Below, one piece after another: positions 1 to 64,000 of a stretch of DNA of 64,000 nt. The DNA comes from Vicia villosa (Eukaryota; Streptophyta; Magnoliopsida; Fabales; Fabaceae). The stretch is from the NCBI RefSeq assembly GCF_029867415.1, contig NC_081183.1:144146798-144210797 (forward strand), in the 5' to 3' direction. Numbering within the stretch: the first letter of the stretch is position 1; each line of letters starts with the position of its first letter. The notes below the pieces were generated by a model, which had not been told where the DNA came from, made no database searches, and was given only the letters and a program-made list of their open reading frames with translations. The translations under genes were made by a program, and so were the position numbers.

Positions 1-169
1 GATTGGATATAACTTGGTGTGTCTCATAATTAAAGACAATTGCAAAGTTATAATGAGCAAGATGTAATATGATTTTGAGATAGATATTGTAAAAATTATA
101 ACAAAGTTAAATAATGATCTTATATAGCAATATATGTATAAAATTATCATTCATTTGTGTATTTATATA

Positions 170-480
170 GAATTGTTAATCAAAATAAAATTGACATCGT
201 GTTGATAGTGCATTGTGGTAAAAAAAGAAAATTTTGACTTTTAAAAATAAGAATTTTGTGTCTCAAATAAAGAAAATATTAATTAAAATAAAATAGGTAT
301 TTTGCTGATAATTCCACGTGAAAAAAATAAAAATCTGACATTTAAAAATAAGAATTTTGTGTCTCAAATAAAGACAATGTTAATTAAAATAAAAAATGTA
401 TTTTGCTGATAGTGGCTCGTCAGTAAAGTAGAAATTTTGACATTTGAAAATAATTTTTTGAATAATTATGAATAATTTTT
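170..480. repeat. Diverged tandem copies of a ~105-bp AT-rich unit
   Basis: Phrases such as TGTCTCAAATAAAGA, TTAATTAAAATAAAA and TTTTGCTGATA recur in the same order about every 105 bp. Two fairly complete units lie at about 228-330 and 330-430, with partial units on both sides. The same unit returns at 1215-1440. Family unknown; it could be part of a long LTR or a satellite-like array. Confidence 0.65.
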
Positions 481-1115
481 TAATAATCATAAAATAATTA
501 TATTTTCGGTTGAGTAAATTTTTATTTGTTTCTCTTTGTTCCATTAAAAAAAATTAATTTATTAAATTATTTATGTTTAGAAAAATAAAAATGGAAAAAG
601 AAAATTGAGAGAGAGAAAATTAAAATGAAAGTGAAAGAGAAAGGCAAGAGTGAAACATGTGAAGTGAAGGCTAGACAAAGAGAAACTCAATGGTCAATAC
701 ACGTGGCGCTTGGACATTTGTTTAAAATGTTGGAATATTGACTTGATTATAAAAAGATAAAAAAACTTTTTTTTGTTTGATAGAATGGTGGCATCTTTCA
801 ATAATGGCTAGATAGTAGTCTAGTAAAATACATATGCGTCTGCACGAATAAATTTATTTAATACGATATAAATTTATTTAGATGTACATGTAAATTTAAA
901 ATTAGTTATTTAATTTTAAAATGAATAATGATAATATAAATTCAATTGTATTAAATAATTAAAAAAATAGAAGAAAAAATTAACATTTGAAAATTTAAAT
1001 TTTGTGTATCTAACAAATACAACTATTAATTAAAATAATAATTAAAAATACGTGTATTCAATGCATTAAAAATGCATTAGAAATTGAAATATTAACTTCT
1101 ATAAAAAAATATTTT

Positions 1116-1225
1116 CTTTATTTAGTATGCTTAAAGAGTGCCCTGAGGGCACTGGTTAACAAGACTCTTTCTTTATTTAGTATGCTTAAAGAGTGCTCTG
1201 AAGGCACTGGTTAACAAGACTCTTA
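1116..1225. repeat. 55-bp tandem duplication with palindromic core
   Basis: CTTTATTTAGTATGC begins at 1116 and again at 1171. Each unit contains an inverted repeat that starts AAGAGTGC and closes GACTCTT, with an inner palindrome CCCTGAGGG in the first copy. The second copy differs at only a few bases. The hairpin arms suggest a small fold-back insertion that was duplicated in tandem. Confidence 0.75.
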
Positions 1226-1440
1226 AAATAAAATAGGCATTTTGCTGATAGTGTCTCATGAGGAAAAAAATTGACATTTAAAAACAATAATTTTATGTCT
1301 CAAATAAAAGCAACTGTTAATTAAAATAAAATAGGTATTTTTGCTGATAGTTATTAGAGAAAAATAAAAGAAATTTTGACATTTAAAAATAAAAGTTTTA
1401 TATTTTAAATAGTAAAAATACTAATTAAAATAAAATATTT
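1215..1440. repeat. Further copies of the ~105-bp AT-rich unit
   Basis: Two diverged units with the same order of phrases as at 170-480 (TTTGCTGATAGT, GACATTTAAAAA, then TCTCAAATAAAAG). They lie directly after the 55-bp tandem duplication. Confidence 0.6.
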
Positions 1441-1770
1441 TTAGTGTAGAGGAAAGGCAAAGGGTTTCAAGTAAAGTAGTGAAATGAAGTTTAGTTTACG
1501 TAGCAGTCTTGCATCGAATTAGTGTTATAAAAATTGAAGAGATTATGTTATTACGGTTCAGTCCAAAATGCAATGTAAATAATTTTAAATAGAAGGGCAA
1601 AAAGGGTAGAGTGGTAGTTGTTTATAATGATAATTATATAGTTGATAGTTATAAGATTAAAAAACTGTAAAGCATTCAATCAAGAATCTTTAGGTAAAAC
1701 ATAATTCCCCCCAATTGAGAGCACAATTCTAAAATATGAGGTATAATATCTTTTAGGGTTAAATATGTTT

Positions 1771-2090
1771 CACTACAACACGGAAGGGCTTTAAAAGCGC
1801 TTCTTTTGGCCTTTAACAGCGCTTTAAAGCGCTGCCAAAGCCAGCGCTGGCGTAGGCTACAAAAGCGCTTCTAAAAGCGCTCTGGTAGACCCCCCCTATG
1901 AGAGCGCTTTTTCTGGAAAAAGCGCTCTGGTAGCCCCCCTACTAGAGCGCTTTTCCAAAAGCGCTTTGGTAGGTTGCTTTTTTTTTCTTTTTTTTTTTGA
2001 TCTTTGGCAGCGCTTTTTGTAACAAAGCGCTTTAGTAGGGGGACCTTTAAGAGCGCTTTTTAAAAGCGCTGTCGTTGCTAAATGAGATAT
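1771..2090. repeat. CACTA subterminal repeat array
   Basis: After CACTACAACA, the octamer AAAGCGCT and its complement AGCGCTTT recur roughly a dozen times, mixed with GGTAG spacers such as CTCTGGTAG. In En/Spm elements such subterminal arrays bind the TnpA-type protein. A run of T at 1979-1999 interrupts the array. Confidence 0.85.
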
Positions 2091-2444
2091 TTTAAAGTGC
2101 AGCCTATAATTTCAGCCTCCCAGATCGACCTGTAATATTTTCGAGCTATAATATTTTCAACCTGTAATATTTTTGACCTGTAATATATTTTCAACCTGTA
2201 ATATTTTCGACCAGTAATATATTTTCGACGATATATTTTCAACCATAGGTAGGACTATATATATACTAATATAATACCATTATAATATCCAAAATTATAT
2301 ATATACATCATTATGTCAATCAAACTAAATCTCTAACATCAACAATATTATACTTCAAATATTAATTGGCAACAATATGAACAAAGTTAGTAACCATATA
2401 TTCTGGAGTACTATAATATTCTCTTCAAATCGACACAAATCCTA

Positions 2445-5272
2445 CTACATGAATAGCTGATGAATATAAAATTGACACAATTCCTCTTTGATTTCTTCCA
2501 ACTTAAGTTTCGGGTAAGAAGCAGCACGGAATTCGTCAAAGTACTACAGAATAAAAACATAATATGAATGATTCAGTTAAATGTAATAAATTATAAGAAG
2601 TTATCTAATTAAGTTATAAATCCATACCGTGATTGGAATCTCTAATTGATTCATTTGAAGGATTTCTTTCACAAACCTCAAAACAAAGTATCCGCAGTCT
2701 GAACTGTTCCGCTGTATCGGACACTACATAGAAAACAAATAAGAATTTATAGTTGTCTTGTTTTATCAAGTAGCATAAATATTATAAGCAAAATTGTGAA
2801 AAATAATGTACCTGCACTTTGATCCAAGTAATGTTGTTTGATTTAGTCCGGGATACCTGTGCGTCTCGTTGACTTCGGAACACTTGTATTGATCTAACAA
2901 AAATATAAAAGCATATATTTAGATCAATCTCACAAATAATTAAATATATAAATATACAAGAATATTTAGAACGATCCCACTTACAAATCAATAATTTCCT
3001 TCATAGCCGGATAATTGCTCCACTCACCATCTACCGAATTCAGAAAATATACAACTTCTCTTATCGGGTTGATAGCAAGCAACAACCAGTGTACTCTATA
3101 AATTAAAACAATAGGTTATATAAAAATTTTGCTACGCAAAAGAAACAAAGATTAAATGAACCAAGAATGAGAAACTAACCCTACTGGTCGGGTATTATAC
3201 GCCCAAAGAATCAGACTTTCTGTATTGCCGGATGACATGAATCTATCGACTAAGCGCTGTCTAACTGATTCCGGTTCCGAATCAATTGTCATTCCGCTGC
3301 AATGGGCGGAAGACACGAAACGGAATCTGTTTGACAATGCAGTCCCGCGCAACACTCTGTCATGCAACAACCTTAAATAAAAACATTATAAACATATTAG
3401 CGGATGAGTGAAAAACATAATAAACATAATGTGTAAATAAATTGTTCGACTAATTAAATAATATATCGGATGAGTGAATATTACCGGATGTACGAGTGCA
3501 TATTAGCGACGCCTAGTTGTTCTTGTGTAAAAATCTCTTCCAAGTCATCTATTGCAATATGTGAATTGAATTCAACACCAAAGATACCTTCCTCCATATT
3601 GATTTGACGGAGAGCACCTTCCTTCAAATCGGACATATCAACAAGTGTTCCGAGCGTCGTCCGATATCGAGGAAAAAAAGCACCACCTTTTTTTGCCGCT
3701 TGCTTCGGAGGACCCTTAGGCGGTACGCTACGAACGACCTGTGTCACTTGTTGTGACTCCCGAGCAGATGCCTAAAAATCAAATAACGATCGATAAAATA
3801 TAAAATCATGGAGTTTTACATTCAAATTATATATTAACACCTTAAATGTACCTCTTTTAGTGATGCAACAGACTCCTCCTCCTGTAAAATCCCTTTTCCC
3901 TTAATTGCGGGTTTTGTAGGAGCAGTCTAAAATTAAAATGTAAAAAATAATTAACGTAACGGTGCAAAATTGACATTCGAAAACTAAATGATTCATAATG
4001 GTTTTGAATATACCTCATCACCAATGATAATGAGCTCCGAGGGCCATGCAACAAATGACCCTATTGCATCTCGCAGCAATGTCGTCTCTGAGACCATGTC
4101 AGGTACCGGTAGCACCGCATCATTATCTAATACAACATCCGCCGATACTTTCAGGTGTCCATCCGGGAGCGGTCTATGGTGAAGTAAATCTCCCACAGTG
4201 TTGTGCACTTTTCCCTTGCCAACTAGGCGATAAGACGGTGACGATAAGTATAGTTGGCAAGAAGAAATGCCCTAAACCAATAGTAAATATAAAGTCATTA
4301 TCGTTAATAAAATAGAACAATTTGTAAGGAAAAGAAATTTATAATTACCTCGGGAAGTTTTCTTTGACAGTTGAAACTAGCTTTATCACTAGTTTCTTTC
4401 ACCGATGCAGTATTGCACTTTTCTCTCATATACATATCTTTATCTCTTTGCAATTCAGAGACTTGTGCTTGCAATTCCGCCAATTTTTGCAACACTTCTT
4501 CATTTGAAGGATTTCTTCTCCTAGGATGCTTGTAAAAAGAGGTTGGAGTCACACCATGACCCTTACCCCTCACCCGACCGGGATACTCAGGAGCATCTAG
4601 TGCTCTACTAAGTATGCTCCTATCATCCTGGTCTTCACCGGTGGACACAGATTGCGACAATGTCTCCTGTAATTCATTTACATTTCAATAATTATTAGTG
4701 GCGATAAAAAATCATTTATATATTAAAAAACATTTGATTTAATTAAAGACACAATATTATACTTACACATTCAGCATAAACTCTCTGAACATCGGGATCG
4801 ACAGCTCGATTCTTGCCCACACGAGCTTCCTTCCACAACACATGTTCAGGAAGTGAAGTTTCCTCACTTTTAGACTCCTCTAACTATGCATTGACACAAA
4901 TGATAAAATCGTCAAATAAAACACATTTAGACAATTAATTAAAATGCATTTCTATTTACTTACAAGTTTATCCTCTAAGCGTGCATATCCCATACGCCCT
5001 TTTTTGTATGGATACGCGGGTTTGGATGCTCTCGCACTATTCGTGGCACTCCTTTTCCGAAAATCTTCATCTCTTTGATTTACAAACTCAGCCCAATCTT
5101 TTTCATCAATGAAGATCTCATACTTTTTTGGCCGTCCCGGTGCCTCTTCAAGAAAGTTTCCATCTTTATCCTTAAGATAGGTGTTTGTCAAAAAAGCTTT
5201 CCACCCTCTATATCTTTTGCCGGCCAAACTAAGTATGTATCGTCTACGATCATCTGGTATCTCAAAAGTCCT
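2445..5272 (-). CDS. CACTA-borne protein: plant transposase-24-like region, DUF8039-like domain, C-terminal Ulp1 protease (5'-partial)
   Basis: Eleven exons can be joined with consistent phase and no stop: 5272-4964, 4877-4767, 4666-4349, 4271-4014, 3926-3852, 3771-3485, 3371-3180, 3095-2985, 2893-2812, 2723-2628 and 2543-2445, giving about 645 residues to the stop at 2447-2445. The N-terminal part has the WKAFL and W-x-E-F-V-x-Q-R-D pattern of the plant En/Spm 'transposase 24' family. A coiled-coil exon follows (4666-4349), then a DUF8039-like exon ending FVAWPSELIII. The C-terminus is a Ulp1/C48 cysteine protease: His in VHWLLLAI, Asp in LNSVDGEW, Gln and Cys in CPIQRNSSDCGYF. Such proteins accompany plant CACTA elements and may cleave SUMO conjugates. 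The true start lies upstream of 5272 and is not visible. Exon borders are my reading of GT/AG sites. Confidence 0.75.
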
Positions 5273-5409
5273 CTGCAAAAAAACATACGCATAGTGTGTT
5301 AGTATAAGTAATTTAAACAATTTATCGTCAAGATAATAACGACAATTAACCATATATGATATATACCTGCTACAGCTTAATTTTGGCGTAGTGTTTGTCT
5401 CTTTAAAGT

Positions 5410-5600
5410 CAGGCATTTTCACTTTTCGCCCTTCTAAAAAATTTTGTTAAGGAACCGTTTCTCTAATGTTAGGAATTTTTATTTTTGGTCCCTCCTACAA
5501 CTTAGCGACGATTTTTACAACTTAGCAACTGAATTAATTAACAACTGTTTTTAGGGACAGTTCACTAAAATATCATTGTTCAAGCACCTCAAGGATCTAG
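5410..5600. repeat. Dispersed repeat with 'cttagcgacgatttt' motif
   Basis: Phrases such as TTTTGGTCCCTCC, CAACTTAGCGACGATTTT and TTAACAACTGTTTTTAG are found again, on the opposite strand, at 16255-16400. Its edge near 5410 marks where the CACTA similarity stops. It is probably a MITE or LTR fragment; class not determined. Confidence 0.5.
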
Positions 5601-6283
5601 TTGTTTGGGAGTGAGTCTCATTTCCTCTTTATCTAAAATACATTAGATTCCTATATAAAAGAAGGAAGAAGAATTATGAAATATATTTCCTAACTTTTTA
5701 TATTTCTCCGAATGGAGTGAGGTGTCCTACTTATGATATTAAACAAACGCTTTTTGGAAAACAGCCTAACGATGGGAACAAGTGTTTATTTATATTGATT
5801 TAAATTTTAGGATTGAGTTTTATTTTTCCTATATATTTTTGTTTAGGGAATTGATGATTAGCAACACCAAAATTGTGATCATTTTCTATTTTAAATTAAT
5901 GAAATTTCTTGAATTATGAGATTTGAAATTTCTATTTTTTTTAAAACTTTTACAATGCTAATGATAAAGAAAAGTGTAATTGTGAAATAAATTGAGTGTC
6001 AAATGTGAATTCTTAAAGAAATATGGAAGTTCAAAAAGACTGAATAATGAATAACGACTAAAGATAGAAATATAAATCAAAATTTTCCCAAATTTAAAAT
6101 ACCAAAATAAATAATATTTAGGCCAAATATTCAATGTATACTGTTTACTTATTTTTAACATGAGTGCATTCATGTGTCTTTGAAAAATTATAAAATTTAC
6201 ATTATTTCTTTACGACTAATTATCTTGTTATTCACACACTGAGACATATTTTTTGTACCTATTTCCCTTTATGACTACCTTTT
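5600..6283. other. No gene seen
   Basis: AT-rich sequence with no convincing coding potential and no repeat that I can name. Confidence 0.6.
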
Positions 6284-6766
6284 TGTTAGATTTCAAGTGT
6301 GAAAGTGATAAAAAGTCTCACATCGATTAGAAATGGAGAAAATATTGGGTTTATAAGAGAGATTATCATTACACCAATTACCTTAAGATTTTCGGTGGAT
6401 ATGTGGCGTCAAGGTTTCTTGGATCCTCAATGTTTGACCCATTGACACTTTCAGACCTCGCTCCCTAGACTCTCTAACAAGTGGTATCAAAACGCTAGTC
6501 AGGCTCTGTGGGGAACGAAAGTGAATCCTAGTGTGAATCAAGGCTAGTGATGGGGGGTGACTCACAACTGTGAGCGAGATTATTGAGTTTCAAGTGTGAA
6601 AGTGCTAAAAATCTCCACATTGACTAGAAATGGAAGACATATTGAGTTTATAAGTGAAACGACCATACCCATATTGCCTTAAGATTTTTGATGGATATGT
6701 GGCGTCAAGGTCTCGTGGATTCCCAATGCTTAACCCATTTACACTTTCAAGCCTCGCTCCCTAACA
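6284..6766 (+). mobile_element. TRIM retroelement (two ~190-bp LTRs, ~100-bp interior)
   Basis: LTR1 runs 6284-6479, from TGTTAGATTTCAAGTGTGAA to CTCTAACA. LTR2 runs 6581-6766 and repeats the same phrases (TCAAGTGTGAAAGTG, GATATGTGGCGTCAAGG, CCTCGCTCCCTA). Directly after LTR1 is GTGGTATCAAAACGC, matching the usual initiator-Met-tRNA primer binding site of plant retroelements. The interior is only about 100 bp with no ORF, which is the definition of a terminal-repeat retrotransposon in miniature. I see no target duplication. A second member lies at 20252-20802. Confidence 0.8.
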
Positions 6767-6779
6767 AAATTCTCTTGTC

Positions 6780-8190
6780 CATGGAAAAGGAATCAGATTT
6801 TATTCTGGAACTTGGAACCCAACTCAGTTAAATTATAGTATTATTAAAAAATAGATTTTATCTGTTGTTTTATGTATTACAAAATTTCAAGCATATTTTG
6901 ATATTTAAATCGAGCATATTAAAGGAATTAAAAACACATTACCAATTTTTCTAACTAGAGAATTTTTACAAAGAAAATATGAGTACAAAATCAATTGACT
7001 CCGAAGATGATTATGATCCTCCCGTTAAAGTTCAAAAAGACAAAAGAAATAATTTTAGGTTCTTCGTCTTTTGTTTCCAAAGTTACCTCTCCTATTACTT
7101 CTACTCCCATGACAACTATTAAGCCTACTTGCTTAACTCCACTAGCTTTTACCTTACAAATTATCAATCCATTATCTATCTAGAAAATTCTCCCCTCTAA
7201 ATTAGCCTTAGATATTCCTCATTCTTCCTTATCAAAATCGACCTTTATTATCCAAGATTTATCTATACCAGTATTACCTTGAGAGACAGTTTAATGTCCT
7301 CCTAACTCTTCGTTATTACAAAACGTTTGAAGAAGTTTCCCTTTGGAATTTTTCTTATTCTTAAAGGTTAGTTTAAGATAAGAAAATTCTATAAATTTAT
7401 CCTTGTAGATTCTAAGTTATTACTCTTACCCATTTGACAAATTAAAAAGATAAATCTAAAATTAAGTTCTCTATATTTAAAATTAATAGGGTATTGTATC
7501 ATTCTGATTGGAATCAACCACCATCAAAATTACAATCCTTTTCTAAAATATTTACTTCACAATACTATTCTTACTTTGATTACATGGACGCTTGGTCCAA
7601 CTTCTTGTTTGTTGAACCTTTCAACCATACTTGGTTTATATGGTTTAACAAAGTATTTGACTTAACTTCCCTAATTAGTTTATTCAGTGGTTTCAAATTG
7701 TTAGACCAAACTTATAAATATTTCCTGATTATGCCTCAAAGGCATTCCACAATTTTATAGAAAAAACAAGTGGTCCTCAGTATAAGTCTCTATTATGTTT
7801 CTGTGTTAGTTTTGGAATTACTTGAATTTCATCCTGGACTTTTTCAACAGAACCATTATGGAAAGGTTTCTCTTCTACTCAATTAGTTAAGAAATTTTCA
7901 ATAAAAAGGTGGTTAAAGTTTAATTCAGATTTGCTTTCTCCATCAAGATTAGATTTTTTGTTCAAGACCCACCCAAGTTTTTGCAAAGATATTCTTCTCT
8001 AGAAGATACAACTTTTATGTTTGATCGCTCAAAATTATTGGCCTCTTTATCTGCTACTTCCGGTCATAAAGAATTCTTAAGCAAGATTAAAGAAGTCGTG
8101 TATGTTTTATCTGAAAGTGATGGTGCTTCTAACACTTTTGAAAATGTTAATGAGGAGGATTATTATGGAATCATAGACCTTTGAAAGAAA
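6780..8190 (+). pseudogene. Degenerate coding relic, possibly retroelement or endogenous pararetrovirus
   Basis: Fragments of open frame in all three plus-strand frames (about 6979-7180, 7494-7760, 7981-8184) follow one another in a Ser/Thr/Pro-rich and then aromatic-rich composition, as expected of one decayed gene with many frameshifts and stops. The stretch near 7580-7660 has an HTWFIWF motif. I loosely associate this with proteins encoded next to reverse transcriptases in plant retroelements and endogenous caulimovirus-like sequences. No reverse transcriptase, protease or integrase motif is visible, so the assignment is tentative and the sequence is clearly non-functional. Confidence 0.35.
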
Positions 8191-8661
8191 AGATTCTGAA
8201 GATCATTAAATTATTTTGAAGATAAGATTATGAAGATTACTCTTGTCATCTGAAGTCTCTTTTGTCAATCTCAATTATCTTTCACTCCGAATTACTTTAA
8301 ATTATTGACTCTACTATATTAAATTGTTTGTTTTGATGTGGGTCATTATCTTTTCTAAAGTTTATGCTTAATTTAATTTTAATTTCAAGTTTGCTTGGTT
8401 TCTTGCCTATAAAAAAAATTATTTATGCGTTGTGGAAGACATTCGAATTTTGAGTCTTAAAATTTAAAATACTTGATTTCCTACCCCTTGTAAATATTTT
8501 TATAAATAAAATCATGTCTTTAATCTCTTCGACAATACTTCTGTATTTACCTTTACTCTTATTTTTACTATTATCTCCAACAATTATATTTAGCGTTAAT
8601 ACTATTTGATTTATTAACATAAAACCTCAAACTCATAGTTTTTTAAATTAAGTTGATGCTT
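8190..8661. other. No gene seen
   Basis: AT-rich spacer between the degenerate coding relic and the Mutator-like element at 8672. Nothing recognisable. Confidence 0.5.
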
Positions 8662-8671
8662 GTGCAAAATA

Positions 8672-10128
8672 GGTGAAAGTTAGTATGGTGAAGTTAAGTT
8701 TTTGGTCCACCATGGTGAACTACTGAAATACCTATTATAATAGATTAAACAAATTTTCTAACAATTTATACAATTGCCTAAAAAATTCTTTAATTACTTT
8801 TGTATTTTTATAATTTATATAGAAATTTAATTAATTATAAAATGACTTATTAGTCCCAATAGATATTTTAATATAAATCATAAAAATATTTGTTTTTTTA
8901 AATAGAAATTTACTAAAAGTTAAAAACTTGAAAAAATTGTGTATCAATGTTGATGATTTTTTTTTTGATAAGTTGTTGACAGGTTTTTTTGGATACAATG
9001 TTGATGAGTTTATATAATATTGTGCATTAATATTTTTCATCTAACTTATACATTTTGTATTTTTCATTCATTTTGGCATACACAGCCCATTGTGTTGCTG
9101 TTATATTTAACATAAAACATAGGATACTAGTGGTGGGTCATTACAAAAACATTCTTTTTATTATAATAAAATTGAATTTTTATTTGTTTTTATTAAAAAT
9201 GAGATAAATATTTTGGTACTCATCGATTTTAGTTGAATATTGATACCTTTAATAAAATTAATATAAATTTCAATTTATTTTAAAATAAAATGATAAAAGA
9301 ATAATGTAAAATTAAATATTATTGTTTGATCAGATGATAGGTACCTAACCAAATAAAGTAATGAAGTGTTCACTTAAAAATAAAATATTTATTTTGTAAT
9401 TTTTAATGGTTAAATCATAATTAATTATTATAAATAATTTTTTAAAAATTAATAAAATATTCAATAAAAAGTTATTATTTGATTGGCATAAATAAATTTT
9501 AAAACCAATTGTTGTAATATAATTAATATTTACATACATTTCCCTTTAACTATTACTAATATTCGAGACTATATGGCAACTTGTTGGACTATATGGACGC
9601 TTAGGAATGGGATTGTTTTTCGGAACGATCGTTGGAATATTTTTCACACAATTTGAAGCATCAAGGCCCTCATTTGGAGGTGGTTCTATATTGGGAAAAT
9701 TAATCAAACCAACTATAACTTCTATGAGTTTAGCAAATCTCTTTTGCTATATCTTTCCTAGGTAGTATTTGGTGATTAATTTTCTTTGTTTCGAGCTTTG
9801 TCTCGTCTTTTTGTAATCGTATGTGTTAGAACTTTTGGTTCTTTAATAAATTCCTTGATTACAAAAAAAAAAATATTCGAGCTTGTTTTAATTTTTTTTA
9901 ATTTTTCAATTAACAAAATTATTAATGTAATTTTTCATTTATTTTGGTGCTAGTTAAAAATATATTTTGGGTATGAATGTAAATATTTATTTTTCTACAT
10001 ACTACTTTGTTTGTAGTTCATTTACAATCAATCATGTCCATTAAAATTGTTTAATATTAAATCAATGGTTATTTTAGTAATTCACCATAATGGAGAAATA
10101 AATCAACTTCACCATACTATCTATCACC
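8672..10128. mobile_element. Non-autonomous Mutator-like element with 10-bp target duplications
   Basis: The ends are inverted repeats of about 60 bp: GGTGAAAGTTAGTATGGTGA from 8672, and the complement of the right end reads GGTGATAGATAGTATGGTGA. Further matches inside include CCA(C/T)(C/T)ATGGTGAA. The flanks carry a perfect duplication, GTGCAAAATA, at 8662-8671 and 10129-10138, which fits the 9-11 bp typical of Mutator-like elements. There is no coding sequence of its own. The interior is very AT-rich and holds a nested LINE fragment. Confidence 0.8.
9558..9881 (+). mobile_element. 5'-truncated LINE (L1-type) 3' end with target duplications
   Basis: The sequence 9568-9871 ends in a short poly(A) and is flanked by the perfect 10-bp repeat AATATTCGAG (9558-9567 and 9872-9881). 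The plus strand reads CWTIWTLRNGIVFRNDRWN, typical of the extreme C-terminus after the zinc knuckle of plant L1 reverse transcriptases, then stops and a 3' UTR. This is a short 5'-truncated insertion inside the element at 8672-10128. Confidence 0.85.
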
Positions 10129-10138
10129 GTGCAAAATA

Positions 10139-10671
10139 TTTGTAAAAAACTGTTAGTTTATAAAATATAAGTTTAATTATTGTGGTATTTGTATTGAGAC
10201 GTAGATAATTTGAGGTCACTGAATTGTGTTTGAATACAAACATTGGATTGGAGCTGCGTAGGCCCTTCCAAACATCAATGCTACTTAATTGCGCCAAAAA
10301 AGACAATAGCCTAACCTGTTTCTGAATTATGCTCTTCTCATTCTATCATATCAACACAAATTTAGTAAAAATTGGGCATATTCAAATACACAAATTAATC
10401 ACTAATAAAAGAAAACTACGTTTAACAAACAGATCGTAATAAAATATATCCTGTATTTTTCTTTTTTTTTAAGTTAGAGTTTTTAGCTCATGTAATAAAT
10501 TTATGTGTTAGAACTATTATTTAATTAGTTAAATTAAAGGAGTCTATAAAATTTATGTTTAAAGATATAATTGTCATAAGAGTTTTATTTTATTTTATGA
10601 TGAATAAAATTAAAATTAAAATAAAAAACTTAAATAATCATGAAATCTACCATTGAAAGGTCACTGTCATA
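10139..10671. other. No gene seen
   Basis: AT-rich spacer between two Mutator-like elements, without reading frames or repeats that I can name. Confidence 0.6.
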
Positions 10672-10746
10672 TCAAGATTAGAGAATTTCTTAACTCAACT
10701 CATACGTCTCTCACACACCACCGAATTCGCAAAAATGTCCTCGTGC

Positions 10747-10843
10747 TTCCGTAGATGCATCTCCAAAAGACCTTTTTTTGTTTAACGTTGTTTTGTTCCG
10801 TAGATGCACGTACGGAAGACTTCCGTAAGTGCATTTACGGAAA
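10747..10843. repeat. Left subterminal palindromes of the PMD element
   Basis: Three imperfect ~22-bp palindromes: near 10747 (TTCCGTAGATGCATCTCC), near 10797 (TTCCGTAGATG, CACGTACGGAA) and near 10820 (CTTCCGTAAGTG, CATTTACGGAA). All share the CCGTA arm and a core near TGCA. Confidence 0.85.
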
Positions 10844-11284
10844 GGTTTGACGTTATAACTCGCGTCAGACCTTTCCCCTCCCTCATTCTTCACATTTTCA
10901 AACTCAAAATCTCTCAAACTCTCTCAATTTCAATTTGACGTATTTCTCTATCCCGAGTTCGAAATACGTTGTCAACTCAAGTATCAAATTCCATTTGGTT
11001 CCTATATTTATTTAACCGGTAAGTTTTTGACATTTCGATTAATTTTAGAGTATTTGTAAAATCGAATTAGAATTCGATATTTAGGTGTATAAATGAATTG
11101 ATAGGTTTATCAACAGTGTTTAGAGACAATGTAGGGGTTGTTTGAGGTTTTAAACAAACGATCAAGCCACAAAAATAGAGTTTGTAGTGGCTGGAACAGT
11201 TCTCAGACACCATTGTTGCTTTATTTATTTTCTTCAGTTCTGACCTTGCTTATTACTAACCGTTTGAATTTTTTTAAAATTTCA

Positions 11285-12880
11285 GAGTAGGGATCCCGAG
11301 AGGTTTTACAACCATGGGCGGAAGATTAAGGATCTCGCGCAGCCTGACGAGAAGTGGTTTCAGGAGGTACTAGCAGCTTCAGGCATGAGGGATCTCTGTA
11401 CGCTCGGCTACCATACTATACATAACGGTATGCTTGCTGCCTTTGCAGAGAGATGGCATCCTGAGACCTCCTCATTTCATCTACCCCACAGTGAGATTAC
11501 CATCACCCAAGATGATGTGACATGCCTACTTCATCTACCTATCAGGAGTACCCTCTTTCGTCACGGTAGGATGACGAAGGCGGAAGCTCATGAGATGTTG
11601 ATTGCTGAGCTGGGGGCTGATCCCGATGACGCCCTTGAGGAGGTGGAGAGGACACGAGGGGCCCATGTCAGGTTTAGCTTCCTGCAGAGACAATATGCTG
11701 CGGATCTCACTACGGCACAACAAGCTAAGGGGACGAGTTGGAGCAGGGTACACACAGAGAGCAGGTGCTGAGATACTGCTTCCTATATTTGATAGGCACT
11801 CAGCTCTTTGTGGACACGAGCTCGTAGTACACAGACGTCGTCTACCTGACGTACTTATCAGATATAGCACGTATCCATGAGTACAACTGGAGAGAGATTG
11901 TACTGGCGTACAGTTACCACAGACTTGGAGAGGGATGCATGTGGAAGATAAGGACAGATGCGCGTAGCTGTACTCTAGTGGTGGTAACAATCTTATATTC
12001 TTCTACTTTTTTTATATTTTTTGATAGTACTTTAAAATAACCGTGTTTTTTTCCAGGGTTGGATACTACAACACTTCCTAGACATTATTGGCTCGGGAGA
12101 GGTTCCTACATACAGAGAGGTCATGCCACGTGCCAGTGCTTTCATCCCCTTAGAGGGAACCAAGTGTCTGATCCCTACAGGCGCGGTCTTGACTGCATGG
12201 CTGCCGAGGACATCAAGTACTACTGTTATGTTAAGCACTAGGAGACGGTTCCGTTTGACGAGATAGCTTTGTATTCTGGATGGTTGGCTGCCAGCTCGAC
12301 CATTGTTGTACGCTATCTTCCGGAGTGTGTCATGCGTCAGTTTGGATATGAGCAGACGATACCTCGCGATCCTACTGTCTCAGCTCCTATCGCCATGACC
12401 CGCAGGCAGTTAGATGAGGTCTTTGCATACCGGGAGCATCACATGGTCCCTGAGGAGGCACGAGCGACGCTAGCAGAGCACGTCTGGAGTTGTTTCGAAT
12501 GGTACATCTCATGGTACTACAGAGTCTCACACCCATACATGCTTCCAGCTGCAGAGGGAGGTCCGTCCAGACCAGCCCACAAGGAGATTCTTCGTGCGCA
12601 TCAGGCTCAGTTGGACCATACTCAGGATCTTCTTCCTCGGTGTCATCAGATAGCTGACAGGGGCCTCGGAACCATTGTAGAGGGTTTAATCACTGAGGGT
12701 ACTCCTTATTCGCGTGTGCTAGATGATATGATCAGGCTGGCAGAGAGTGCATACCGCCGACATCGTGCCAGGACCCGTGGAACACTTGACGCTAGGGGTA
12801 GAGCTAGCAGAGCCCTTGGTGGACGCGGAGGTGGAGGTAGAGGAGATGTGCAGGATGATACCAGGCATACTCAATATTGA
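11285..12880 (+). pseudogene. Plant mobile domain (MAIN-like) protein, broken
   Basis: The first exon (11285-11983, after TTTCAG) encodes a PMD/MAIN-like start: DPERFYNHGRKI, then AFAERWHPETSSFHLP and ITITQDDVTCLLHLPI. The second exon begins at 12057 after TTTCCAG with GWILQHFLDIIGSGEVPTY and ends with an Arg/Gly-rich tail and a stop at 12878-12880. Such proteins act in silencing and growth or are carried by transposons. The copy is dead: a frameshift near 11735, a stop in the first exon near 11827 (after VDTSS), a one-base loss near 12150 and a stop at 12239-12241. After the last stop, 203 residues remain open (12269-12880). It sits wholly inside the Mutator-like element 10681-13334. Confidence 0.85.
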
Positions 12881-13082
12881 TATTTGATGATGTATTTATA
12901 TTTCATTTTTGTATGTTTTTGATGATGTACTCGACACTTTGACCGACATTTTTTTTATATTATATTTTTATTGGTCTACCTACTATTGTCTTTAAAATGC
13001 ATTACTGAATCTGAAAATGTATGTCTTTAAAAATGGAGTTTCTGAATGAAAATGACATGAATTCAAAAAATAGCAGACTGTT

Positions 13083-13267
13083 CCGTTGATGCACCTACGG
13101 AACATTCTACCACATTTTGTAGATGCATCTACGGAAGTATTACTAAACTGAAAATAAGGTGAATTTAATTGTGTTTTCTTTTGTTTTATACGCTTCCGTA
13201 GATGCATCTACGGAAGGAATCAATTTTTTTTCAAAATATGGGGTGCTTCCGGATGTGCATCTATGGA
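13083..13267. repeat. Right subterminal palindromes of the PMD element
   Basis: Four palindromes: near 13083 (TTCCGTTGATGCACC, TACGGAA), near 13118 (GTAGATGCATCTACGGAAG), a perfect one at 13194-13217 (arms CTTCCGTAGATG and CATCTACGGAAG) and a decayed one near 13244. They match those at the left end. Confidence 0.85.
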
Positions 13268-14014
13268 AGTTACAGGCAAAAATGAAATTTCGTGTGGTGT
13301 TTAAGAGATCTATGGGGTTGGTTGAGAAACTTTCTCAAGATTATCATCTTCTTATTGAAATTATATGGATCTTATAGGTACGCATCCGCTTTCTATTTTA
13401 TTTGAATTCACATAAGAATTCATAAAGTATTGATGGTAAGAAACCCAACAAATAGAGTAGTATCGGAGTCATCCATATTTGATTCATGGGTGAATTTTAA
13501 TAATTATTGATATTTAATATGTTTGTGGTACACATAAATATTTCATATTTCACTTTTAATCCTTCAAAAAAATTCCTTCAAAGAATGATTTTTCTAAAAA
13601 ATTTCATTCATACATTGGTCGCTTGAAATTGCGGGGTTTTTATACCCCCCTCTAAACAAACTTTAAAAAAATATTAGTTACATTAACGATTCTAACACAC
13701 AAATTCATTAATGTCAACAAATTCATAAATCACAGTACAAAAAATTCGAAACAAGATAAGTCGCCAAGAAAAAACTACCAAAACTTCATTAATCATCATT
13801 ATCATGTTTATAAAATATTGTAATCATCATTATCATGTTTATAAAATATTGTAATTCATAACCAAAACGGTGATATGGTCTAAGAAACAAACAATTTAGC
13901 TTACATTACCCTCAAACAGAAATCAGTTCAAACCACCCATGGAATGAACATCTTAGACTGAGTTTCATACTTGACACCACTTCCATTTTTTTGTTTAGAA
14001 AGATATCCCAACTA

Positions 14015-14168
14015 TTTTTTTTGGCTTATTACCACCGGTACATATAGTCTGGTGCGGAGGTCAGTTCTGGCATCAAGTGGGTCTAGTCTCCTCTCGATCG
14101 CAGTTGCGGGGGATCGAACCGTGGTCCTCCCTACCAAGCCCAACGCCAATCACTACTGGACAAACTAA
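14015..14168 (-). mobile_element. tRNA-derived SINE
   Basis: Read on the minus strand, the element starts near TTTGTCCAGTAGTGATTGG, contains GGTTCGATCCCC (a clear RNA polymerase III box B) about 40 bases later, and ends in a run of A (T-run at 14014-14022 on the plus strand). Length is about 150 bp. The start resembles a decayed box A. A possible short target duplication around TAGTT is not convincing. Confidence 0.7.
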
Positions 14169-14453
14169 CGATTGATATAGCATCTACATTTAAATTTACT
14201 TATTATAAAAATAGAATATTGCAGTATATTTCCAAGTGCTTGATTCTTCTCATGACAACAATATAACAACATAGGCATTCAAATTTCAAGTTTCTTAGAC
14301 TATTGTTTGTATTATAATTATTATTCAGAGTTATGTTATGAACAACTCACAACTAATATACTTCAACTTCAAATAAACAAATACATAACAAATAAACTCT
14401 AAGGATGTCCTCGGATTTTCCATTATTTACTACAGAAAGCATAATTGTTACAT

Positions 14454-15162
14454 TTTATTCCTATGGATTTGTGTTTGAAGAAGATTTGGATGATCTTGTA
14501 TTCAAAGAAGGCTTTATCTTGACAATATGTTCATCACTGACTCCTATTTTCTTCGCATAACAACTGATTTCAAAGAATCTTTTAACAGCTTCATCCATGT
14601 AATTCTTTCCTTGCTTAACAATTATGTCTTTCTCTATTGTACCGGTAACTAGTGAAAATACTGTCTCCTTTAAGAACTGTTTCTAGTTGGATCAACTCCT
14701 GCTTAAATTCACCGAGTTTCGCATCTTCATTAGTCTCTCCTTTCCTTAACTTTACTGGTGCTGGAAGTTCCATTGCATCAAATAACACTAAAAAGAATCA
14801 ACAAAATGCAAAACATGCTGGAAAAGTTTATTAATAAAGATGAATACACGGTCAATGTATTATATATTTGTCTACGAGAATGAGGAACTAACCTGGGCAT
14901 GATCAGTCGTGGGTTCTTTCCTGATTTTAACAATACCTTCAAATGTTCCAGTCCATTGATCTTTCTTGGTAAGAAAATTAGGCAAATTGAAGACTTTCTT
15001 AATTGTTGTGGAAATCGATGAGTGTTCACATTTTGATGTAGGAGTTGGTGATCTGTTTGACCCATGAACAACTGCATCAATATGACAAAAAGAACTCCTT
15101 GTGATATGACACGTGGTTAAGGGAATGAAGATCATCAGAACTAACGAGGATTTTGAACTCAT
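14454..15162 (-). pseudogene. Unrecognised spliced gene fragment inside the TIR element
   Basis: Minus-strand coding stretches follow one another: 15162-14872 (includes [19 protein letters not shown]), 14772-14660 ([20 protein letters not shown] onward) and 14640-14454 ([15 protein letters not shown], ending SSSNTNP and a stop). The third is in a different frame from the second, so a frameshift or unseen intron separates them. I do not recognise the protein. It is lysine/glutamate-rich with no membrane segment. The position between inverted repeats suggests a captured fragment of a host gene. Confidence 0.45.
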
Positions 15163-15736
15163 TCGAAAGCTCTTCTGAATTTAATTTCATCGATTTTGAT
15201 TTTGATTCTTTCTCTGACATTGATGAATTTGTGTGTTATAATCGTTGTTGCAAAACTTGCTCGCAAGGTGTTCAACAGGAGTTCAGAACTGATATCTTTC
15301 TTCTTTTTTCTGGGTTTGCTTAGAGGGGGTTTAAAACCCCCACAATTTCAAGTGTTTTCAGATTTTTTTTAACAAGTTGTCTTCCATGCAGCGTGCCACG
15401 TCAGCTGGAGTTAATGAAAGTTGAAAGGAGTGATCAAAATTGTGGATGGAAAACTTTATGAGAATTATTATTTGAAGGAAAATTTTAGAGGGACAAAAAA
15501 CGAAATTTTGATATTTATAAGGATCAAAAACATATTTAACCCTAATTTTAAATGAGTCAATTAAAATTTTAAAAAATTACCAAAGTGATGTCTTTTATGG
15601 AGATTACTTATAGGAATATTAAATGTTAGGGTGTACATCTTTTTAAGTGAATGTTAATTGGCACAGGGAAAATTTGATATTTAATATGATTATATACACA
15701 AATTTATAATGATAAACATGTGATAATTTTAACGTT

Positions 15737-16160
15737 CACTAGTGCAGGAAGAAGATTTTACACCGGTTCTTTTAAACATATTACACTCATTATAATCGGG
15801 AGTAAACTCATCAGGTGAGATATGTATGAAGATTTTACACCCATTTAAAAAGTGGTGTAAAAAGAGGATACATTACATCTTATTTTAGAAAAAATGAGTA
15901 TAAAATGTCAGATATTAATAAAGAATTTCTAGGAATATACACCCTATTTTTGATAAAATGGGTGTAAATTTGTAGATACATACACTAATTTAAACGAATT
16001 TACACCCTATTTTTTATTTATTGGGTGTAAAACACCTAATATTTAGACAAAATTTTGATGTATTTACACCCTGTTTTAGATAAAACAGATGTAAAATGAC
16101 TAATATTTACACTTAATTTTAACAAATTTTAACGGGTGTAAAATCTCCAATATTCATATA
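15737..16160. mobile_element. CACTA-type terminus with TTTACACCC subterminal repeats
   Basis: CACTAGTGCAGGAAG at 15737 is a typical CACTA end. It is followed by alternating TTTACACCC and GGGTGTAAA, often as hairpins around AT-rich loops (15836-15862, 15945-15966, 16009-16030, 16064-16096). No opposite end and no coding sequence are visible, so this is a fragment. Confidence 0.7.
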
Positions 16161-16194
16161 GGATTAAAATTTACACTTAATTTTAACAAATCTC

Positions 16195-16400
16195 ATATTT
16201 TACTTTTAGTTTTTTAAAAAAAAGTTCTTCAAAAAATAGTCTTTCTAAAAATTTTCATCCACATTTTTGGTCTCCAGTTAAAATCATCGGTAATTCAATG
16301 GTTAAGTAGTAAATCGTCGCTAAAACTGTCGTTAATTCTAACGTTAATTTGCAAAAACCATCGCTAAGTTGCAAGAAGGACCAAAAGTTAATGAAATTTT
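16195..16400. repeat. Dispersed repeat, opposite copy of 5410-5600
   Basis: Contains the complement of the 5410-5600 phrases: AAAACCATCGCTAAGTTGCA, GGACCAAAAGTTAATG and TTTTTTAGGAGG. It directly follows the CACTA-type fragment. Confidence 0.5.
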
Positions 16401-16484
16401 TTAGGAGGATATTTTTTAAAGAAAATTTTTTTAAGGACTAAAAGTGAAATATGAAATATTTAAAAAAATCATAAACATATTTCA

Positions 16485-16487
<3 letters not shown>

Positions 16488-16550
<63 letters not shown>
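16488..16550. repeat. (TA)n microsatellite
   Basis: An uninterrupted run of TA dinucleotides of about 60 bp. Confidence 0.98.
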
Positions 16551-16552
<2 letters not shown>

Positions 16553-18000
16553 GGGTGTAACTTATCCGTTATTACCTTGTATTTATATATACACACAAAA
16601 AGATATTCAATCAGTTACTTCATGTTAATTGTACCAACAAATCATACATTGAACAAAAATTATATCTATATGTAAGTTTTTGAGAATCGCTTTCGTTTTG
16701 TCATTATTTCTTTGTTTTCTTGTAGCTTTTGCTCTTCAGCCATGTGTATTTGGTGTTCTTGTTGATTTTACTTTTCCTCCATTTGTAAAAGAAAATTGAA
16801 CGCGGAGTTATATGTGGCCGATTGATATTTTTTCATGCATTGATATATAATAAATTAAACAAATATATAATAAAAAAAATGACCTAAATCCTAATGAACT
16901 TTAATGCCTCATGAGTCATGATACACGCTGGGACTGTTACGTTAAACTCAATCTTTCGATCTACTGGAAAACAATTCCTTTAAGTTAAACTAGTGAATAT
17001 AAGATGTTAAACTCAATCTTATATTTCGCTTTAACCTATTATATTCACTATTTCTCTTGACAATTGACTTTCAGTCCCGGCCCTCAGATCTTCGTAGACA
17101 TCTTCCTTTCTAACTACCCTCATGCATACAACTTAAGCCTACGAAATTACACTTATGTTTTCTTTCTTGGAAGAATCTTAATCACTTGAACCGTGTTTGT
17201 ATACTCCAATATTTCAGTAAGCTAGTAGTTTAAATAACCATCTATATACCTATAAGTATATCACATTAGTGTAACTTAAAGGGGTAAATGATTCATGTGT
17301 ATCAGGAGCATGAAATTATCACTATTTCCTTTATTAATTTTCATATGAATCACCAAATTTATATAAAAAAATGGGGTATCATGTTAAAACAATTATTCAT
17401 TTAGACGTTGGAATATGCAATTTCATTATATAAGTGCCCACCAAAAATCATAAATTACAAATCTTCAATGATGTCACTAGTAACAAATTGCATGTTATTC
17501 TCGAAAAGACGAAAACACCCGAGCATTTCACCGCTAGACCACACACACGCACACTCTCATTTAATTACAATTTAACCGAAATTTTTGAGACCCTTTGCGG
17601 TAGCTCGCCTTGCACAACAAAATAACACGACCCATCAAAATCAATCAAAAAATAAATACAAGGTACAATAAATTTCACTTTAATACAAACTTGACTGAAA
17701 AATTCAAAAGAAATTAAAATGTTTCTGAGAAGTAAGGTTGTTAGCAATGACAAAAAATAAAAGACAAAATCGAAAGCTCTGTAATGTCAACACAATACAT
17801 CATAACCAAGAAAAGTGCTTTGTTTGGCCCACTTCATTATCATTAGAAACTGCATCACATTCCATCAAAGTCATTGAAGATGGGAAACTCCTTTGTCATT
17901 ATTTCAGAGATAATTGCAACCAACATAGGACTGTTAATTACATGAATTCGTCTCCATATTGAAAGATTACACATAGTTTTACACATGCATATGACACAAA
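16551..18000. other. No gene seen
   Basis: Short open frames around 17434-17625 and 17738-17962 have no recognisable similarity, no splice logic and ordinary AT-rich composition. I regard the stretch as non-coding. Confidence 0.5.
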
Positions 18001-18180
18001 TTCTAACCTAAACTATTTTGATACATGTGACGCAACTATAAATATAGACATCAAAGTCGACACTTCAACTAATACATTGACATCAATAATAATTATAAGA
18101 ACTAAATAAATTAAATATAATTATATGTATCAATGTCGTGTCAGACATTGATGTGCAAAACATGACACATATTTTTATTA
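18000..18180. repeat. MITE-like 'acac/tgtc' repeat
   Basis: Phrases around CATGTGACGC, CAAAGTCGACACTTCA and TCAATGTCGTGTCAGACATT resemble those at 36345-36475 (ACACGGATACCGGACA, GTGTCGTGTGGTGTCTGAC) and 44435-44500. This looks like one family of short elements scattered in the window. Confidence 0.4.
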
Positions 18181-18412
18181 AGAGGTGTCGGTGTTACAAA
18201 GAAAATTAACTAAAATTAGTGAAAGTTAGTTGTAGTAGTAAGAAACAAAGCTTAGTTAAGCTACAAGAGGGGCTCATAGTGATAGCATCAAGTAGTGGTG
18301 CAGCTAACTAATATTGAAAGCAACAGAATACATAAAGAAAGAGGAAGAGACAGAAGTGGGCAATCGTGAGATTCAGCGCAGTGTATGGGATTTTGTAAGA
18401 TATACTGACAAA

Positions 18413-18784
18413 CAGTGGCGGAGCCAGGACCCTGGTCCAGGGGGTGCAAACTTCCGAACATTAATTAATATTAATAATTATAGTAATATATATTTAAATT
18501 AATTAATACTTATAGTAATATATATTTAAAAAATTACATTGTATTGAAAAAATAACAATAGCAAAGTCAGTTCTAGTGCTGCATTAAAACAAACAATAAC
18601 AAAGTCTTAACCAAACATTCCTAAACTTGGGCTAGAAATCAAAGGTTAATTTGAACTTGGGCTATGGGTGCAAAACTATTTTTTCAGGGGGTTCAAAATC
18701 AAATAAAATAGAGATATTGGTGCAATATTTTAAAATCCAGGGGGTTCAATTGAACCCCCTCATTATACTCTCCCTCCGCCACTG
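18413..18784. mobile_element. hAT-type MITE with 8-bp target duplications
   Basis: Terminal inverted repeats CAGTGGCGGAGCCAGGA (18413) and TCCGCCACTG (ending 18784), flanked by perfect 8-bp duplications CTGACAAA at 18405-18412 and 18785-18792. Length is 372 bp with no coding. GGGGTGCAAA and GGGGGTTCAA phrases occur towards the ends. Confidence 0.9.
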
Positions 18785-18929
18785 CTGACAAATGAGCCGG
18801 TCGGTTAGGTGTTTGATATAATGTCTGATAGAGCCAAAACTCAAATGCTTTAAAACCACTTCTTATTTTTCCATGTCATAGGATTAGGATCCTATACTAA
18901 TGAATCTAAACAAAATAACAACAAATGTT

Positions 18930-19343
18930 ACGGGTACACTTAGGACCCGTAATATATTGAACCGACTGGAATATAGTTTAATATTCGGTTCGATAATTAA
19001 ATCGTTGAATTATATTTATGAATCAAATTAGCTAAAAATTAAGTTCGTTAAATAAATGAGCTGAACTTGAATTATACAATGTTCGACTCGTTAGATTTAT
19101 GAGTCAACTTAATTATATATATGAATTATATTATCTTTAAAAGTATGTTTAAAGATTTGCTTTAAATCTTACCCCGATATTTTCTTTTAATATAATAGTT
19201 TTAATTTATAATTTATATTCTCAAATGACTAAAATATTTTAAAAATAATTATACAAATGAAATCAACATCGTAAAAATTTCAATCTTATAACTCTTATTT
19301 TAATTCTATATTTTTTTATCAAAAAAATATTAATTTAAAATGT

Positions 19344-19382
<39 letters not shown>

Positions 19383-19590
19383 TTAAAAAATGACTTTTAA
19401 AATCGTGAAAAAAGCGAGTTGAACCTAACGAGTTGAACCGAGTTGTTCGCGAATTTCTAACGAGTCGAATTTGAGGTGAAAAAAATTTGTGACGAACTCA
19501 AATCGATATTTGAGCTTAATCAATTCTTAACGAGTCGAGCCGAGTTGAAGCGAGTTCGACTCGACTCAACTCATTTCCAGCTGTAACCAT
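18930..19590. repeat. 'gagtcgag'-rich dispersed repeat with (TA)n
   Basis: Recurrent ACGAGTTGAAC, ACGAGTCGAG and GAGTTCGACTCGACTC phrases near the right end, with partners such as GTTCGACTCGTTAG near 19080. It probably folds back and is a MITE-like repeat. A (TA)n run sits at about 19347-19378. No coding. Confidence 0.45.
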
Positions 19591-20251
19591 ATATCACCAA
19601 AACATTTTTTTTTATTTTTCTCTCTTTAAAACAACTTTGGTGTTGGTTAATGATAATATAAAAATTTGATAAATAAATATATAGTTTTGTTAAGAAATAT
19701 TTTAAGTATTAAAAAGTAATTTGAAGTGAAAAAATAAAGTTGATTAATTAAATGTAATAAGTTAGTTAATATAGTTTATAATTTAGTTATTGAGTGTTTA
19801 ACATAAAAAAATGAAGTCTTATGTGGTAAATCAATTTTGGTTAATAATATGTATAAAATTGGTTAATATAATTTTTAATTTGATTAATGAGTTCTTAAAG
19901 TTAAAAAAAAAAAAAAAATTAAAGTTGATTAATGTAATTTTTTCATAATTTAATGTCAGAATTTGGTTTATATTATTTATTTTATTGGTTAATAAATTAG
20001 TGCAAGTGGTTAATAAATTATAAATAAAATAATAACATATACTTTTGTGATTAATACAATGGTAAAGTTGGTTGATGACAAAATCTTATTTTTATGTCAG
20101 AAAATAAATTTTGAAGAAAGAATATTTTGTATAAATAATATTTTTTATAATTATTTGGAAAAAACATTCTTTATTGTGAACAGTACATGTCAAATTTAGG
20201 TGTAAATTTGGTATCAATGTAGCACGCCTGAAATTAAATATACGGGAGAGG

Positions 20252-20802
20252 TGTTGAGAATCAAGTGTGAGGAAGGAGTCTCACATTGATTAGAAAATGG
20301 AAGATTGAACACTTTATAAGTGAGAAAACTCAAACATCTATCACTTTAAGGTTTTGAGTAAATATGTAGTGTGTCTCTCACAAAAGTGTGTTTCAAGTGT
20401 AAAAATGCTCCCTCGTTGTGATCTCCTGAGAGTAGTCTCTAACAGTTGTATCATGAGTTTTTAGTTTCGAGTTAAGGGGTCAGCTTACTTGTATTGAAAG
20501 AAATCCCCACAGGTGGTGGTGTCCCATTAAAGAATGTTAATAGAGGTACAAAGAACATCCACTTGAGGGGGAGAGGGACATTGTGTATAGACTCACACTT
20601 AAGGGGAAATATTGAGAATCAAGTGTGAGGAAGAAGTATCACATTGATTAGAAAATGGAAGATTGAGCATTTTTTAATTGAGAGAACTCACACACCTATC
20701 ACCTTAAAGTTTTGAGTGAATATGTGGTGCGTCTCTCATAAAGGTGTGTCTCAAGTGTAAAAATGCTCCCTCATTGTGATCTCCTGAGAATAACCTCCAA
20801 CA
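20252..20802 (+). mobile_element. TRIM retroelement with 5-bp target duplications
   Basis: LTR1 20252-20444 (TGTTGAGAATCAAGTGTGAG to CTCTAACA) and LTR2 20610-20802 (TATTGAGAATCAAGTGTGAG to CTCCAACA), each 193 bp. The interior of 165 bp begins with GTTGTATCATGAG at the primer-binding position and ends with the purine tract AAGGGGAAA before LTR2. Flanks AGAGG (20247-20251 and 20803-20807) form a perfect target duplication. Same family as 6284-6766. Confidence 0.9.
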
Positions 20803-20809
20803 AGAGGGA

Positions 20810-21500
20810 GTAGTTTAAATCTTCACCCTTCAACATTCACATTTTTAAAAAATTTTATTATTTTTTTTTTTAATATGTGGTGTTGATTTCACATGATGAT
20901 AAATTTAAGGGAGACAATCCACTTCCTAAATATATAGATCAAATATATATTTTAATAATAAATAATTAATCAATTGTTAGTATATATTATACAATTGTCA
21001 AAACTTAAATCATGTATTTTTTTAATTTCTTTTATTTTTTAATTCATCTATTTTAAGGCAATTGTATTAGACACTGATACATGTAAAACATCTAATGTTA
21101 TTTATTTATTAAATTTAAAAAACAAATTGATAAAGATTAGGTTAAATTACAGTTTTTGTTCCCCTATTTTTTCAAACTCACGATATCAATCCTCCTATTT
21201 TTTTAAACAGTTTTGGTCTCCTATGCTCGTTTGTCCTCCTAAAAATGATGATGTGTACCATTTTTTAGCTACGTGGCACATAAGTTGATTTTATTTTTCC
21301 AGGTCACTTTTTTCTATATAAAAATAACTTGTAATTTTTTTTGTTAATACATAAATCAATTTAGCCTAAAGTCGTCTTCATTTCATTTTAGGTTCTGAAA
21401 TTCTTTCATTTCCTTGTTTCTGTGTTTAAATTTGTGACCCTAATCCTCGATTTTAATTTTGATTCCCTTAATCAATCTTCTTCCTTCCATTACCTAAGTT
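20810..21500. other. No gene seen; MULE-like terminal phrase near 21140
   Basis: AT-rich. The stretch from about 21143 (GGTTAAATTACAGTTTTTGT, then CCCCTATTTTT and TTTTGGTCTCC) resembles the end of legume repeat elements and could be the left end of an element that carries the GRF gene. I could not find the opposite end. Confidence 0.4.
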
Positions 21501-21521
21501 TGTTTTCTTCCCAAATCAGTT

Positions 21522-22018
21522 TGTTAACATCTGAATCTGTTAACATCTCAAGCAACCTCTCCCATTCTAGGAGAAGAAGACTGCAATGTTATTGTGGGTT
21601 GGACTCGCCCCTTGTGACTTCCTAGACATCTGAGAATCCAAGTCACAAGTTCTATGGATGTGGGTTATACAAGGTAATTTGTAATACCTAATTTTTTCCT
21701 CATATAATCTTCTCAATCTCAAATTTTAAAATAATTATTATCCCTTATGGTTTGTGTTACTCAGTTAGAAGGAAGGAAAGGACGTCAATTTTTTAAATGG
21801 TTTGATGAGGCGATGATAGAACGCTCACATGAGGTGATTAATTCACTTTTGAAAAAAGTGAATAAATTGAAGAAGAAGAAGAAGAAGAAGAATGCAATGG
21901 TGAAGAAGATAAATGCTAGCTTGAAGAAGAAGAAGAAAAATATCAAGTGTTTAGTTATTTTATTGACTCTGTCATGGGTTTTGACTATCTTGATTATCAA
22001 AAAAATGTTGGTTGGTTA
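21522..22018 (+). pseudogene. GRF-type zinc-finger protein with C-terminal membrane segment, broken
   Basis: The first exon (to 21673, before GTAATTT) reads RRRRLQCYCGLDSPLVTS, then an in-frame TAG, then NPSHKFYGCGLYK. This matches the C-x-C-G and F-x-G-C parts of the GRF zinc finger. The second exon (21765-22018, after TTACTCAG) continues in phase with RQFFKWFDEAMIERSHEVIN, a Lys-rich stretch of GAAGAA repeats and a hydrophobic segment of about 20 residues near the end. The in-frame stop and the missing last cysteine (RQFF where the family usually has C-x-FF) argue that it is not functional. Small plant proteins of this design are common and often transposon-associated. Confidence 0.65.
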
Positions 22019-22789
22019 ATTTAGAAAGATTGTTTAGCTCTACTGTCATGGATTAGGCAATGTAATTTTGTTTTACCTTTACAATTATGGATTAGAATGT
22101 GTATTATTGGTAATGTTATTGTTATGGATTAGAGTGTTTGATGTTGGTAATGTTACTTTGTTCTCTAAGAATTCTGTTTGTAATCTTGTTAAGTAGGCAT
22201 TAAAACTTTCTCACAAATAAACATTACAAAATTGAATTGATGATAAAGGTTTCACAAAAGGATTTATTTGATTACATAATTATCGGTTTCACATTAAGAT
22301 GTGATACATTACCTAATTAAAAGTTTCACCCAAAAGATGTGATCTATTACATAATTAAAGGTTTCACAAAATATTTGATCCATTACAAAAATATTCAAAA
22401 TATTATACACAAAGAACATTCCAATGAAGTTGTCTCTTGAGTTTGTGGAACTTGTGATTCTTGTGTCAAAACGGTATGTGCTTTATTGGTTGATGTTGTC
22501 TTTTGCTTCTTTGCCTTGTTACTTCCTTTGGGAAATTTACGCTATGCCACTGTCTCCCATAACTCTTACACTTTACGGTAGTCAAATTCCTAGGAAACAT
22601 ATTGCTTGATGTGTGTTTATCATTGGATTTATTTCATTTCTTTTTGGGTCAACCCGGAGCTCTTCTCATGACCGGTGGATGAATAGGACCCCCTTGAGCT
22701 ATTGGCCAAAGTATTATGCCATTGAATGGTCGAACGAGATATGAATATATTGCCATGAAGCTTGTTTTCCCGTTTACCATGAAATTTCA

Positions 22790-23400
22790 GTTCATAATAA
22801 CATTAAGTTTACCACAACATGTACCAATTCAGAATACCATTCAGTTACCACATGTACCATTTCATTTTCATAATGTATATTAGTACAACATGTAGAGCCA
22901 TATCAGTAACAACAATACCTAGTTTCTAAAGCCATGTGAGTAACATAACAATCATATCAGTCCAACCATGTTAGTAACATAATAGCCATATCTCAGTCTA
23001 TATCAGTAGCATAACATAATACAACATATATAACATAACAGTAACATAACAATCCATATTAGTAACATAACTTAGTACAACATATATAGTATTGCAGTAG
23101 CATAACAACCATATCTCAGTCCATATCAGTAGCATAACATATATAACATAACATTAGCATAACAGTCATATCAGTAGCCTATATAGTTCAGAACATAACA
23201 ACATAATCAACATATAATTCAGTCATAGCATAGCACTCACTTTGGCCATGTACTCAATTTGTCCATATCAGTCAGCATATATAGTTTAAAATAATCGAGT
23301 CATGACATAGCAGAATAGTTCAGTCATAACATATCAGTGTAATTTAGTCATATCATAGAAGTACATATTAGTATTAACATAATAAACATAATCAGCATTA
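22790..23400. repeat. Degenerate tandem repeat of 'agtaacataacaatcatatc'
   Basis: The phrases CAGTAACATAACA, CCATATCAGT and ATATATAGT recur every 30-60 bp through the whole stretch with heavy divergence. No coding potential. Confidence 0.65.
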
Positions 23401-23404
23401 TAAT

Positions 23405-23850
23405 TCACATTAGTAATTTAAAGAAGTACTTATAATATTGTGAAACATACAGATCAACTTCATCCTTGTTGTGTAAAATACAAACAATTGCATGGACATA
23501 AGGTATGTCCCTCAAATCCCATTTACGAAAAAATACAGTAATGTCACTATAAGTTAACCTCATAAGTTTCAATACCATTTGTGACACTAAATATGTTGAA
23601 TTTATCACCTCCGTGCCAATTTGGAGTCCAACCTTCAGGTGCCCGTTTCAACTTTTCTTTTGTTTCACTATCCAAACTGTGATGTAATGCTTTAATCCTT
23701 CAAGCAATGTAATAATGGGCTTGTCTTTATACTCTAATATAGCCATGTTGAACGCCTAGCACATGTTATTCACTTGCAAATCATAGTGACCGTAAATGTG
23801 GAATGCATACCTAGTCCACATGGAAGGTGGAAGTGCCATCATGTCTTTCT
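23405..23850 (-). pseudogene. MuDR-type transposase C-terminal relic
   Basis: The minus strand reads RYAFHIYGHYDLQVNN (about 23810-23760), then NKPIITLLE-like text (DKPIITLLEGLKHYI), then further downstream FFRKWDLRDIPYVHAIVCIL. In MuDR transposases these correspond to the R-(H/Y)-AF-x-x-Y motif, the DKPI motif and the SWIM zinc finger C-S-C-x-x-W-x-L-x-G-I-P-C-x-H-A. Here the zinc-binding cysteines are replaced and there are stops and frameshifts, so it is a relic. No terminal repeats were found. Confidence 0.65.
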
Positions 23851-24289
23851 ATGCATCTTTATTGATATATTTTATTTTTTGCATGACTCTCTTATTCTCA
23901 ACAGTTATGTGGGTCAATAGTTATGTTATTTTTCCACTATCCAAAACACGTCTTGTCCCACGTTTCTTCTACCCAGGGGCGAGTAAAACGCATAGGCGAG
24001 GTGGTACCTCCCTTCACGAGACCTCACATTGTCGTCCTTTCTTAGGGCGGTCCTAAGTTGTCTCCCTAAGCAAGGTTATTTATAAATATAACACAACACA
24101 GTTTCTCAGACACTAGTCCTTCGGCAGAAGCGGAGTTTTTTTTACCTTCGATTAATAGGAGTATTCAGAGGACTGGCATTTTCCCTTTGAGGATTTTGTC
24201 GACCTTTAGGAATTCAAGTTTTCAATATGACTATATGTTTTTGTTCATGAGGCAATGAGACCTTCAAATGATATATTAGGTAGTCTGGG

Positions 24290-25490
24290 CGGGGACGTTG
24301 AGTCCCTCAGACAGGTCGTTAATATTTTAGGCAGGACTTCTATCGAGCCCTCTGACAATACTTAACTGGGGGTGGCAAAATGGGTCTGACCCGTTAGGCA
24401 TTCCCGCTTTGCGCGCAGTTTAGTGCGGGGAGGGCCAAGGTTATAGACCCTCATCCTTTAATGTGATAGTCCCGCCCCGCCCTATTTTTCATGCGGGCAT
24501 GCAAATTAACATAAAATTTTGCATTTTTAGGCTTAATAAGTGTAGTGCCTGCAGGCTTAGCCTGCCCCGCCCTTACTTTTTTTCGGGGAAGGCCAAGGTT
24601 TTAGGCCCGCATCCTTAACTATACCTTCCCCGCCATGTTTTTTTGTGGGCTTTTGAAAGGAGAGGGCCTAAACGAGGCGGACATGCCCGTTTTCCACTCC
24701 TAGACTTAAAATTAAGTTTATGGGGCTTGATATAGGCCGCGCTTATTTAGGCGTGATCTTTTGGATACAATATCGCCTGAGGAGATATTGAGTCCCTTAT
24801 GAGAGATCTTTTATCAGCTCTGAGGACACTAAGTCCTTAAGAAGTTGCATTTACATAATCCGGTTGCGGAGGCATTGAGTCCCTCAGGCGATACTTTTTA
24901 GGTAGGACTTCTGTCGAGCCCTCTAGCAAGACTTGTCACCAAGAATCTTGGGCCCGATACAGGTAGCGTCCATTAGGCATGATTTTTTGACACAATCTTG
25001 CTCGAGGAGATACTGAATCCCTCAGGCGAGAGCTTTTATCACTTCTAAGGACACTAAGTCCTTCAAAGGTTACATTTATGTAATATGGCTGGGGAGGCGT
25101 TGAGTCCCTCAGACGAAATGTTATTAGAAGGGACTTCTATCGATCCTTCTACTAAGACTTGTCACCAAGACTCCGAGGCCTAATACATCTCGCACCCATT
25201 AGGCGTTATTTTTTGTACATAATCTTGCTCGAGGAGATACAGAGTCCTTCGGGCAAGAGCTTTTATAAGTTCTAAGGATGCTAAGTCCTTCAAAGGTTGC
25301 ATTTATGCAATCCGGTTGATGAGGCGTTGAGTCCCTCATATGGGAAATTTTTAGGCGGGACTTCTATCGACCCCTCTAGCAAGGCTATTCACCGAGACTC
25401 TTAGGCCTGATATAGGTCACGCCTTATACTTTATTTTTGGTTACAATCTCGCTTGAGGGGATATTGAGTCCCTCAGGCAAGAGCTTTTAT
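24290..25490. repeat. ~228-bp tandem repeat, at least four units
   Basis: GAGGCATTGAGTCCCTCAGG near 24868 recurs as GAGGCGTTGAGTCCCTCAGA near 25091 and GAGGCGTTGAGTCCCTCATA near 25321. The intervening phrases ACTTCTATCGA, CTCGAGGAGATAC and AGTCCTTCAAAGGTT are in constant order. An earlier unit around 24290 is split by the MITE at 24366-24703. Unit length alternates around 222-230 bp. Confidence 0.8.
24366..24703. mobile_element. MITE inserted in the tandem array
   Basis: Inverted ends CTGGGGGTGGCAAAATGGG and (complement) CTAGGAGTGGAAAACGGGC. The flanking sequence ACTTAA is duplicated at 24360-24365 and 24704-24709. The interior is rich in CCCGCCCCGCC-type phrases. It splits a unit of the 228-bp array, so it arrived after the array formed. 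Confidence 0.7.
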
Positions 25491-25539
25491 CCAACTTGGT
25501 GTGGCACTTGAGGACGACGAGGATTTTCCTACATCAAAT

Positions 25540-25970
25540 GTGTATTTCCTTGAGAGGCGGCAAGAATCTTTTCTACAAAGTCTGAAAATTCATGTATCGC
25601 CTTGATAGGCGGTAAGGACCTTCCCCGTGGAAGTCCAGCAAGTGTACATTTCCTTGAGAGGCTGTAAGGATTTTTCTGTAGAAGTCCAAAAAGTGTGCAT
25701 TGCCTTGAAAGGCGGCAAAAAACTTCCCAGGAAAATCTAACAAGTGTATATTTCCTTTAGAGGCGGCAAGGATCTTACAGTGGAAGTCTAGTAAGTGTAC
25801 ATTGCCTTGGGAGGCTGAAAAATATTCTCTTGGAAGTCCAACAAGTGTATATTTCCTTGAGGCGGCTAGGATCATCCCATGAAAGTACAACATATTCATA
25901 TTGCCTTGATATATGGCATGGATCTTCTTGTGGAAGTCCAGCAAGTGGGATGTTTCAAAGAGGGGTCCCT
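25540..25970. repeat. ~60-bp tandem repeat, about seven units
   Basis: Units built on GTGTACATTTCCTTGAGAGG, GGCAAGGATC and TGGAAGTCCA repeat about every 60 bp. Because 60 is a multiple of three, the minus strand stays open for 123 codons and encodes a 20-residue repeat (LLDFHGKILAASQGN-like). I take this as an open frame produced by the array, not a gene. Confidence 0.8.
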
Positions 25971-26891
25971 AGTTGAACGAAACATTTGAAAGACTGTCAA
26001 TAACTACACATGCACAATGTTTACATGAAAAATAATTTCGCCCCTGGCTGCTCCTATAGTGTTCTTAGGAAAACCTAAGGATATGACGTTCGCAGTGAGA
26101 ATGTGCCTCATGTATCTTCGTCGAGCAGTCTTGGAGAGGCCTCTCACAAAGACACCTCTGACGATGATGCTTATTATGTGATGTGGGAACCTGTCAATCA
26201 TCTTCTGAAAAAGAGGATGAAATGGTATGAGTGAAAGGTATGACCCAAGTTAGTTTTGTCGGGGCTCCACAATGGATGCCATTGTACCGTCCAAAAAAGT
26301 ACATGTGTGTGTTCCCCCTATAAGGGTAGGGAGACTCAGATGCCCTAATTGGTATATTACACGTTTGAGGGTGATGGATAGTTCACGATGTTGAGTAGCC
26401 TTGTACGATGGTTTTTGAGACTGTTTAGGGGACCAACTCACGTGAGATAAGAGGCACTGGTGTTTGTAAGCGCTTTTAAGTCACAGGGGGGTTGAAATGA
26501 TGTTGCTAGGGTTACTCAAATTAGAATACTGTCTGAGTGGTGTCTGGATGTGTCTAAGTATGTGTTACTTGAGAGTTGTTCTTTTCTCCTTTGAAGGATG
26601 AGGTATTTAAAGGAATTCCTCATTCCTAGGGCTTTCTTGGAAAAGGTCGCCGCCCACCCAATCGAAAGGTGGACAATTGAATTCTTATTCCCAAGAAATA
26701 TGTGGGTAAATAACTATCTTGACTTTCTCATTATCCAAAACATGTCTTATCCCATGTTTCTTCTATCCAAGGGCAAAGAAAATGTAAGGGTGAGGTGGCA
26801 CTCCCTTCAGGAGGCCTCGCATCGGCGCCATTTCCTAGGGTGATCCCAAGCTGTCGCTCTAGGCAGTGTTATTTGCAAATATAACCATACA

Positions 26892-27736
26892 CTTATATAT
26901 ATGACTGAAAACAACTGTCAATATTACACCACAATTCAAATAGATGTGTCTAATAAGTCAGAAAATACATTATTATTTTTTTCTAAAAATTTTATCTCAC
27001 CTCAAACATGAATGTTGGTATCTAAGATGACTTGAACGTGATGCTAGGGGATCATTTTGTACTTAATCATATGTCATAGATTCAAGCTCAATCCTAATTA
27101 CACAACACTGTTAAATTATTTTGAGAGAAATTTTTGGTATCCATTATGGTCTTGCCTAATTTGATGTATTAATCTTAGTAGTTACGCTTATACGATTTTC
27201 AATTGATACAAAAAGTGTATGTCGGTGCAATTAGGCATGACAACGTTGTGAGGCATGGACAATTTTAATTTTTCCAAACTCAAATGCAAATCTCTAATTA
27301 ATACTTGTTACTCGCCCCGATCCCCTTCGGTGATGAAAAATAGAACCCTAAACTCGTTTCAAATTGGTTCAGGTTCAGTTCGGATACCCATTTCCCACTC
27401 TCTCTATGGTGTAATCAAATTTTTAAATAGAAACTAAAATACAAAAGAAAATTATCAAAAATTTGCAAATATACATTTCAAATAATAAAGTAAAAATCAA
27501 AAATCAAAATAAAAAAACATCGACGATACAACTAATATTCTAAATTATATAAACTAGATATAAAAGTACCAAATGATATATACATGATGGGTATATGGGC
27601 TGGTTAGAAGTGGATACTAATGTCCCCATTACCCGGATTCTATTGCCATGGCAAGATGCAATTATATATTTTTAAAAGATAATAAGCCATTGAAATTCTA
27701 CATAGATATAAAATTAGACTTTTAAAGAATCTATAA
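26892..27736. other. No gene seen
   Basis: AT-rich. A stretch near 27290-27660 has CCCGATCCCC and GTCCCCATTACCCGGATTC phrases that look like a degenerate fold-back MITE. No coding features. Confidence 0.45.
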
Positions 27737-28827
27737 TGTAACATCCTAAAACTCTGAATCTTAATTTAAAAGATAACAATGAATATACATGAATAAACAT
27801 CATCATTAGGGTGTCACACATACTTCTCAATTGAACATCCTTTTCAAAATTTAAGAAACATCACATCAGAATTTAAACATTTAATTAATTAAAACATCTC
27901 TTGTTCTCAAAAGGAATTAACTTTGAAATAATTGAAAATAAAACTAAAAATAACTAGCTAAGATAGACGTAACAATTATTGTCATAGTATAAACTAAATA
28001 AACACAAAAATAAAGAAGCAAAGATAGCCATCTTCCAACGCACAAGACACTAAGGCTCATCTACCTGAGTATCTGCAACAACGGCATAAGTAACCACACA
28101 ACAACAAACATTGGTGAGAATGTATTCAAATCATGTTAGTGGTGTATAATACAACAAGATAGATACACAACATAATTCAATCAATCATCAATTAATCACC
28201 ATGCAATATCAAGTATGCATTGGACACCCCGACTCTACTCTGATGCATGTGGTACCAAGGTTTGAAAGTCTCAGAGTTATGTTACTTAATTCATCCATGA
28301 GTTCCATCTCTAAACCTCAATTTCATTAATGGTTACATCTCTAAACCATGAGCTTCTCAGTGATTCCATATTTGAATCAAGACTCATCACTGATCACATC
28401 TCTAGATCAACACTCAACAACGGGCTGAAGCCCCCACCTATCACCTCTCTACATGATGTGTGACTGCTACATACACAATACATAAAGACTCACAACTACA
28501 TCCGTCTCCGAAGCTCAACATCGGTTCCATCTCTAAATCGAACTCAACGTAATAAAATTAATATCAATATAAGGTCACACTAACATCTCCATCTTTGAAC
28601 CGAACACCTCAAGCATAATCAATTATTAAATCTCAACAGAAAAATTAAGGTTATATAATTTCTCATCAATAATCATCTCAACATCAAAATCAAAATTTAT
28701 CCTCATGGGATAATCATTAATTCAATCAATCACAACAATCAAAACAAAATGTTTCCATCCTCACCAACCGTCAATTAGTGTTACACAACAAGTAACATAG
28801 TATAATCACATCCTCACATATACTATT

Positions 28828-29590
28828 TGTAATACCCGAGGCCGAAGAAGGCGAGGGGTGGTTGCACCGCATGTAACACCTGAGGCCGAAGAGGGAAAAG
28901 GTGGTCGCCCCATTGGAATGAGAGGGATCCTGAGGCCGTACAGGTATGAGACTGCATGGTTGAAGGAAAGCTTATAAGGATTGATGAGTACTACCTATAC
29001 CAATAAGATGCATCTTCTTTTCAGTAGCCTATTCCATAAGAACTCCACAGTTAAACGTGCTTGACTTGAAGCAATTTAGGGATGGGTGACCTTCTGGGAA
29101 GTTTCCCAAAAAGCGTGTGAGTGAGGACAAATCATGCTGAAAAGACCCGTGTTGGTTTGTAGGATCAGTCGATCATCCCAAAAGCAGTCTGGGGCATTAT
29201 AAATGGTATTAGAGTCAAACCTTTCCCATGTGGTTCAAGGATGAACCATGCGGAAGCTGGTGGGCATGTAACACCCGAGGTTGAAGAAGGCGAGGGGTGG
29301 TTGCATCGCATGTAAAACCTGAGGCCGTGCAGGTATGAGACTGCATGGTTGAAGGAAAACTTATAAGGATTGATGAGTACTACCTATACCAACAAGATGC
29401 ATCTTATTGTCGGTAGCCTGTTCCAAAAGAACTTAATAGTTAAGTGTGCTTGACTTGGAGCAATTTAGGGATAGGTGACCTTCTGGGAATTTTTTCGAAA
29501 AGTGTGTGTGTGAGGACAAATCATGCTGAAAAGACATGTGTTGGTTTGTGGGGTCAGTCGATCATCTCGAAAGCAGTTTGTAGGGTTACA
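28828..29590 (+). mobile_element. Cassandra TRIM (5S-rRNA-containing LTRs) with target duplications
   Basis: LTR1 28828-29201 begins TGTAATACCCGAGGCC, and LTR2 29267-29590 begins TGTAACACCCGAGG and ends GGTTACA. After LTR1 comes ATGGTATTAGAGTC (primer binding site). Each LTR carries a 5S-rRNA-like segment (AACTCCACAGTTAAACGTGC, GGGATGGGTGACCTTCTGGG). Perfect 5-bp target duplications CTATT lie at 28823-28827 and 29591-29595. LTR2 has an internal deletion relative to LTR1. This is the Cassandra family, nested in the gypsy-type LTR. Confidence 0.9.
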
Positions 29591-29905
29591 CTATTAACCT
29601 CTTAGGACATTACAATGAGGTAGTACTATGCGTTATCATTCCAACACTGTAAACTGCGCCTCAATTGGAGTCACGAAACTCAAGTTATGATCAAAACAAT
29701 ATCTAAAGAAAATCAGCCTAGTTGGCGATGGTTAGACCGTTACCCAGTTAACGCCCTTCATCTTTTTTGACGCAATGACGGTTGGACTGTCACAAAGGTG
29801 TCGCCCATCACCACTGCAGAATGCAGAGTTCTGCATTCGATTCTGTAAAAGTCAACATGCTCATAATTAACATACAATAATTATATAACAATTATAACAA
29901 CATAC

Positions 29906-29995
<90 letters not shown>
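29906..29995. repeat. Compound (AC)n(AT)n microsatellite
   Basis: About 50 bp of AC repeats followed directly by about 40 bp of AT repeats. Confidence 0.97.
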
Positions 29996-29999
<4 letters not shown>

Positions 30000-30525
30000 A
30001 TCCTAACAACATTTAATCATCAATCTATTGGCATAAAATCAACATCAATTACCATACATCGATTTAGAGAGGTTTGCATAACCCTCTCTAAATCCAAAAA
30101 TCAACAAAACTTTATTAATGTATGAAAAGGGGAAAGGGAAGAAGAAGAGGGTAAGGACCCCTCTCTATGCTCTATGTAATTAAAACATCCATAATTGAGC
30201 CAATTCCCCCCCCCCCCCTCTTACCCTGGTGATCCTCTTTTTTCAACCCTTGCTCTCTTAGTTTGCCTCTTTTCCAACTTTTTCCTCTTTCACGTTTCTA
30301 ACTTTTTCAACTTTCCCTAACTCTCCCAATTTAACCTAATTTCTTTTTATTATATATCCATGCCTCACCACACCCCTAATTACTTTCTTATTTCTAATTA
30401 TTTTCTTTAAAACTCTTCAAATTCTACTATTTTATATTACTCACTAATTAAATAATAATAATAATAAAATAAATAATTCTTCAATTGAAATATGATTTAT
30501 AATAATTACTTAATTAATTCTAACA

Positions 30526-31259
30526 CTCCCACAAACTCTATTAATTCGAATTAATTCTCGGTTGGCTAATTTTCTCACTTCTCTCGACTTCTCGATGACA
30601 CCCAACCGATGACACGTTTATTTATAATGGAACAAGTTTCTATCAAAGGCGTTTTTGAATTACCTTTACTTTATTTTTTATAGGTTTAGTAACTTTTTTT
30701 TTTGTTTCATAGACGAAATTTAAAAAAACCTCATATAAAAAAGTTTGAATTTCCTCTCTGACTTATGAAAATTCTCTATAGTGCAATATGAATGCTTCCA
30801 ACATTGTAGTGCAGAATGTAGGCACAAGCAATATGAATGCTTCTAACACTGTAGTGTAAAATGTCAAAGAACATGTTCCAGACATCATGGATGACATTTT
30901 AGATACAGAAACTAAGTTATGTCACAAAAAACATGTGAGTACGAGGAACTTTATTGAAGATATAATAGTCTTCTGTATGTTAGATCTCAAAATTGAAAAA
31001 GGTAAAATCTATGACGTTTATCAAATTAGGAAGAAATCCAAGATGTCATAAAATATGTTTCAACTTCTTACTTTTGTTTATGAATTACCACATATGAACT
31101 TTATGATACTCATGCAAGGAGTTGTCATCAAAGGGGATGTTGATGGTCAGGTCGAAGGTCCTTCCAACATTGAACAACCAACGATGGTTTAGAAGAATAA
31201 GATAAATAAGATTAATGATTATGGAAAAATTCTTCTTATTAGGGATCATTCTCATATTT
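30526..31259. other. No clear gene; weak coding remnants
   Basis: Around 30780-31060 the plus strand has short open pieces (for example HVPDIMDDILDTETKLC) interrupted by stops. They may be an upstream part of the LINE relic that follows, but I cannot assign them. Confidence 0.35.
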
Positions 31260-32700
31260 CTGGAATTTTGAAACATGATTTTGTGTTTTGTAAAGCTGAA
31301 ATTGGCGCTCCTCTTAGTTTGTTGAATTTTAGTTATAGGTTGTATGTTAGAAAACATGTCCCAGACATTGTTCCTCACAAAATTCCACATTTTAACAAGT
31401 CTGATCTAGCTGCTGGTAAAAACATTCTTGATGTCCAACTCATGTATGACCTTATAAGAAACCATCATCTCATTCAAAAGACAATTGCTGATGAGACCAA
31501 TGAAACGCTAATATTCTTTTTCATATTGCTTGTGCCTCCCATAAGGTAGTGTGTTCTGAAGACTGTTATTTTGATAGCAGTTGCACTAGAAACTTGATAG
31601 GAGAAAGAAACTATGTTACATCATCACTTCATCAATGAGCTCTCCACTAAAAGTCTTAGCTTCAACTCCAATATAGAAGACATCTTCATTTTATTTGATC
31701 ATGTAAATGGTACTTATTGTACTAAGAGTGACTACACTTGGATCCTAAGCAACAAAAAAGATTTACATAATCCTAACACGGAAACCAATCATGGCTTTGG
31801 ATATGAAAACTATGCCTCCTAGAAAAGATTAAGACCCACTTTTGACTTTCTTGTCACAACTTTGTTCTTACTCTTTATCCCCTTCACCATCGAAACATGG
31901 TCTCATCCACTATGTGTTATAGACGTGGCTTTATTTTACTTCTTTGTGTGCATGACTGTAAGGATTCTAGAAATATTTGGTTGCAACTTGAACTTAAACA
32001 TCCAATTTTTTTCTTGACTTAGGATGAAAATGTTTAGATAAAAAATGAGACTCATGGTACCCATCATAACCTCTTTTCCGGTGGAATCTAGTGGTCTTGG
32101 AAAAGCCATAACTCCACGTGTATATCTCATGAGACTATTTCTTTGTATCAACTCTCATTAGCTGCCCATTCTATGTAAGATTCCTTTCATACTTGCTTCA
32201 ATAAAAATCAAACTCAACAAACAAAACAACTGTTTTAGTAGATAAAATTCCCATAACTTCTTTGACACTATTATTAATGTTGATGGAAATTATAATGGCC
32301 CATCAAATTGCATTGGGTTTGGTGGTACCTTTCGCACTCATAAGGGCTTGCCAATGTGATTTCTCTAGTTTCTTACAAGACTCTATAAATATCCTTCAAG
32401 AAGAACTGTTTGCTATTCACAAAGGACTTTCACTAGCCAAAGGTAAGTATTATTGACTTGCCATGCTACACAAACTCTTCTCTCAATATTAGTCTCATTG
32501 AGAACCCCTTAATAAGCAGCATAAAGTTGTAATGTTGATCTAAAGCATTAAGGAAATCTTAATTGAAAACAAAACTTTTATAGTGTTGATTTCATGGTTG
32601 TTTGGTACATCTATCAATATTTATCTCTTGATCCATGCCCTATCTCCTTCGAGATTTGAGGGACATCCTTAAAATAGACACTGCATGAACTTTATTTTTA
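31260..32700 (+). pseudogene. LINE reverse-transcriptase C-terminal relic (zf-RVT and RNase H)
   Basis: Pieces in shifting plus-strand frames follow the order expected at the end of a plant LINE ORF2. KSDYTWILSNKKDL (about 31720-31760) precedes the zinc-knuckle domain. The region 31820-32160 retains CHNFVLT-, LHHRNM- and CVHDCKDSRNIWLQL-type text. At 32277-32350 the RNase H start reads NVDGNYNGPSNCIGFGGTF. Stops and frameshifts occur throughout. No poly(A) tail or target duplication was identified. Confidence 0.65.
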
Positions 32701-33583
32701 AAAATTTAATTGTTTTTCCCCCTTTTTTTATCATTGTAACAAAAAATCATAAAATGACATAAAATACATTCCATCTTATTCCATTCAATTTTATTCTCCT
32801 ATCTAAATACTAGTAGAATATAAACTTATTTCATTCTATTCTTTTTCATTCTATCATATTTCATCCATGGCCGTCTTTGAGAGTGTGCAAGGCGGCCTAG
32901 CCTCACATTTTTTATAATTAAGTTATAGAAAAAAGGGTCTCCATACACATATAACATAATTAATTTGCGATTGAATGAGGCCTCTTATTAGAAGTTCCGT
33001 GAGTCAACTGAAAGTAACTTTAGCCTCTTACACAAGATCTCTCAAAAATTTGAGACGACTCTGAATTTTCATCAATCCCAATATAACTTAAGAGAATTGA
33101 TAATTGGGATAGAGTTAATCACCTGATATCCATCTAAAATTTCAATTCATAAAAAAAATTTAAGAAAATAAAAAGCTAATTAATTTGAAATTGTGACCAA
33201 AAAAAGCTAATTAATTTGAAATTGTGATAAAAAGCTAATTAATCACAATCACACACATTTTAGTGACAAAAAAATCACAATCACAAAGGAAAATAAAGGA
33301 AAGAGAGCTATGATATGATAATAATATTGATAACACTACTAACATCTTCCCTCTCTCATCACATCACCCTCACTAAGAAGAGAGAGAGGAAGAAAACAAG
33401 AGAAAAAGGTTAACACCCACACGCACGCAGAAAACACAAAGCACGTTGAAGCTCCCAATTGGAAAAATGAAGAAAAAGTAACACCAACTAGAGTAGAGCA
33501 TAACGACCTCCTCAACAACACTATGCCGTGAACAATCACCACCCCACAATTTCCATTCATACAATTTCTTTCTCTTCTTTGTG
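32701..33583. other. Upstream region and 5' UTR of the SnRK1 beta-subunit gene
   Basis: No other gene. The stretch at 33130-33290 contains repeated AAAGCTAATTAATTTGAAATTGTGA. From about 33340 the sequence is rich in CTCTCT/GAGAGA and AAC, typical of a plant 5' leader, leading to the ATG at 33584. I do not see an unambiguous TATA box. Confidence 0.4.
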
Positions 33584-36017
33584 ATGGGGAATGTGAATGG
33601 CAGAGAAGAAGATTTCAACGGCACACTATCGGAAGCTTCATCTGATGATGGAGAAAGAGAGGGAGGTTTTGACAGTGTCAGCGATTCCATGTCTGTGCCT
33701 GATGGGGTCGTTGAAAATCCTTTACCTTCTGAGGAAATGGGTCATTCTCCACCTGCTAGCCCTAGAACTACTCAATCTCCGTTAATGTTCTCTCCTCAAG
33801 TAAAGTTTTTTCCTTTTCTATCTCTTAACCCTTTTCCCCAATTCACCAATAAAGGGTTTGTTTTATTTTTATTACCCAGATTGTGAAAACTCATAAAGTT
33901 TAGTTTTTTTTTTTTTTTGGTGTGTGTGAATCTGTATCTAAAGTCAAAGTTTGATCAGTTAGGTTTTGGTTTTGATTTGATGTTATTTATTGTTATATCT
34001 GGTTTGGTTTTGTGCAATTATTTTGTTTTTTGATTCATACATTAGTTTACAGTTCCATGTTTTTCAGTTGGGGTTTTTAGAGAATTTGATCAGATTCAGG
34101 GTTTATATCGATGTTTTCGCCAATCAGAATGTGTTGGAACATAATTGAGTGTTGTTGTTGTGATTGGGAAACAAAAGTAGCTTATGCTTATGTTATTGGG
34201 ATTACTTTAAGGGAACCATATTCCGATATTCTTGATTGTTGTCACTTTCAAGAATCAACTTTCTTATCCTTTTGTTGTTTTGGATATATGTTTTTCTTGG
34301 ATTTGAACTATTATTGTGTGTGGTGTGGATTCACTGTTATCATCGGTTGTTAATCGTTTTTCTTTTCCTCGTGTTTAGGTTCCGGTGGTTCCACTACAAA
34401 GACCTGATGAGATGCAGGCTCCGGCCCCTTCCTGGATGCAAACTACTTCAGGGTATGAGGATATGTTTGATGAAATTGGGATTCCGACGATGATTACTTG
34501 GAGTTATGGTGGTAAAGAAGTTTCCGTGGAGGGGTCATGGGATAATTGGAAATCAAGGTTTGGATAATTTAGCGTCGATTAAGTTCAGTTAATGCCGGTG
34601 GTGCTAAACCAAAAAAAAAAGTTCAGTTAATGCCGATATGTTGTCACTTGTCAGTTGTGGATCGTAGAAAGTAGCAGTTTGCTCAAAATCTGCTATGCCA
34701 CAGTGCTACAACGTTCTATTATAGCTGCTGTTTTAACATTTTTTTTCTTCTAAATTGTTTATTGCGAAACGATAGTGATTTGGTTAAACTCTGCTATGAT
34801 ATAGCACTATAACTGATATGATGTTTTCACCACTCCTTTTGTTGATTGTAAAAGCAAAGTGAACACGAGAACATGTTTCAAGTGGAAAAGAAAATAAAAA
34901 AGAAGCCAAATGCAATCGTGATATGTTCTTTATTTGTCTTCAATGGTTTGTATATCTGCTTCTTAGATACTGATATTTCTTGTTTATCAGAATTCCCTTG
35001 CAGAGATCAGGAAAGGACTTCACTATAATGAAGGTGCTGCCATCTGGTGTGTACCAGTTTAGATTTATCGTGGATGGACGATGGAGGCACGCACCTGACT
35101 TGCCTTGGGAACAAGATGATGCTGCCAATACCTACAACATTCTCGACTTACAGGTACTATTTTGTTGACATTTTTAGTGTGTTTCTTGTGATCAAAAGGC
35201 ATAATGATCTGGTAATATTTTTAGTCTCTTTTGATTATTAGATAATCTTCCTTAATAGCATAAATTTTCTTTTTGTAATAGTGGTTACATATTAGTTTAT
35301 CATAGCTTATCTTATATGACTCATGCAGCTTTTGAAACTGGAACTTGAACTTGGAAGAGCTTATTTGGTCATACATATGATATAAAGCACTTATGTGAAT
35401 GTTTCAAAACGGTTTATACAATATCATAAGCTGATTTCATCTTATTCTCACAAGTGCCCCCATAATAAGCTACTATTCTCAGTTTATGCAGAGTTTATCT
35501 TTGTCTTTGATTGTAGAAATGCATGCATAAATTTTCATTTGATAAACACATATGGAATAAACGTTTAATTAAGTTGTTTATTCAAGCGCATCTTAAAACC
35601 TATCGTTTGCATTATGTTTACTTCTAAAACTAGAAGGTTCTTGACTTCTAAGATGAGATTCATGCCAACGATTTTATCTATTATATGTAGGATTATGTTC
35701 CCGAAGACATTGGAAGCATTTCTAGTTTCGAACCACCTAAATCACCAGATTCTAGTTACAACAACTTACACCTAAGCTCCGAAGATTATGCAAAGGAGCC
35801 GCCACTGGTTCCTCCATTCATGCAAATGACTCTTCTTAACGTTCCATCGACAAATATGGAATTCGAACCTCTCGTGTCCAGACCACAGCACGTAATGCTC
35901 AATCATCTCTATATGCAGAAAGGAAAGAATAGCCCTTCAGTGGTTGCGCTCGGGACAACTCATCGATTTGTAGCGAAATACGTCACTGTGGTGCTGTACA
36001 AGTCTTTGCAGCGGTGA
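33584..36017 (+). CDS. KINB2: SnRK1 (SNF1-related kinase) regulatory subunit beta-2
   Basis: Four coding exons, 33584-33799, 34379-34557, 34991-35153 and 35691-36017, join with consistent GT/AG borders and phases to 294 residues. The start is the ATG at 33584 because it gives MGNVNGREE, an N-myristoylation signal typical of plant KINbeta1/2. An acidic Ser-rich N-terminus follows. Residues of about 100-180 form the glycogen-binding-type (CBM48/AMPK1) domain: [39 protein letters not shown] and [12 protein letters not shown]. The last exon encodes the ASC (AMPKBI) domain that binds alpha and gamma subunits: [41 protein letters not shown]. The protein scaffolds SnRK1, the energy-sensing kinase, and can anchor it to membranes. 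A GAG-GTAGG donor-like site just after the stop hints at an intron in the 3' UTR. It looks intact. Confidence 0.95.
34570..34830. repeat. MITE-like insertion in intron 2 of the beta-subunit gene
   Basis: GTTCAGTTAATGCCG occurs twice around an A-run (34583-34636), and the following 150 bp carry CTGCTATGCCACAGTGCTAC and CTGCTATGATATAGCACTAT in a fold-back-like layout. Short intronic insertion; class unknown. Confidence 0.4.
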
Positions 36018-38129
<2,112 letters not shown>

Positions 38130-38935
38130 CATTCAAATTGTGGTTAAAGGAGAGTTTGAAAAAAGGAGGATTCTCAAATATTGTCACATGATTGAAACTT
38201 TTTTCAAGGATTGTGATTTTCTAAAGTGGTTTGAAGATGCATCCTTGGAGAGTTTCATCTGTGATGTCACATAGGAGATGTATCAAACTTTAGTGAAGAT
38301 GTTTTACTCTAATTTCAGGTATACTTGAGGGATCATCATAAGCAAAGTAAATAAGCACAAAATAAGGACAACCTTTCAAGAATTCGCCTAGATCTGCAAT
38401 CTCCCTATCTCAGAACTAGAAACTGAAGGTATCCAATATTCTCATTTATTTGCTGCTACTTCCTTCCTTCTTGATCCATATTCTAGTATTCTTACCCCCA
38501 TTCAACGTTAGGGAAATACTCCATAATATTCATCTAACTAACTATGTGGTCTTACATATCCTTGCTCCAAATAAACCTTACTTTAGGCAACTATCTAGGG
38601 CCGATGTTGCTGCAATTTGGAAAATTGCCAATAAAATGGAAACTAATTGGGCTAGTGTTGTAATTTCTCAGATAGTTGATATCAAGGCAAAGGATATGTC
38701 ATTATCATATGGTCGACTGGTTTCAAATATTTTGGAACATGTCAACTTTAACTTTGAGGGTGAGGAAGTTAAACATAAATACAATCAGACAGGAAGTGGC
38801 ATGGAGAATCAAATGGGAATAGACAACAAAGCAAGGGCGCTATCCTACATAACTAGTGGCAAATCAAGGTTCTTGCAGGTACAAAGTATGCAACAAACTC
38901 CTGATTTGGTTTTGATTTGATATTGACAATGCTCT
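38130..38935 (+). pseudogene. Plant-transposon-protein (retroelement ORF) relic
   Basis: An early part (about 38130-38440) is frameshifted. A 156-codon open frame (38450-38920) contains HILAPNKPYFRQLSRADV, AAIWKIANKMETNWASVV and YGRLVSNILEHVNFNFEGEE. I associate this layout with the 'putative plant transposon protein' or envelope-like ORF of legume retroelements. It ends at TGA 38918-38920. No neighbouring polymerase is visible, so it is an isolated piece. A possibly related fragment lies at 50290-50770. Confidence 0.5.
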
Positions 38936-38999
38936 TAAGATAAGTCTTCATCATTCTTTCTGTTATAATTGAGATGATATAATCTGATATGTAGTTTTA

Positions 39000-39190
39000 A
39001 GTGATGGTTCTTGAAGATTGTTCAAGTGATGACGCTTGAATACTGATCAATTGAAAATGCTTGATATATTTATCAAATGATGATGCTTGACATGTTGTTG
39101 GTCAAGTGATGGTGCTTGATATGTGAATCAAGTGATGATGCTTGATATCTGGATCAAGTGATGATGCTTGATATGAACAAGTGATTGTGC
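39000..39190. repeat. ~29-bp tandem repeat 'caagtgatgatgcttgatat'
   Basis: Six or more diverged units of AAGTGATGATGCTTGATAT followed by a variable CTGGATC-like tail. It may belong to an LTR of the neighbouring retroelement relic. Confidence 0.8.
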
Positions 39191-39933
39191 TTGGTGCTTG
39201 TAGCTAAATATATGTTGATCCATATATGTTGATCAAGATTAAGGTTGAAGATCATCTAATGCTATGATCTAATGGTGTGTAGATGTGTGTGTGTGTGCGT
39301 GGATCTGCTTGTCGTATAAATAGAGGATCCCTCTATCATTTGAAATCATCCAAAAATGGATTTTGATCCTTCTTGCTAACTATCCACTTTTTTTCTACAA
39401 ATCTCTCATTTGTCACTTTAGTTTTGCCTTAGTGCTTTGTGAGTGACTCTATGATGTGCGAAGATCATTGTTTATGGGGTGAGGTAAATTTGTAAATTGC
39501 TCAAAAGTGTATTATCTATAGTAAAATAGTTTCCTTCCAAGAAGAGTTTGTTTGATTGTGAGTTAAACCATTTAAAATATCTTATTTAGTTGTTTATGTA
39601 AACCAAGTAAAACCTTTGTTAGGTTGGGGAGGTCTTTGTAGTTAAAACTCTAAGTTAGTTCCAAAGCTTATCTTGCTGTTAAAAAGCTCTCATTTGGTTG
39701 TGGAGGTTTCCGTACTTAAAACTCTGTCTTGGTTGGGTAGTTAGCCATTGAAAAACTCCAATCCTTGTAAAAGGAAGTTTGTTGCATAACTTGTAAAAAG
39801 CTCACATCATTATTTGAAACTCTCGAGAAGGGATTCTTTGGAAGAGGACTATGTCACATCATTAAGACCGAACCTATATAAATCTTGGGAGCACTTTTTC
39901 ATCCCTTAACTCTTTACTTTTTCATTTTATTAT
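39190..39933. other. LTR-like stretch with TATA-type promoter
   Basis: CGTATAAATAGAGGATCC at about 39314 is a strong TATA box followed by a leader-like sequence. CCTATATAAATCTTGGGAGC follows at about 39871. No coding. I read this as part of an LTR of the retroelement whose ORF relic precedes it, but no paired copy is present. Confidence 0.35.
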
Positions 39934-42484
39934 TGTAACACATTGATTTTTGATTTTAATAATTTATTTGAGTTTTAAACTGCGGTGATTTAATTTAATT
40001 AGTATTATTAAGGTTGTTGAATTTTTAATAGAAATAACCTTTATTTTAAGTAATTTAATTAGTGTAGAAAATGAGAATAGGTAGTTTAGGAGAAAAATAA
40101 AATTTAATTAAAAATTAGTGTGGAAAATGGAATTACCGAGAATTAAGGGAAGTTGATAGAATTAATTAAAATAAAAATGAATTAGGTTTTATTTTAAATA
40201 GAAGGGAAGGGAGAAATTTTGAGATTATGTAGAAGTTGTCAGTGGAGTAAGAGAAAAGCCCTAGCAGAGCAAGAGTAGGAAAAGAGAGCCTCCATAGCCA
40301 AAGCTTGAAGCTTTTTTGCAAATTCGAGGTAAGGGAGAGAACTGTTCATGATATGGGTGTTTAAGCATGAAGGATAGAGAGAATTCCTTATCCTCTTTTA
40401 TTTTTCCTCCATTGATAAGGATTTTGAATCTTGAGATGATTTGGGCAAAACTTCTCTAGATTGTTGTGATGTGATGTTGTTTTTGTGCTCTGTTTATAGC
40501 TGATTTTCGTATGGATCTGTATGCCTAATTCTGACTAGTGATGTTCATGAATGTATATTTTGATTTGAGGAACATAATGATGATTTCGCGACAAATTGAT
40601 TATGTAAATGTTTAATGTGCGTTATTAATGTGCTAAATGTTATATGATTGATGTATGATAATTTGTTGTGTGTATGGGGTTGTTTGTAACCGAAATCAGA
40701 GTTCTTAAAGTGCTCAAATGGAGAAAAATAGAAATCTGAGTTCTACACAGCGATGACGAGCGTCACAGGGGTGACAGGCCAACCGTCTTCGCGCATGGGA
40801 AAGACGTTCTCTTGGACGAAGCTGGTGGGCGTCAGCAGGGCGACAGAAAGACCATAATCGACCCAGAGACAGACGCCCTCGCCCAAACCGTTGGCGATGA
40901 CACTTGATTTAGAGAGGCTTGTGACTATTTGGGGTGCCGGCTGTCAGTGTAACACCCGAGGCTGAAGAAGACGAGGGGTGGTTGCACCGCATGTAACACT
41001 CGAAGCTGAATATGGCAAGGAGTGGTCGCCACATCGGAATGAGAGGGATCCTGATGCCGTGCAGGTATGAGATTGCATGGTTGAAGGAAAGCTTATAAGG
41101 ATTGATGGGTACTACCTATACTAACTCGATGCATATTCTTTCCGGTAGCCCGTTCCATAAGAACTCCATAGTTAAGCGTGCTTGACTTGGAGCAATTCTA
41201 GGATGAGTGACCTTCTGGGAAGTTTCCCGAAAAGCGTGCGAGTGAGGTCAAAGCATGCTGAAATGACCCGTGTTGGTTTGTGGGGTCAGTCGATCATCCT
41301 GAAAGCAGTCCGGGCGTTACAGTTGGTATCAAAGTCAGACCTCTCCCAGTATGATGTGGTTCGAGGACGAACCATGCAGAAGCTGGTGGGCATGTAATAC
41401 CCGAGGCTGAAGAAGGCGGGGGTGGTTGCACCGCATGTAACACTTGAAGCCGAATATGGCAGTTAGCCCTGCCATGGGTGGTTTGACCAATTCTGGTCGT
41501 TCGGCTTGATTTTTCTAATGGATTCTGTTTTTCGGCGATTGTTCAATGCTATTTGATGCCTTTCGATGAGTATTGATGAGAGATTATATACTTTATTATT
41601 ATGTTGACTTATGATGAATGCCTCATGAAGAGGCGTAATGTTGAGTTTATGCTGAGATGTTTCAGTTCGGTGGAACCATTGACGTGGCTTTGCATTAGCA
41701 ATGATTTATGCTTAGCTTTAGATTCGAGACGAACTAGTGACGAGTATTAAAGTTGGAGGTTGAAACGAACATTGCATATATTTGTGTAGCATTTATGCAT
41801 CATGAATATTGGAGATAAGTATGACTTATGTCTAGTGACGAGTTAGGGCTTCAGTCCAATGACGAGTAGAACTTCGGTCTAGTGGCGAACTAAGACTTCA
41901 GTCTAGTGACAAATTGGATGCTTTAGTAACACACCTCTGAATATCCAAATTTTGGTACCACATGCATTGGAGTAGAGGAGATGAATACATTGCATACATA
42001 ATTGCATTTGTGAATGACTATTATCATGGATAGATTTTATGATTGATTATTTATGCTAATTGCATTATCATTGTTGTTTTATGCACCGTTAACACATGTG
42101 AATGTATTCTCACCCCCTGTTTGTTTATGTGTTGTTCTTAGCGCCTGAGGAGCTTTAGCTGTTAACTGTATTGGAGGATGGCATAGTTGGCCTTCTTCAT
42201 TGTTTATCTTTTTGCGGTGTTTAGTTTTTCGCATATGTCTCTGATAGTATAACACTGGATTGAGAATACCTTATTATGTTTTTTTTTGCGAGTTGTTGAA
42301 TTAACTATTTTATGATTAAATGAAATTGATTTCTATTTGTGAGACAATTGGAGTTGAGTTGAAGTTTAATTTCTATTGTTGTTATGATACTGAGAATATG
42401 TTATGCTGAGAAACATAACATCCTATTTGAATATTATATTCCGCATATTTTATAAATTAAGTATTTGAGGTTTAAAATGTTACA
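39934..42484 (+). mobile_element. Solo LTR (gypsy-type) with 5-bp target duplications and nested Cassandra
   Basis: Starts TGTAACACATTG and ends AAAATGTTACA. Flanks ATTAT at 39929-39933 and 42485-42489 are a perfect target duplication. There is no internal domain, so this is a solo LTR left after recombination: 2551 bp, including the 513-bp Cassandra insertion. The region 41760-41960 has short tandem phrases (CTAGTGACGAGTTAGG, TTCAGTCCAATGACGAGT). It is the same family as the reverse copy at 27737-30525. Confidence 0.85.
40948..41460 (+). mobile_element. Cassandra TRIM, second copy, right LTR truncated
   Basis: LTR1 40948-41321 (TGTAACACCCGAGG to GGGCGTTACA) includes the 5S-like block ACTCCATAGTTAAGCGTGCT, then GGATGAGTGACCTTCTGGGA. 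The primer-binding sequence TTGGTATCAAAGTC follows at 41323. LTR2 starts at 41393 and stops after about 68 bp at GAATATGGCA. Flanks GTCAG (40943-40947) and GTTAG (41461-41465) are a slightly mutated target duplication. This means most of LTR2 was deleted right up to its final CA. Confidence 0.85.
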
Positions 42485-42489
42485 ATTAT

Positions 42490-43180
42490 CCCTGCTTTCT
42501 TTTATTTTTATTTTTATTTTTTTTGGTTTTACAGAAGAATTTTGAACTTTGTTTTTTAAAAGAATTTGTTTTCGAAATAAACTTTCAATCCCACATAATT
42601 CATTACTCTAATTTGTATTTGAAATCTCATGTCCAACAAATTTAACCCCAATAAATAATTTAAGCGGAATATTCAGTTCTATAAATATATCATGTGACAA
42701 CTACATAGATAAAAAATTAAATCTATTGAAGGTTCAAAATAAAAAATTTGCTTTAACATTAGAACATTAAAAAGTACTTTGCTATAACATCCCAACATAA
42801 ATTGGAAGGAAAAAAGTACTAGTAGCATTCAGTCAACTTAATATTTTTTACATTGATTTGAAAACTTAAAGTTTAGGTTGAAGTTCACCATAAGTTTTAT
42901 TAAATGTCATCATTAAAGGCATGATATTACTTGTGTCAACATTATAGGTACATAATAAATTTCAGGCCAAAATAAGTGATTCTGCCATCTTTAACACATA
43001 CATACACCAACATAAGTGATTCTGCCATCTTTTGACAGTTAAATTCATTGAAAGCTCATAAACACAACAGAAACCTAAAAACTTAAAATATTCACTACTA
43101 TACTATGTTACATAGAAATAGAAAACTAGCTTAATCTAATAAGCTACTACTAAAATACATAAACATTACAAATAACAAGT
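42490..43180. other. No gene seen; 3' flank of the HIPP gene
   Basis: AT-rich. The last 60-100 bp before 43180 probably belong to the 3' UTR of the minus-strand HIPP gene. Confidence 0.5.
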
Positions 43181-46100
43181 CTACATAACAGAACAAGCAT
43201 TTGGATTTTCATCACTGAAAATCTCAGGTGCATAAGCATAATCAATATAATCTTTTGATGGCCAATATTCACTACGCTTGATTTCAGTTTTATTATCATC
43301 TTCTTCTTCCTTGTTTTCTTCACCCTCTTTTTTCTCTTCTTCTCCTTCTTTTTTCTCTTCCTTTTTCTCTTCCTCTTTCTTCTCTTCTTCCTTCTTTTCT
43401 TCCTCCTCTTTCACTATTGTAGCTTGCTTTTTGGTTCTCTTGTATACTTCATCAACAAGCTTTGCTGGATCGATTACACCTTTTACTATGGCTTGATCGT
43501 TTCCTAAATCTGTTTCCACTGATTCTACACCTGCACATGTTATGATTTTCACATAAAAATGAAGTTTTCGAAAAATAGGTTTTTTGTTTTTATTATATTT
43601 CCTCCCTCAGAGATAATCCTATTTGAAACCTCTGAATAGAGATGGAAAAACAGGCCAGGCCTGCCCGTTGAGCCAACCATCTTTGGGGTCCGGGCCAAAG
43701 TTTTTCGGCTCGCCCCCTCAATTTTCTTGCTTCATTGTGGCAGGTGCAAACCTAAACAGAACGGACATGATCGTTTGTCACTTTTAAACTTTAGGAATGA
43801 CCCGAGTGTCTATTTAGCCCATTCTTTTTAGGAGGCCTAAACAAAGTTTTTGGTCCACCTCTTCTACTTTATTTGTCCTTCCCACCTTTTTACGATAGAA
43901 TTTGCTTTGGTGGGACGGGTCTAAACGGGACAACAAGTAACATTGGGGGAGTCTAGTCAATTTCGCTATAAAGAACTCTCATAGTTGGGGAAGGGAGATC
44001 TATTAGTATCATACATAGATTAACGATAAAATCACAACACTTTTGGTCAAAAGGTTGCATGAAAAACATTAAAAAAAGCTCCCTAGTGCGTGATTAGTGC
44101 CACATATCATGATTCTTAATCCATCATTAGAATATACTTCATTAAATCAACCTTTGTATGCACCAAAGTGAAAAAGAGGAATGAATCTTTATACCTTTTA
44201 TCTTACGAATTCTCTTCTGTATAACTTGAGCACATGCATCACAATGCATTCTTATTTTAAGAACTATTGTCACCACAGTAGGACCCTGTCACAAACCAAC
44301 CATACCATAAATCAATGTTTGTTTACCCATAACTAACAAATTCACCTATATTTGAATATTCTGTAACAGTAAAATGCATCAACTCTAACAACAAGACACA
44401 TGTGATTATGTTTAATTATATATATTAAATAATTACGGTATCACCGAGTCTGTGTCGATGTTATCTCTGATATCGGTATCTGCGTCAGTGTTTTGTGCAT
44501 ATTTAATGTTGATTGGTTCATGATTAATGTCCTAATAATTATTTGTCAAATTGTGACAAAATCATTTAATAGCTCCATAATAAAAGCCTCTAGAATGTCC
44601 TACAAGTTTCAAATATTTTCACAATTAAAATATGGGCCATGCATGTGGTGTAGGGTTCCAAAAACGTACCCTAAAAATTAGTTATCACCATAGGATATAG
44701 AGCTACCATACCCTACTCATCTCATCCTCATCAAATCCATAATCGACAACACAACACCTCTTATCTTAACTTTTACCCCACGTCACATAATGTTTTTCCT
44801 TTCAAAATAATTCATATCATAATTCATACATATATATCAATATGTTGACACAATGTCACACACATATATTAATAATATATTTTTATATATGAAGTTTGGT
44901 GCATGCAAAATACACAGAGTGAGTCCGTGACTGTGACCCCATTATGCTGCATGTCAAGATGAAAAAAGAAAAGTGGGGTCAAACTCATCTCTTAATTGTC
45001 ACAGTCTTTGCCCTCGTTTAATGTGCCTTTATAGTAGGGGCATCATTTTCGTATTTTTGTTTCGTTACTTTCATGCTATCTCCTAGTGTGTGTACTAGTA
45101 CTTGCATTGTAAAAACAACAAGAACAATAAACCAAAAGGGTAAAACTAATGCCACTTGCAAACTCTATCCATTCAAAACATTACACTAAACAAGTATTCA
45201 TGCATGTTACTCCCTCATGTACAATCCCCCATTCATTGGAACTTGATTCCATTATGTCATGTCATATTAACCCTATATTCACGCTCTCATTTAATCACAG
45301 CCGTTTAATCTTAATCAAACAACTAAACCCTAAACTCTCATTGTAACCGTCTAATCTTAATTGGACAACCAAACCCTAAATTGTAACCTTCTAATTTTAA
45401 TCAAAAAATTAAATCCTAAACCCTAAATTGTAACCGTCTGATCTTAATCAGACGAATTGTAGATTCAAAATATATATAATTAGGAAAATAATAGAAATGA
45501 TAGTGTAATTGTTACCTCATCTTTTTTCTCTTCTGGCTTTGGTGGTTCTTTGATTTCTTCTTCTTTTTTCTCTTCTTGAGGTTTAGGCAAAGGTGAAATA
45601 AGTTCCACTTTCTTACCACTTTTCTTTTGTAGTCTTTTGAGTACTTTTATGGGGTCTGCTGCCTTTCCTTTCACTACCACTTTGCTGCTCTTACTATCTG
45701 CACTCACCTCCTCCACTCCTTTCAAACACAAATTTTTTTTATTTTAAATTCAAATTTATTAATAATTAATTAATATATAATCCTCAATTTACACATACAA
45801 CTTTAATGTAACTTTTGTCCTATTTAATAAACATGTGTAAAAGTTGAGAATTTTATATATTGAGAAATTATTATTTCATCATGTATATGATGTGAAATTC
45901 AAAATCAATCATGAATGGTAGATCCATCTAACAAGGGAAAAAGGAGAGGAAAAAAGAGAACAAAGTACCAAGCTGACACTAGTGGATCCTAAAATCTAGC
46001 AGTAGTTATCTGTAACATTATTATTGCCTAATTAAACAAAGTAGCTCCTTTGCATGTTTGAATTAACACTGAATTTCAAATAATCACAATATTCATTGTA

Positions 46101-46628
46101 ATTTTGAAAAAAAAATTCTCTAATTAAAACAAATTTAATTTTTTTATTGAATATTTAATATATCTATTCTATAAGCCATGAAACCAAAGATACTCTATTC
46201 AAAACATTTGCAGCAAAAATCATGTTTGATTAATTAAATTTTTAATGACATGGTTAAATTCATATGTCAGAAAAATGTCTTATAGAGCTTAGAGCAAGAA
46301 GTTGAATAAGAAATTAATTAATTATTTAACTAATAAATTAATTATTACCTTCAAATCCTTTCAATGCTTTTGCAACTTTCCTTGCACAAGCTTCACAATG
46401 CATATCAACTTTGAGCACTATCTCTTGAGGAGGTTGTTCTTCATCTTTCTTTTCTTCTTCCTTTTTCTCTTCTTCCTTCTTTTCCTCTTTGCTTTCTTCT
46501 TTCTTTTCTTCTTCCTTCTTCTCCTTGATTTCAAAACCAAACAAAACATTTTAATATCAACTATAAAAGCTTCATCAATGAACTACTAGTATAAACATTA
46601 GGTGTAAAATAACACTTACTTCACCCAT
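43181..46628 (-). CDS. Heavy-metal-associated isoprenylated plant protein (HIPP) with two HMA domains
   Basis: Five coding exons on the minus strand, 46628-46620, 46523-46349, 45718-45516, 44285-44195 and 43530-43181, join in phase to 275 residues with standard splice sites. The first exon encodes only MGE. HMA domain 1 spans exons 2-3: IVLKVDMHCEACARKVAKAL with the metal-binding C-x-x-C, then GVEEVSADSKSSKVVVKG. HMA domain 2 spans exons 4-5: VVTIVLKIRMHCDACAQVIQ, then GVESVETDLGNDQAIVKG. Before and after each domain are Lys/Glu-rich runs encoded by GAA/GAG/AAG codons. The C-terminus is CSVM, a CaaX farnesylation box. HIPPs are metallochaperones or signalling adaptors at membranes and the nucleus. 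A run of TA at 46662-46673 is a possible TATA box very close to the ATG. Appears intact; subgroup not assigned. Confidence 0.93.
43640..43960. repeat. MITE-like insertion in HIPP intron 4
   Basis: GAGATGGAAAAACAGGCCAG, GCCTGCCCGTTGAGCC and ACGGGTCTAAACGGGAC phrases resemble the ends and GC-rich interior of the MITE at 24366-24703. Borders are uncertain. Confidence 0.35.
45299..45460. repeat. ~45-bp tandem repeat with CCCTAAA in HIPP intron 3
   Basis: Three to four units of AACCGTCTAATCTTAATC, then a variable AACCAAACCCTAAA. The CCCTAAA element equals one plant telomere unit (telobox) but is spaced about 45 bp apart, so it is not telomeric DNA. Confidence 0.7.
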
Positions 46629-47889
46629 TTCTAGAAATTTTGCTTGCAACAGAAGAGTGTAATATATATATACACTAATTGATTGATGTGAATTTTTTTT
46701 CTCTTTGTGTAGTTATAGAGAAAGGTTAGATGAGAGAGTGAGGGAGAAAAACATTAAATTAAGGTAGAGATTTTGAAAATCTGAGGTGGACCATTTATGC
46801 AGAATAGAGAGAGTAAGGACCATGGATGAGTCAGCATGACCTATAACTTTGGGCCGTAGTAATGACACTAGTACTCTTGTTCCTAATTGTCTTCATCATC
46901 TTGTACTAAAGAATGGTGGTGATGTATTTTTAGAAATTTCTATAATAACTAATATACTTATATTATAGTATATACAATTAAAATATCATAAATTTGTCAG
47001 ACACACAAATATGTATGGATAAATTCAAATTTTGATACTGTTGGTATACTCGAGTTTATTACTAATTTGTATATTAGGACGAGTGTAATTTAAGTATTTC
47101 AAATAATTTGGGTTTTGAGGTAAAATTTAGAGCATACTTTTTGGGATTACTCTATGCAATTTTAGTAGTATTCAGTATTCACGCACCTAATGAAAAAATA
47201 ATAATGTCTTAAGATTTGTAATATAATTTTCCGACGAATTTAAAATACAATTAAAGTCAAATCCCAGATCCATGCTTAAATATAGATGAAAATATTCGGA
47301 GGCTAAGCTCCATAATTTTTTACAGAAATTAAGTTTTGTACGCGTTTGATTCATATAACGCGTCAAATCTTACTTATTCATTCTTCTTCATTTCATTTCA
47401 GAAAGTTTAATTAGAACCAAAACAAAATTCGTTGACAAACTCTATTTCCATCATTTTTAAAGTTTTCTCGCTACTTCTATTACATTGCATTCAAGACTAA
47501 GACATCAATCAATCTCTACTCCCTTCGTTCAATCGAAAACTGTAGACTTCTCACCCTCGGTAAATTTTTTGTTTTCTTTCATTATTATTGTTTTATAATG
47601 CATTAGTTTGAAGTTAAACGCATAATAGGTTGTTTGAGGTACATTAAGACGCATAATAGATTTTTTAGTTAGGCATGCATGTAGATTTTTTGAAAATTGA
47701 AGTTAGAACATTTGGGCAAAGTATGCTTTTTTCGGCATTTTTCATGTTTTTCAAGAGGATACAAAAGTTGACTTTCTAGTTTTGTTGTTCTGCATTGCAG
47801 AAGTTAATGATGTAGGAGGGTGGTTGTGCGTATCAAAGAAAAAGTCGCGCGTCAGAACCGTTCAATAAGATTTGTGCAAGTTTGGCGTC
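46629..47889. other. HIPP promoter region and AT-rich spacer
   Basis: Immediately upstream of the HIPP start (minus strand) is a TA run at 46662-46673, then purine-rich sequence (GAGAGAGTGAGGGAG near 46731). Beyond 46900 nothing recognisable is present until the Copia relic. A CT-rich leader-like stretch near 47510-47560 may be the 5' end of a retroelement. Confidence 0.4.
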
Positions 47890-49710
47890 CAATGTCAAAA
47901 GGACTTGTATTATACCTTATGAGAAAGACATATGTTCTAAGAGTTGGAACTTAACCCTAGAGGTTCTGTAGGTTTTGGAGGAATTAAGAAGGGTAAGATT
48001 ATTGGTGCAGGAACAATTGGTACAATTATCTTCCCTCTATTAAAAATGTTTTATTAGTTGAAGGTCTAATGCATAACCTTCTGTCCATAAGTCAATTAAG
48101 TGACAATGGTTATGACATTATATTTTATCAAACGTTTTGTAAAATTGTGAGTCAAAAGGATGGCTCTGTACTTTTCAGCGGTAAGAGGAACCAACATCTA
48201 TAAAATCAAAATTTCTGATTTAGAAAAACAAAATGTAAAATGCCTTATGTCAGTGAACGAAGAACAATGGACTTGACATAGAAGGTTGAACCATATTAGC
48301 ACGAGAAGAATCTCTAAGTTCAACAAGCTCTACTTAGTCAGAGGCCTTCCAAATCTGAAGTTGGCTTAAAATGCTCTTTGTGAGGCATGCTAGGAAGATA
48401 AATTTTCTAAAACCTCCTTTAAAGTTAAATTTTTTTCCACCTTTAGGCCTCTAGAACTCTTTCATATTGATATGTTTGGTCCAGTTAAAACAACTTCAAT
48501 ATATGGCAAGAAGTATGGTTTAGTCATTGTACATGACTACAACAAATGGACATGGGTAAAGTTTTTAAAACACAAGGATGAGTCACATTCTGTGTTTACT
48601 ACCTTCTGTTCACAAGTGCAAAACGAAAAAGGTTTAACAATTGTTAAAGTCAAAAGTGATCATGGTGGTAAATTCAAAAGTGATCATCTCGCATGATTTC
48701 TCCTGTCCTATAACTCCTCAACGGAATGGAGTTGTGTAGAGGAAAAATCGTACCTTGCCAGAACCATGGGCAATGAGACAAATATTGCAAAGCACTTCTA
48801 GACAGAAGCGGTAAATACTGCATGGTACATTCAAAATAGGATCTTTATAAGATTGATTATCGATAAGAATCCTTATGAATTGTAGAAGAAAAAAAATCCC
48901 AACATTTCTTATTTTCATCCATCTGGTTGTATTTGTTTTATGCTCAATAATAAAGACAACTTAAACAGGTTTTATTATAAAGCTCAAAATTGTGTCATGT
49001 TAGGATACTCTAAACTCTCAAAAGGCTACAAAGTATATAACACTCAAACCAAAATTATTGAAGAATCAATTCATGTTAAGTTTGATGATAAGCTTGACTC
49101 TGAAAAGTCAAAGCAAGTTGAAAAGCTTGCAAATTTAGAAATCATCTATTCAAATTCTGAAGTCAAGGACTCTGAGGATAAAGACTATGGAAGTGCTAAA
49201 GATAAAACTCACAATCAGTGCCAGAAGTTGCAGACACACCAGCACCTTAGAGAAAGCACAAGCAAAGATTCTCTCATCCTGAAAAACTGATTATAGGGTA
49301 CAAAACAGAACCTAAAAGAACCATATCTTCATTTAGACAAGATGAATAAATGCTTCTTGGTTTGATGTCTATGACGAAACCAACATCCATTGATGAAGCT
49401 CTTCCAGACACAGAATGGATGAAGAATTAACTAAAAAATTACCAACTAAAAGAGAGTAACATTACTATCTTCTATGATAATACTTATGTTATGTGTTTTT
49501 CTAGAAATCTCATCTTACACTCTAGGGCCAAACACATTAAGATAAAATATCACTTTATCAAAGACTACGTTCAATAGAGAATTTTAGACTAAAAATTTAT
49601 CTATACATACCATCAATGGGATGATATCTTTACAAAACCCGTTGCCGAAGATAGATTTTTTTTTTTGAGGAATTTGAAAATGGAAAAGTGTCTAACTAAA
49701 TGATAAATCT
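47890..49710 (+). pseudogene. Ty1/Copia polyprotein relic with internal deletion
   Basis: In shifting plus-strand frames: the pre-integrase region (VEGLMHNLLSISQLSDNGYD near 48055, FNKLYLVRGLPNLKL near 48320), the integrase core start (ELFHIDMFGPVKTTS near 48455, VHDYNKWTWVKFLKHKDE, VKSDHGGKF) and its end (FHPSGCICFMLNNKDNL near 48915, CVMLGYSKLSKGYKVYN). The sequence then jumps to the RNase H end (NLILHSRAKHIKIKYHFI near 49505, YHQWDDIFTKPVAEDRF near 49615), so most of the reverse transcriptase is missing. Stops and frameshifts are numerous. No flanking LTRs were identified. Confidence 0.85.
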
Positions 49711-49875
49711 CAATACGTGTAGCCTTTGGATGGTTAAAGTGTAATTCTGGGAAACGTGACTCTAAACCAGTTATCCCTCTGAAGTTAGAAGGCTCTCTGG
49801 GTCAGAAGGTCCTAAGTCAAAATCCCTCTAGGACTTTCCGTCTTCTAGACTATGAGATATATTAATGGTTAAAAT

Positions 49876-50120
49876 CACTACTACAAAAAACACATCTTAT
49901 ACATTTAACCTCGGCTACATAAGCGAGGTCACAAAGGGCGGCATAACAAGTTGTCACTTTACCCTTCGGTTATTAAAACGCCGAGGGTTTAGTTAAATGC
50001 ACATGGCTTCGAACTCCAGTAGCAACACTTTTATTATTACCAAAACTAGCATATCTTACCTCTCGATTTATCTATAAAACCAAAGGGTAAGACAAATTGT
50101 TTTTTTTTTATGAAAAAACT
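49876..50120. mobile_element. CACTA-type terminus with CCTCGG subterminal motif
   Basis: CACTACTACAAAAAACACAT at 49876 is a typical CACTA terminal repeat. The following sequence has CCTCGGCTACATAAGCGAGG, CCTTCGGTTATTAAAACGCC and AACCAAAGGGTAAG, i.e. subterminal repeats with hairpin potential. The other end is not visible, so it is a fragment. Confidence 0.7.
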
Positions 50121-50289
50121 CGTTACATTATTTACCCAGAATATTAATACATTAATCTGTTTACAATACATTGTTTACCCAAAATATTACATTTTTTACA
50201 AAGAAAGTTAAGGTAAAAAAACAAATTTCTTGAAGGTCTAGAATTTAGATCTTCAAATTATTGAAACTTGGGGGAAGATCAACTGTTGG

Positions 50290-50770
50290 GTGTCAGGATA
50301 TTTTCAATTGCTTTATGGCTGATCAACAAAGTACTGCAATTATGGGTGAAAACTTTCCACAAATCACGTTATCAACATTAGTTGCCGACCTAGAAGTTTT
50401 TTTGTGAACTAATCGTGAATTTTGAAAATTTGAAGCTCAAAGAGTTTGATCTCACTGGAGATGACGCTACTCAAGGCTGAATATCTTTCTTTCATCGTCT
50501 CAAAGGACTAGTATATCATGCATTGGTGAAGGATTTTTGGATTCATGCTAAAACAACCGACCTTGTGATTTCATCGTTCATTCTAGAAAGAAAGATTTTC
50601 ATCACAGAGCAATCTATTGCAAAGTTGTTTGGTCATAACAGTTTCAGAAAGAAATGCTTCAACATGTCTTCGAAGGAAGAAAGAATCACACAGATGGTTT
50701 CCACTACTTTTAGAACAAATGTCAAAAACTCAACCAAAGTGAAAGATCTTTGGCCAAGTTTGAGGATTTG
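50290..50770 (+). pseudogene. Retroelement envelope-like / plant-transposon-protein relic
   Basis: A decayed first part (about 50318-50510) leads into an 82-codon frame (50523-50771): LVKDFWIHAKTTDLV, ILERKIFITEQSIAKLFGHN. This resembles the N-terminal half of the 'envelope-like' ORF of legume retroelements (V-K-x-F-W, then ITE-x-S-I-A-x-L). No adjacent polymerase is present. It may come from the same kind of element as 38130-38935. Confidence 0.45.
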
Positions 50771-50996
50771 ATCCAAAATCATCTTAGCATGCTTAATTAA
50801 TAATTTTTTAACTAATAACTCGCTACTTGTGACATAAACTTGTAAATTTCAGGGAAAACAATTATAATCTTCAGTCATTAACTTTTGTTTTTTTTTTTTA
50901 AATTTGCATCAACTGCTTTATTTTTTGAGAATTTCTTTATCCACCTCCTTATCTTCTTGGTCACCCCTGGCGAAAACCCCAAAATTTCCCTAAACT

Positions 50997-51200
50997 TCGG
51001 AAATGCATTTCCGAAGTCACTTTTTTATGAAAAAAAAGGTGGTTTCGGAAATGCACTTCCGAAAACATGTTTTTTTTAATGAAAAAAATTAATTTCGGAA
51101 ATGTACATCTGAAATAATGTTTTTTTCCAGAAAATAGGTGAATTCGGAAGTACATTTCCGAATTCACCCCCTTGGAAGAATTCGGAAATGTACTTCCGAA
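50997..51200. repeat. Left subterminal palindromes of the MULE-OTU element
   Basis: Five palindromes in 200 bp, about 45 bp apart: near 50997 (CTTCGGAAATG / CATTTCCGAAG), 51045, 51094, 51142 and 51180. Two more lie at about 51770 and 51810. The core is TGCAT, TGTAC or TGAAC. Confidence 0.9.
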
Positions 51201-51294
51201 ATAAGGTCTGATACAGAAGAAAAATAACAAACAACAACGATTCGATTTATTTAAAGGATGAAGATTACATCGATCACATTACATAAAATTAAAG

Positions 51295-51666
51295 TTACAT
51301 ATTGTTAAACACGGGTAGGTGAGGATGAGTCAACATTTTGATAAGGTCGGCCCCCGATCTTTGAAGTTTCGCATCCAACTCGATCGGACCCTTCGAAGAA
51401 AATCGGTCGAAAGTTGTCCACAAAACCGCTAAATCTTTGTCGTTCTTGACCTCGAATGGGGTGAACTCAATGTCTCTGTCGTCATTAAGCGATGGCGAGC
51501 GGTACTCAAGCTTGACAACCTTCCGATTTTCTGGATATTGCAATAGCGTGTTGAGCGACGTTATCAATTCAGCGAACGGCGTGTCGCGCGAGAAGCGGAA
51601 TTGGAACGGCATCGGGTAGCCACTGGTGAAGTATACAAATGCTAGGTGGGGGTAGGTTTGTGTCAT
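51295..51666 (-). CDS. MULE accessory protein, PB1-like small ORF
   Basis: An intact 123-residue frame. I chose the ATG at 51666 and not the more upstream in-frame one at 51744, because a TATA box (TATAAAT on the minus strand, 51709-51715) lies about 45 bases ahead of it and the upstream codons would fall before the likely transcription start. The protein has the form beta strand, KVVKLEYRSPSLNDD, FTPFEVKNDKDLAVLWTTFD, IELDAKLQRS. This resembles the PB1-like N-terminal region of some plant MuDR transposases, here as a separate protein. It lies downstream of the transposase gene on the same strand, inside the same element. Role unknown; the similarity is from memory and modest. Confidence 0.6.
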   Translation of the reverse strand: MTQTYPHLAFVYFTSGYPMPFQFRFSRDTPFAELITSLNTLLQYPENRKVVKLEYRSPSLNDDRDIEFTPFEVKNDKDLAVLWTTFDRFSSKGPIELDAKLQRSGADLIKMLTHPHLPVFNNM

Positions 51667-51708
51667 TGGCGTTTTGTGGTGTGATGAGGATGAAAAGGAT
51701 TGTGTTGT

Positions 51709-51716
51709 ATTTATAG
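51709..51716 (-). promoter_or_regulatory. TATA box of the accessory ORF
   Basis: TCTATAAATAC on the minus strand, about 45 bases before the ATG at 51666, followed by a CT-rich leader containing TTTTCATCCTCATCAC. Spacing fits a plant RNA polymerase II promoter. Confidence 0.6.
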
Positions 51717-51759
51717 ACTTATTGGAGTAATAATGGCCCAACAAACCTTATCTTGCATT

Positions 51760-51832
51760 CAGTGGATGTTTCGGAAATGAACTTCCGAAATAAGTCCAAA
51801 AACATGTATATTTCGGAAATGAACTTCCGAAT
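51760..51832. repeat. Two palindromes upstream of the accessory ORF
   Basis: Near 51769 and 51809: TTTCGGAAATG followed by AACTTCCGAA. They sit just beyond the TATA box of the accessory ORF, so they could double as promoter elements. Confidence 0.8.
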
Positions 51833-52068
51833 TTTGCAGAAACAGAGGTGAAAAATCACATTTTGTGCATTGCATTCTGTTTTGAGATAACAATAACAAT
51901 TACATACAAAATAGGCACAACATAAATAATGACAACATTAAACATACTTATATTATATATGTATTGAATCAGTTTGATTTTACATGGTAAACAACAATAC
52001 ATACAAAAAATGACACGCACCGGTCATTACAAAAAAAAACGGTCCGGTTAAAACTAAAATTCGCCGAA

Positions 52069-54813
52069 TCAATCGGTGGCGCTTAGATCTAAAATCAGTA
52101 TGTTCTTCGACCGCTCTCTATTTTCCTCACGCTCTTGCTTCATCATTTCTTCAAACTCCGCCATTCTTTCAACGAAAGGATCCGGCCAAGTCTCCGCCTC
52201 ATTTGTATGATGTGCCGTCCACTCACAAGAAGTAGCCGGTATAGGACACCCCAGTTTTTAAAAAACTTGCACGAAGTGGCGCGATCTTAGATACCCGATA
52301 CATATGGTGCGGCTCGTTGCGTCCAAAGGCGGTCGGCTATGAAGTGGAAAGAATGTCTCACATAATCCAAATCTCGTCAAATTGACACACACCCGATCGT
52401 ACGCACTTGCTATGAGATGGCCCATATCGGGGAATGACATCCACTTCGAAACCGGGGCGATACCGCTTAGTGATGGAACAAGTGAATCATGAAGTTTCTC
52501 AAAGTTTTCTTGATTTTCATAGAGTCGTGCGTAGATGTCCCTATGCGAGGTTAACTCCGAAATAAGTTCCCGTCGAATAAGAGTGTGATTTTCTTCTCCT
52601 TTTTCGAGCAAACCCGCAACGGCCCGATATCCACAATTGCCGTCGCCTCCAACATCAACCATGTTATCAATATATTTGTGCATAAAAAGCGGCATCTCAT
52701 CAATGTAGATCATGGGAGATTTTTTTATCGGAGGTGTGCGAGGCGGCTTCGAAATACGCGCTCCTTTGTTACCACTACACTTTTACTTTGGTGTTGGTGA
52801 ATCCGGGATCAATGCATCAACATGTTCAAAGTAGGAAGGAGATCGTTTGGTTGATGTGTCTTCTTGGGTATTTTTCGGTTTTTTTGGCGCACCTTTCGTT
52901 CTAACCGGTTGAGATGGCGGTTTCAAATCGGTGTCTCCGGAAATGCAATTTTTCGCAATTGTTCTTTTATGTGCATTTTCATTGTGTCATCCGCTTTAGC
53001 AAACTTATCCATTATCACTTCCAACTCGTCGGTGATGATTATTTTGGAATCATTTTCTTTCGATGGCTCGAAAAAATCAAAACGGAGCTTCTTCCAATGG
53101 TAGATTACCTCATCCATGCGTATCGGTGAATTCAACTTCATCTTTTTAGAAAGTATACAAGCACATGGAAGCCCGTATGTTTTTCTAATTGTGCACCCAC
53201 ATTTAGAACTATTCGGACTTGTTGTCTCCGCCCGCTTCACTTCATGAAACATAAAATTCAATCCCGCACGGGATATGTTGTAAATCAATTGCGAGAATAG
53301 ATTTTGGCCCTTAAACCGGTGTTCCATAACCATCTTGCTCTGACCGAAAGATGTTTGAATTTCATTGTGTTGATTTTCGAGCATTTGGTTCACGGTGTCC
53401 CATCCCCGACACAAATTCCTCTTGCTATCACCCAACCATCTCTTCAACGCCGCATGTGCGGATTCAACTCGGTTAGTTGTAGTGCAACCAAGATGTCTTA
53501 CTCGATCTGTCCAAGCACAAACAACTTTTTCCTTTACTTTGTCAAGGATAGTGGATTCGACATAATGATAAAAAGTCTTAATAGAAACGCATAAAGACCT
53601 AAAGTGTACCAATTTCTCGGTATACATCTCTTCAGAATGTGCATCTAAAATCTCCCTCCATGCGGCCATAATCCTATCCACCACAACATCAGCTTTGAGG
53701 ACTTTATCGTTTTCATCCAGCCTATCTTTCGTGCCAACCGCGGGTTTGAGCTTACTTCTCACGTTGTACGTTATGTGATACCGGCAAAGTAATGCGGTCG
53801 ATGTCAGGAAGACGGCATCGACCGCATTCATCAAAGCATTGTCTCGGCCGGTAACAATGACATTTGGCATATTCTTTTGATCAACCAACAAAGACTTGCA
53901 TATTTCCAAAGCCCATGTAAAGTTATCTTCTTTTTCACATTCCATAAAAGCAAATCCGACTGAAAATGTCTTGTCCGTCGAGGTCACACCGACAATCTCT
54001 AGAAGCGGAAGCCTATACATGTTGGTCTTGTACGTCGAATCCATCACAAGAACGGTTGGAAATGTGTTAAACAATTTGATACTTTCGGGATGAGTCCAAA
54101 AAATGTCACGCACCGTAACTTTGTCCTCACACGTTCGGAAGCTTGAAACGTATTGGTTATCGCCTAATAGTTTCAAAATTTGTTGCATTTCCGACCGAGG
54201 GCCCATTTTCAAGACTTTAAGATTGTGTCGTTCATTGTATACTTGCTTGATATTTGAAACGCTATCCGTTTTTTTCGCTTCAAATCGGCAAGTATGTTTC
54301 TCGGCGCCACTTTGATAATCGATAAATCCGAAATAACATTCTTCTCTTCGCGGGACAACCGACACGCCGTTGGATGCCCGTGTAGCTTGGCATCCAAGGC
54401 ATGATTATGAATTCACAAATGGCGCTTAAACGCCACAAATCATCAACCCTCCGAGTCACACGCAACTTAAACGGACACCCACACTTTCTCGATCCCGTGT
54501 CTTCGTGTTTTAATACCCGGTTTGTTGGTACATACCTCCCACCCCTCTCGCAATTCAAAACGACAAAGACTTTCCGTATACTATTTCCATTGTCGGACCT
54601 TAAAATAACAATTCCAAATCCAAGTTTACTAGCTTCACTACGAACCGAATCAAGCAAGTGTTCACGACAAGCGAAGCTCCGATCATGTGTAAATTGTTGT
54701 CATACATCCACTGCATCGATCATGGATTTAACATCATTAACCGGATCGTTATTAACGTTGACATCTTCCGGAACTACTACGTCATCAGCGACAATGTTGT
54801 CCGTATGCACCAT
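52069..54813 (-). pseudogene. FAR1-type MULE transposase fused to an OTU protease, decayed
   Basis: Read from an ATG at 54813 on the minus strand. The N-terminal FAR1-like DNA-binding part includes NCERGGRYVPTNRV and RKCGCPFKLRV. The MULE transposase domain follows (VLVMDSTYKTNMYRLPLLEI, FTWALEICKSLL, TNRVESAHAALKRWL), then a SWIM zinc finger (CGCTIRKTYGLPCACIL). A Pro/Lys-rich linker (PPSQPVRTKGAPKKPKN) leads to an OTU domain with VGGDGNCGYRAVAGLL (Asp, Cys) and HFVQV (His). The tail is acidic/Arg-rich (FEEMMKQEREENRERSK). The longest open part is 54365-52923. Breaks: stop at 54702-54700, frameshifts near 54412, 54280, 52930 and 52255, stop near 52790. The second DDE Asp region reads TGRDNAL where TDRD is usual. 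No introns are needed. The linker frame shows that transposase and OTU were once a single polypeptide. Confidence 0.85.
52258..52713 (-). other. OTU protease domain of the fused transposase (open segment)
   Basis: A 151-residue open segment starting MIYIDEMPLFMHKYI. Catalytic Asp and Cys lie in GGDGNCGYRAV and the catalytic His in SRHFVQV near the end. All three are present even though the gene around it is broken. OTU proteases cleave ubiquitin chains. The segment joins in frame to the linker upstream except for the stop near 52790. Confidence 0.8.
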
Positions 54814-54869
54814 ACCTAACATATGCAAAAATTAGAAAAAATGACCAAAACTGTTTTTTTACTGCCAGA

Positions 54870-55404
54870 CATTATTTCGGAAGTGCATTTCTGAAATTTG
54901 TTAGGTAACTTATTTCGGAAATGAACTTCTGAACCATCACAGTTTTCATCACAAAAATCAGCAACAATGTAGTGAAATAGGGGATGAAATGAGAGATGTT
55001 TATCTCAAATTGTAGCTTTCTATGCTCCCTTTAACGTGATCAACAGTTTGAAACTTGATTTTGAGACGAAAAATGGATTGATATTGATGGAAGTTTTGGA
55101 GAGGGTTTGAGTTTGTTTTGGAGAAAAATGATGAAATAGTGAAGGAGGGAAAATGGTATATGAACACATTATTTCGGAAATGTACTTCCGAAATAATAGC
55201 TGACTGTTAAAAACAACGTATTTTTTGAAATTTCATCCATTTCAGAAATGCATCTCCGAAAACACCAATTTTTTTTAGATTTCGAAAATGCATTTTCGAA
55301 ATATGCATCTCCGAAAACACCAATTTTTTTGAGATTTCGGAAATGCATTTCCGAAATCTGAAAAAATTTAGAAAAAAAAATACTTCGGAGATACATCTCC
55401 GAAG
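54870..55404. repeat. Right subterminal palindromes of the MULE-OTU element
   Basis: Palindromes near 54872, 54911, 55173, 55240, 55282 (a doubled one), 55335 (perfect arms TTTCGGAAATG / CATTTCCGAAA) and 55382 (CTTCGGAGATA / CATCTCCGAAG). Same motif as at the left end. Confidence 0.9.
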
Positions 55405-55488
55405 CAGGGACAAGTTGGGGTTTTCGCTGGGAATCACCTCATAAGAGGTCAATAAATAAATTCTCTATTTTATTGATACTTATACGAA

Positions 55489-55633
55489 TTACCCCCTGTA
55501 ATATGAGCGTGTTTTGGTTTACCCCCCTACTGTTGCCAAAGGCAGGTTTTGGCAACGGTTTTTTTGAAAAAACCGTTGCCAAAAGGCATGGAGGGGGGAA
55601 AAGCGAAATTCGCTAACATTACAGGGGGTGAAC
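55489..55633. mobile_element. Fold-back MITE next to the MULE end
   Basis: Outer arms of about 43 bp: TTACCCCCTGTAATATGAGC on the left, and TTCACCCCCTGTAATGTTAG as the complement of the right. Inside is a second hairpin, TTGGCAACGGTTTTTT facing AAAAAACCGTTGCCAA. Nearly the whole 145 bp can fold into one stem. No target duplication was resolved. Confidence 0.75.
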
Positions 55634-56279
55634 TACTATTAACCCTTTTCTTTTTTTTCTTCAAATTCCTTGTATGTGTCCCCTAGATAATTCATAATAA
55701 TTTCACGATTGTTACAACCAATCACAATATCCACACTCTATACATTACAAATTACAATGTTTTGAAGAGGTAAGAGATTAATTATGAAGAAAAAGAATTT
55801 ATTTTCACTCACCAACTTAAAATTTTGTCATATCCATCGGTGAGTAAAAATATGTGATTATTTTGCTTAGAAAAAAGATATATAAATAAATAAATAGATT
55901 TTTTACAAAAATTATCTTTGTAAATATAAATGTTAAATGAAATATATTAAACTAAAAAATGATACGAATAGTATTTTTTTAAATTAAATTAAGCGTATAA
56001 TAGTAATGAAACCATTATTTTGTCTAAAAAATGATTACTTTTGCTTAGATTTCTTCACAAGTTAAAGAATATGAAGATTTACATCATGAATCACCAATAA
56101 GTGATTACATAAACAACACTAAAATGAAAAATGAATTAATTAAGCACTAAATTTGATAAACTTTCTAGAAGTCTCAACAAAAGCACTACAAAACATTCTA
56201 AGATGGATTGCAACACTGCCTCATTGCACATCAAAATGACAGTATATCTGAAGAATAGAACCGTGCCATCAACATAAGT
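55634..56279. other. No gene seen
   Basis: AT-rich spacer between the fold-back element and the XPD pseudogene. Part may be 3' UTR of that gene. Confidence 0.55.
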
Positions 56280-57686
56280 TTATATCTCACTGCTACCACC
56301 AGTCTCACCATATGGCTGCGCCATTTTCTCGAAGAACTGCATCAGAATATAAGAACCATATATTATCGCATACATATGAATGCATCAACTTCTTAAACCA
56401 AAAACAAGATTTCAGTATAATGTATGTAGTGTAACTAAGAACGTAAACTTCAAACTACGGCTATGAAGACAGACCTTGCGTGCTATATGCACAACCATGT
56501 CAGTACTAAGTTCAGGCTGGCATCACATAACTGAGAGTGTATACAACCAGGAAATTTGGAACCATAACCACCATACCTGCAGATATAGTAATAACCAAAA
56601 ATATATTTACAATTATAACCCTGTCAAAGACAAATGAAGCAGAAGCTGAAACCAAGTAAATGATGCATTCATTGCAAGTAGGCATAATTACGACATGTAC
56701 ATCTCGTATCAATTCATATATTTTATTTTGAACTATGTTAGAAGCCGAACTCAAGTGAAATAAGTTAGGCAACTATATATGCATAATGCATTGTGATTGT
56801 GCATTTTAAATCAAAATAGGAACTTGCAAATTATCAGAAACTCATTGCATTAAAGCAAAGTTGAACTTTGGAATTTGGAAGAGAACCGAAAATGTCATCA
56901 TCCCATAATCAGCCTTTGAATGAATTACACGGCCCACGCATAGTGCAGCTTTTCTCTATTTAAGCAAAACTAATATCACAGGAAATTCTAGCTTCACAAA
57001 ATTTAGCAATCAAATTTTCAGAGACTTGAAGAAATAGTCTCACCCAGGCATCAAAAGTTAGATAATCTCCTTCATTAATATTAAGAAACATGCTTAGATA
57101 TCCTAGGCGTGCTAGCGATTTCCTGAAAAACAAAAATAAGTTCTGCAACCAGCTATATAACCTCCGCAATTTGGACAAGAAAACAGATAAACAAAAGTAG
57201 TTCTAAATCACCCTTATTCGTAAATATAATTTAACAGAACTCACTTGCTTAATGTGTACTGATAAGGAACCCCGTAGACAATTACCAGAAGCCCATAATG
57301 ATGATATAAATCTATACTTTCTGCAACCTTTCCTCTGCAAAATGGAGAGTTCAGATTGATTAATCTTGCCGTGTTACAAAAATTGAAACTAAACCCAGGT
57401 GAATAGTAGTTTCAGCTATATTACCCTGCAACTGAAAAAAAGATAGCACCACTACTACTATTACAAGCATTGCGGTAATTGACAAGAGCTAGTCTGGTTT
57501 CTTCCACATCTTGAGTCTCATAAAATATGGGCTTATTCTGCTCTATATCCTGGAAAAAAAAAGGTGCTTTTTGCAACATGAAAAGTAACCTACACTATTT
57601 ATAAAAAGATTGTGGAAATCAATGAATTTAACTAGTTGTCTCACTTTCAAAACTCCACTTTCATTCCAGCTACTGAGTATATCTTC
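56280..57686 (-). pseudogene. XPD/UVH6 (ERCC2-type TFIIH helicase) 3' fragment, interrupted by a retrotransposon
   Basis: Minus-strand exons: 57686-57645 (SSWNESGVLK, cut by the LTR at 57687), 57549-57425 (PIFYETQDVEETRLALVNYR, IFFSVAG), 57334-57245 ([23 protein letters not shown]), 57122-57044 (ARLGYL, EGDYLTFDAW), 56576-56475 (KFPGCIHSQLCDASLN, LSTDMVVHIARK with a frameshift between) and 56336-56280 (FFEKMAQPYGETGG, stop). These follow the order of the C-terminal helicase half of plant UVH6/XPD, a DNA-repair and transcription helicase. The exon with motif VI (QCVGRVIRS in the family) is absent between 57044 and 56576. With the frameshift and truncation the copy cannot be functional. An intact gene presumably exists elsewhere. 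Confidence 0.88.
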
Positions 57687-60165
57687 TGTAACGCCCGGAA
57701 AAATAATTATTTCTTAATTTAGACATTTGCGATGTTTATTGAAATTTTTGCATTTTGGGACGATTTAGTCGGTATTAGTTCGGGATAGCGTATCAATATT
57801 TAATCTAAAATTTTAATATTTTTAGTATTAGAAATATTAATGAGTTAATATTTATCGTTTTGAGAATTTTTTGAGTAATTAAGATTAGACAGAAAATATA
57901 AGACATTAAGTAATAAGTCGGTATATTAAAATAATCAGATTTTTATTTTAATAGTATTTAAGTGGAAGTATTATTTTTAAATTAAGTGTAGAAATGATAT
58001 TGGACTTAAATAACGGTATCACGAAGTAGTAAGGGGTGCATTTTATTAAGCCCGTTTGTGTGGTTAAGTGGCTTAGTATAGTTTTATTTTGGAAATAGAA
58101 TTAGTGGAGAAGGTAGAGATATCATAAAACAAAAGAAAGGGGAAAAGCTAGGGTTGTGAAGAGGAGAAGAAGAAGACCAAAGTGTTGCTCTCAAGTGTCA
58201 TTTTCTCAAAATTTCCTTTGATTTTCCTTAGAGTTGCACTCAATCCAAGGTAAGGGGGGATTCTTTCTACCTAAATTGGAATATGATGGATTGTATATGG
58301 GTTTAGGGTATAGATTTGTCATTGTGTTGTGTTAATTTTATTCTCTGTCATTGTTTGAAAATGTATTGTTCATAGAAAATGGAAATTGAGATAATATGAA
58401 TTATGTGTGTATTTGGAAAATTGGAAAAATGAAGAGAAAATAAGAACAAACTTGCCGGTTTGCGCCAGGACAATTGACGGTCGGCACCCCGTTAAGCTTC
58501 CTATTTCCACTTTCATTTTATGCTGCTGTGGCATATTTTCATTTTCATTCTATACTACTTACTGTTGCTGTGTGGTGTTTCTTTAATTTTCATTTTGTTT
58601 CCAATATGTGCCATGTTTCCATTGTTTGCATACTATTATTAGAGGAATATATACATCGGTATATTATAATAGAAAGAAATCATAATTATGAGATGATATA
58701 ATTGAAACAGTATGGAGATAAATTGTGAACAGTAGCACGAGTAGAACAAAATGGCTTGTATAGTTGGGTGTTAGAATTTGGAAATGGAATAAATATATAA
58801 TTGAATTGAAATTAATATAGTGTGATTTTTAATTGATTGATTAAATTAATAGTTGAATTAATTTCAATGAGTCTAATTGATTGGAATATACTTGGACTTG
58901 GATCAATTATTCAGTTTGTCGGTAATTTACGGTATTTTGAGAAATTGACTATAATTGGGTTTTGGTTGAATATTTAAGTTGAGATTATTACATTGTTATG
59001 CCAATGACGATGTTTTGATAATTAACATTATTTCTAATTGAGTGAGATGATAATTCGAAGTCGATTTGGTTTACTTGATATATTGGCTAATTTGCGAATT
59101 GACCAAAAATTATGGTTTTGATTTGGATGCCTTTGTTGTGAATAATGTTGTGATTGCCGATATTATTATTATTGTGCAATATTCTGTGGGTAGCCTTATG
59201 GCATAAATCCTAGCGAATTGTCGTTAGTTAAGTTGATTATGATGATATATTGGTATGTCGAGATAGTGATAAATCGTTGTTGTTGTTGTAGATTGAGTTG
59301 ATAGAGTCGATTGTTGTTGATAGAGTTGATTGAATTGATTGAGTTGTAGTCGAAATGTTGTCGGATAGCATAACATTGTTAGAGTTGGCCTTTAATGGCA
59401 AAGATGATAGAGTTGTTGCATTGATGCCTCGGAATTACTGGCAATTGATAGAGTTGGGAGTTTTACTCTAATGGTACCACATGCATATGCACAGTTGAGT
59501 CGCATTCAAGTCATTGTTAGTTGTTGTTTAAGCATTGTGAAGCTTATATGTTGACTTGTTGAAGATACTTATATGTTAATATCATGATTATTCATTGATG
59601 ATGTTATATGTGTTGTTTATGTTGATCTTATGTGAAATGGTGATTCATTTATATTCTTTACCTAATATATAATTTATCATGATCCTATTTATATAGTTTG
59701 ATATCTCACCCTTTCTGCTGATGTTTCCCCTACCATGGAAAATGGGCAGGTACTCAAGTATAGATGTGGATGTTGAAGTATTTATATGAAGTCGTTAATT
59801 TGCTTTGTGCTAAGTCAAAGGGTCTTACTCTGATACGTAACACTCGGGGGATGAACAATAGTTGTTTAGTTGTTTGGTTTTATTGTTGAATAACTATGTT
59901 GATACATGAAAAGTAATTGTTGATGTTAAAATTGTTTTAAGTTGAAAGGATGTTATATCTTCAAAGTTAATTAATGTAGTTCCGCTGCTTAGTGTTCATG
60001 AAGTATATTCATGTGGTTTTAGTTTATCTGAGTATTTGTGTTATGTATCTATGATAGTATGTTATTGATGTTGAGTTGAATTGTAATACTCCAATTGCCT
60101 GTCGAAAAAGAATTTTATAACTCTAATTTTCTTAATAATTATCGGGGTAGAATTGGGGTGTTACA
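57687..60165 (+). repeat. Left LTR, 2479 bp
   Basis: Begins TGTAACGCCCGG and ends GGGGTGTTACA. Compared by eye with LTR2 over the first 1.68 kb, it differs by scattered substitutions and small indels. The 3' part (about 59200-59360) has GTTGATAGAGT/GTTGATTGA tandem phrases. Confidence 0.9.
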
Positions 60166-62316
60166 AGTTGGTATCATAGCAGGTCGGTCCGTCCGACCGG
60201 TGTTGTCTAATGTTGTTTATTCCTCAGTATGCGATAAGTGTGTGAAACACTGTCGGTACTTGTTGTGTCTCGAATCGGTTGTATGCAGGAGTTAAGTTGA
60301 AGATTAGTGGGGGAGAAGCTCCGCTTCCTAGAATTTTTTTAGTTGTAAGATGTTGGTTCAACATGCTGCAGTTGGCGGCAATGAACCAATTGTTGACATT
60401 AGTTGTTTACAAAATCCGAATATGACATGAATTCAAGATTTTGTCTGGTAACTAAGTCGGAGCATCTCGAGCGGGGACGACCAGACATTGTTGGTGTTTA
60501 CTCCTCGAAAGATGAGAAGTAGTGCAGTAGTTGATGTTATATAAGTAGAGTGTAAATCTCTGGTATATATGAAGGTGATTGTTGAGTAACGAGAATAATT
60601 TTGAACGCGGAATTTAGAAAGTTGCGAGGTTTGAGCGCGGATGGTGATTGTGAAGTTGTCAAGTTAAGTAGCCTTGTGTAAGACGTTGGCGTTTGGACAG
60701 TAATAGAGTGTTAAATTGTTGTAAACCTGTCGTGAGACCCTTGTATGTGATTGTAAGAGTTGTTGAAGCTGTTAGGAGGTTTTGAGCTGCAATGCAAAGT
60801 CAGAAAGCGCACAGAGAAGTAGCCTATGATGAATATGAGGAATAAGACCTTTTAAAAGAAGATGCTTTAAAGAGGGAACTAAATTCATGTTTCGATGCCA
60901 AGATAATGGCGTGTGAAAGCAAGGAATTGGAATTGTTCTGCCACCAAAGCGGTGTAGAGCGACATTGTTGAAATTTTATTTTGATATGAGAATAGTTGCG
61001 AAGCGTCACCGATGAGTGTTGTGTTATAGATGTTGAAAGTTAATGGTGATTTCCTGGACAATATAAAAAGGGCTAATGATGTTTGTTGTGAAACCGGTAG
61101 ATTCGACAGTTGGGATCAATCTCTGTGAATGACGATTCAAGTTAAAATGCACAAAGTGGGTTGAGATCCGTAAGTCAAAATTGTGTGCACGATGATGCGG
61201 AAATAAAAGAAGTAATTATTGAGTTGGATAATGCTTAATCTTCGTGTGTAGCTAAGTGCTTATAATGTAGATTGTGTAAATTGTTGAGCGTAGGAGTCTC
61301 ATCGACAAGATCGAATAAGAAGGAAATTGTAGGAATTATCAAATTATGATGCTGAAAGAGACTTGAGTATAAGTTTTAAAGAAAACTATGATAGTTTGGT
61401 AACGATGGTTTATACTCCAATGTGGTTGTCGGCTATCTATTGACAAATTGAGGATCTGATCACCCTTAATCCACTCTTGATGGTAGACGAGATCGTATTG
61501 GATGATGTAGACTTGACTTGCTATCTTGATAGTACTTACGTAATGGATGTTATGTCGCGAAGAAAGTTGCCTTTGAGTTGATGAGAATTAACAAAGATAT
61601 ATCCATGGAAAAGTCGAGGAATGTTGAACTATTCGGAATAGATGGTTTGTGTGCGAGCTATCGTTGCAAAGGGAAAGATTGGTGAATGTTGAAGGGAGTT
61701 TGAAACTAAGTTGAAGCTTGTGAACCTTATGGGTGGACAGGAGCTCTAATAAGGACGATGGTTTAAGATGGATCGTATGGCTAATTAGTCGAGTTATTAC
61801 TATTAAGTGGCGTTATAAAATAATTTTGGTCCGTTGCATGATAATGTTGTTGGCTACCGTAGATGATGGGTAATACTCTATGATATGATGAAGTTAATCA
61901 AGTGGACTAAGTCGATGTCACTAAAAGAGTGATCCGACGGGATTAAGCAAGTTGTTGGTGTTCCGCGGATGAGTGACCTCGGATATGGAATAAGAAATGT
62001 ATAGGTGTTTTGGTATTGATTGTGTTGCGGCGGTAATGATGCGATGTTGTATAAGACAAGTATGAGCGAGTGAAGGTTGTTGCTGAGTTTTGAGATGATT
62101 GTTCCCAGATAATGCCAAAATGGTCGGCAAGTTAGTAGCGGTTATGTTGTATTTATTGGATTCAAGTCATGTTGAGATACAGTTATATCAGAAAGGTAAT
62201 AGTTAGACTGTTGTCAAGTGCAACTTGAGAATAAGAGAGTTGGATGAGGAATCGATATTAAGGATTTTTGTGTTGGGCGAATTTTCGAATACAAAAATAT
62301 TCTAGTGGGGGAGAGT
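60166..62316 (+). other. Non-coding interior of the LTR element
   Basis: Starts with the primer binding site and ends with the purine tract. Composition is T/G-rich, with many GTTG and GATG phrases and stops in every frame. I could not recognise any gag, protease, polymerase or integrase motif even in broken form. Confidence 0.7.
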
Positions 62317-64000
62317 TGTAACGCCCAGAAAAATAATTATTTGCTTAATTTAGACATATGTGATGTTTATTGAAATTTTCGCATTTTGGGACGATTTAGC
62401 TGGTATTATATCGGGATAGAGAATCGATATTTAATCTAAAACTTTAATATTTTTAGTATTAGAAATATTAGTGAGTTAATATTTAGCGTTTTGGGAATTT
62501 TTCGAGTAATTAAGATTAGACCGGAAATATGAGACATTAAGTAATAAGTCGGTATATTAAAATAATCGGATTTTTATTTTAATGGTATTTAAGTGGAAGT
62601 ATTATTTTTATATTAAGTATAGAAATGATATTGGAAATAAATAACGGTATCGCGAAGTATTAAGGGGTGTATTTTATTAGGCCCATTTGTGTGGTTAAGT
62701 GGCTTAGTATAGTTTTATTTTGGAAATAGAAGTAGTGGAGAAGGTAGAGATATCAGAAAACAAAAGAAAGGGGAAAAGCTAGGGTTGTGAAGAGGAAAAG
62801 AAGGAGGCCAAAGTGTTGTTCTCAAGTGTCATTTTTCCCAAAATTTCCATTGATTTTCCTTAGAGCTGCACTCAATCCATGGTAAAGGGGGGGTTCTTTC
62901 TACCTAAATGGGAATATGATGGATTGTATGTGAGTTTAGGATATAGATTTGTCATTGAGTTGTGTTAATTTTATTCTCTGTCATTGTTTGAAAATGTGTT
63001 GTTCATAGAAAATTGAAATTGAGATAATATGAATTATGTGTGTATTTGGAAAATTGGAAAAACGAAGAGAAAATAAGAACAAGCTTGCCAGTCAGCGCCA
63101 AGACCATTGACGGTCGGCACCCCGTTAAGCTTCCTATTTCCACTTTCATTTTATGTTGCTGTGACATATTTTCATTTTCGTTCTATACTACTTGCTGTTG
63201 CTGTGTGGTGTTTCTTTAATTTTCATTTTGTTTCTTATATGTGCCCTGTTTCCATTGCTTGCATACTATTATTAGAGGAATATATACATTGGTATATTAT
63301 AATAGAAAGTAATCATAATTATGAGATTATATAATTGAAACAGTATGGAGACAAATTGTGAACAGTAGCACGAGTAGAACAAAATGGCTTGTATAGTAGG
63401 GCACTAGAATTTGGAAATGGAATAAATATAGAATTGAATTAAAATTAATATACTGTGATTATTAATTGATTGATTAAATTAATAGTTGAATTAATTTCAA
63501 TGAGTCTAATTGATTAGAATATACTTGGACTTGGATCAATTATTCGATTTGTCGGTAATTTAAGGTATTTTGAGAAATTGACCGTAATTGGGTTTTGGTT
63601 GAATATTTAAGTTGAGAATAATATATTGTTATGCCAATGATGTTGGTTTGAAAATTAATATTATTTCTAATTGAGTGAGATGATAATTCGAAGTCGATTT
63701 GGTTTACTTGATATATTGGCATATTGTGATTATTTTGCGAATTGACAGAAAATTATGGTTTTGGTTTGGATGCCTTTGTTGCGAATAATGTTGTGATTGC
63801 TGATTTTATTATTATTGTGCATTGTTCTATGGGTAACCTTATGACATGAATCCTAGTGAATTATCGTTAGTTTAGTTGATTATGATGATATGTTGGTATG
63901 TCGAGATGGTGATAAATCGTTGTTGTTGTTGTAGATTGAGTTGATAGAGTCGATTGTTGTTGATAAAGTTGATTGAAATGATTGAGTTATAGTCGAAAAG
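62317..64000 (+). repeat. Right LTR, truncated by the window end
   Basis: Begins TGTAACGCCCAG and parallels 57687-59370 throughout, including CAATTGACGGTCGGCACC (LTR1) versus CATTGACGGTCGGCACC (LTR2). Confidence 0.93.

What the first reader, a model, noticed from the sequence alone, without database searches (positions are those of the whole stretch)
10747..55404. Two Mutator-like elements share a plan of subterminal ~22-bp palindromes whose arms covary
In the PMD element, about seven palindromes have arms CTTCCGTAGATG / CATCTACGGAAG. In the MULE-OTU element, about fourteen have arms TTTCGGAAATG / CATTTCCGAAA. Both have a TGCA-like core, the same length and a clustered, roughly 45-bp-spaced arrangement at both ends, yet the arm bases differ in matched pairs. 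This looks like arrays of dimeric protein-binding sites that have diversified together with a cognate DNA-binding protein. I know of no named description of this layout.
Basis: partly seen in the sequence, partly recalled or inferred. Interest (0 to 1): 0.75.

Follow-up and report, generated by a model that had tools for sequence, protein, structure and literature searches.

The report
Palindrome arrays in plant Mutator transposons
Two related jumping-gene families in this plant genome carry rows of short palindromes that look like docking sites for a protein encoded by the elements, and the site's spelling differs consistently between the two lineages, which suggests a lock and key that changed together.

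Summary
The window has 7 palindromes of one type (P, TTCCGTAGAT-NN-ATCTACGGAA) inside a PMD element and 14 of another (O, TTTCGGAAAT-NN-ATTTCCGAAA) inside a MULE-OTU element. Genome-wide, sites within 1 mismatch number 3,087 (P) and 7,849 (O), reversed control 0; P|O hybrids 104, 2 of them exact. The two elements are homologous: similar terminal repeats, with the first palindrome 61-68 bp from the end in 22 of 24 ends examined, only 2 of them P-type. At least four families share the plan. P sites go with one PMD clade and one transposase lineage, O sites with another of each. Arms are more conserved than spacers, and the two halves change nearly independently, one position excepted, which favours two protein half-sites over a hairpin. 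The likeliest reader is the transposase's AFT/FAR1-type zinc finger; PMD or a small second protein are rivals. Only one P/O split is seen, so co-diversification is plausible, not shown. Close precedents exist: VANC motifs of VANDAL elements and subterminal repeats of CACTA elements. New variant of a known kind.

The parts
10681..13334 (+). Non-autonomous MULE-type element carrying a PMD gene; TIR GAGAATTTCTTAACTCAACT / GAAAGTTTCTCAACCAACCC (13 of 20 alike); 9-bp target duplication TCAAGATTA on both sides
   Evidence: (TSD/TIR search)
10747..10842 (.). Left P-type array: palindromes at 10747-10768, 10796-10817, 10821-10842
11268..12880 (+). PMD gene pieces (open frames 11268-11771 and 12242-12880); the frame is interrupted between them (intron or decay not resolved)
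   Evidence: ORFs; PF10536 E 1.2e-9, above cut-off, and 0.0012, below it
13081..13268 (.). Right P-type array: palindromes at 13081-13102, 13115-13136, 13194-13215, 13247-13268
50927..55465 (-). MULE-OTU element; ends GAGAATTTCTTTATCCACCTCC / GAGAATTTATTTATTGACCTCT; flanks TATTTTTT / TATTTTAT (8 bp, 1 mismatch), a weak target duplication in AT-rich flanks
   Evidence: related ends; the automatic search found no duplication for it
50995..51201 (.). O-type array at one end: palindromes beginning at 50995, 51043, 51093, 51142, 51180 (each 22 bp)
51298..51666 (-). Small second protein (123 aa from its first Met), no Pfam family; 83-85% identical in L071 and L036, 32% in L017
51769..51832 (.). O-type pair (51769, 51811), 103-166 bp upstream of the small gene's first Met
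52258..52782 (-). OTU-like part (weak match); in copy L071 its counterpart is the C-terminal part of one 928-aa open frame with the transposase
   Evidence: PF02338 E 0.047, below cut-off; no OTU family was reported for L071
52923..54404 (-). MULE transposase catalytic region (and, by eye, a SWIM-like cysteine/histidine motif)
   Evidence: PF10551 E 2.8e-23
54405..54813 (-). Remnant of the transposase N-terminus with the AFT/FAR1-type DNA-binding domain, frame broken in this copy; first Met at 54813
   Evidence: intact in L071 (PF08731 E 1.2e-7)
54875..54934 (.). O-type pair (54875, 54913), beginning 62 bp upstream of the transposase's first Met
55172..55404 (.). O-type array at the other end: palindromes beginning at 55172, 55240, 55280, 55335, 55383 (each 22 bp)

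Best explanation
These are cis-acting recognition sites of a MULE clade. Each 22-bp palindrome is two inverted 10-bp half-sites with a 2-bp freer centre, read by a protein that binds as a symmetric dimer or as two subunits. The most likely protein is the element's own transposase, through its N-terminal AFT/FAR1 (WRKY-GCM1) zinc finger. Arrays next to the terminal repeats would load several subunits to pair the ends; the site pairs just upstream of the transposase gene and of the small gene would let the protein control (activate, repress or un-silence) its own genes. PMD elements and the 1.2-1.4-kb family ride in trans by keeping terminal repeats and sites. When the recognition domain changed between the P and O lineages, the sites changed with it. 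Shown: anatomy, sharing, type-to-clade match, arm conservation. Inferred: binding, dimerisation, function, direction of cause.
For: First site 61-68 bp from the end in 22 of 24 ends (2 P, 20 O), with and without genes. The window's PMD element is complete (both ends, TSD); its only frames of 150 aa or more are the two PMD pieces and one on the other strand, and the window's transposase finds no match in L040. The autonomous-looking copy L071 has arrays but no PMD match: one 928-aa frame and a 149-aa frame, with sites ending 66 bp upstream of the first Met of the transposase and 99 bp upstream of that of the small protein. The N-terminal domain matches AFT above cut-off (E 1.2e-7 in L071, 1e-6 in P-type L011) and solved yeast Aft2 (4lmg, E 5e-6). 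P-type transposases 65% and 69% identical to L011 keep P sites (L072, L073: 9 P, 1 tie, 1 O at only 14 of 20). N-terminal identity P-O is 37% and 44%, within P 64% and 81%; one 52-aa P-type piece matches the window's transposase C-terminal half at 63%. Arms against spacers.938/.817.945/.850.670/.618; CpG kept .90/.67.90/.65.58/.44 (pairs are not independent).
Against: No binding data. The P/O split is one event in the PMD tree, so linkage by descent alone explains the match. Symmetric sites suggest a dimer, but no dimer interface was tested. The AFT/FAR1 hits are remote, and FAR1 is below its Pfam cut-off in both (27.8 and 19.3 against 28.1). PMD-A aligns poorly and its arm/spacer difference is small; in PMD-B the centre is also more conserved (.892) than the spacers. 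Four of 30 PMD loci have no sites within 1.5 kb and lie scattered inside the P side of the tree. Sites of the other type occur: 6 O and 2 ties among 88 hits in P-seed loci, 4 P and 1 tie among 181 in O-seed loci, overlapping loci counted twice.
Confidence: 0.5

Rival explanations
1. The sites are targets of a separate element-encoded anti-silencing protein (PMD or the small second protein), working like VANC: it binds arrays in noncoding parts of its family and removes silencing.
For: VANC binds short motifs that vary between VANDAL families (PMC5735166, PMC10398659, passages). A role of MULE-captured PMD in anti-silencing was speculated (PMC5418596, passage). Site type tracks PMD clade. CpGs inside sites are better kept than elsewhere, as expected for sites kept unmethylated or selected. 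Sites lie upstream of genes as well as at ends.
Against: L071 has the arrays without a PMD match. VANC21 and VANC6 motifs are 8-9 bases long; the word palindrome does not occur in the main text of that paper. No DUF1985 or DUF287 was reported among the 11 frames scanned. The small protein has no Pfam family and only a low-confidence model (pLDDT 56).
Confidence: 0.25
2. The palindromes act as hairpins or cruciforms (DNA or transcript structure), with no sequence-specific reader.
For: They are near-perfect palindromes. In O sites, position 8 shows double changes more often than independence (24 against 9.7 expected, 21 of them to the same base), and O5, O6 and P7 show small excesses (3, 2, 1 against 0.3, 0.6, 0.1).
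Against: At the other 16 of 20 arm positions double changes are near expectation (no significance test was run). By eye the position-8 doubles sit mostly at two homologous sites (second from the end in PMD-B, third from the left end in the short family), i.e. inherited. Exact bases are kept, not just pairing: position 2 is T in 280 of 280 O half-sites.
Confidence: 0.07
3. Passive repeats: arrays spread by tandem duplication and hitchhike with the elements, without function.
For: MULE and VANDAL ends can hold tandem repeats (PMC5225508, PMC5735166); spacings cluster (28-29, 38-40, 46-51 bp in 100 listed of 1,492 O pairs) and spacers of homologous sites are similar between copies. Two L071 sites share some flanking sequence (84% over 32 nt).
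Against: Arms are more conserved than adjacent spacers. In L071 the 10-copy repeat family is essentially the palindrome itself (27 nt). P and O keep the plan although the transposase N-terminus is only 37-44% identical.
Confidence: 0.1
4. The sites recruit a host transcription factor, and the P/O difference reflects a host factor family.
For: Pairs lie 62-166 bp upstream of first Mets. The Arabidopsis DOWN motif tied to PMD proteins (CATGCAGTTT in the MORC1 promoter, PMC9899485) shares ATGCA with the centre of many sites.
Against: The shared ATGCA straddles the variable centre, so it is weak. Site type follows element lineage. Arrays sit at both ends of the short family, inside which no match to the window's transposase, OTU, small or PMD proteins was found.
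Confidence: 0.08

Closest known systems
VANDAL elements and VANC proteins (Arabidopsis; PMC5735166: abstract, passages and one section; PMC10398659: passages)
   Same: Related transposons with many copies of a short motif in noncoding regions; motif differs between related families; proposed coevolution of motif and protein
   Different: Here the motif is a 22-bp palindrome at a fixed distance from a recognisable TIR (VANDAL TIRs are described as degenerate); no VANC domains reported in the 11 frames scanned
CACTA (En/Spm, Tam1, soybean Tgm) subterminal repeats and TNPA-like proteins (PMC2613891: passages)
   Same: Subterminal repeats; binding by an element protein; two motif subfamilies in one legume, with coevolution proposed
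   Different: Here MULE transposase, 8-9 bp duplications and other terminal repeats; the soybean CACTA element made a three-base duplication
Muta1 and other mosquito MULEs (PMC5225508: passages)
   Same: MULEs with subterminal repeats and 8-9 bp duplications; non-autonomous copies share TIR and subterminal regions
   Different: 12-bp tandem repeats with 3-4 bp linkers inside long TIRs, not spaced palindromes
PMD-carrying MULEs (PMC5418596: passages)
   Same: PMD carried by MULE elements
   Different: Reported there as PMD-transposase fusions in several grasses and Amborella; the window's PMD element has no transposase and shares ends and sites with a separate transposase element
Yeast Aft2 and plant FAR1/FHY3 DNA-binding domains
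   Same: Related domain in the transposase N-terminus
   Different: Their binding sites (recalled, not looked up) are not this palindrome

Membership tests
MULE (Mutator-like element) | MULE transposase domain | tested here: met
   PF10551 E 2.8e-23 in the window's OTU element, 2.5e-25 in L071
MULE (Mutator-like element) | 8-11 bp target duplication, mostly 9 (rule recalled) | tested here: met
   PMD element TCAAGATTA 9 of 9; short family exact 8-9 bp in 5 of 8 copies, 1 more with 1 mismatch, 2 without a credible one; L071 exact 8-11 bp, edge ambiguous; window OTU element only 7 of 8
MULE: the window's PMD element itself | Own transposase | tested here: not met
   Only PMD pieces and one opposite-strand frame of 150 aa or more inside it; no match of the window's transposase in L040. 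Filed as a non-autonomous relative by TIR, duplication and shared sites only
MULE-OTU | OTU protease domain | tested here: inconclusive
PF02338 E 0.047, below cut-off, in the window; not reported in L071 at E up to 1.
VANDAL/VANC system | VANC protein with DUF1985 or DUF287 | tested here: not met
   No such family among the 11 frames scanned against Pfam; not every frame of every copy was scanned
VANDAL/VANC system | Element protein binds the motif and removes methylation | not testable with these tools
   Needs binding and methylome data
CACTA | Terminal CACTA repeats and 3-bp duplication | tested here: not met
   Ends begin GAGAATTTC or variants, duplications 8-9 bp
AFT/FAR1 (WRKY-GCM1) DNA-binding domain | Profile match | tested here: met
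   AFT PF08731 above cut-off in L071 and L011; FAR1 below its cut-off of 28.1 in both (27.8, 19.3); Aft2 4lmg E 5e-6
Dimeric protein-binding sites | Two inverted half-sites, freer centre, half-sites vary independently | tested here: inconclusive
   Centre variable but in PMD-B still more conserved than spacers; halves near independence except O8 and small excesses at O5, O6, P7. Consistent with, not proof of, dimer binding

The most novel reading that the evidence does not exclude
A large plant MULE clade uses a palindromic address code: an AFT/FAR1-type zinc finger reads arrays at the ends and in the promoters, and a single switch of its specificity re-wrote thousands of sites across autonomous, PMD-carrying and short families in concert, leaving two recognition groups (P and O) in one genome with few hybrid sites. 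PMD elements would be carriers of an accessory (perhaps anti-silencing) protein that depend on the group's reader.
Probability: 0.35. Interest if true: 0.72.

Novelty: new variant of a known kind. Interest (0 to 1): 0.5.

Why it matters
It gives two natural, related transposase/site pairs in one genome with thousands of sites each, so the question of how a transposon's reader and its sites change together becomes directly testable by domain swap. It also places the PMD, whose function remains to be determined (PMC5418596), in elements that share terminal repeats and sites with a transposase element. And it shows how MULE families that carry different genes can be grouped by their sites as candidates for cross-mobilisation.

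Tried and rejected
Helical phasing: spacings cluster (P 25, 40, 49-52, 79; O 28, 38-39, 47-51; O 28-29, 38-40, 46-51 in 100 listed of 1,492 pairs). For 46 spacings the best R between periods 9.8 and 10.8 was 0.51, reached by 0 of 5000 jitters of +-5 bp, but a 13-bp period, at the edge of the scan, gave 0.55, so no helical claim is made. The spacings come from related families and are not independent.

Hairpin model: disfavoured by near-independence of arm changes, with the exceptions told above.

Literature for the motif itself: 4 arm strings searched in full text; 18 papers matched, and by their titles none is about these elements (listing only). Searches listed nothing that I could see describing this layout; I opened 7 papers (PMC7156037, PMC5735166, PMC9899485, PMC5225508, PMC10398659, PMC2613891, PMC5418596), reading passages in all and one section and the abstract of PMC5735166, none whole. 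Subscription papers are mostly not held.

DOWN motif of MAIN/MAIL1 (CATGCAGTTT, PMC9899485) shares only ATGCA with the sites; not taken as evidence.

A/T runs of 6 or more between sites: 52 of 79 O spacers and 23 of 90 P spacers against 6.9% of 3380 control stretches; spacers of homologous sites are not independent, so left as an observation.

Structure of the small protein: AlphaFold without an alignment, pLDDT 56; too poor for a fold search, none was run. No protein-homology search of the large database was run.

Rows dropped: L004, L015, L020, L027 and L064 (overlapping or near-identical) from arm, spacing, spacer and tree counts, and L040 (the window's own copy) also from the arm, spacing and spacer counts; L013 and L039 fell out of the PMD tree because their best match was under 90 aa. 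The arm/spacer test used 11 PMD-B, 8 short-family and 22 PMD-A loci that I chose, not all loci; its first form has a selection bias that reduces but does not remove. In one search, 2 of 11 PMD-B loci (L026, L033) gave no terminal-repeat match and so no end.

Full report
WHAT IS THERE. The window lies in an unnamed 2.03-Gb genome, a plant by its PMD genes (inference). Scanning it for either palindrome found 7 P-type sites between 10747 and 13268 and 14 O-type sites between 50995 and 55404, plus two chance-level hits, where about one is expected by chance.

ANATOMY. The P sites lie in a complete element, 10681-13334, with a perfect 9-bp target duplication TCAAGATTA and terminal repeats beginning GAGAATTTCTTAACTC and GAAAGTTTCTCAACCA. 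It carries a PMD gene (PF10536); no transposase was found in it. The O sites lie in an element at 50927-55465 with a MULE transposase (PF10551), an OTU-like part (weak, E 0.047) and a small protein without a Pfam family. Its target duplication is weak (7 of 8) and the automatic search missed it. A related copy, L071, has one 928-aa frame joining transposase and the OTU-like part, and the small protein; Pfam reported no OTU family there. Its duplication is exact, 8-11 bp, with an ambiguous edge.

THE TWO ELEMENTS ARE RELATED. One search printed 24 element ends, plus the start of L072. They begin with variants of GARAWTTTCTTTACCCACCTCC, and in 22 of 24 the first palindrome begins after 61-68 bp; of the other two, L032 has 81, apparently because its repeat was called one step too far out, and L018 has no site, apparently because the pattern matched elsewhere. 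Only two of the 24 are P-type: the window's PMD element, 66 bp at both ends. So the shared plan looks inherited. At least four families share it: PMD-A (P sites), PMD-B (O sites), transposase elements (P and O lineages) and a short family of about 1.2-1.4 kb (O sites) inside which one search found no match to the window's transposase, OTU, small or PMD proteins.

GENOME-WIDE. Within one mismatch there are 3,087 P sites, 7,849 O sites and 104 sites with one P and one O half, 2 of them exact; the reversed controls have none. With looser limits there are 6,684 P (3 mismatches in 24, control 1) and 32,806 O (2 in 22, control 0). All 39 seed loci, 35 distinct places, have another site within 120 bp. 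They were the first exact matches in genome order, all on contig C1.

TYPE FOLLOWS LINEAGE. Of 30 loci fetched by the window's PMD, 26 have sites: 179 P, 1 O, 3 ties; 4 have none. P-seed loci gave 80 P, 6 O, 2 ties; O-seed loci 176 O, 4 P, 1 tie, overlapping loci counted twice; the 4 P lie in the neighbouring P-type remnant in L017. Of 24 O-seed loci, 12 (11 distinct) encode a PMD, 38-58% identical to the window's over the matched pieces. In a tree of 41 PMD rows the 10 with O sites form one clade (support 100/100); the 27 with P sites and the 4 without sites lie on the other side. P-type transposases 65% and 69% identical to L011 still have P sites (L072, L073). A remnant next to P sites has an OTU-like part 51% and a small protein 32% identical to the window's. 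This is one split, seen in two kinds of protein; it does not test coevolution by itself.

WHAT THE SITES LOOK LIKE. From 218 P and 140 O sites, half-sites are TTCCGTAGAT and TTTCGGAAAT. They differ at positions 3, 6 and 8; position 6 separates best (P: T in 406 of 436; O: G in 261 of 280). The two central bases vary (GC in 130 of 218 and 85 of 140). Double changes exceed independence clearly at O position 8 (24 against 9.7), slightly at O5, O6 and P7, and are near expectation at the other 16 positions (no significance test). The O8 doubles come mostly from two homologous sites (by eye). Arms are more conserved than adjacent spacers in three families, and CpGs inside sites are better kept than elsewhere (with more selection bias). 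PMD-A aligns poorly and its difference is small; in PMD-B the centre too is more conserved than spacers.

WHERE THEY SIT. Besides the ends, there is a pair of sites upstream of each gene in the two transposase elements read. In L071 the nearer sites end 66 bp before the transposase's first Met and 99 bp before the small protein's; in the window the distances are 62 and 103 bp. In 9 of 11 PMD-B loci a pair 37-38 bp apart lies inward of the end array, on the PMD side.

WHO READS THEM. The transposase N-terminus has an AFT/FAR1-type zinc-finger domain in both lineages, related to yeast Aft2 of known structure (4lmg, E 5e-6). The N-terminal region is 37-44% identical between P and O and 64-81% within P in the pairs measured; a single 52-aa P-type piece matches the window's transposase further on at 63%. 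Because L071 has arrays and no PMD match, the common reader is more likely the transposase or the small protein than PMD. I put 0.5 on the transposase.

COMPARED WITH WHAT IS KNOWN. The idea of arrays that change together with an element's own DNA-binding protein is published: VANC and its motifs in VANDAL elements (PMC5735166, PMC10398659), and subterminal repeats of CACTA elements with TNPA-like proteins, including two motif subfamilies in soybean and an explicit coevolution proposal (PMC2613891). Subterminal repeats in MULEs are known in mosquito (PMC5225508). PMD in MULEs is known as fusions with transposase, with an anti-silencing role speculated (PMC5418596). What I did not find in the searches named in Tried and rejected is this layout: spaced 22-bp palindromes at a fixed distance from the TIR and upstream of genes, in two matched spellings across PMD, transposase and short families. 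Hence new variant of a known kind, interest 0.5.

Noticed in passing
window 1814-1967: Another cluster of near-palindromes built on AGCGCTTTT/AAAAGCGCT in a different repeat; may be a separate transposon end.
   Followed up: no
window 55491-55629: A 139-bp inverted repeat (38-nt arms, 82% complementary, ACCCCCTGTAATATGAGCG...) just outside the MULE-OTU element, like a small hairpin MITE.
   Followed up: no
L071:5124-5570 and window 51298-51666: Small second protein of the MULE-OTU elements, no Pfam family, low-confidence model. Small frames beside P sites in L001 and L012 looked similar by eye only.
   Followed up: partly
O and P arrays, e.g. window 51017-51042: Spacers between sites often hold A or T runs of 6 or more: 52 of 79 O and 23 of 90 P spacers against 6.9% of controls.
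   Followed up: partly
L070:1-3601: The P-type transposon remnant next to L017 adjoins frames that look by eye like gag of a copia-type retroelement.
   Followed up: no
G000:C116:1153901-1161419 (L044, L054, L048): Three PMD-A copies in a row, about 2 kb apart, with P sites around them.
   Followed up: no
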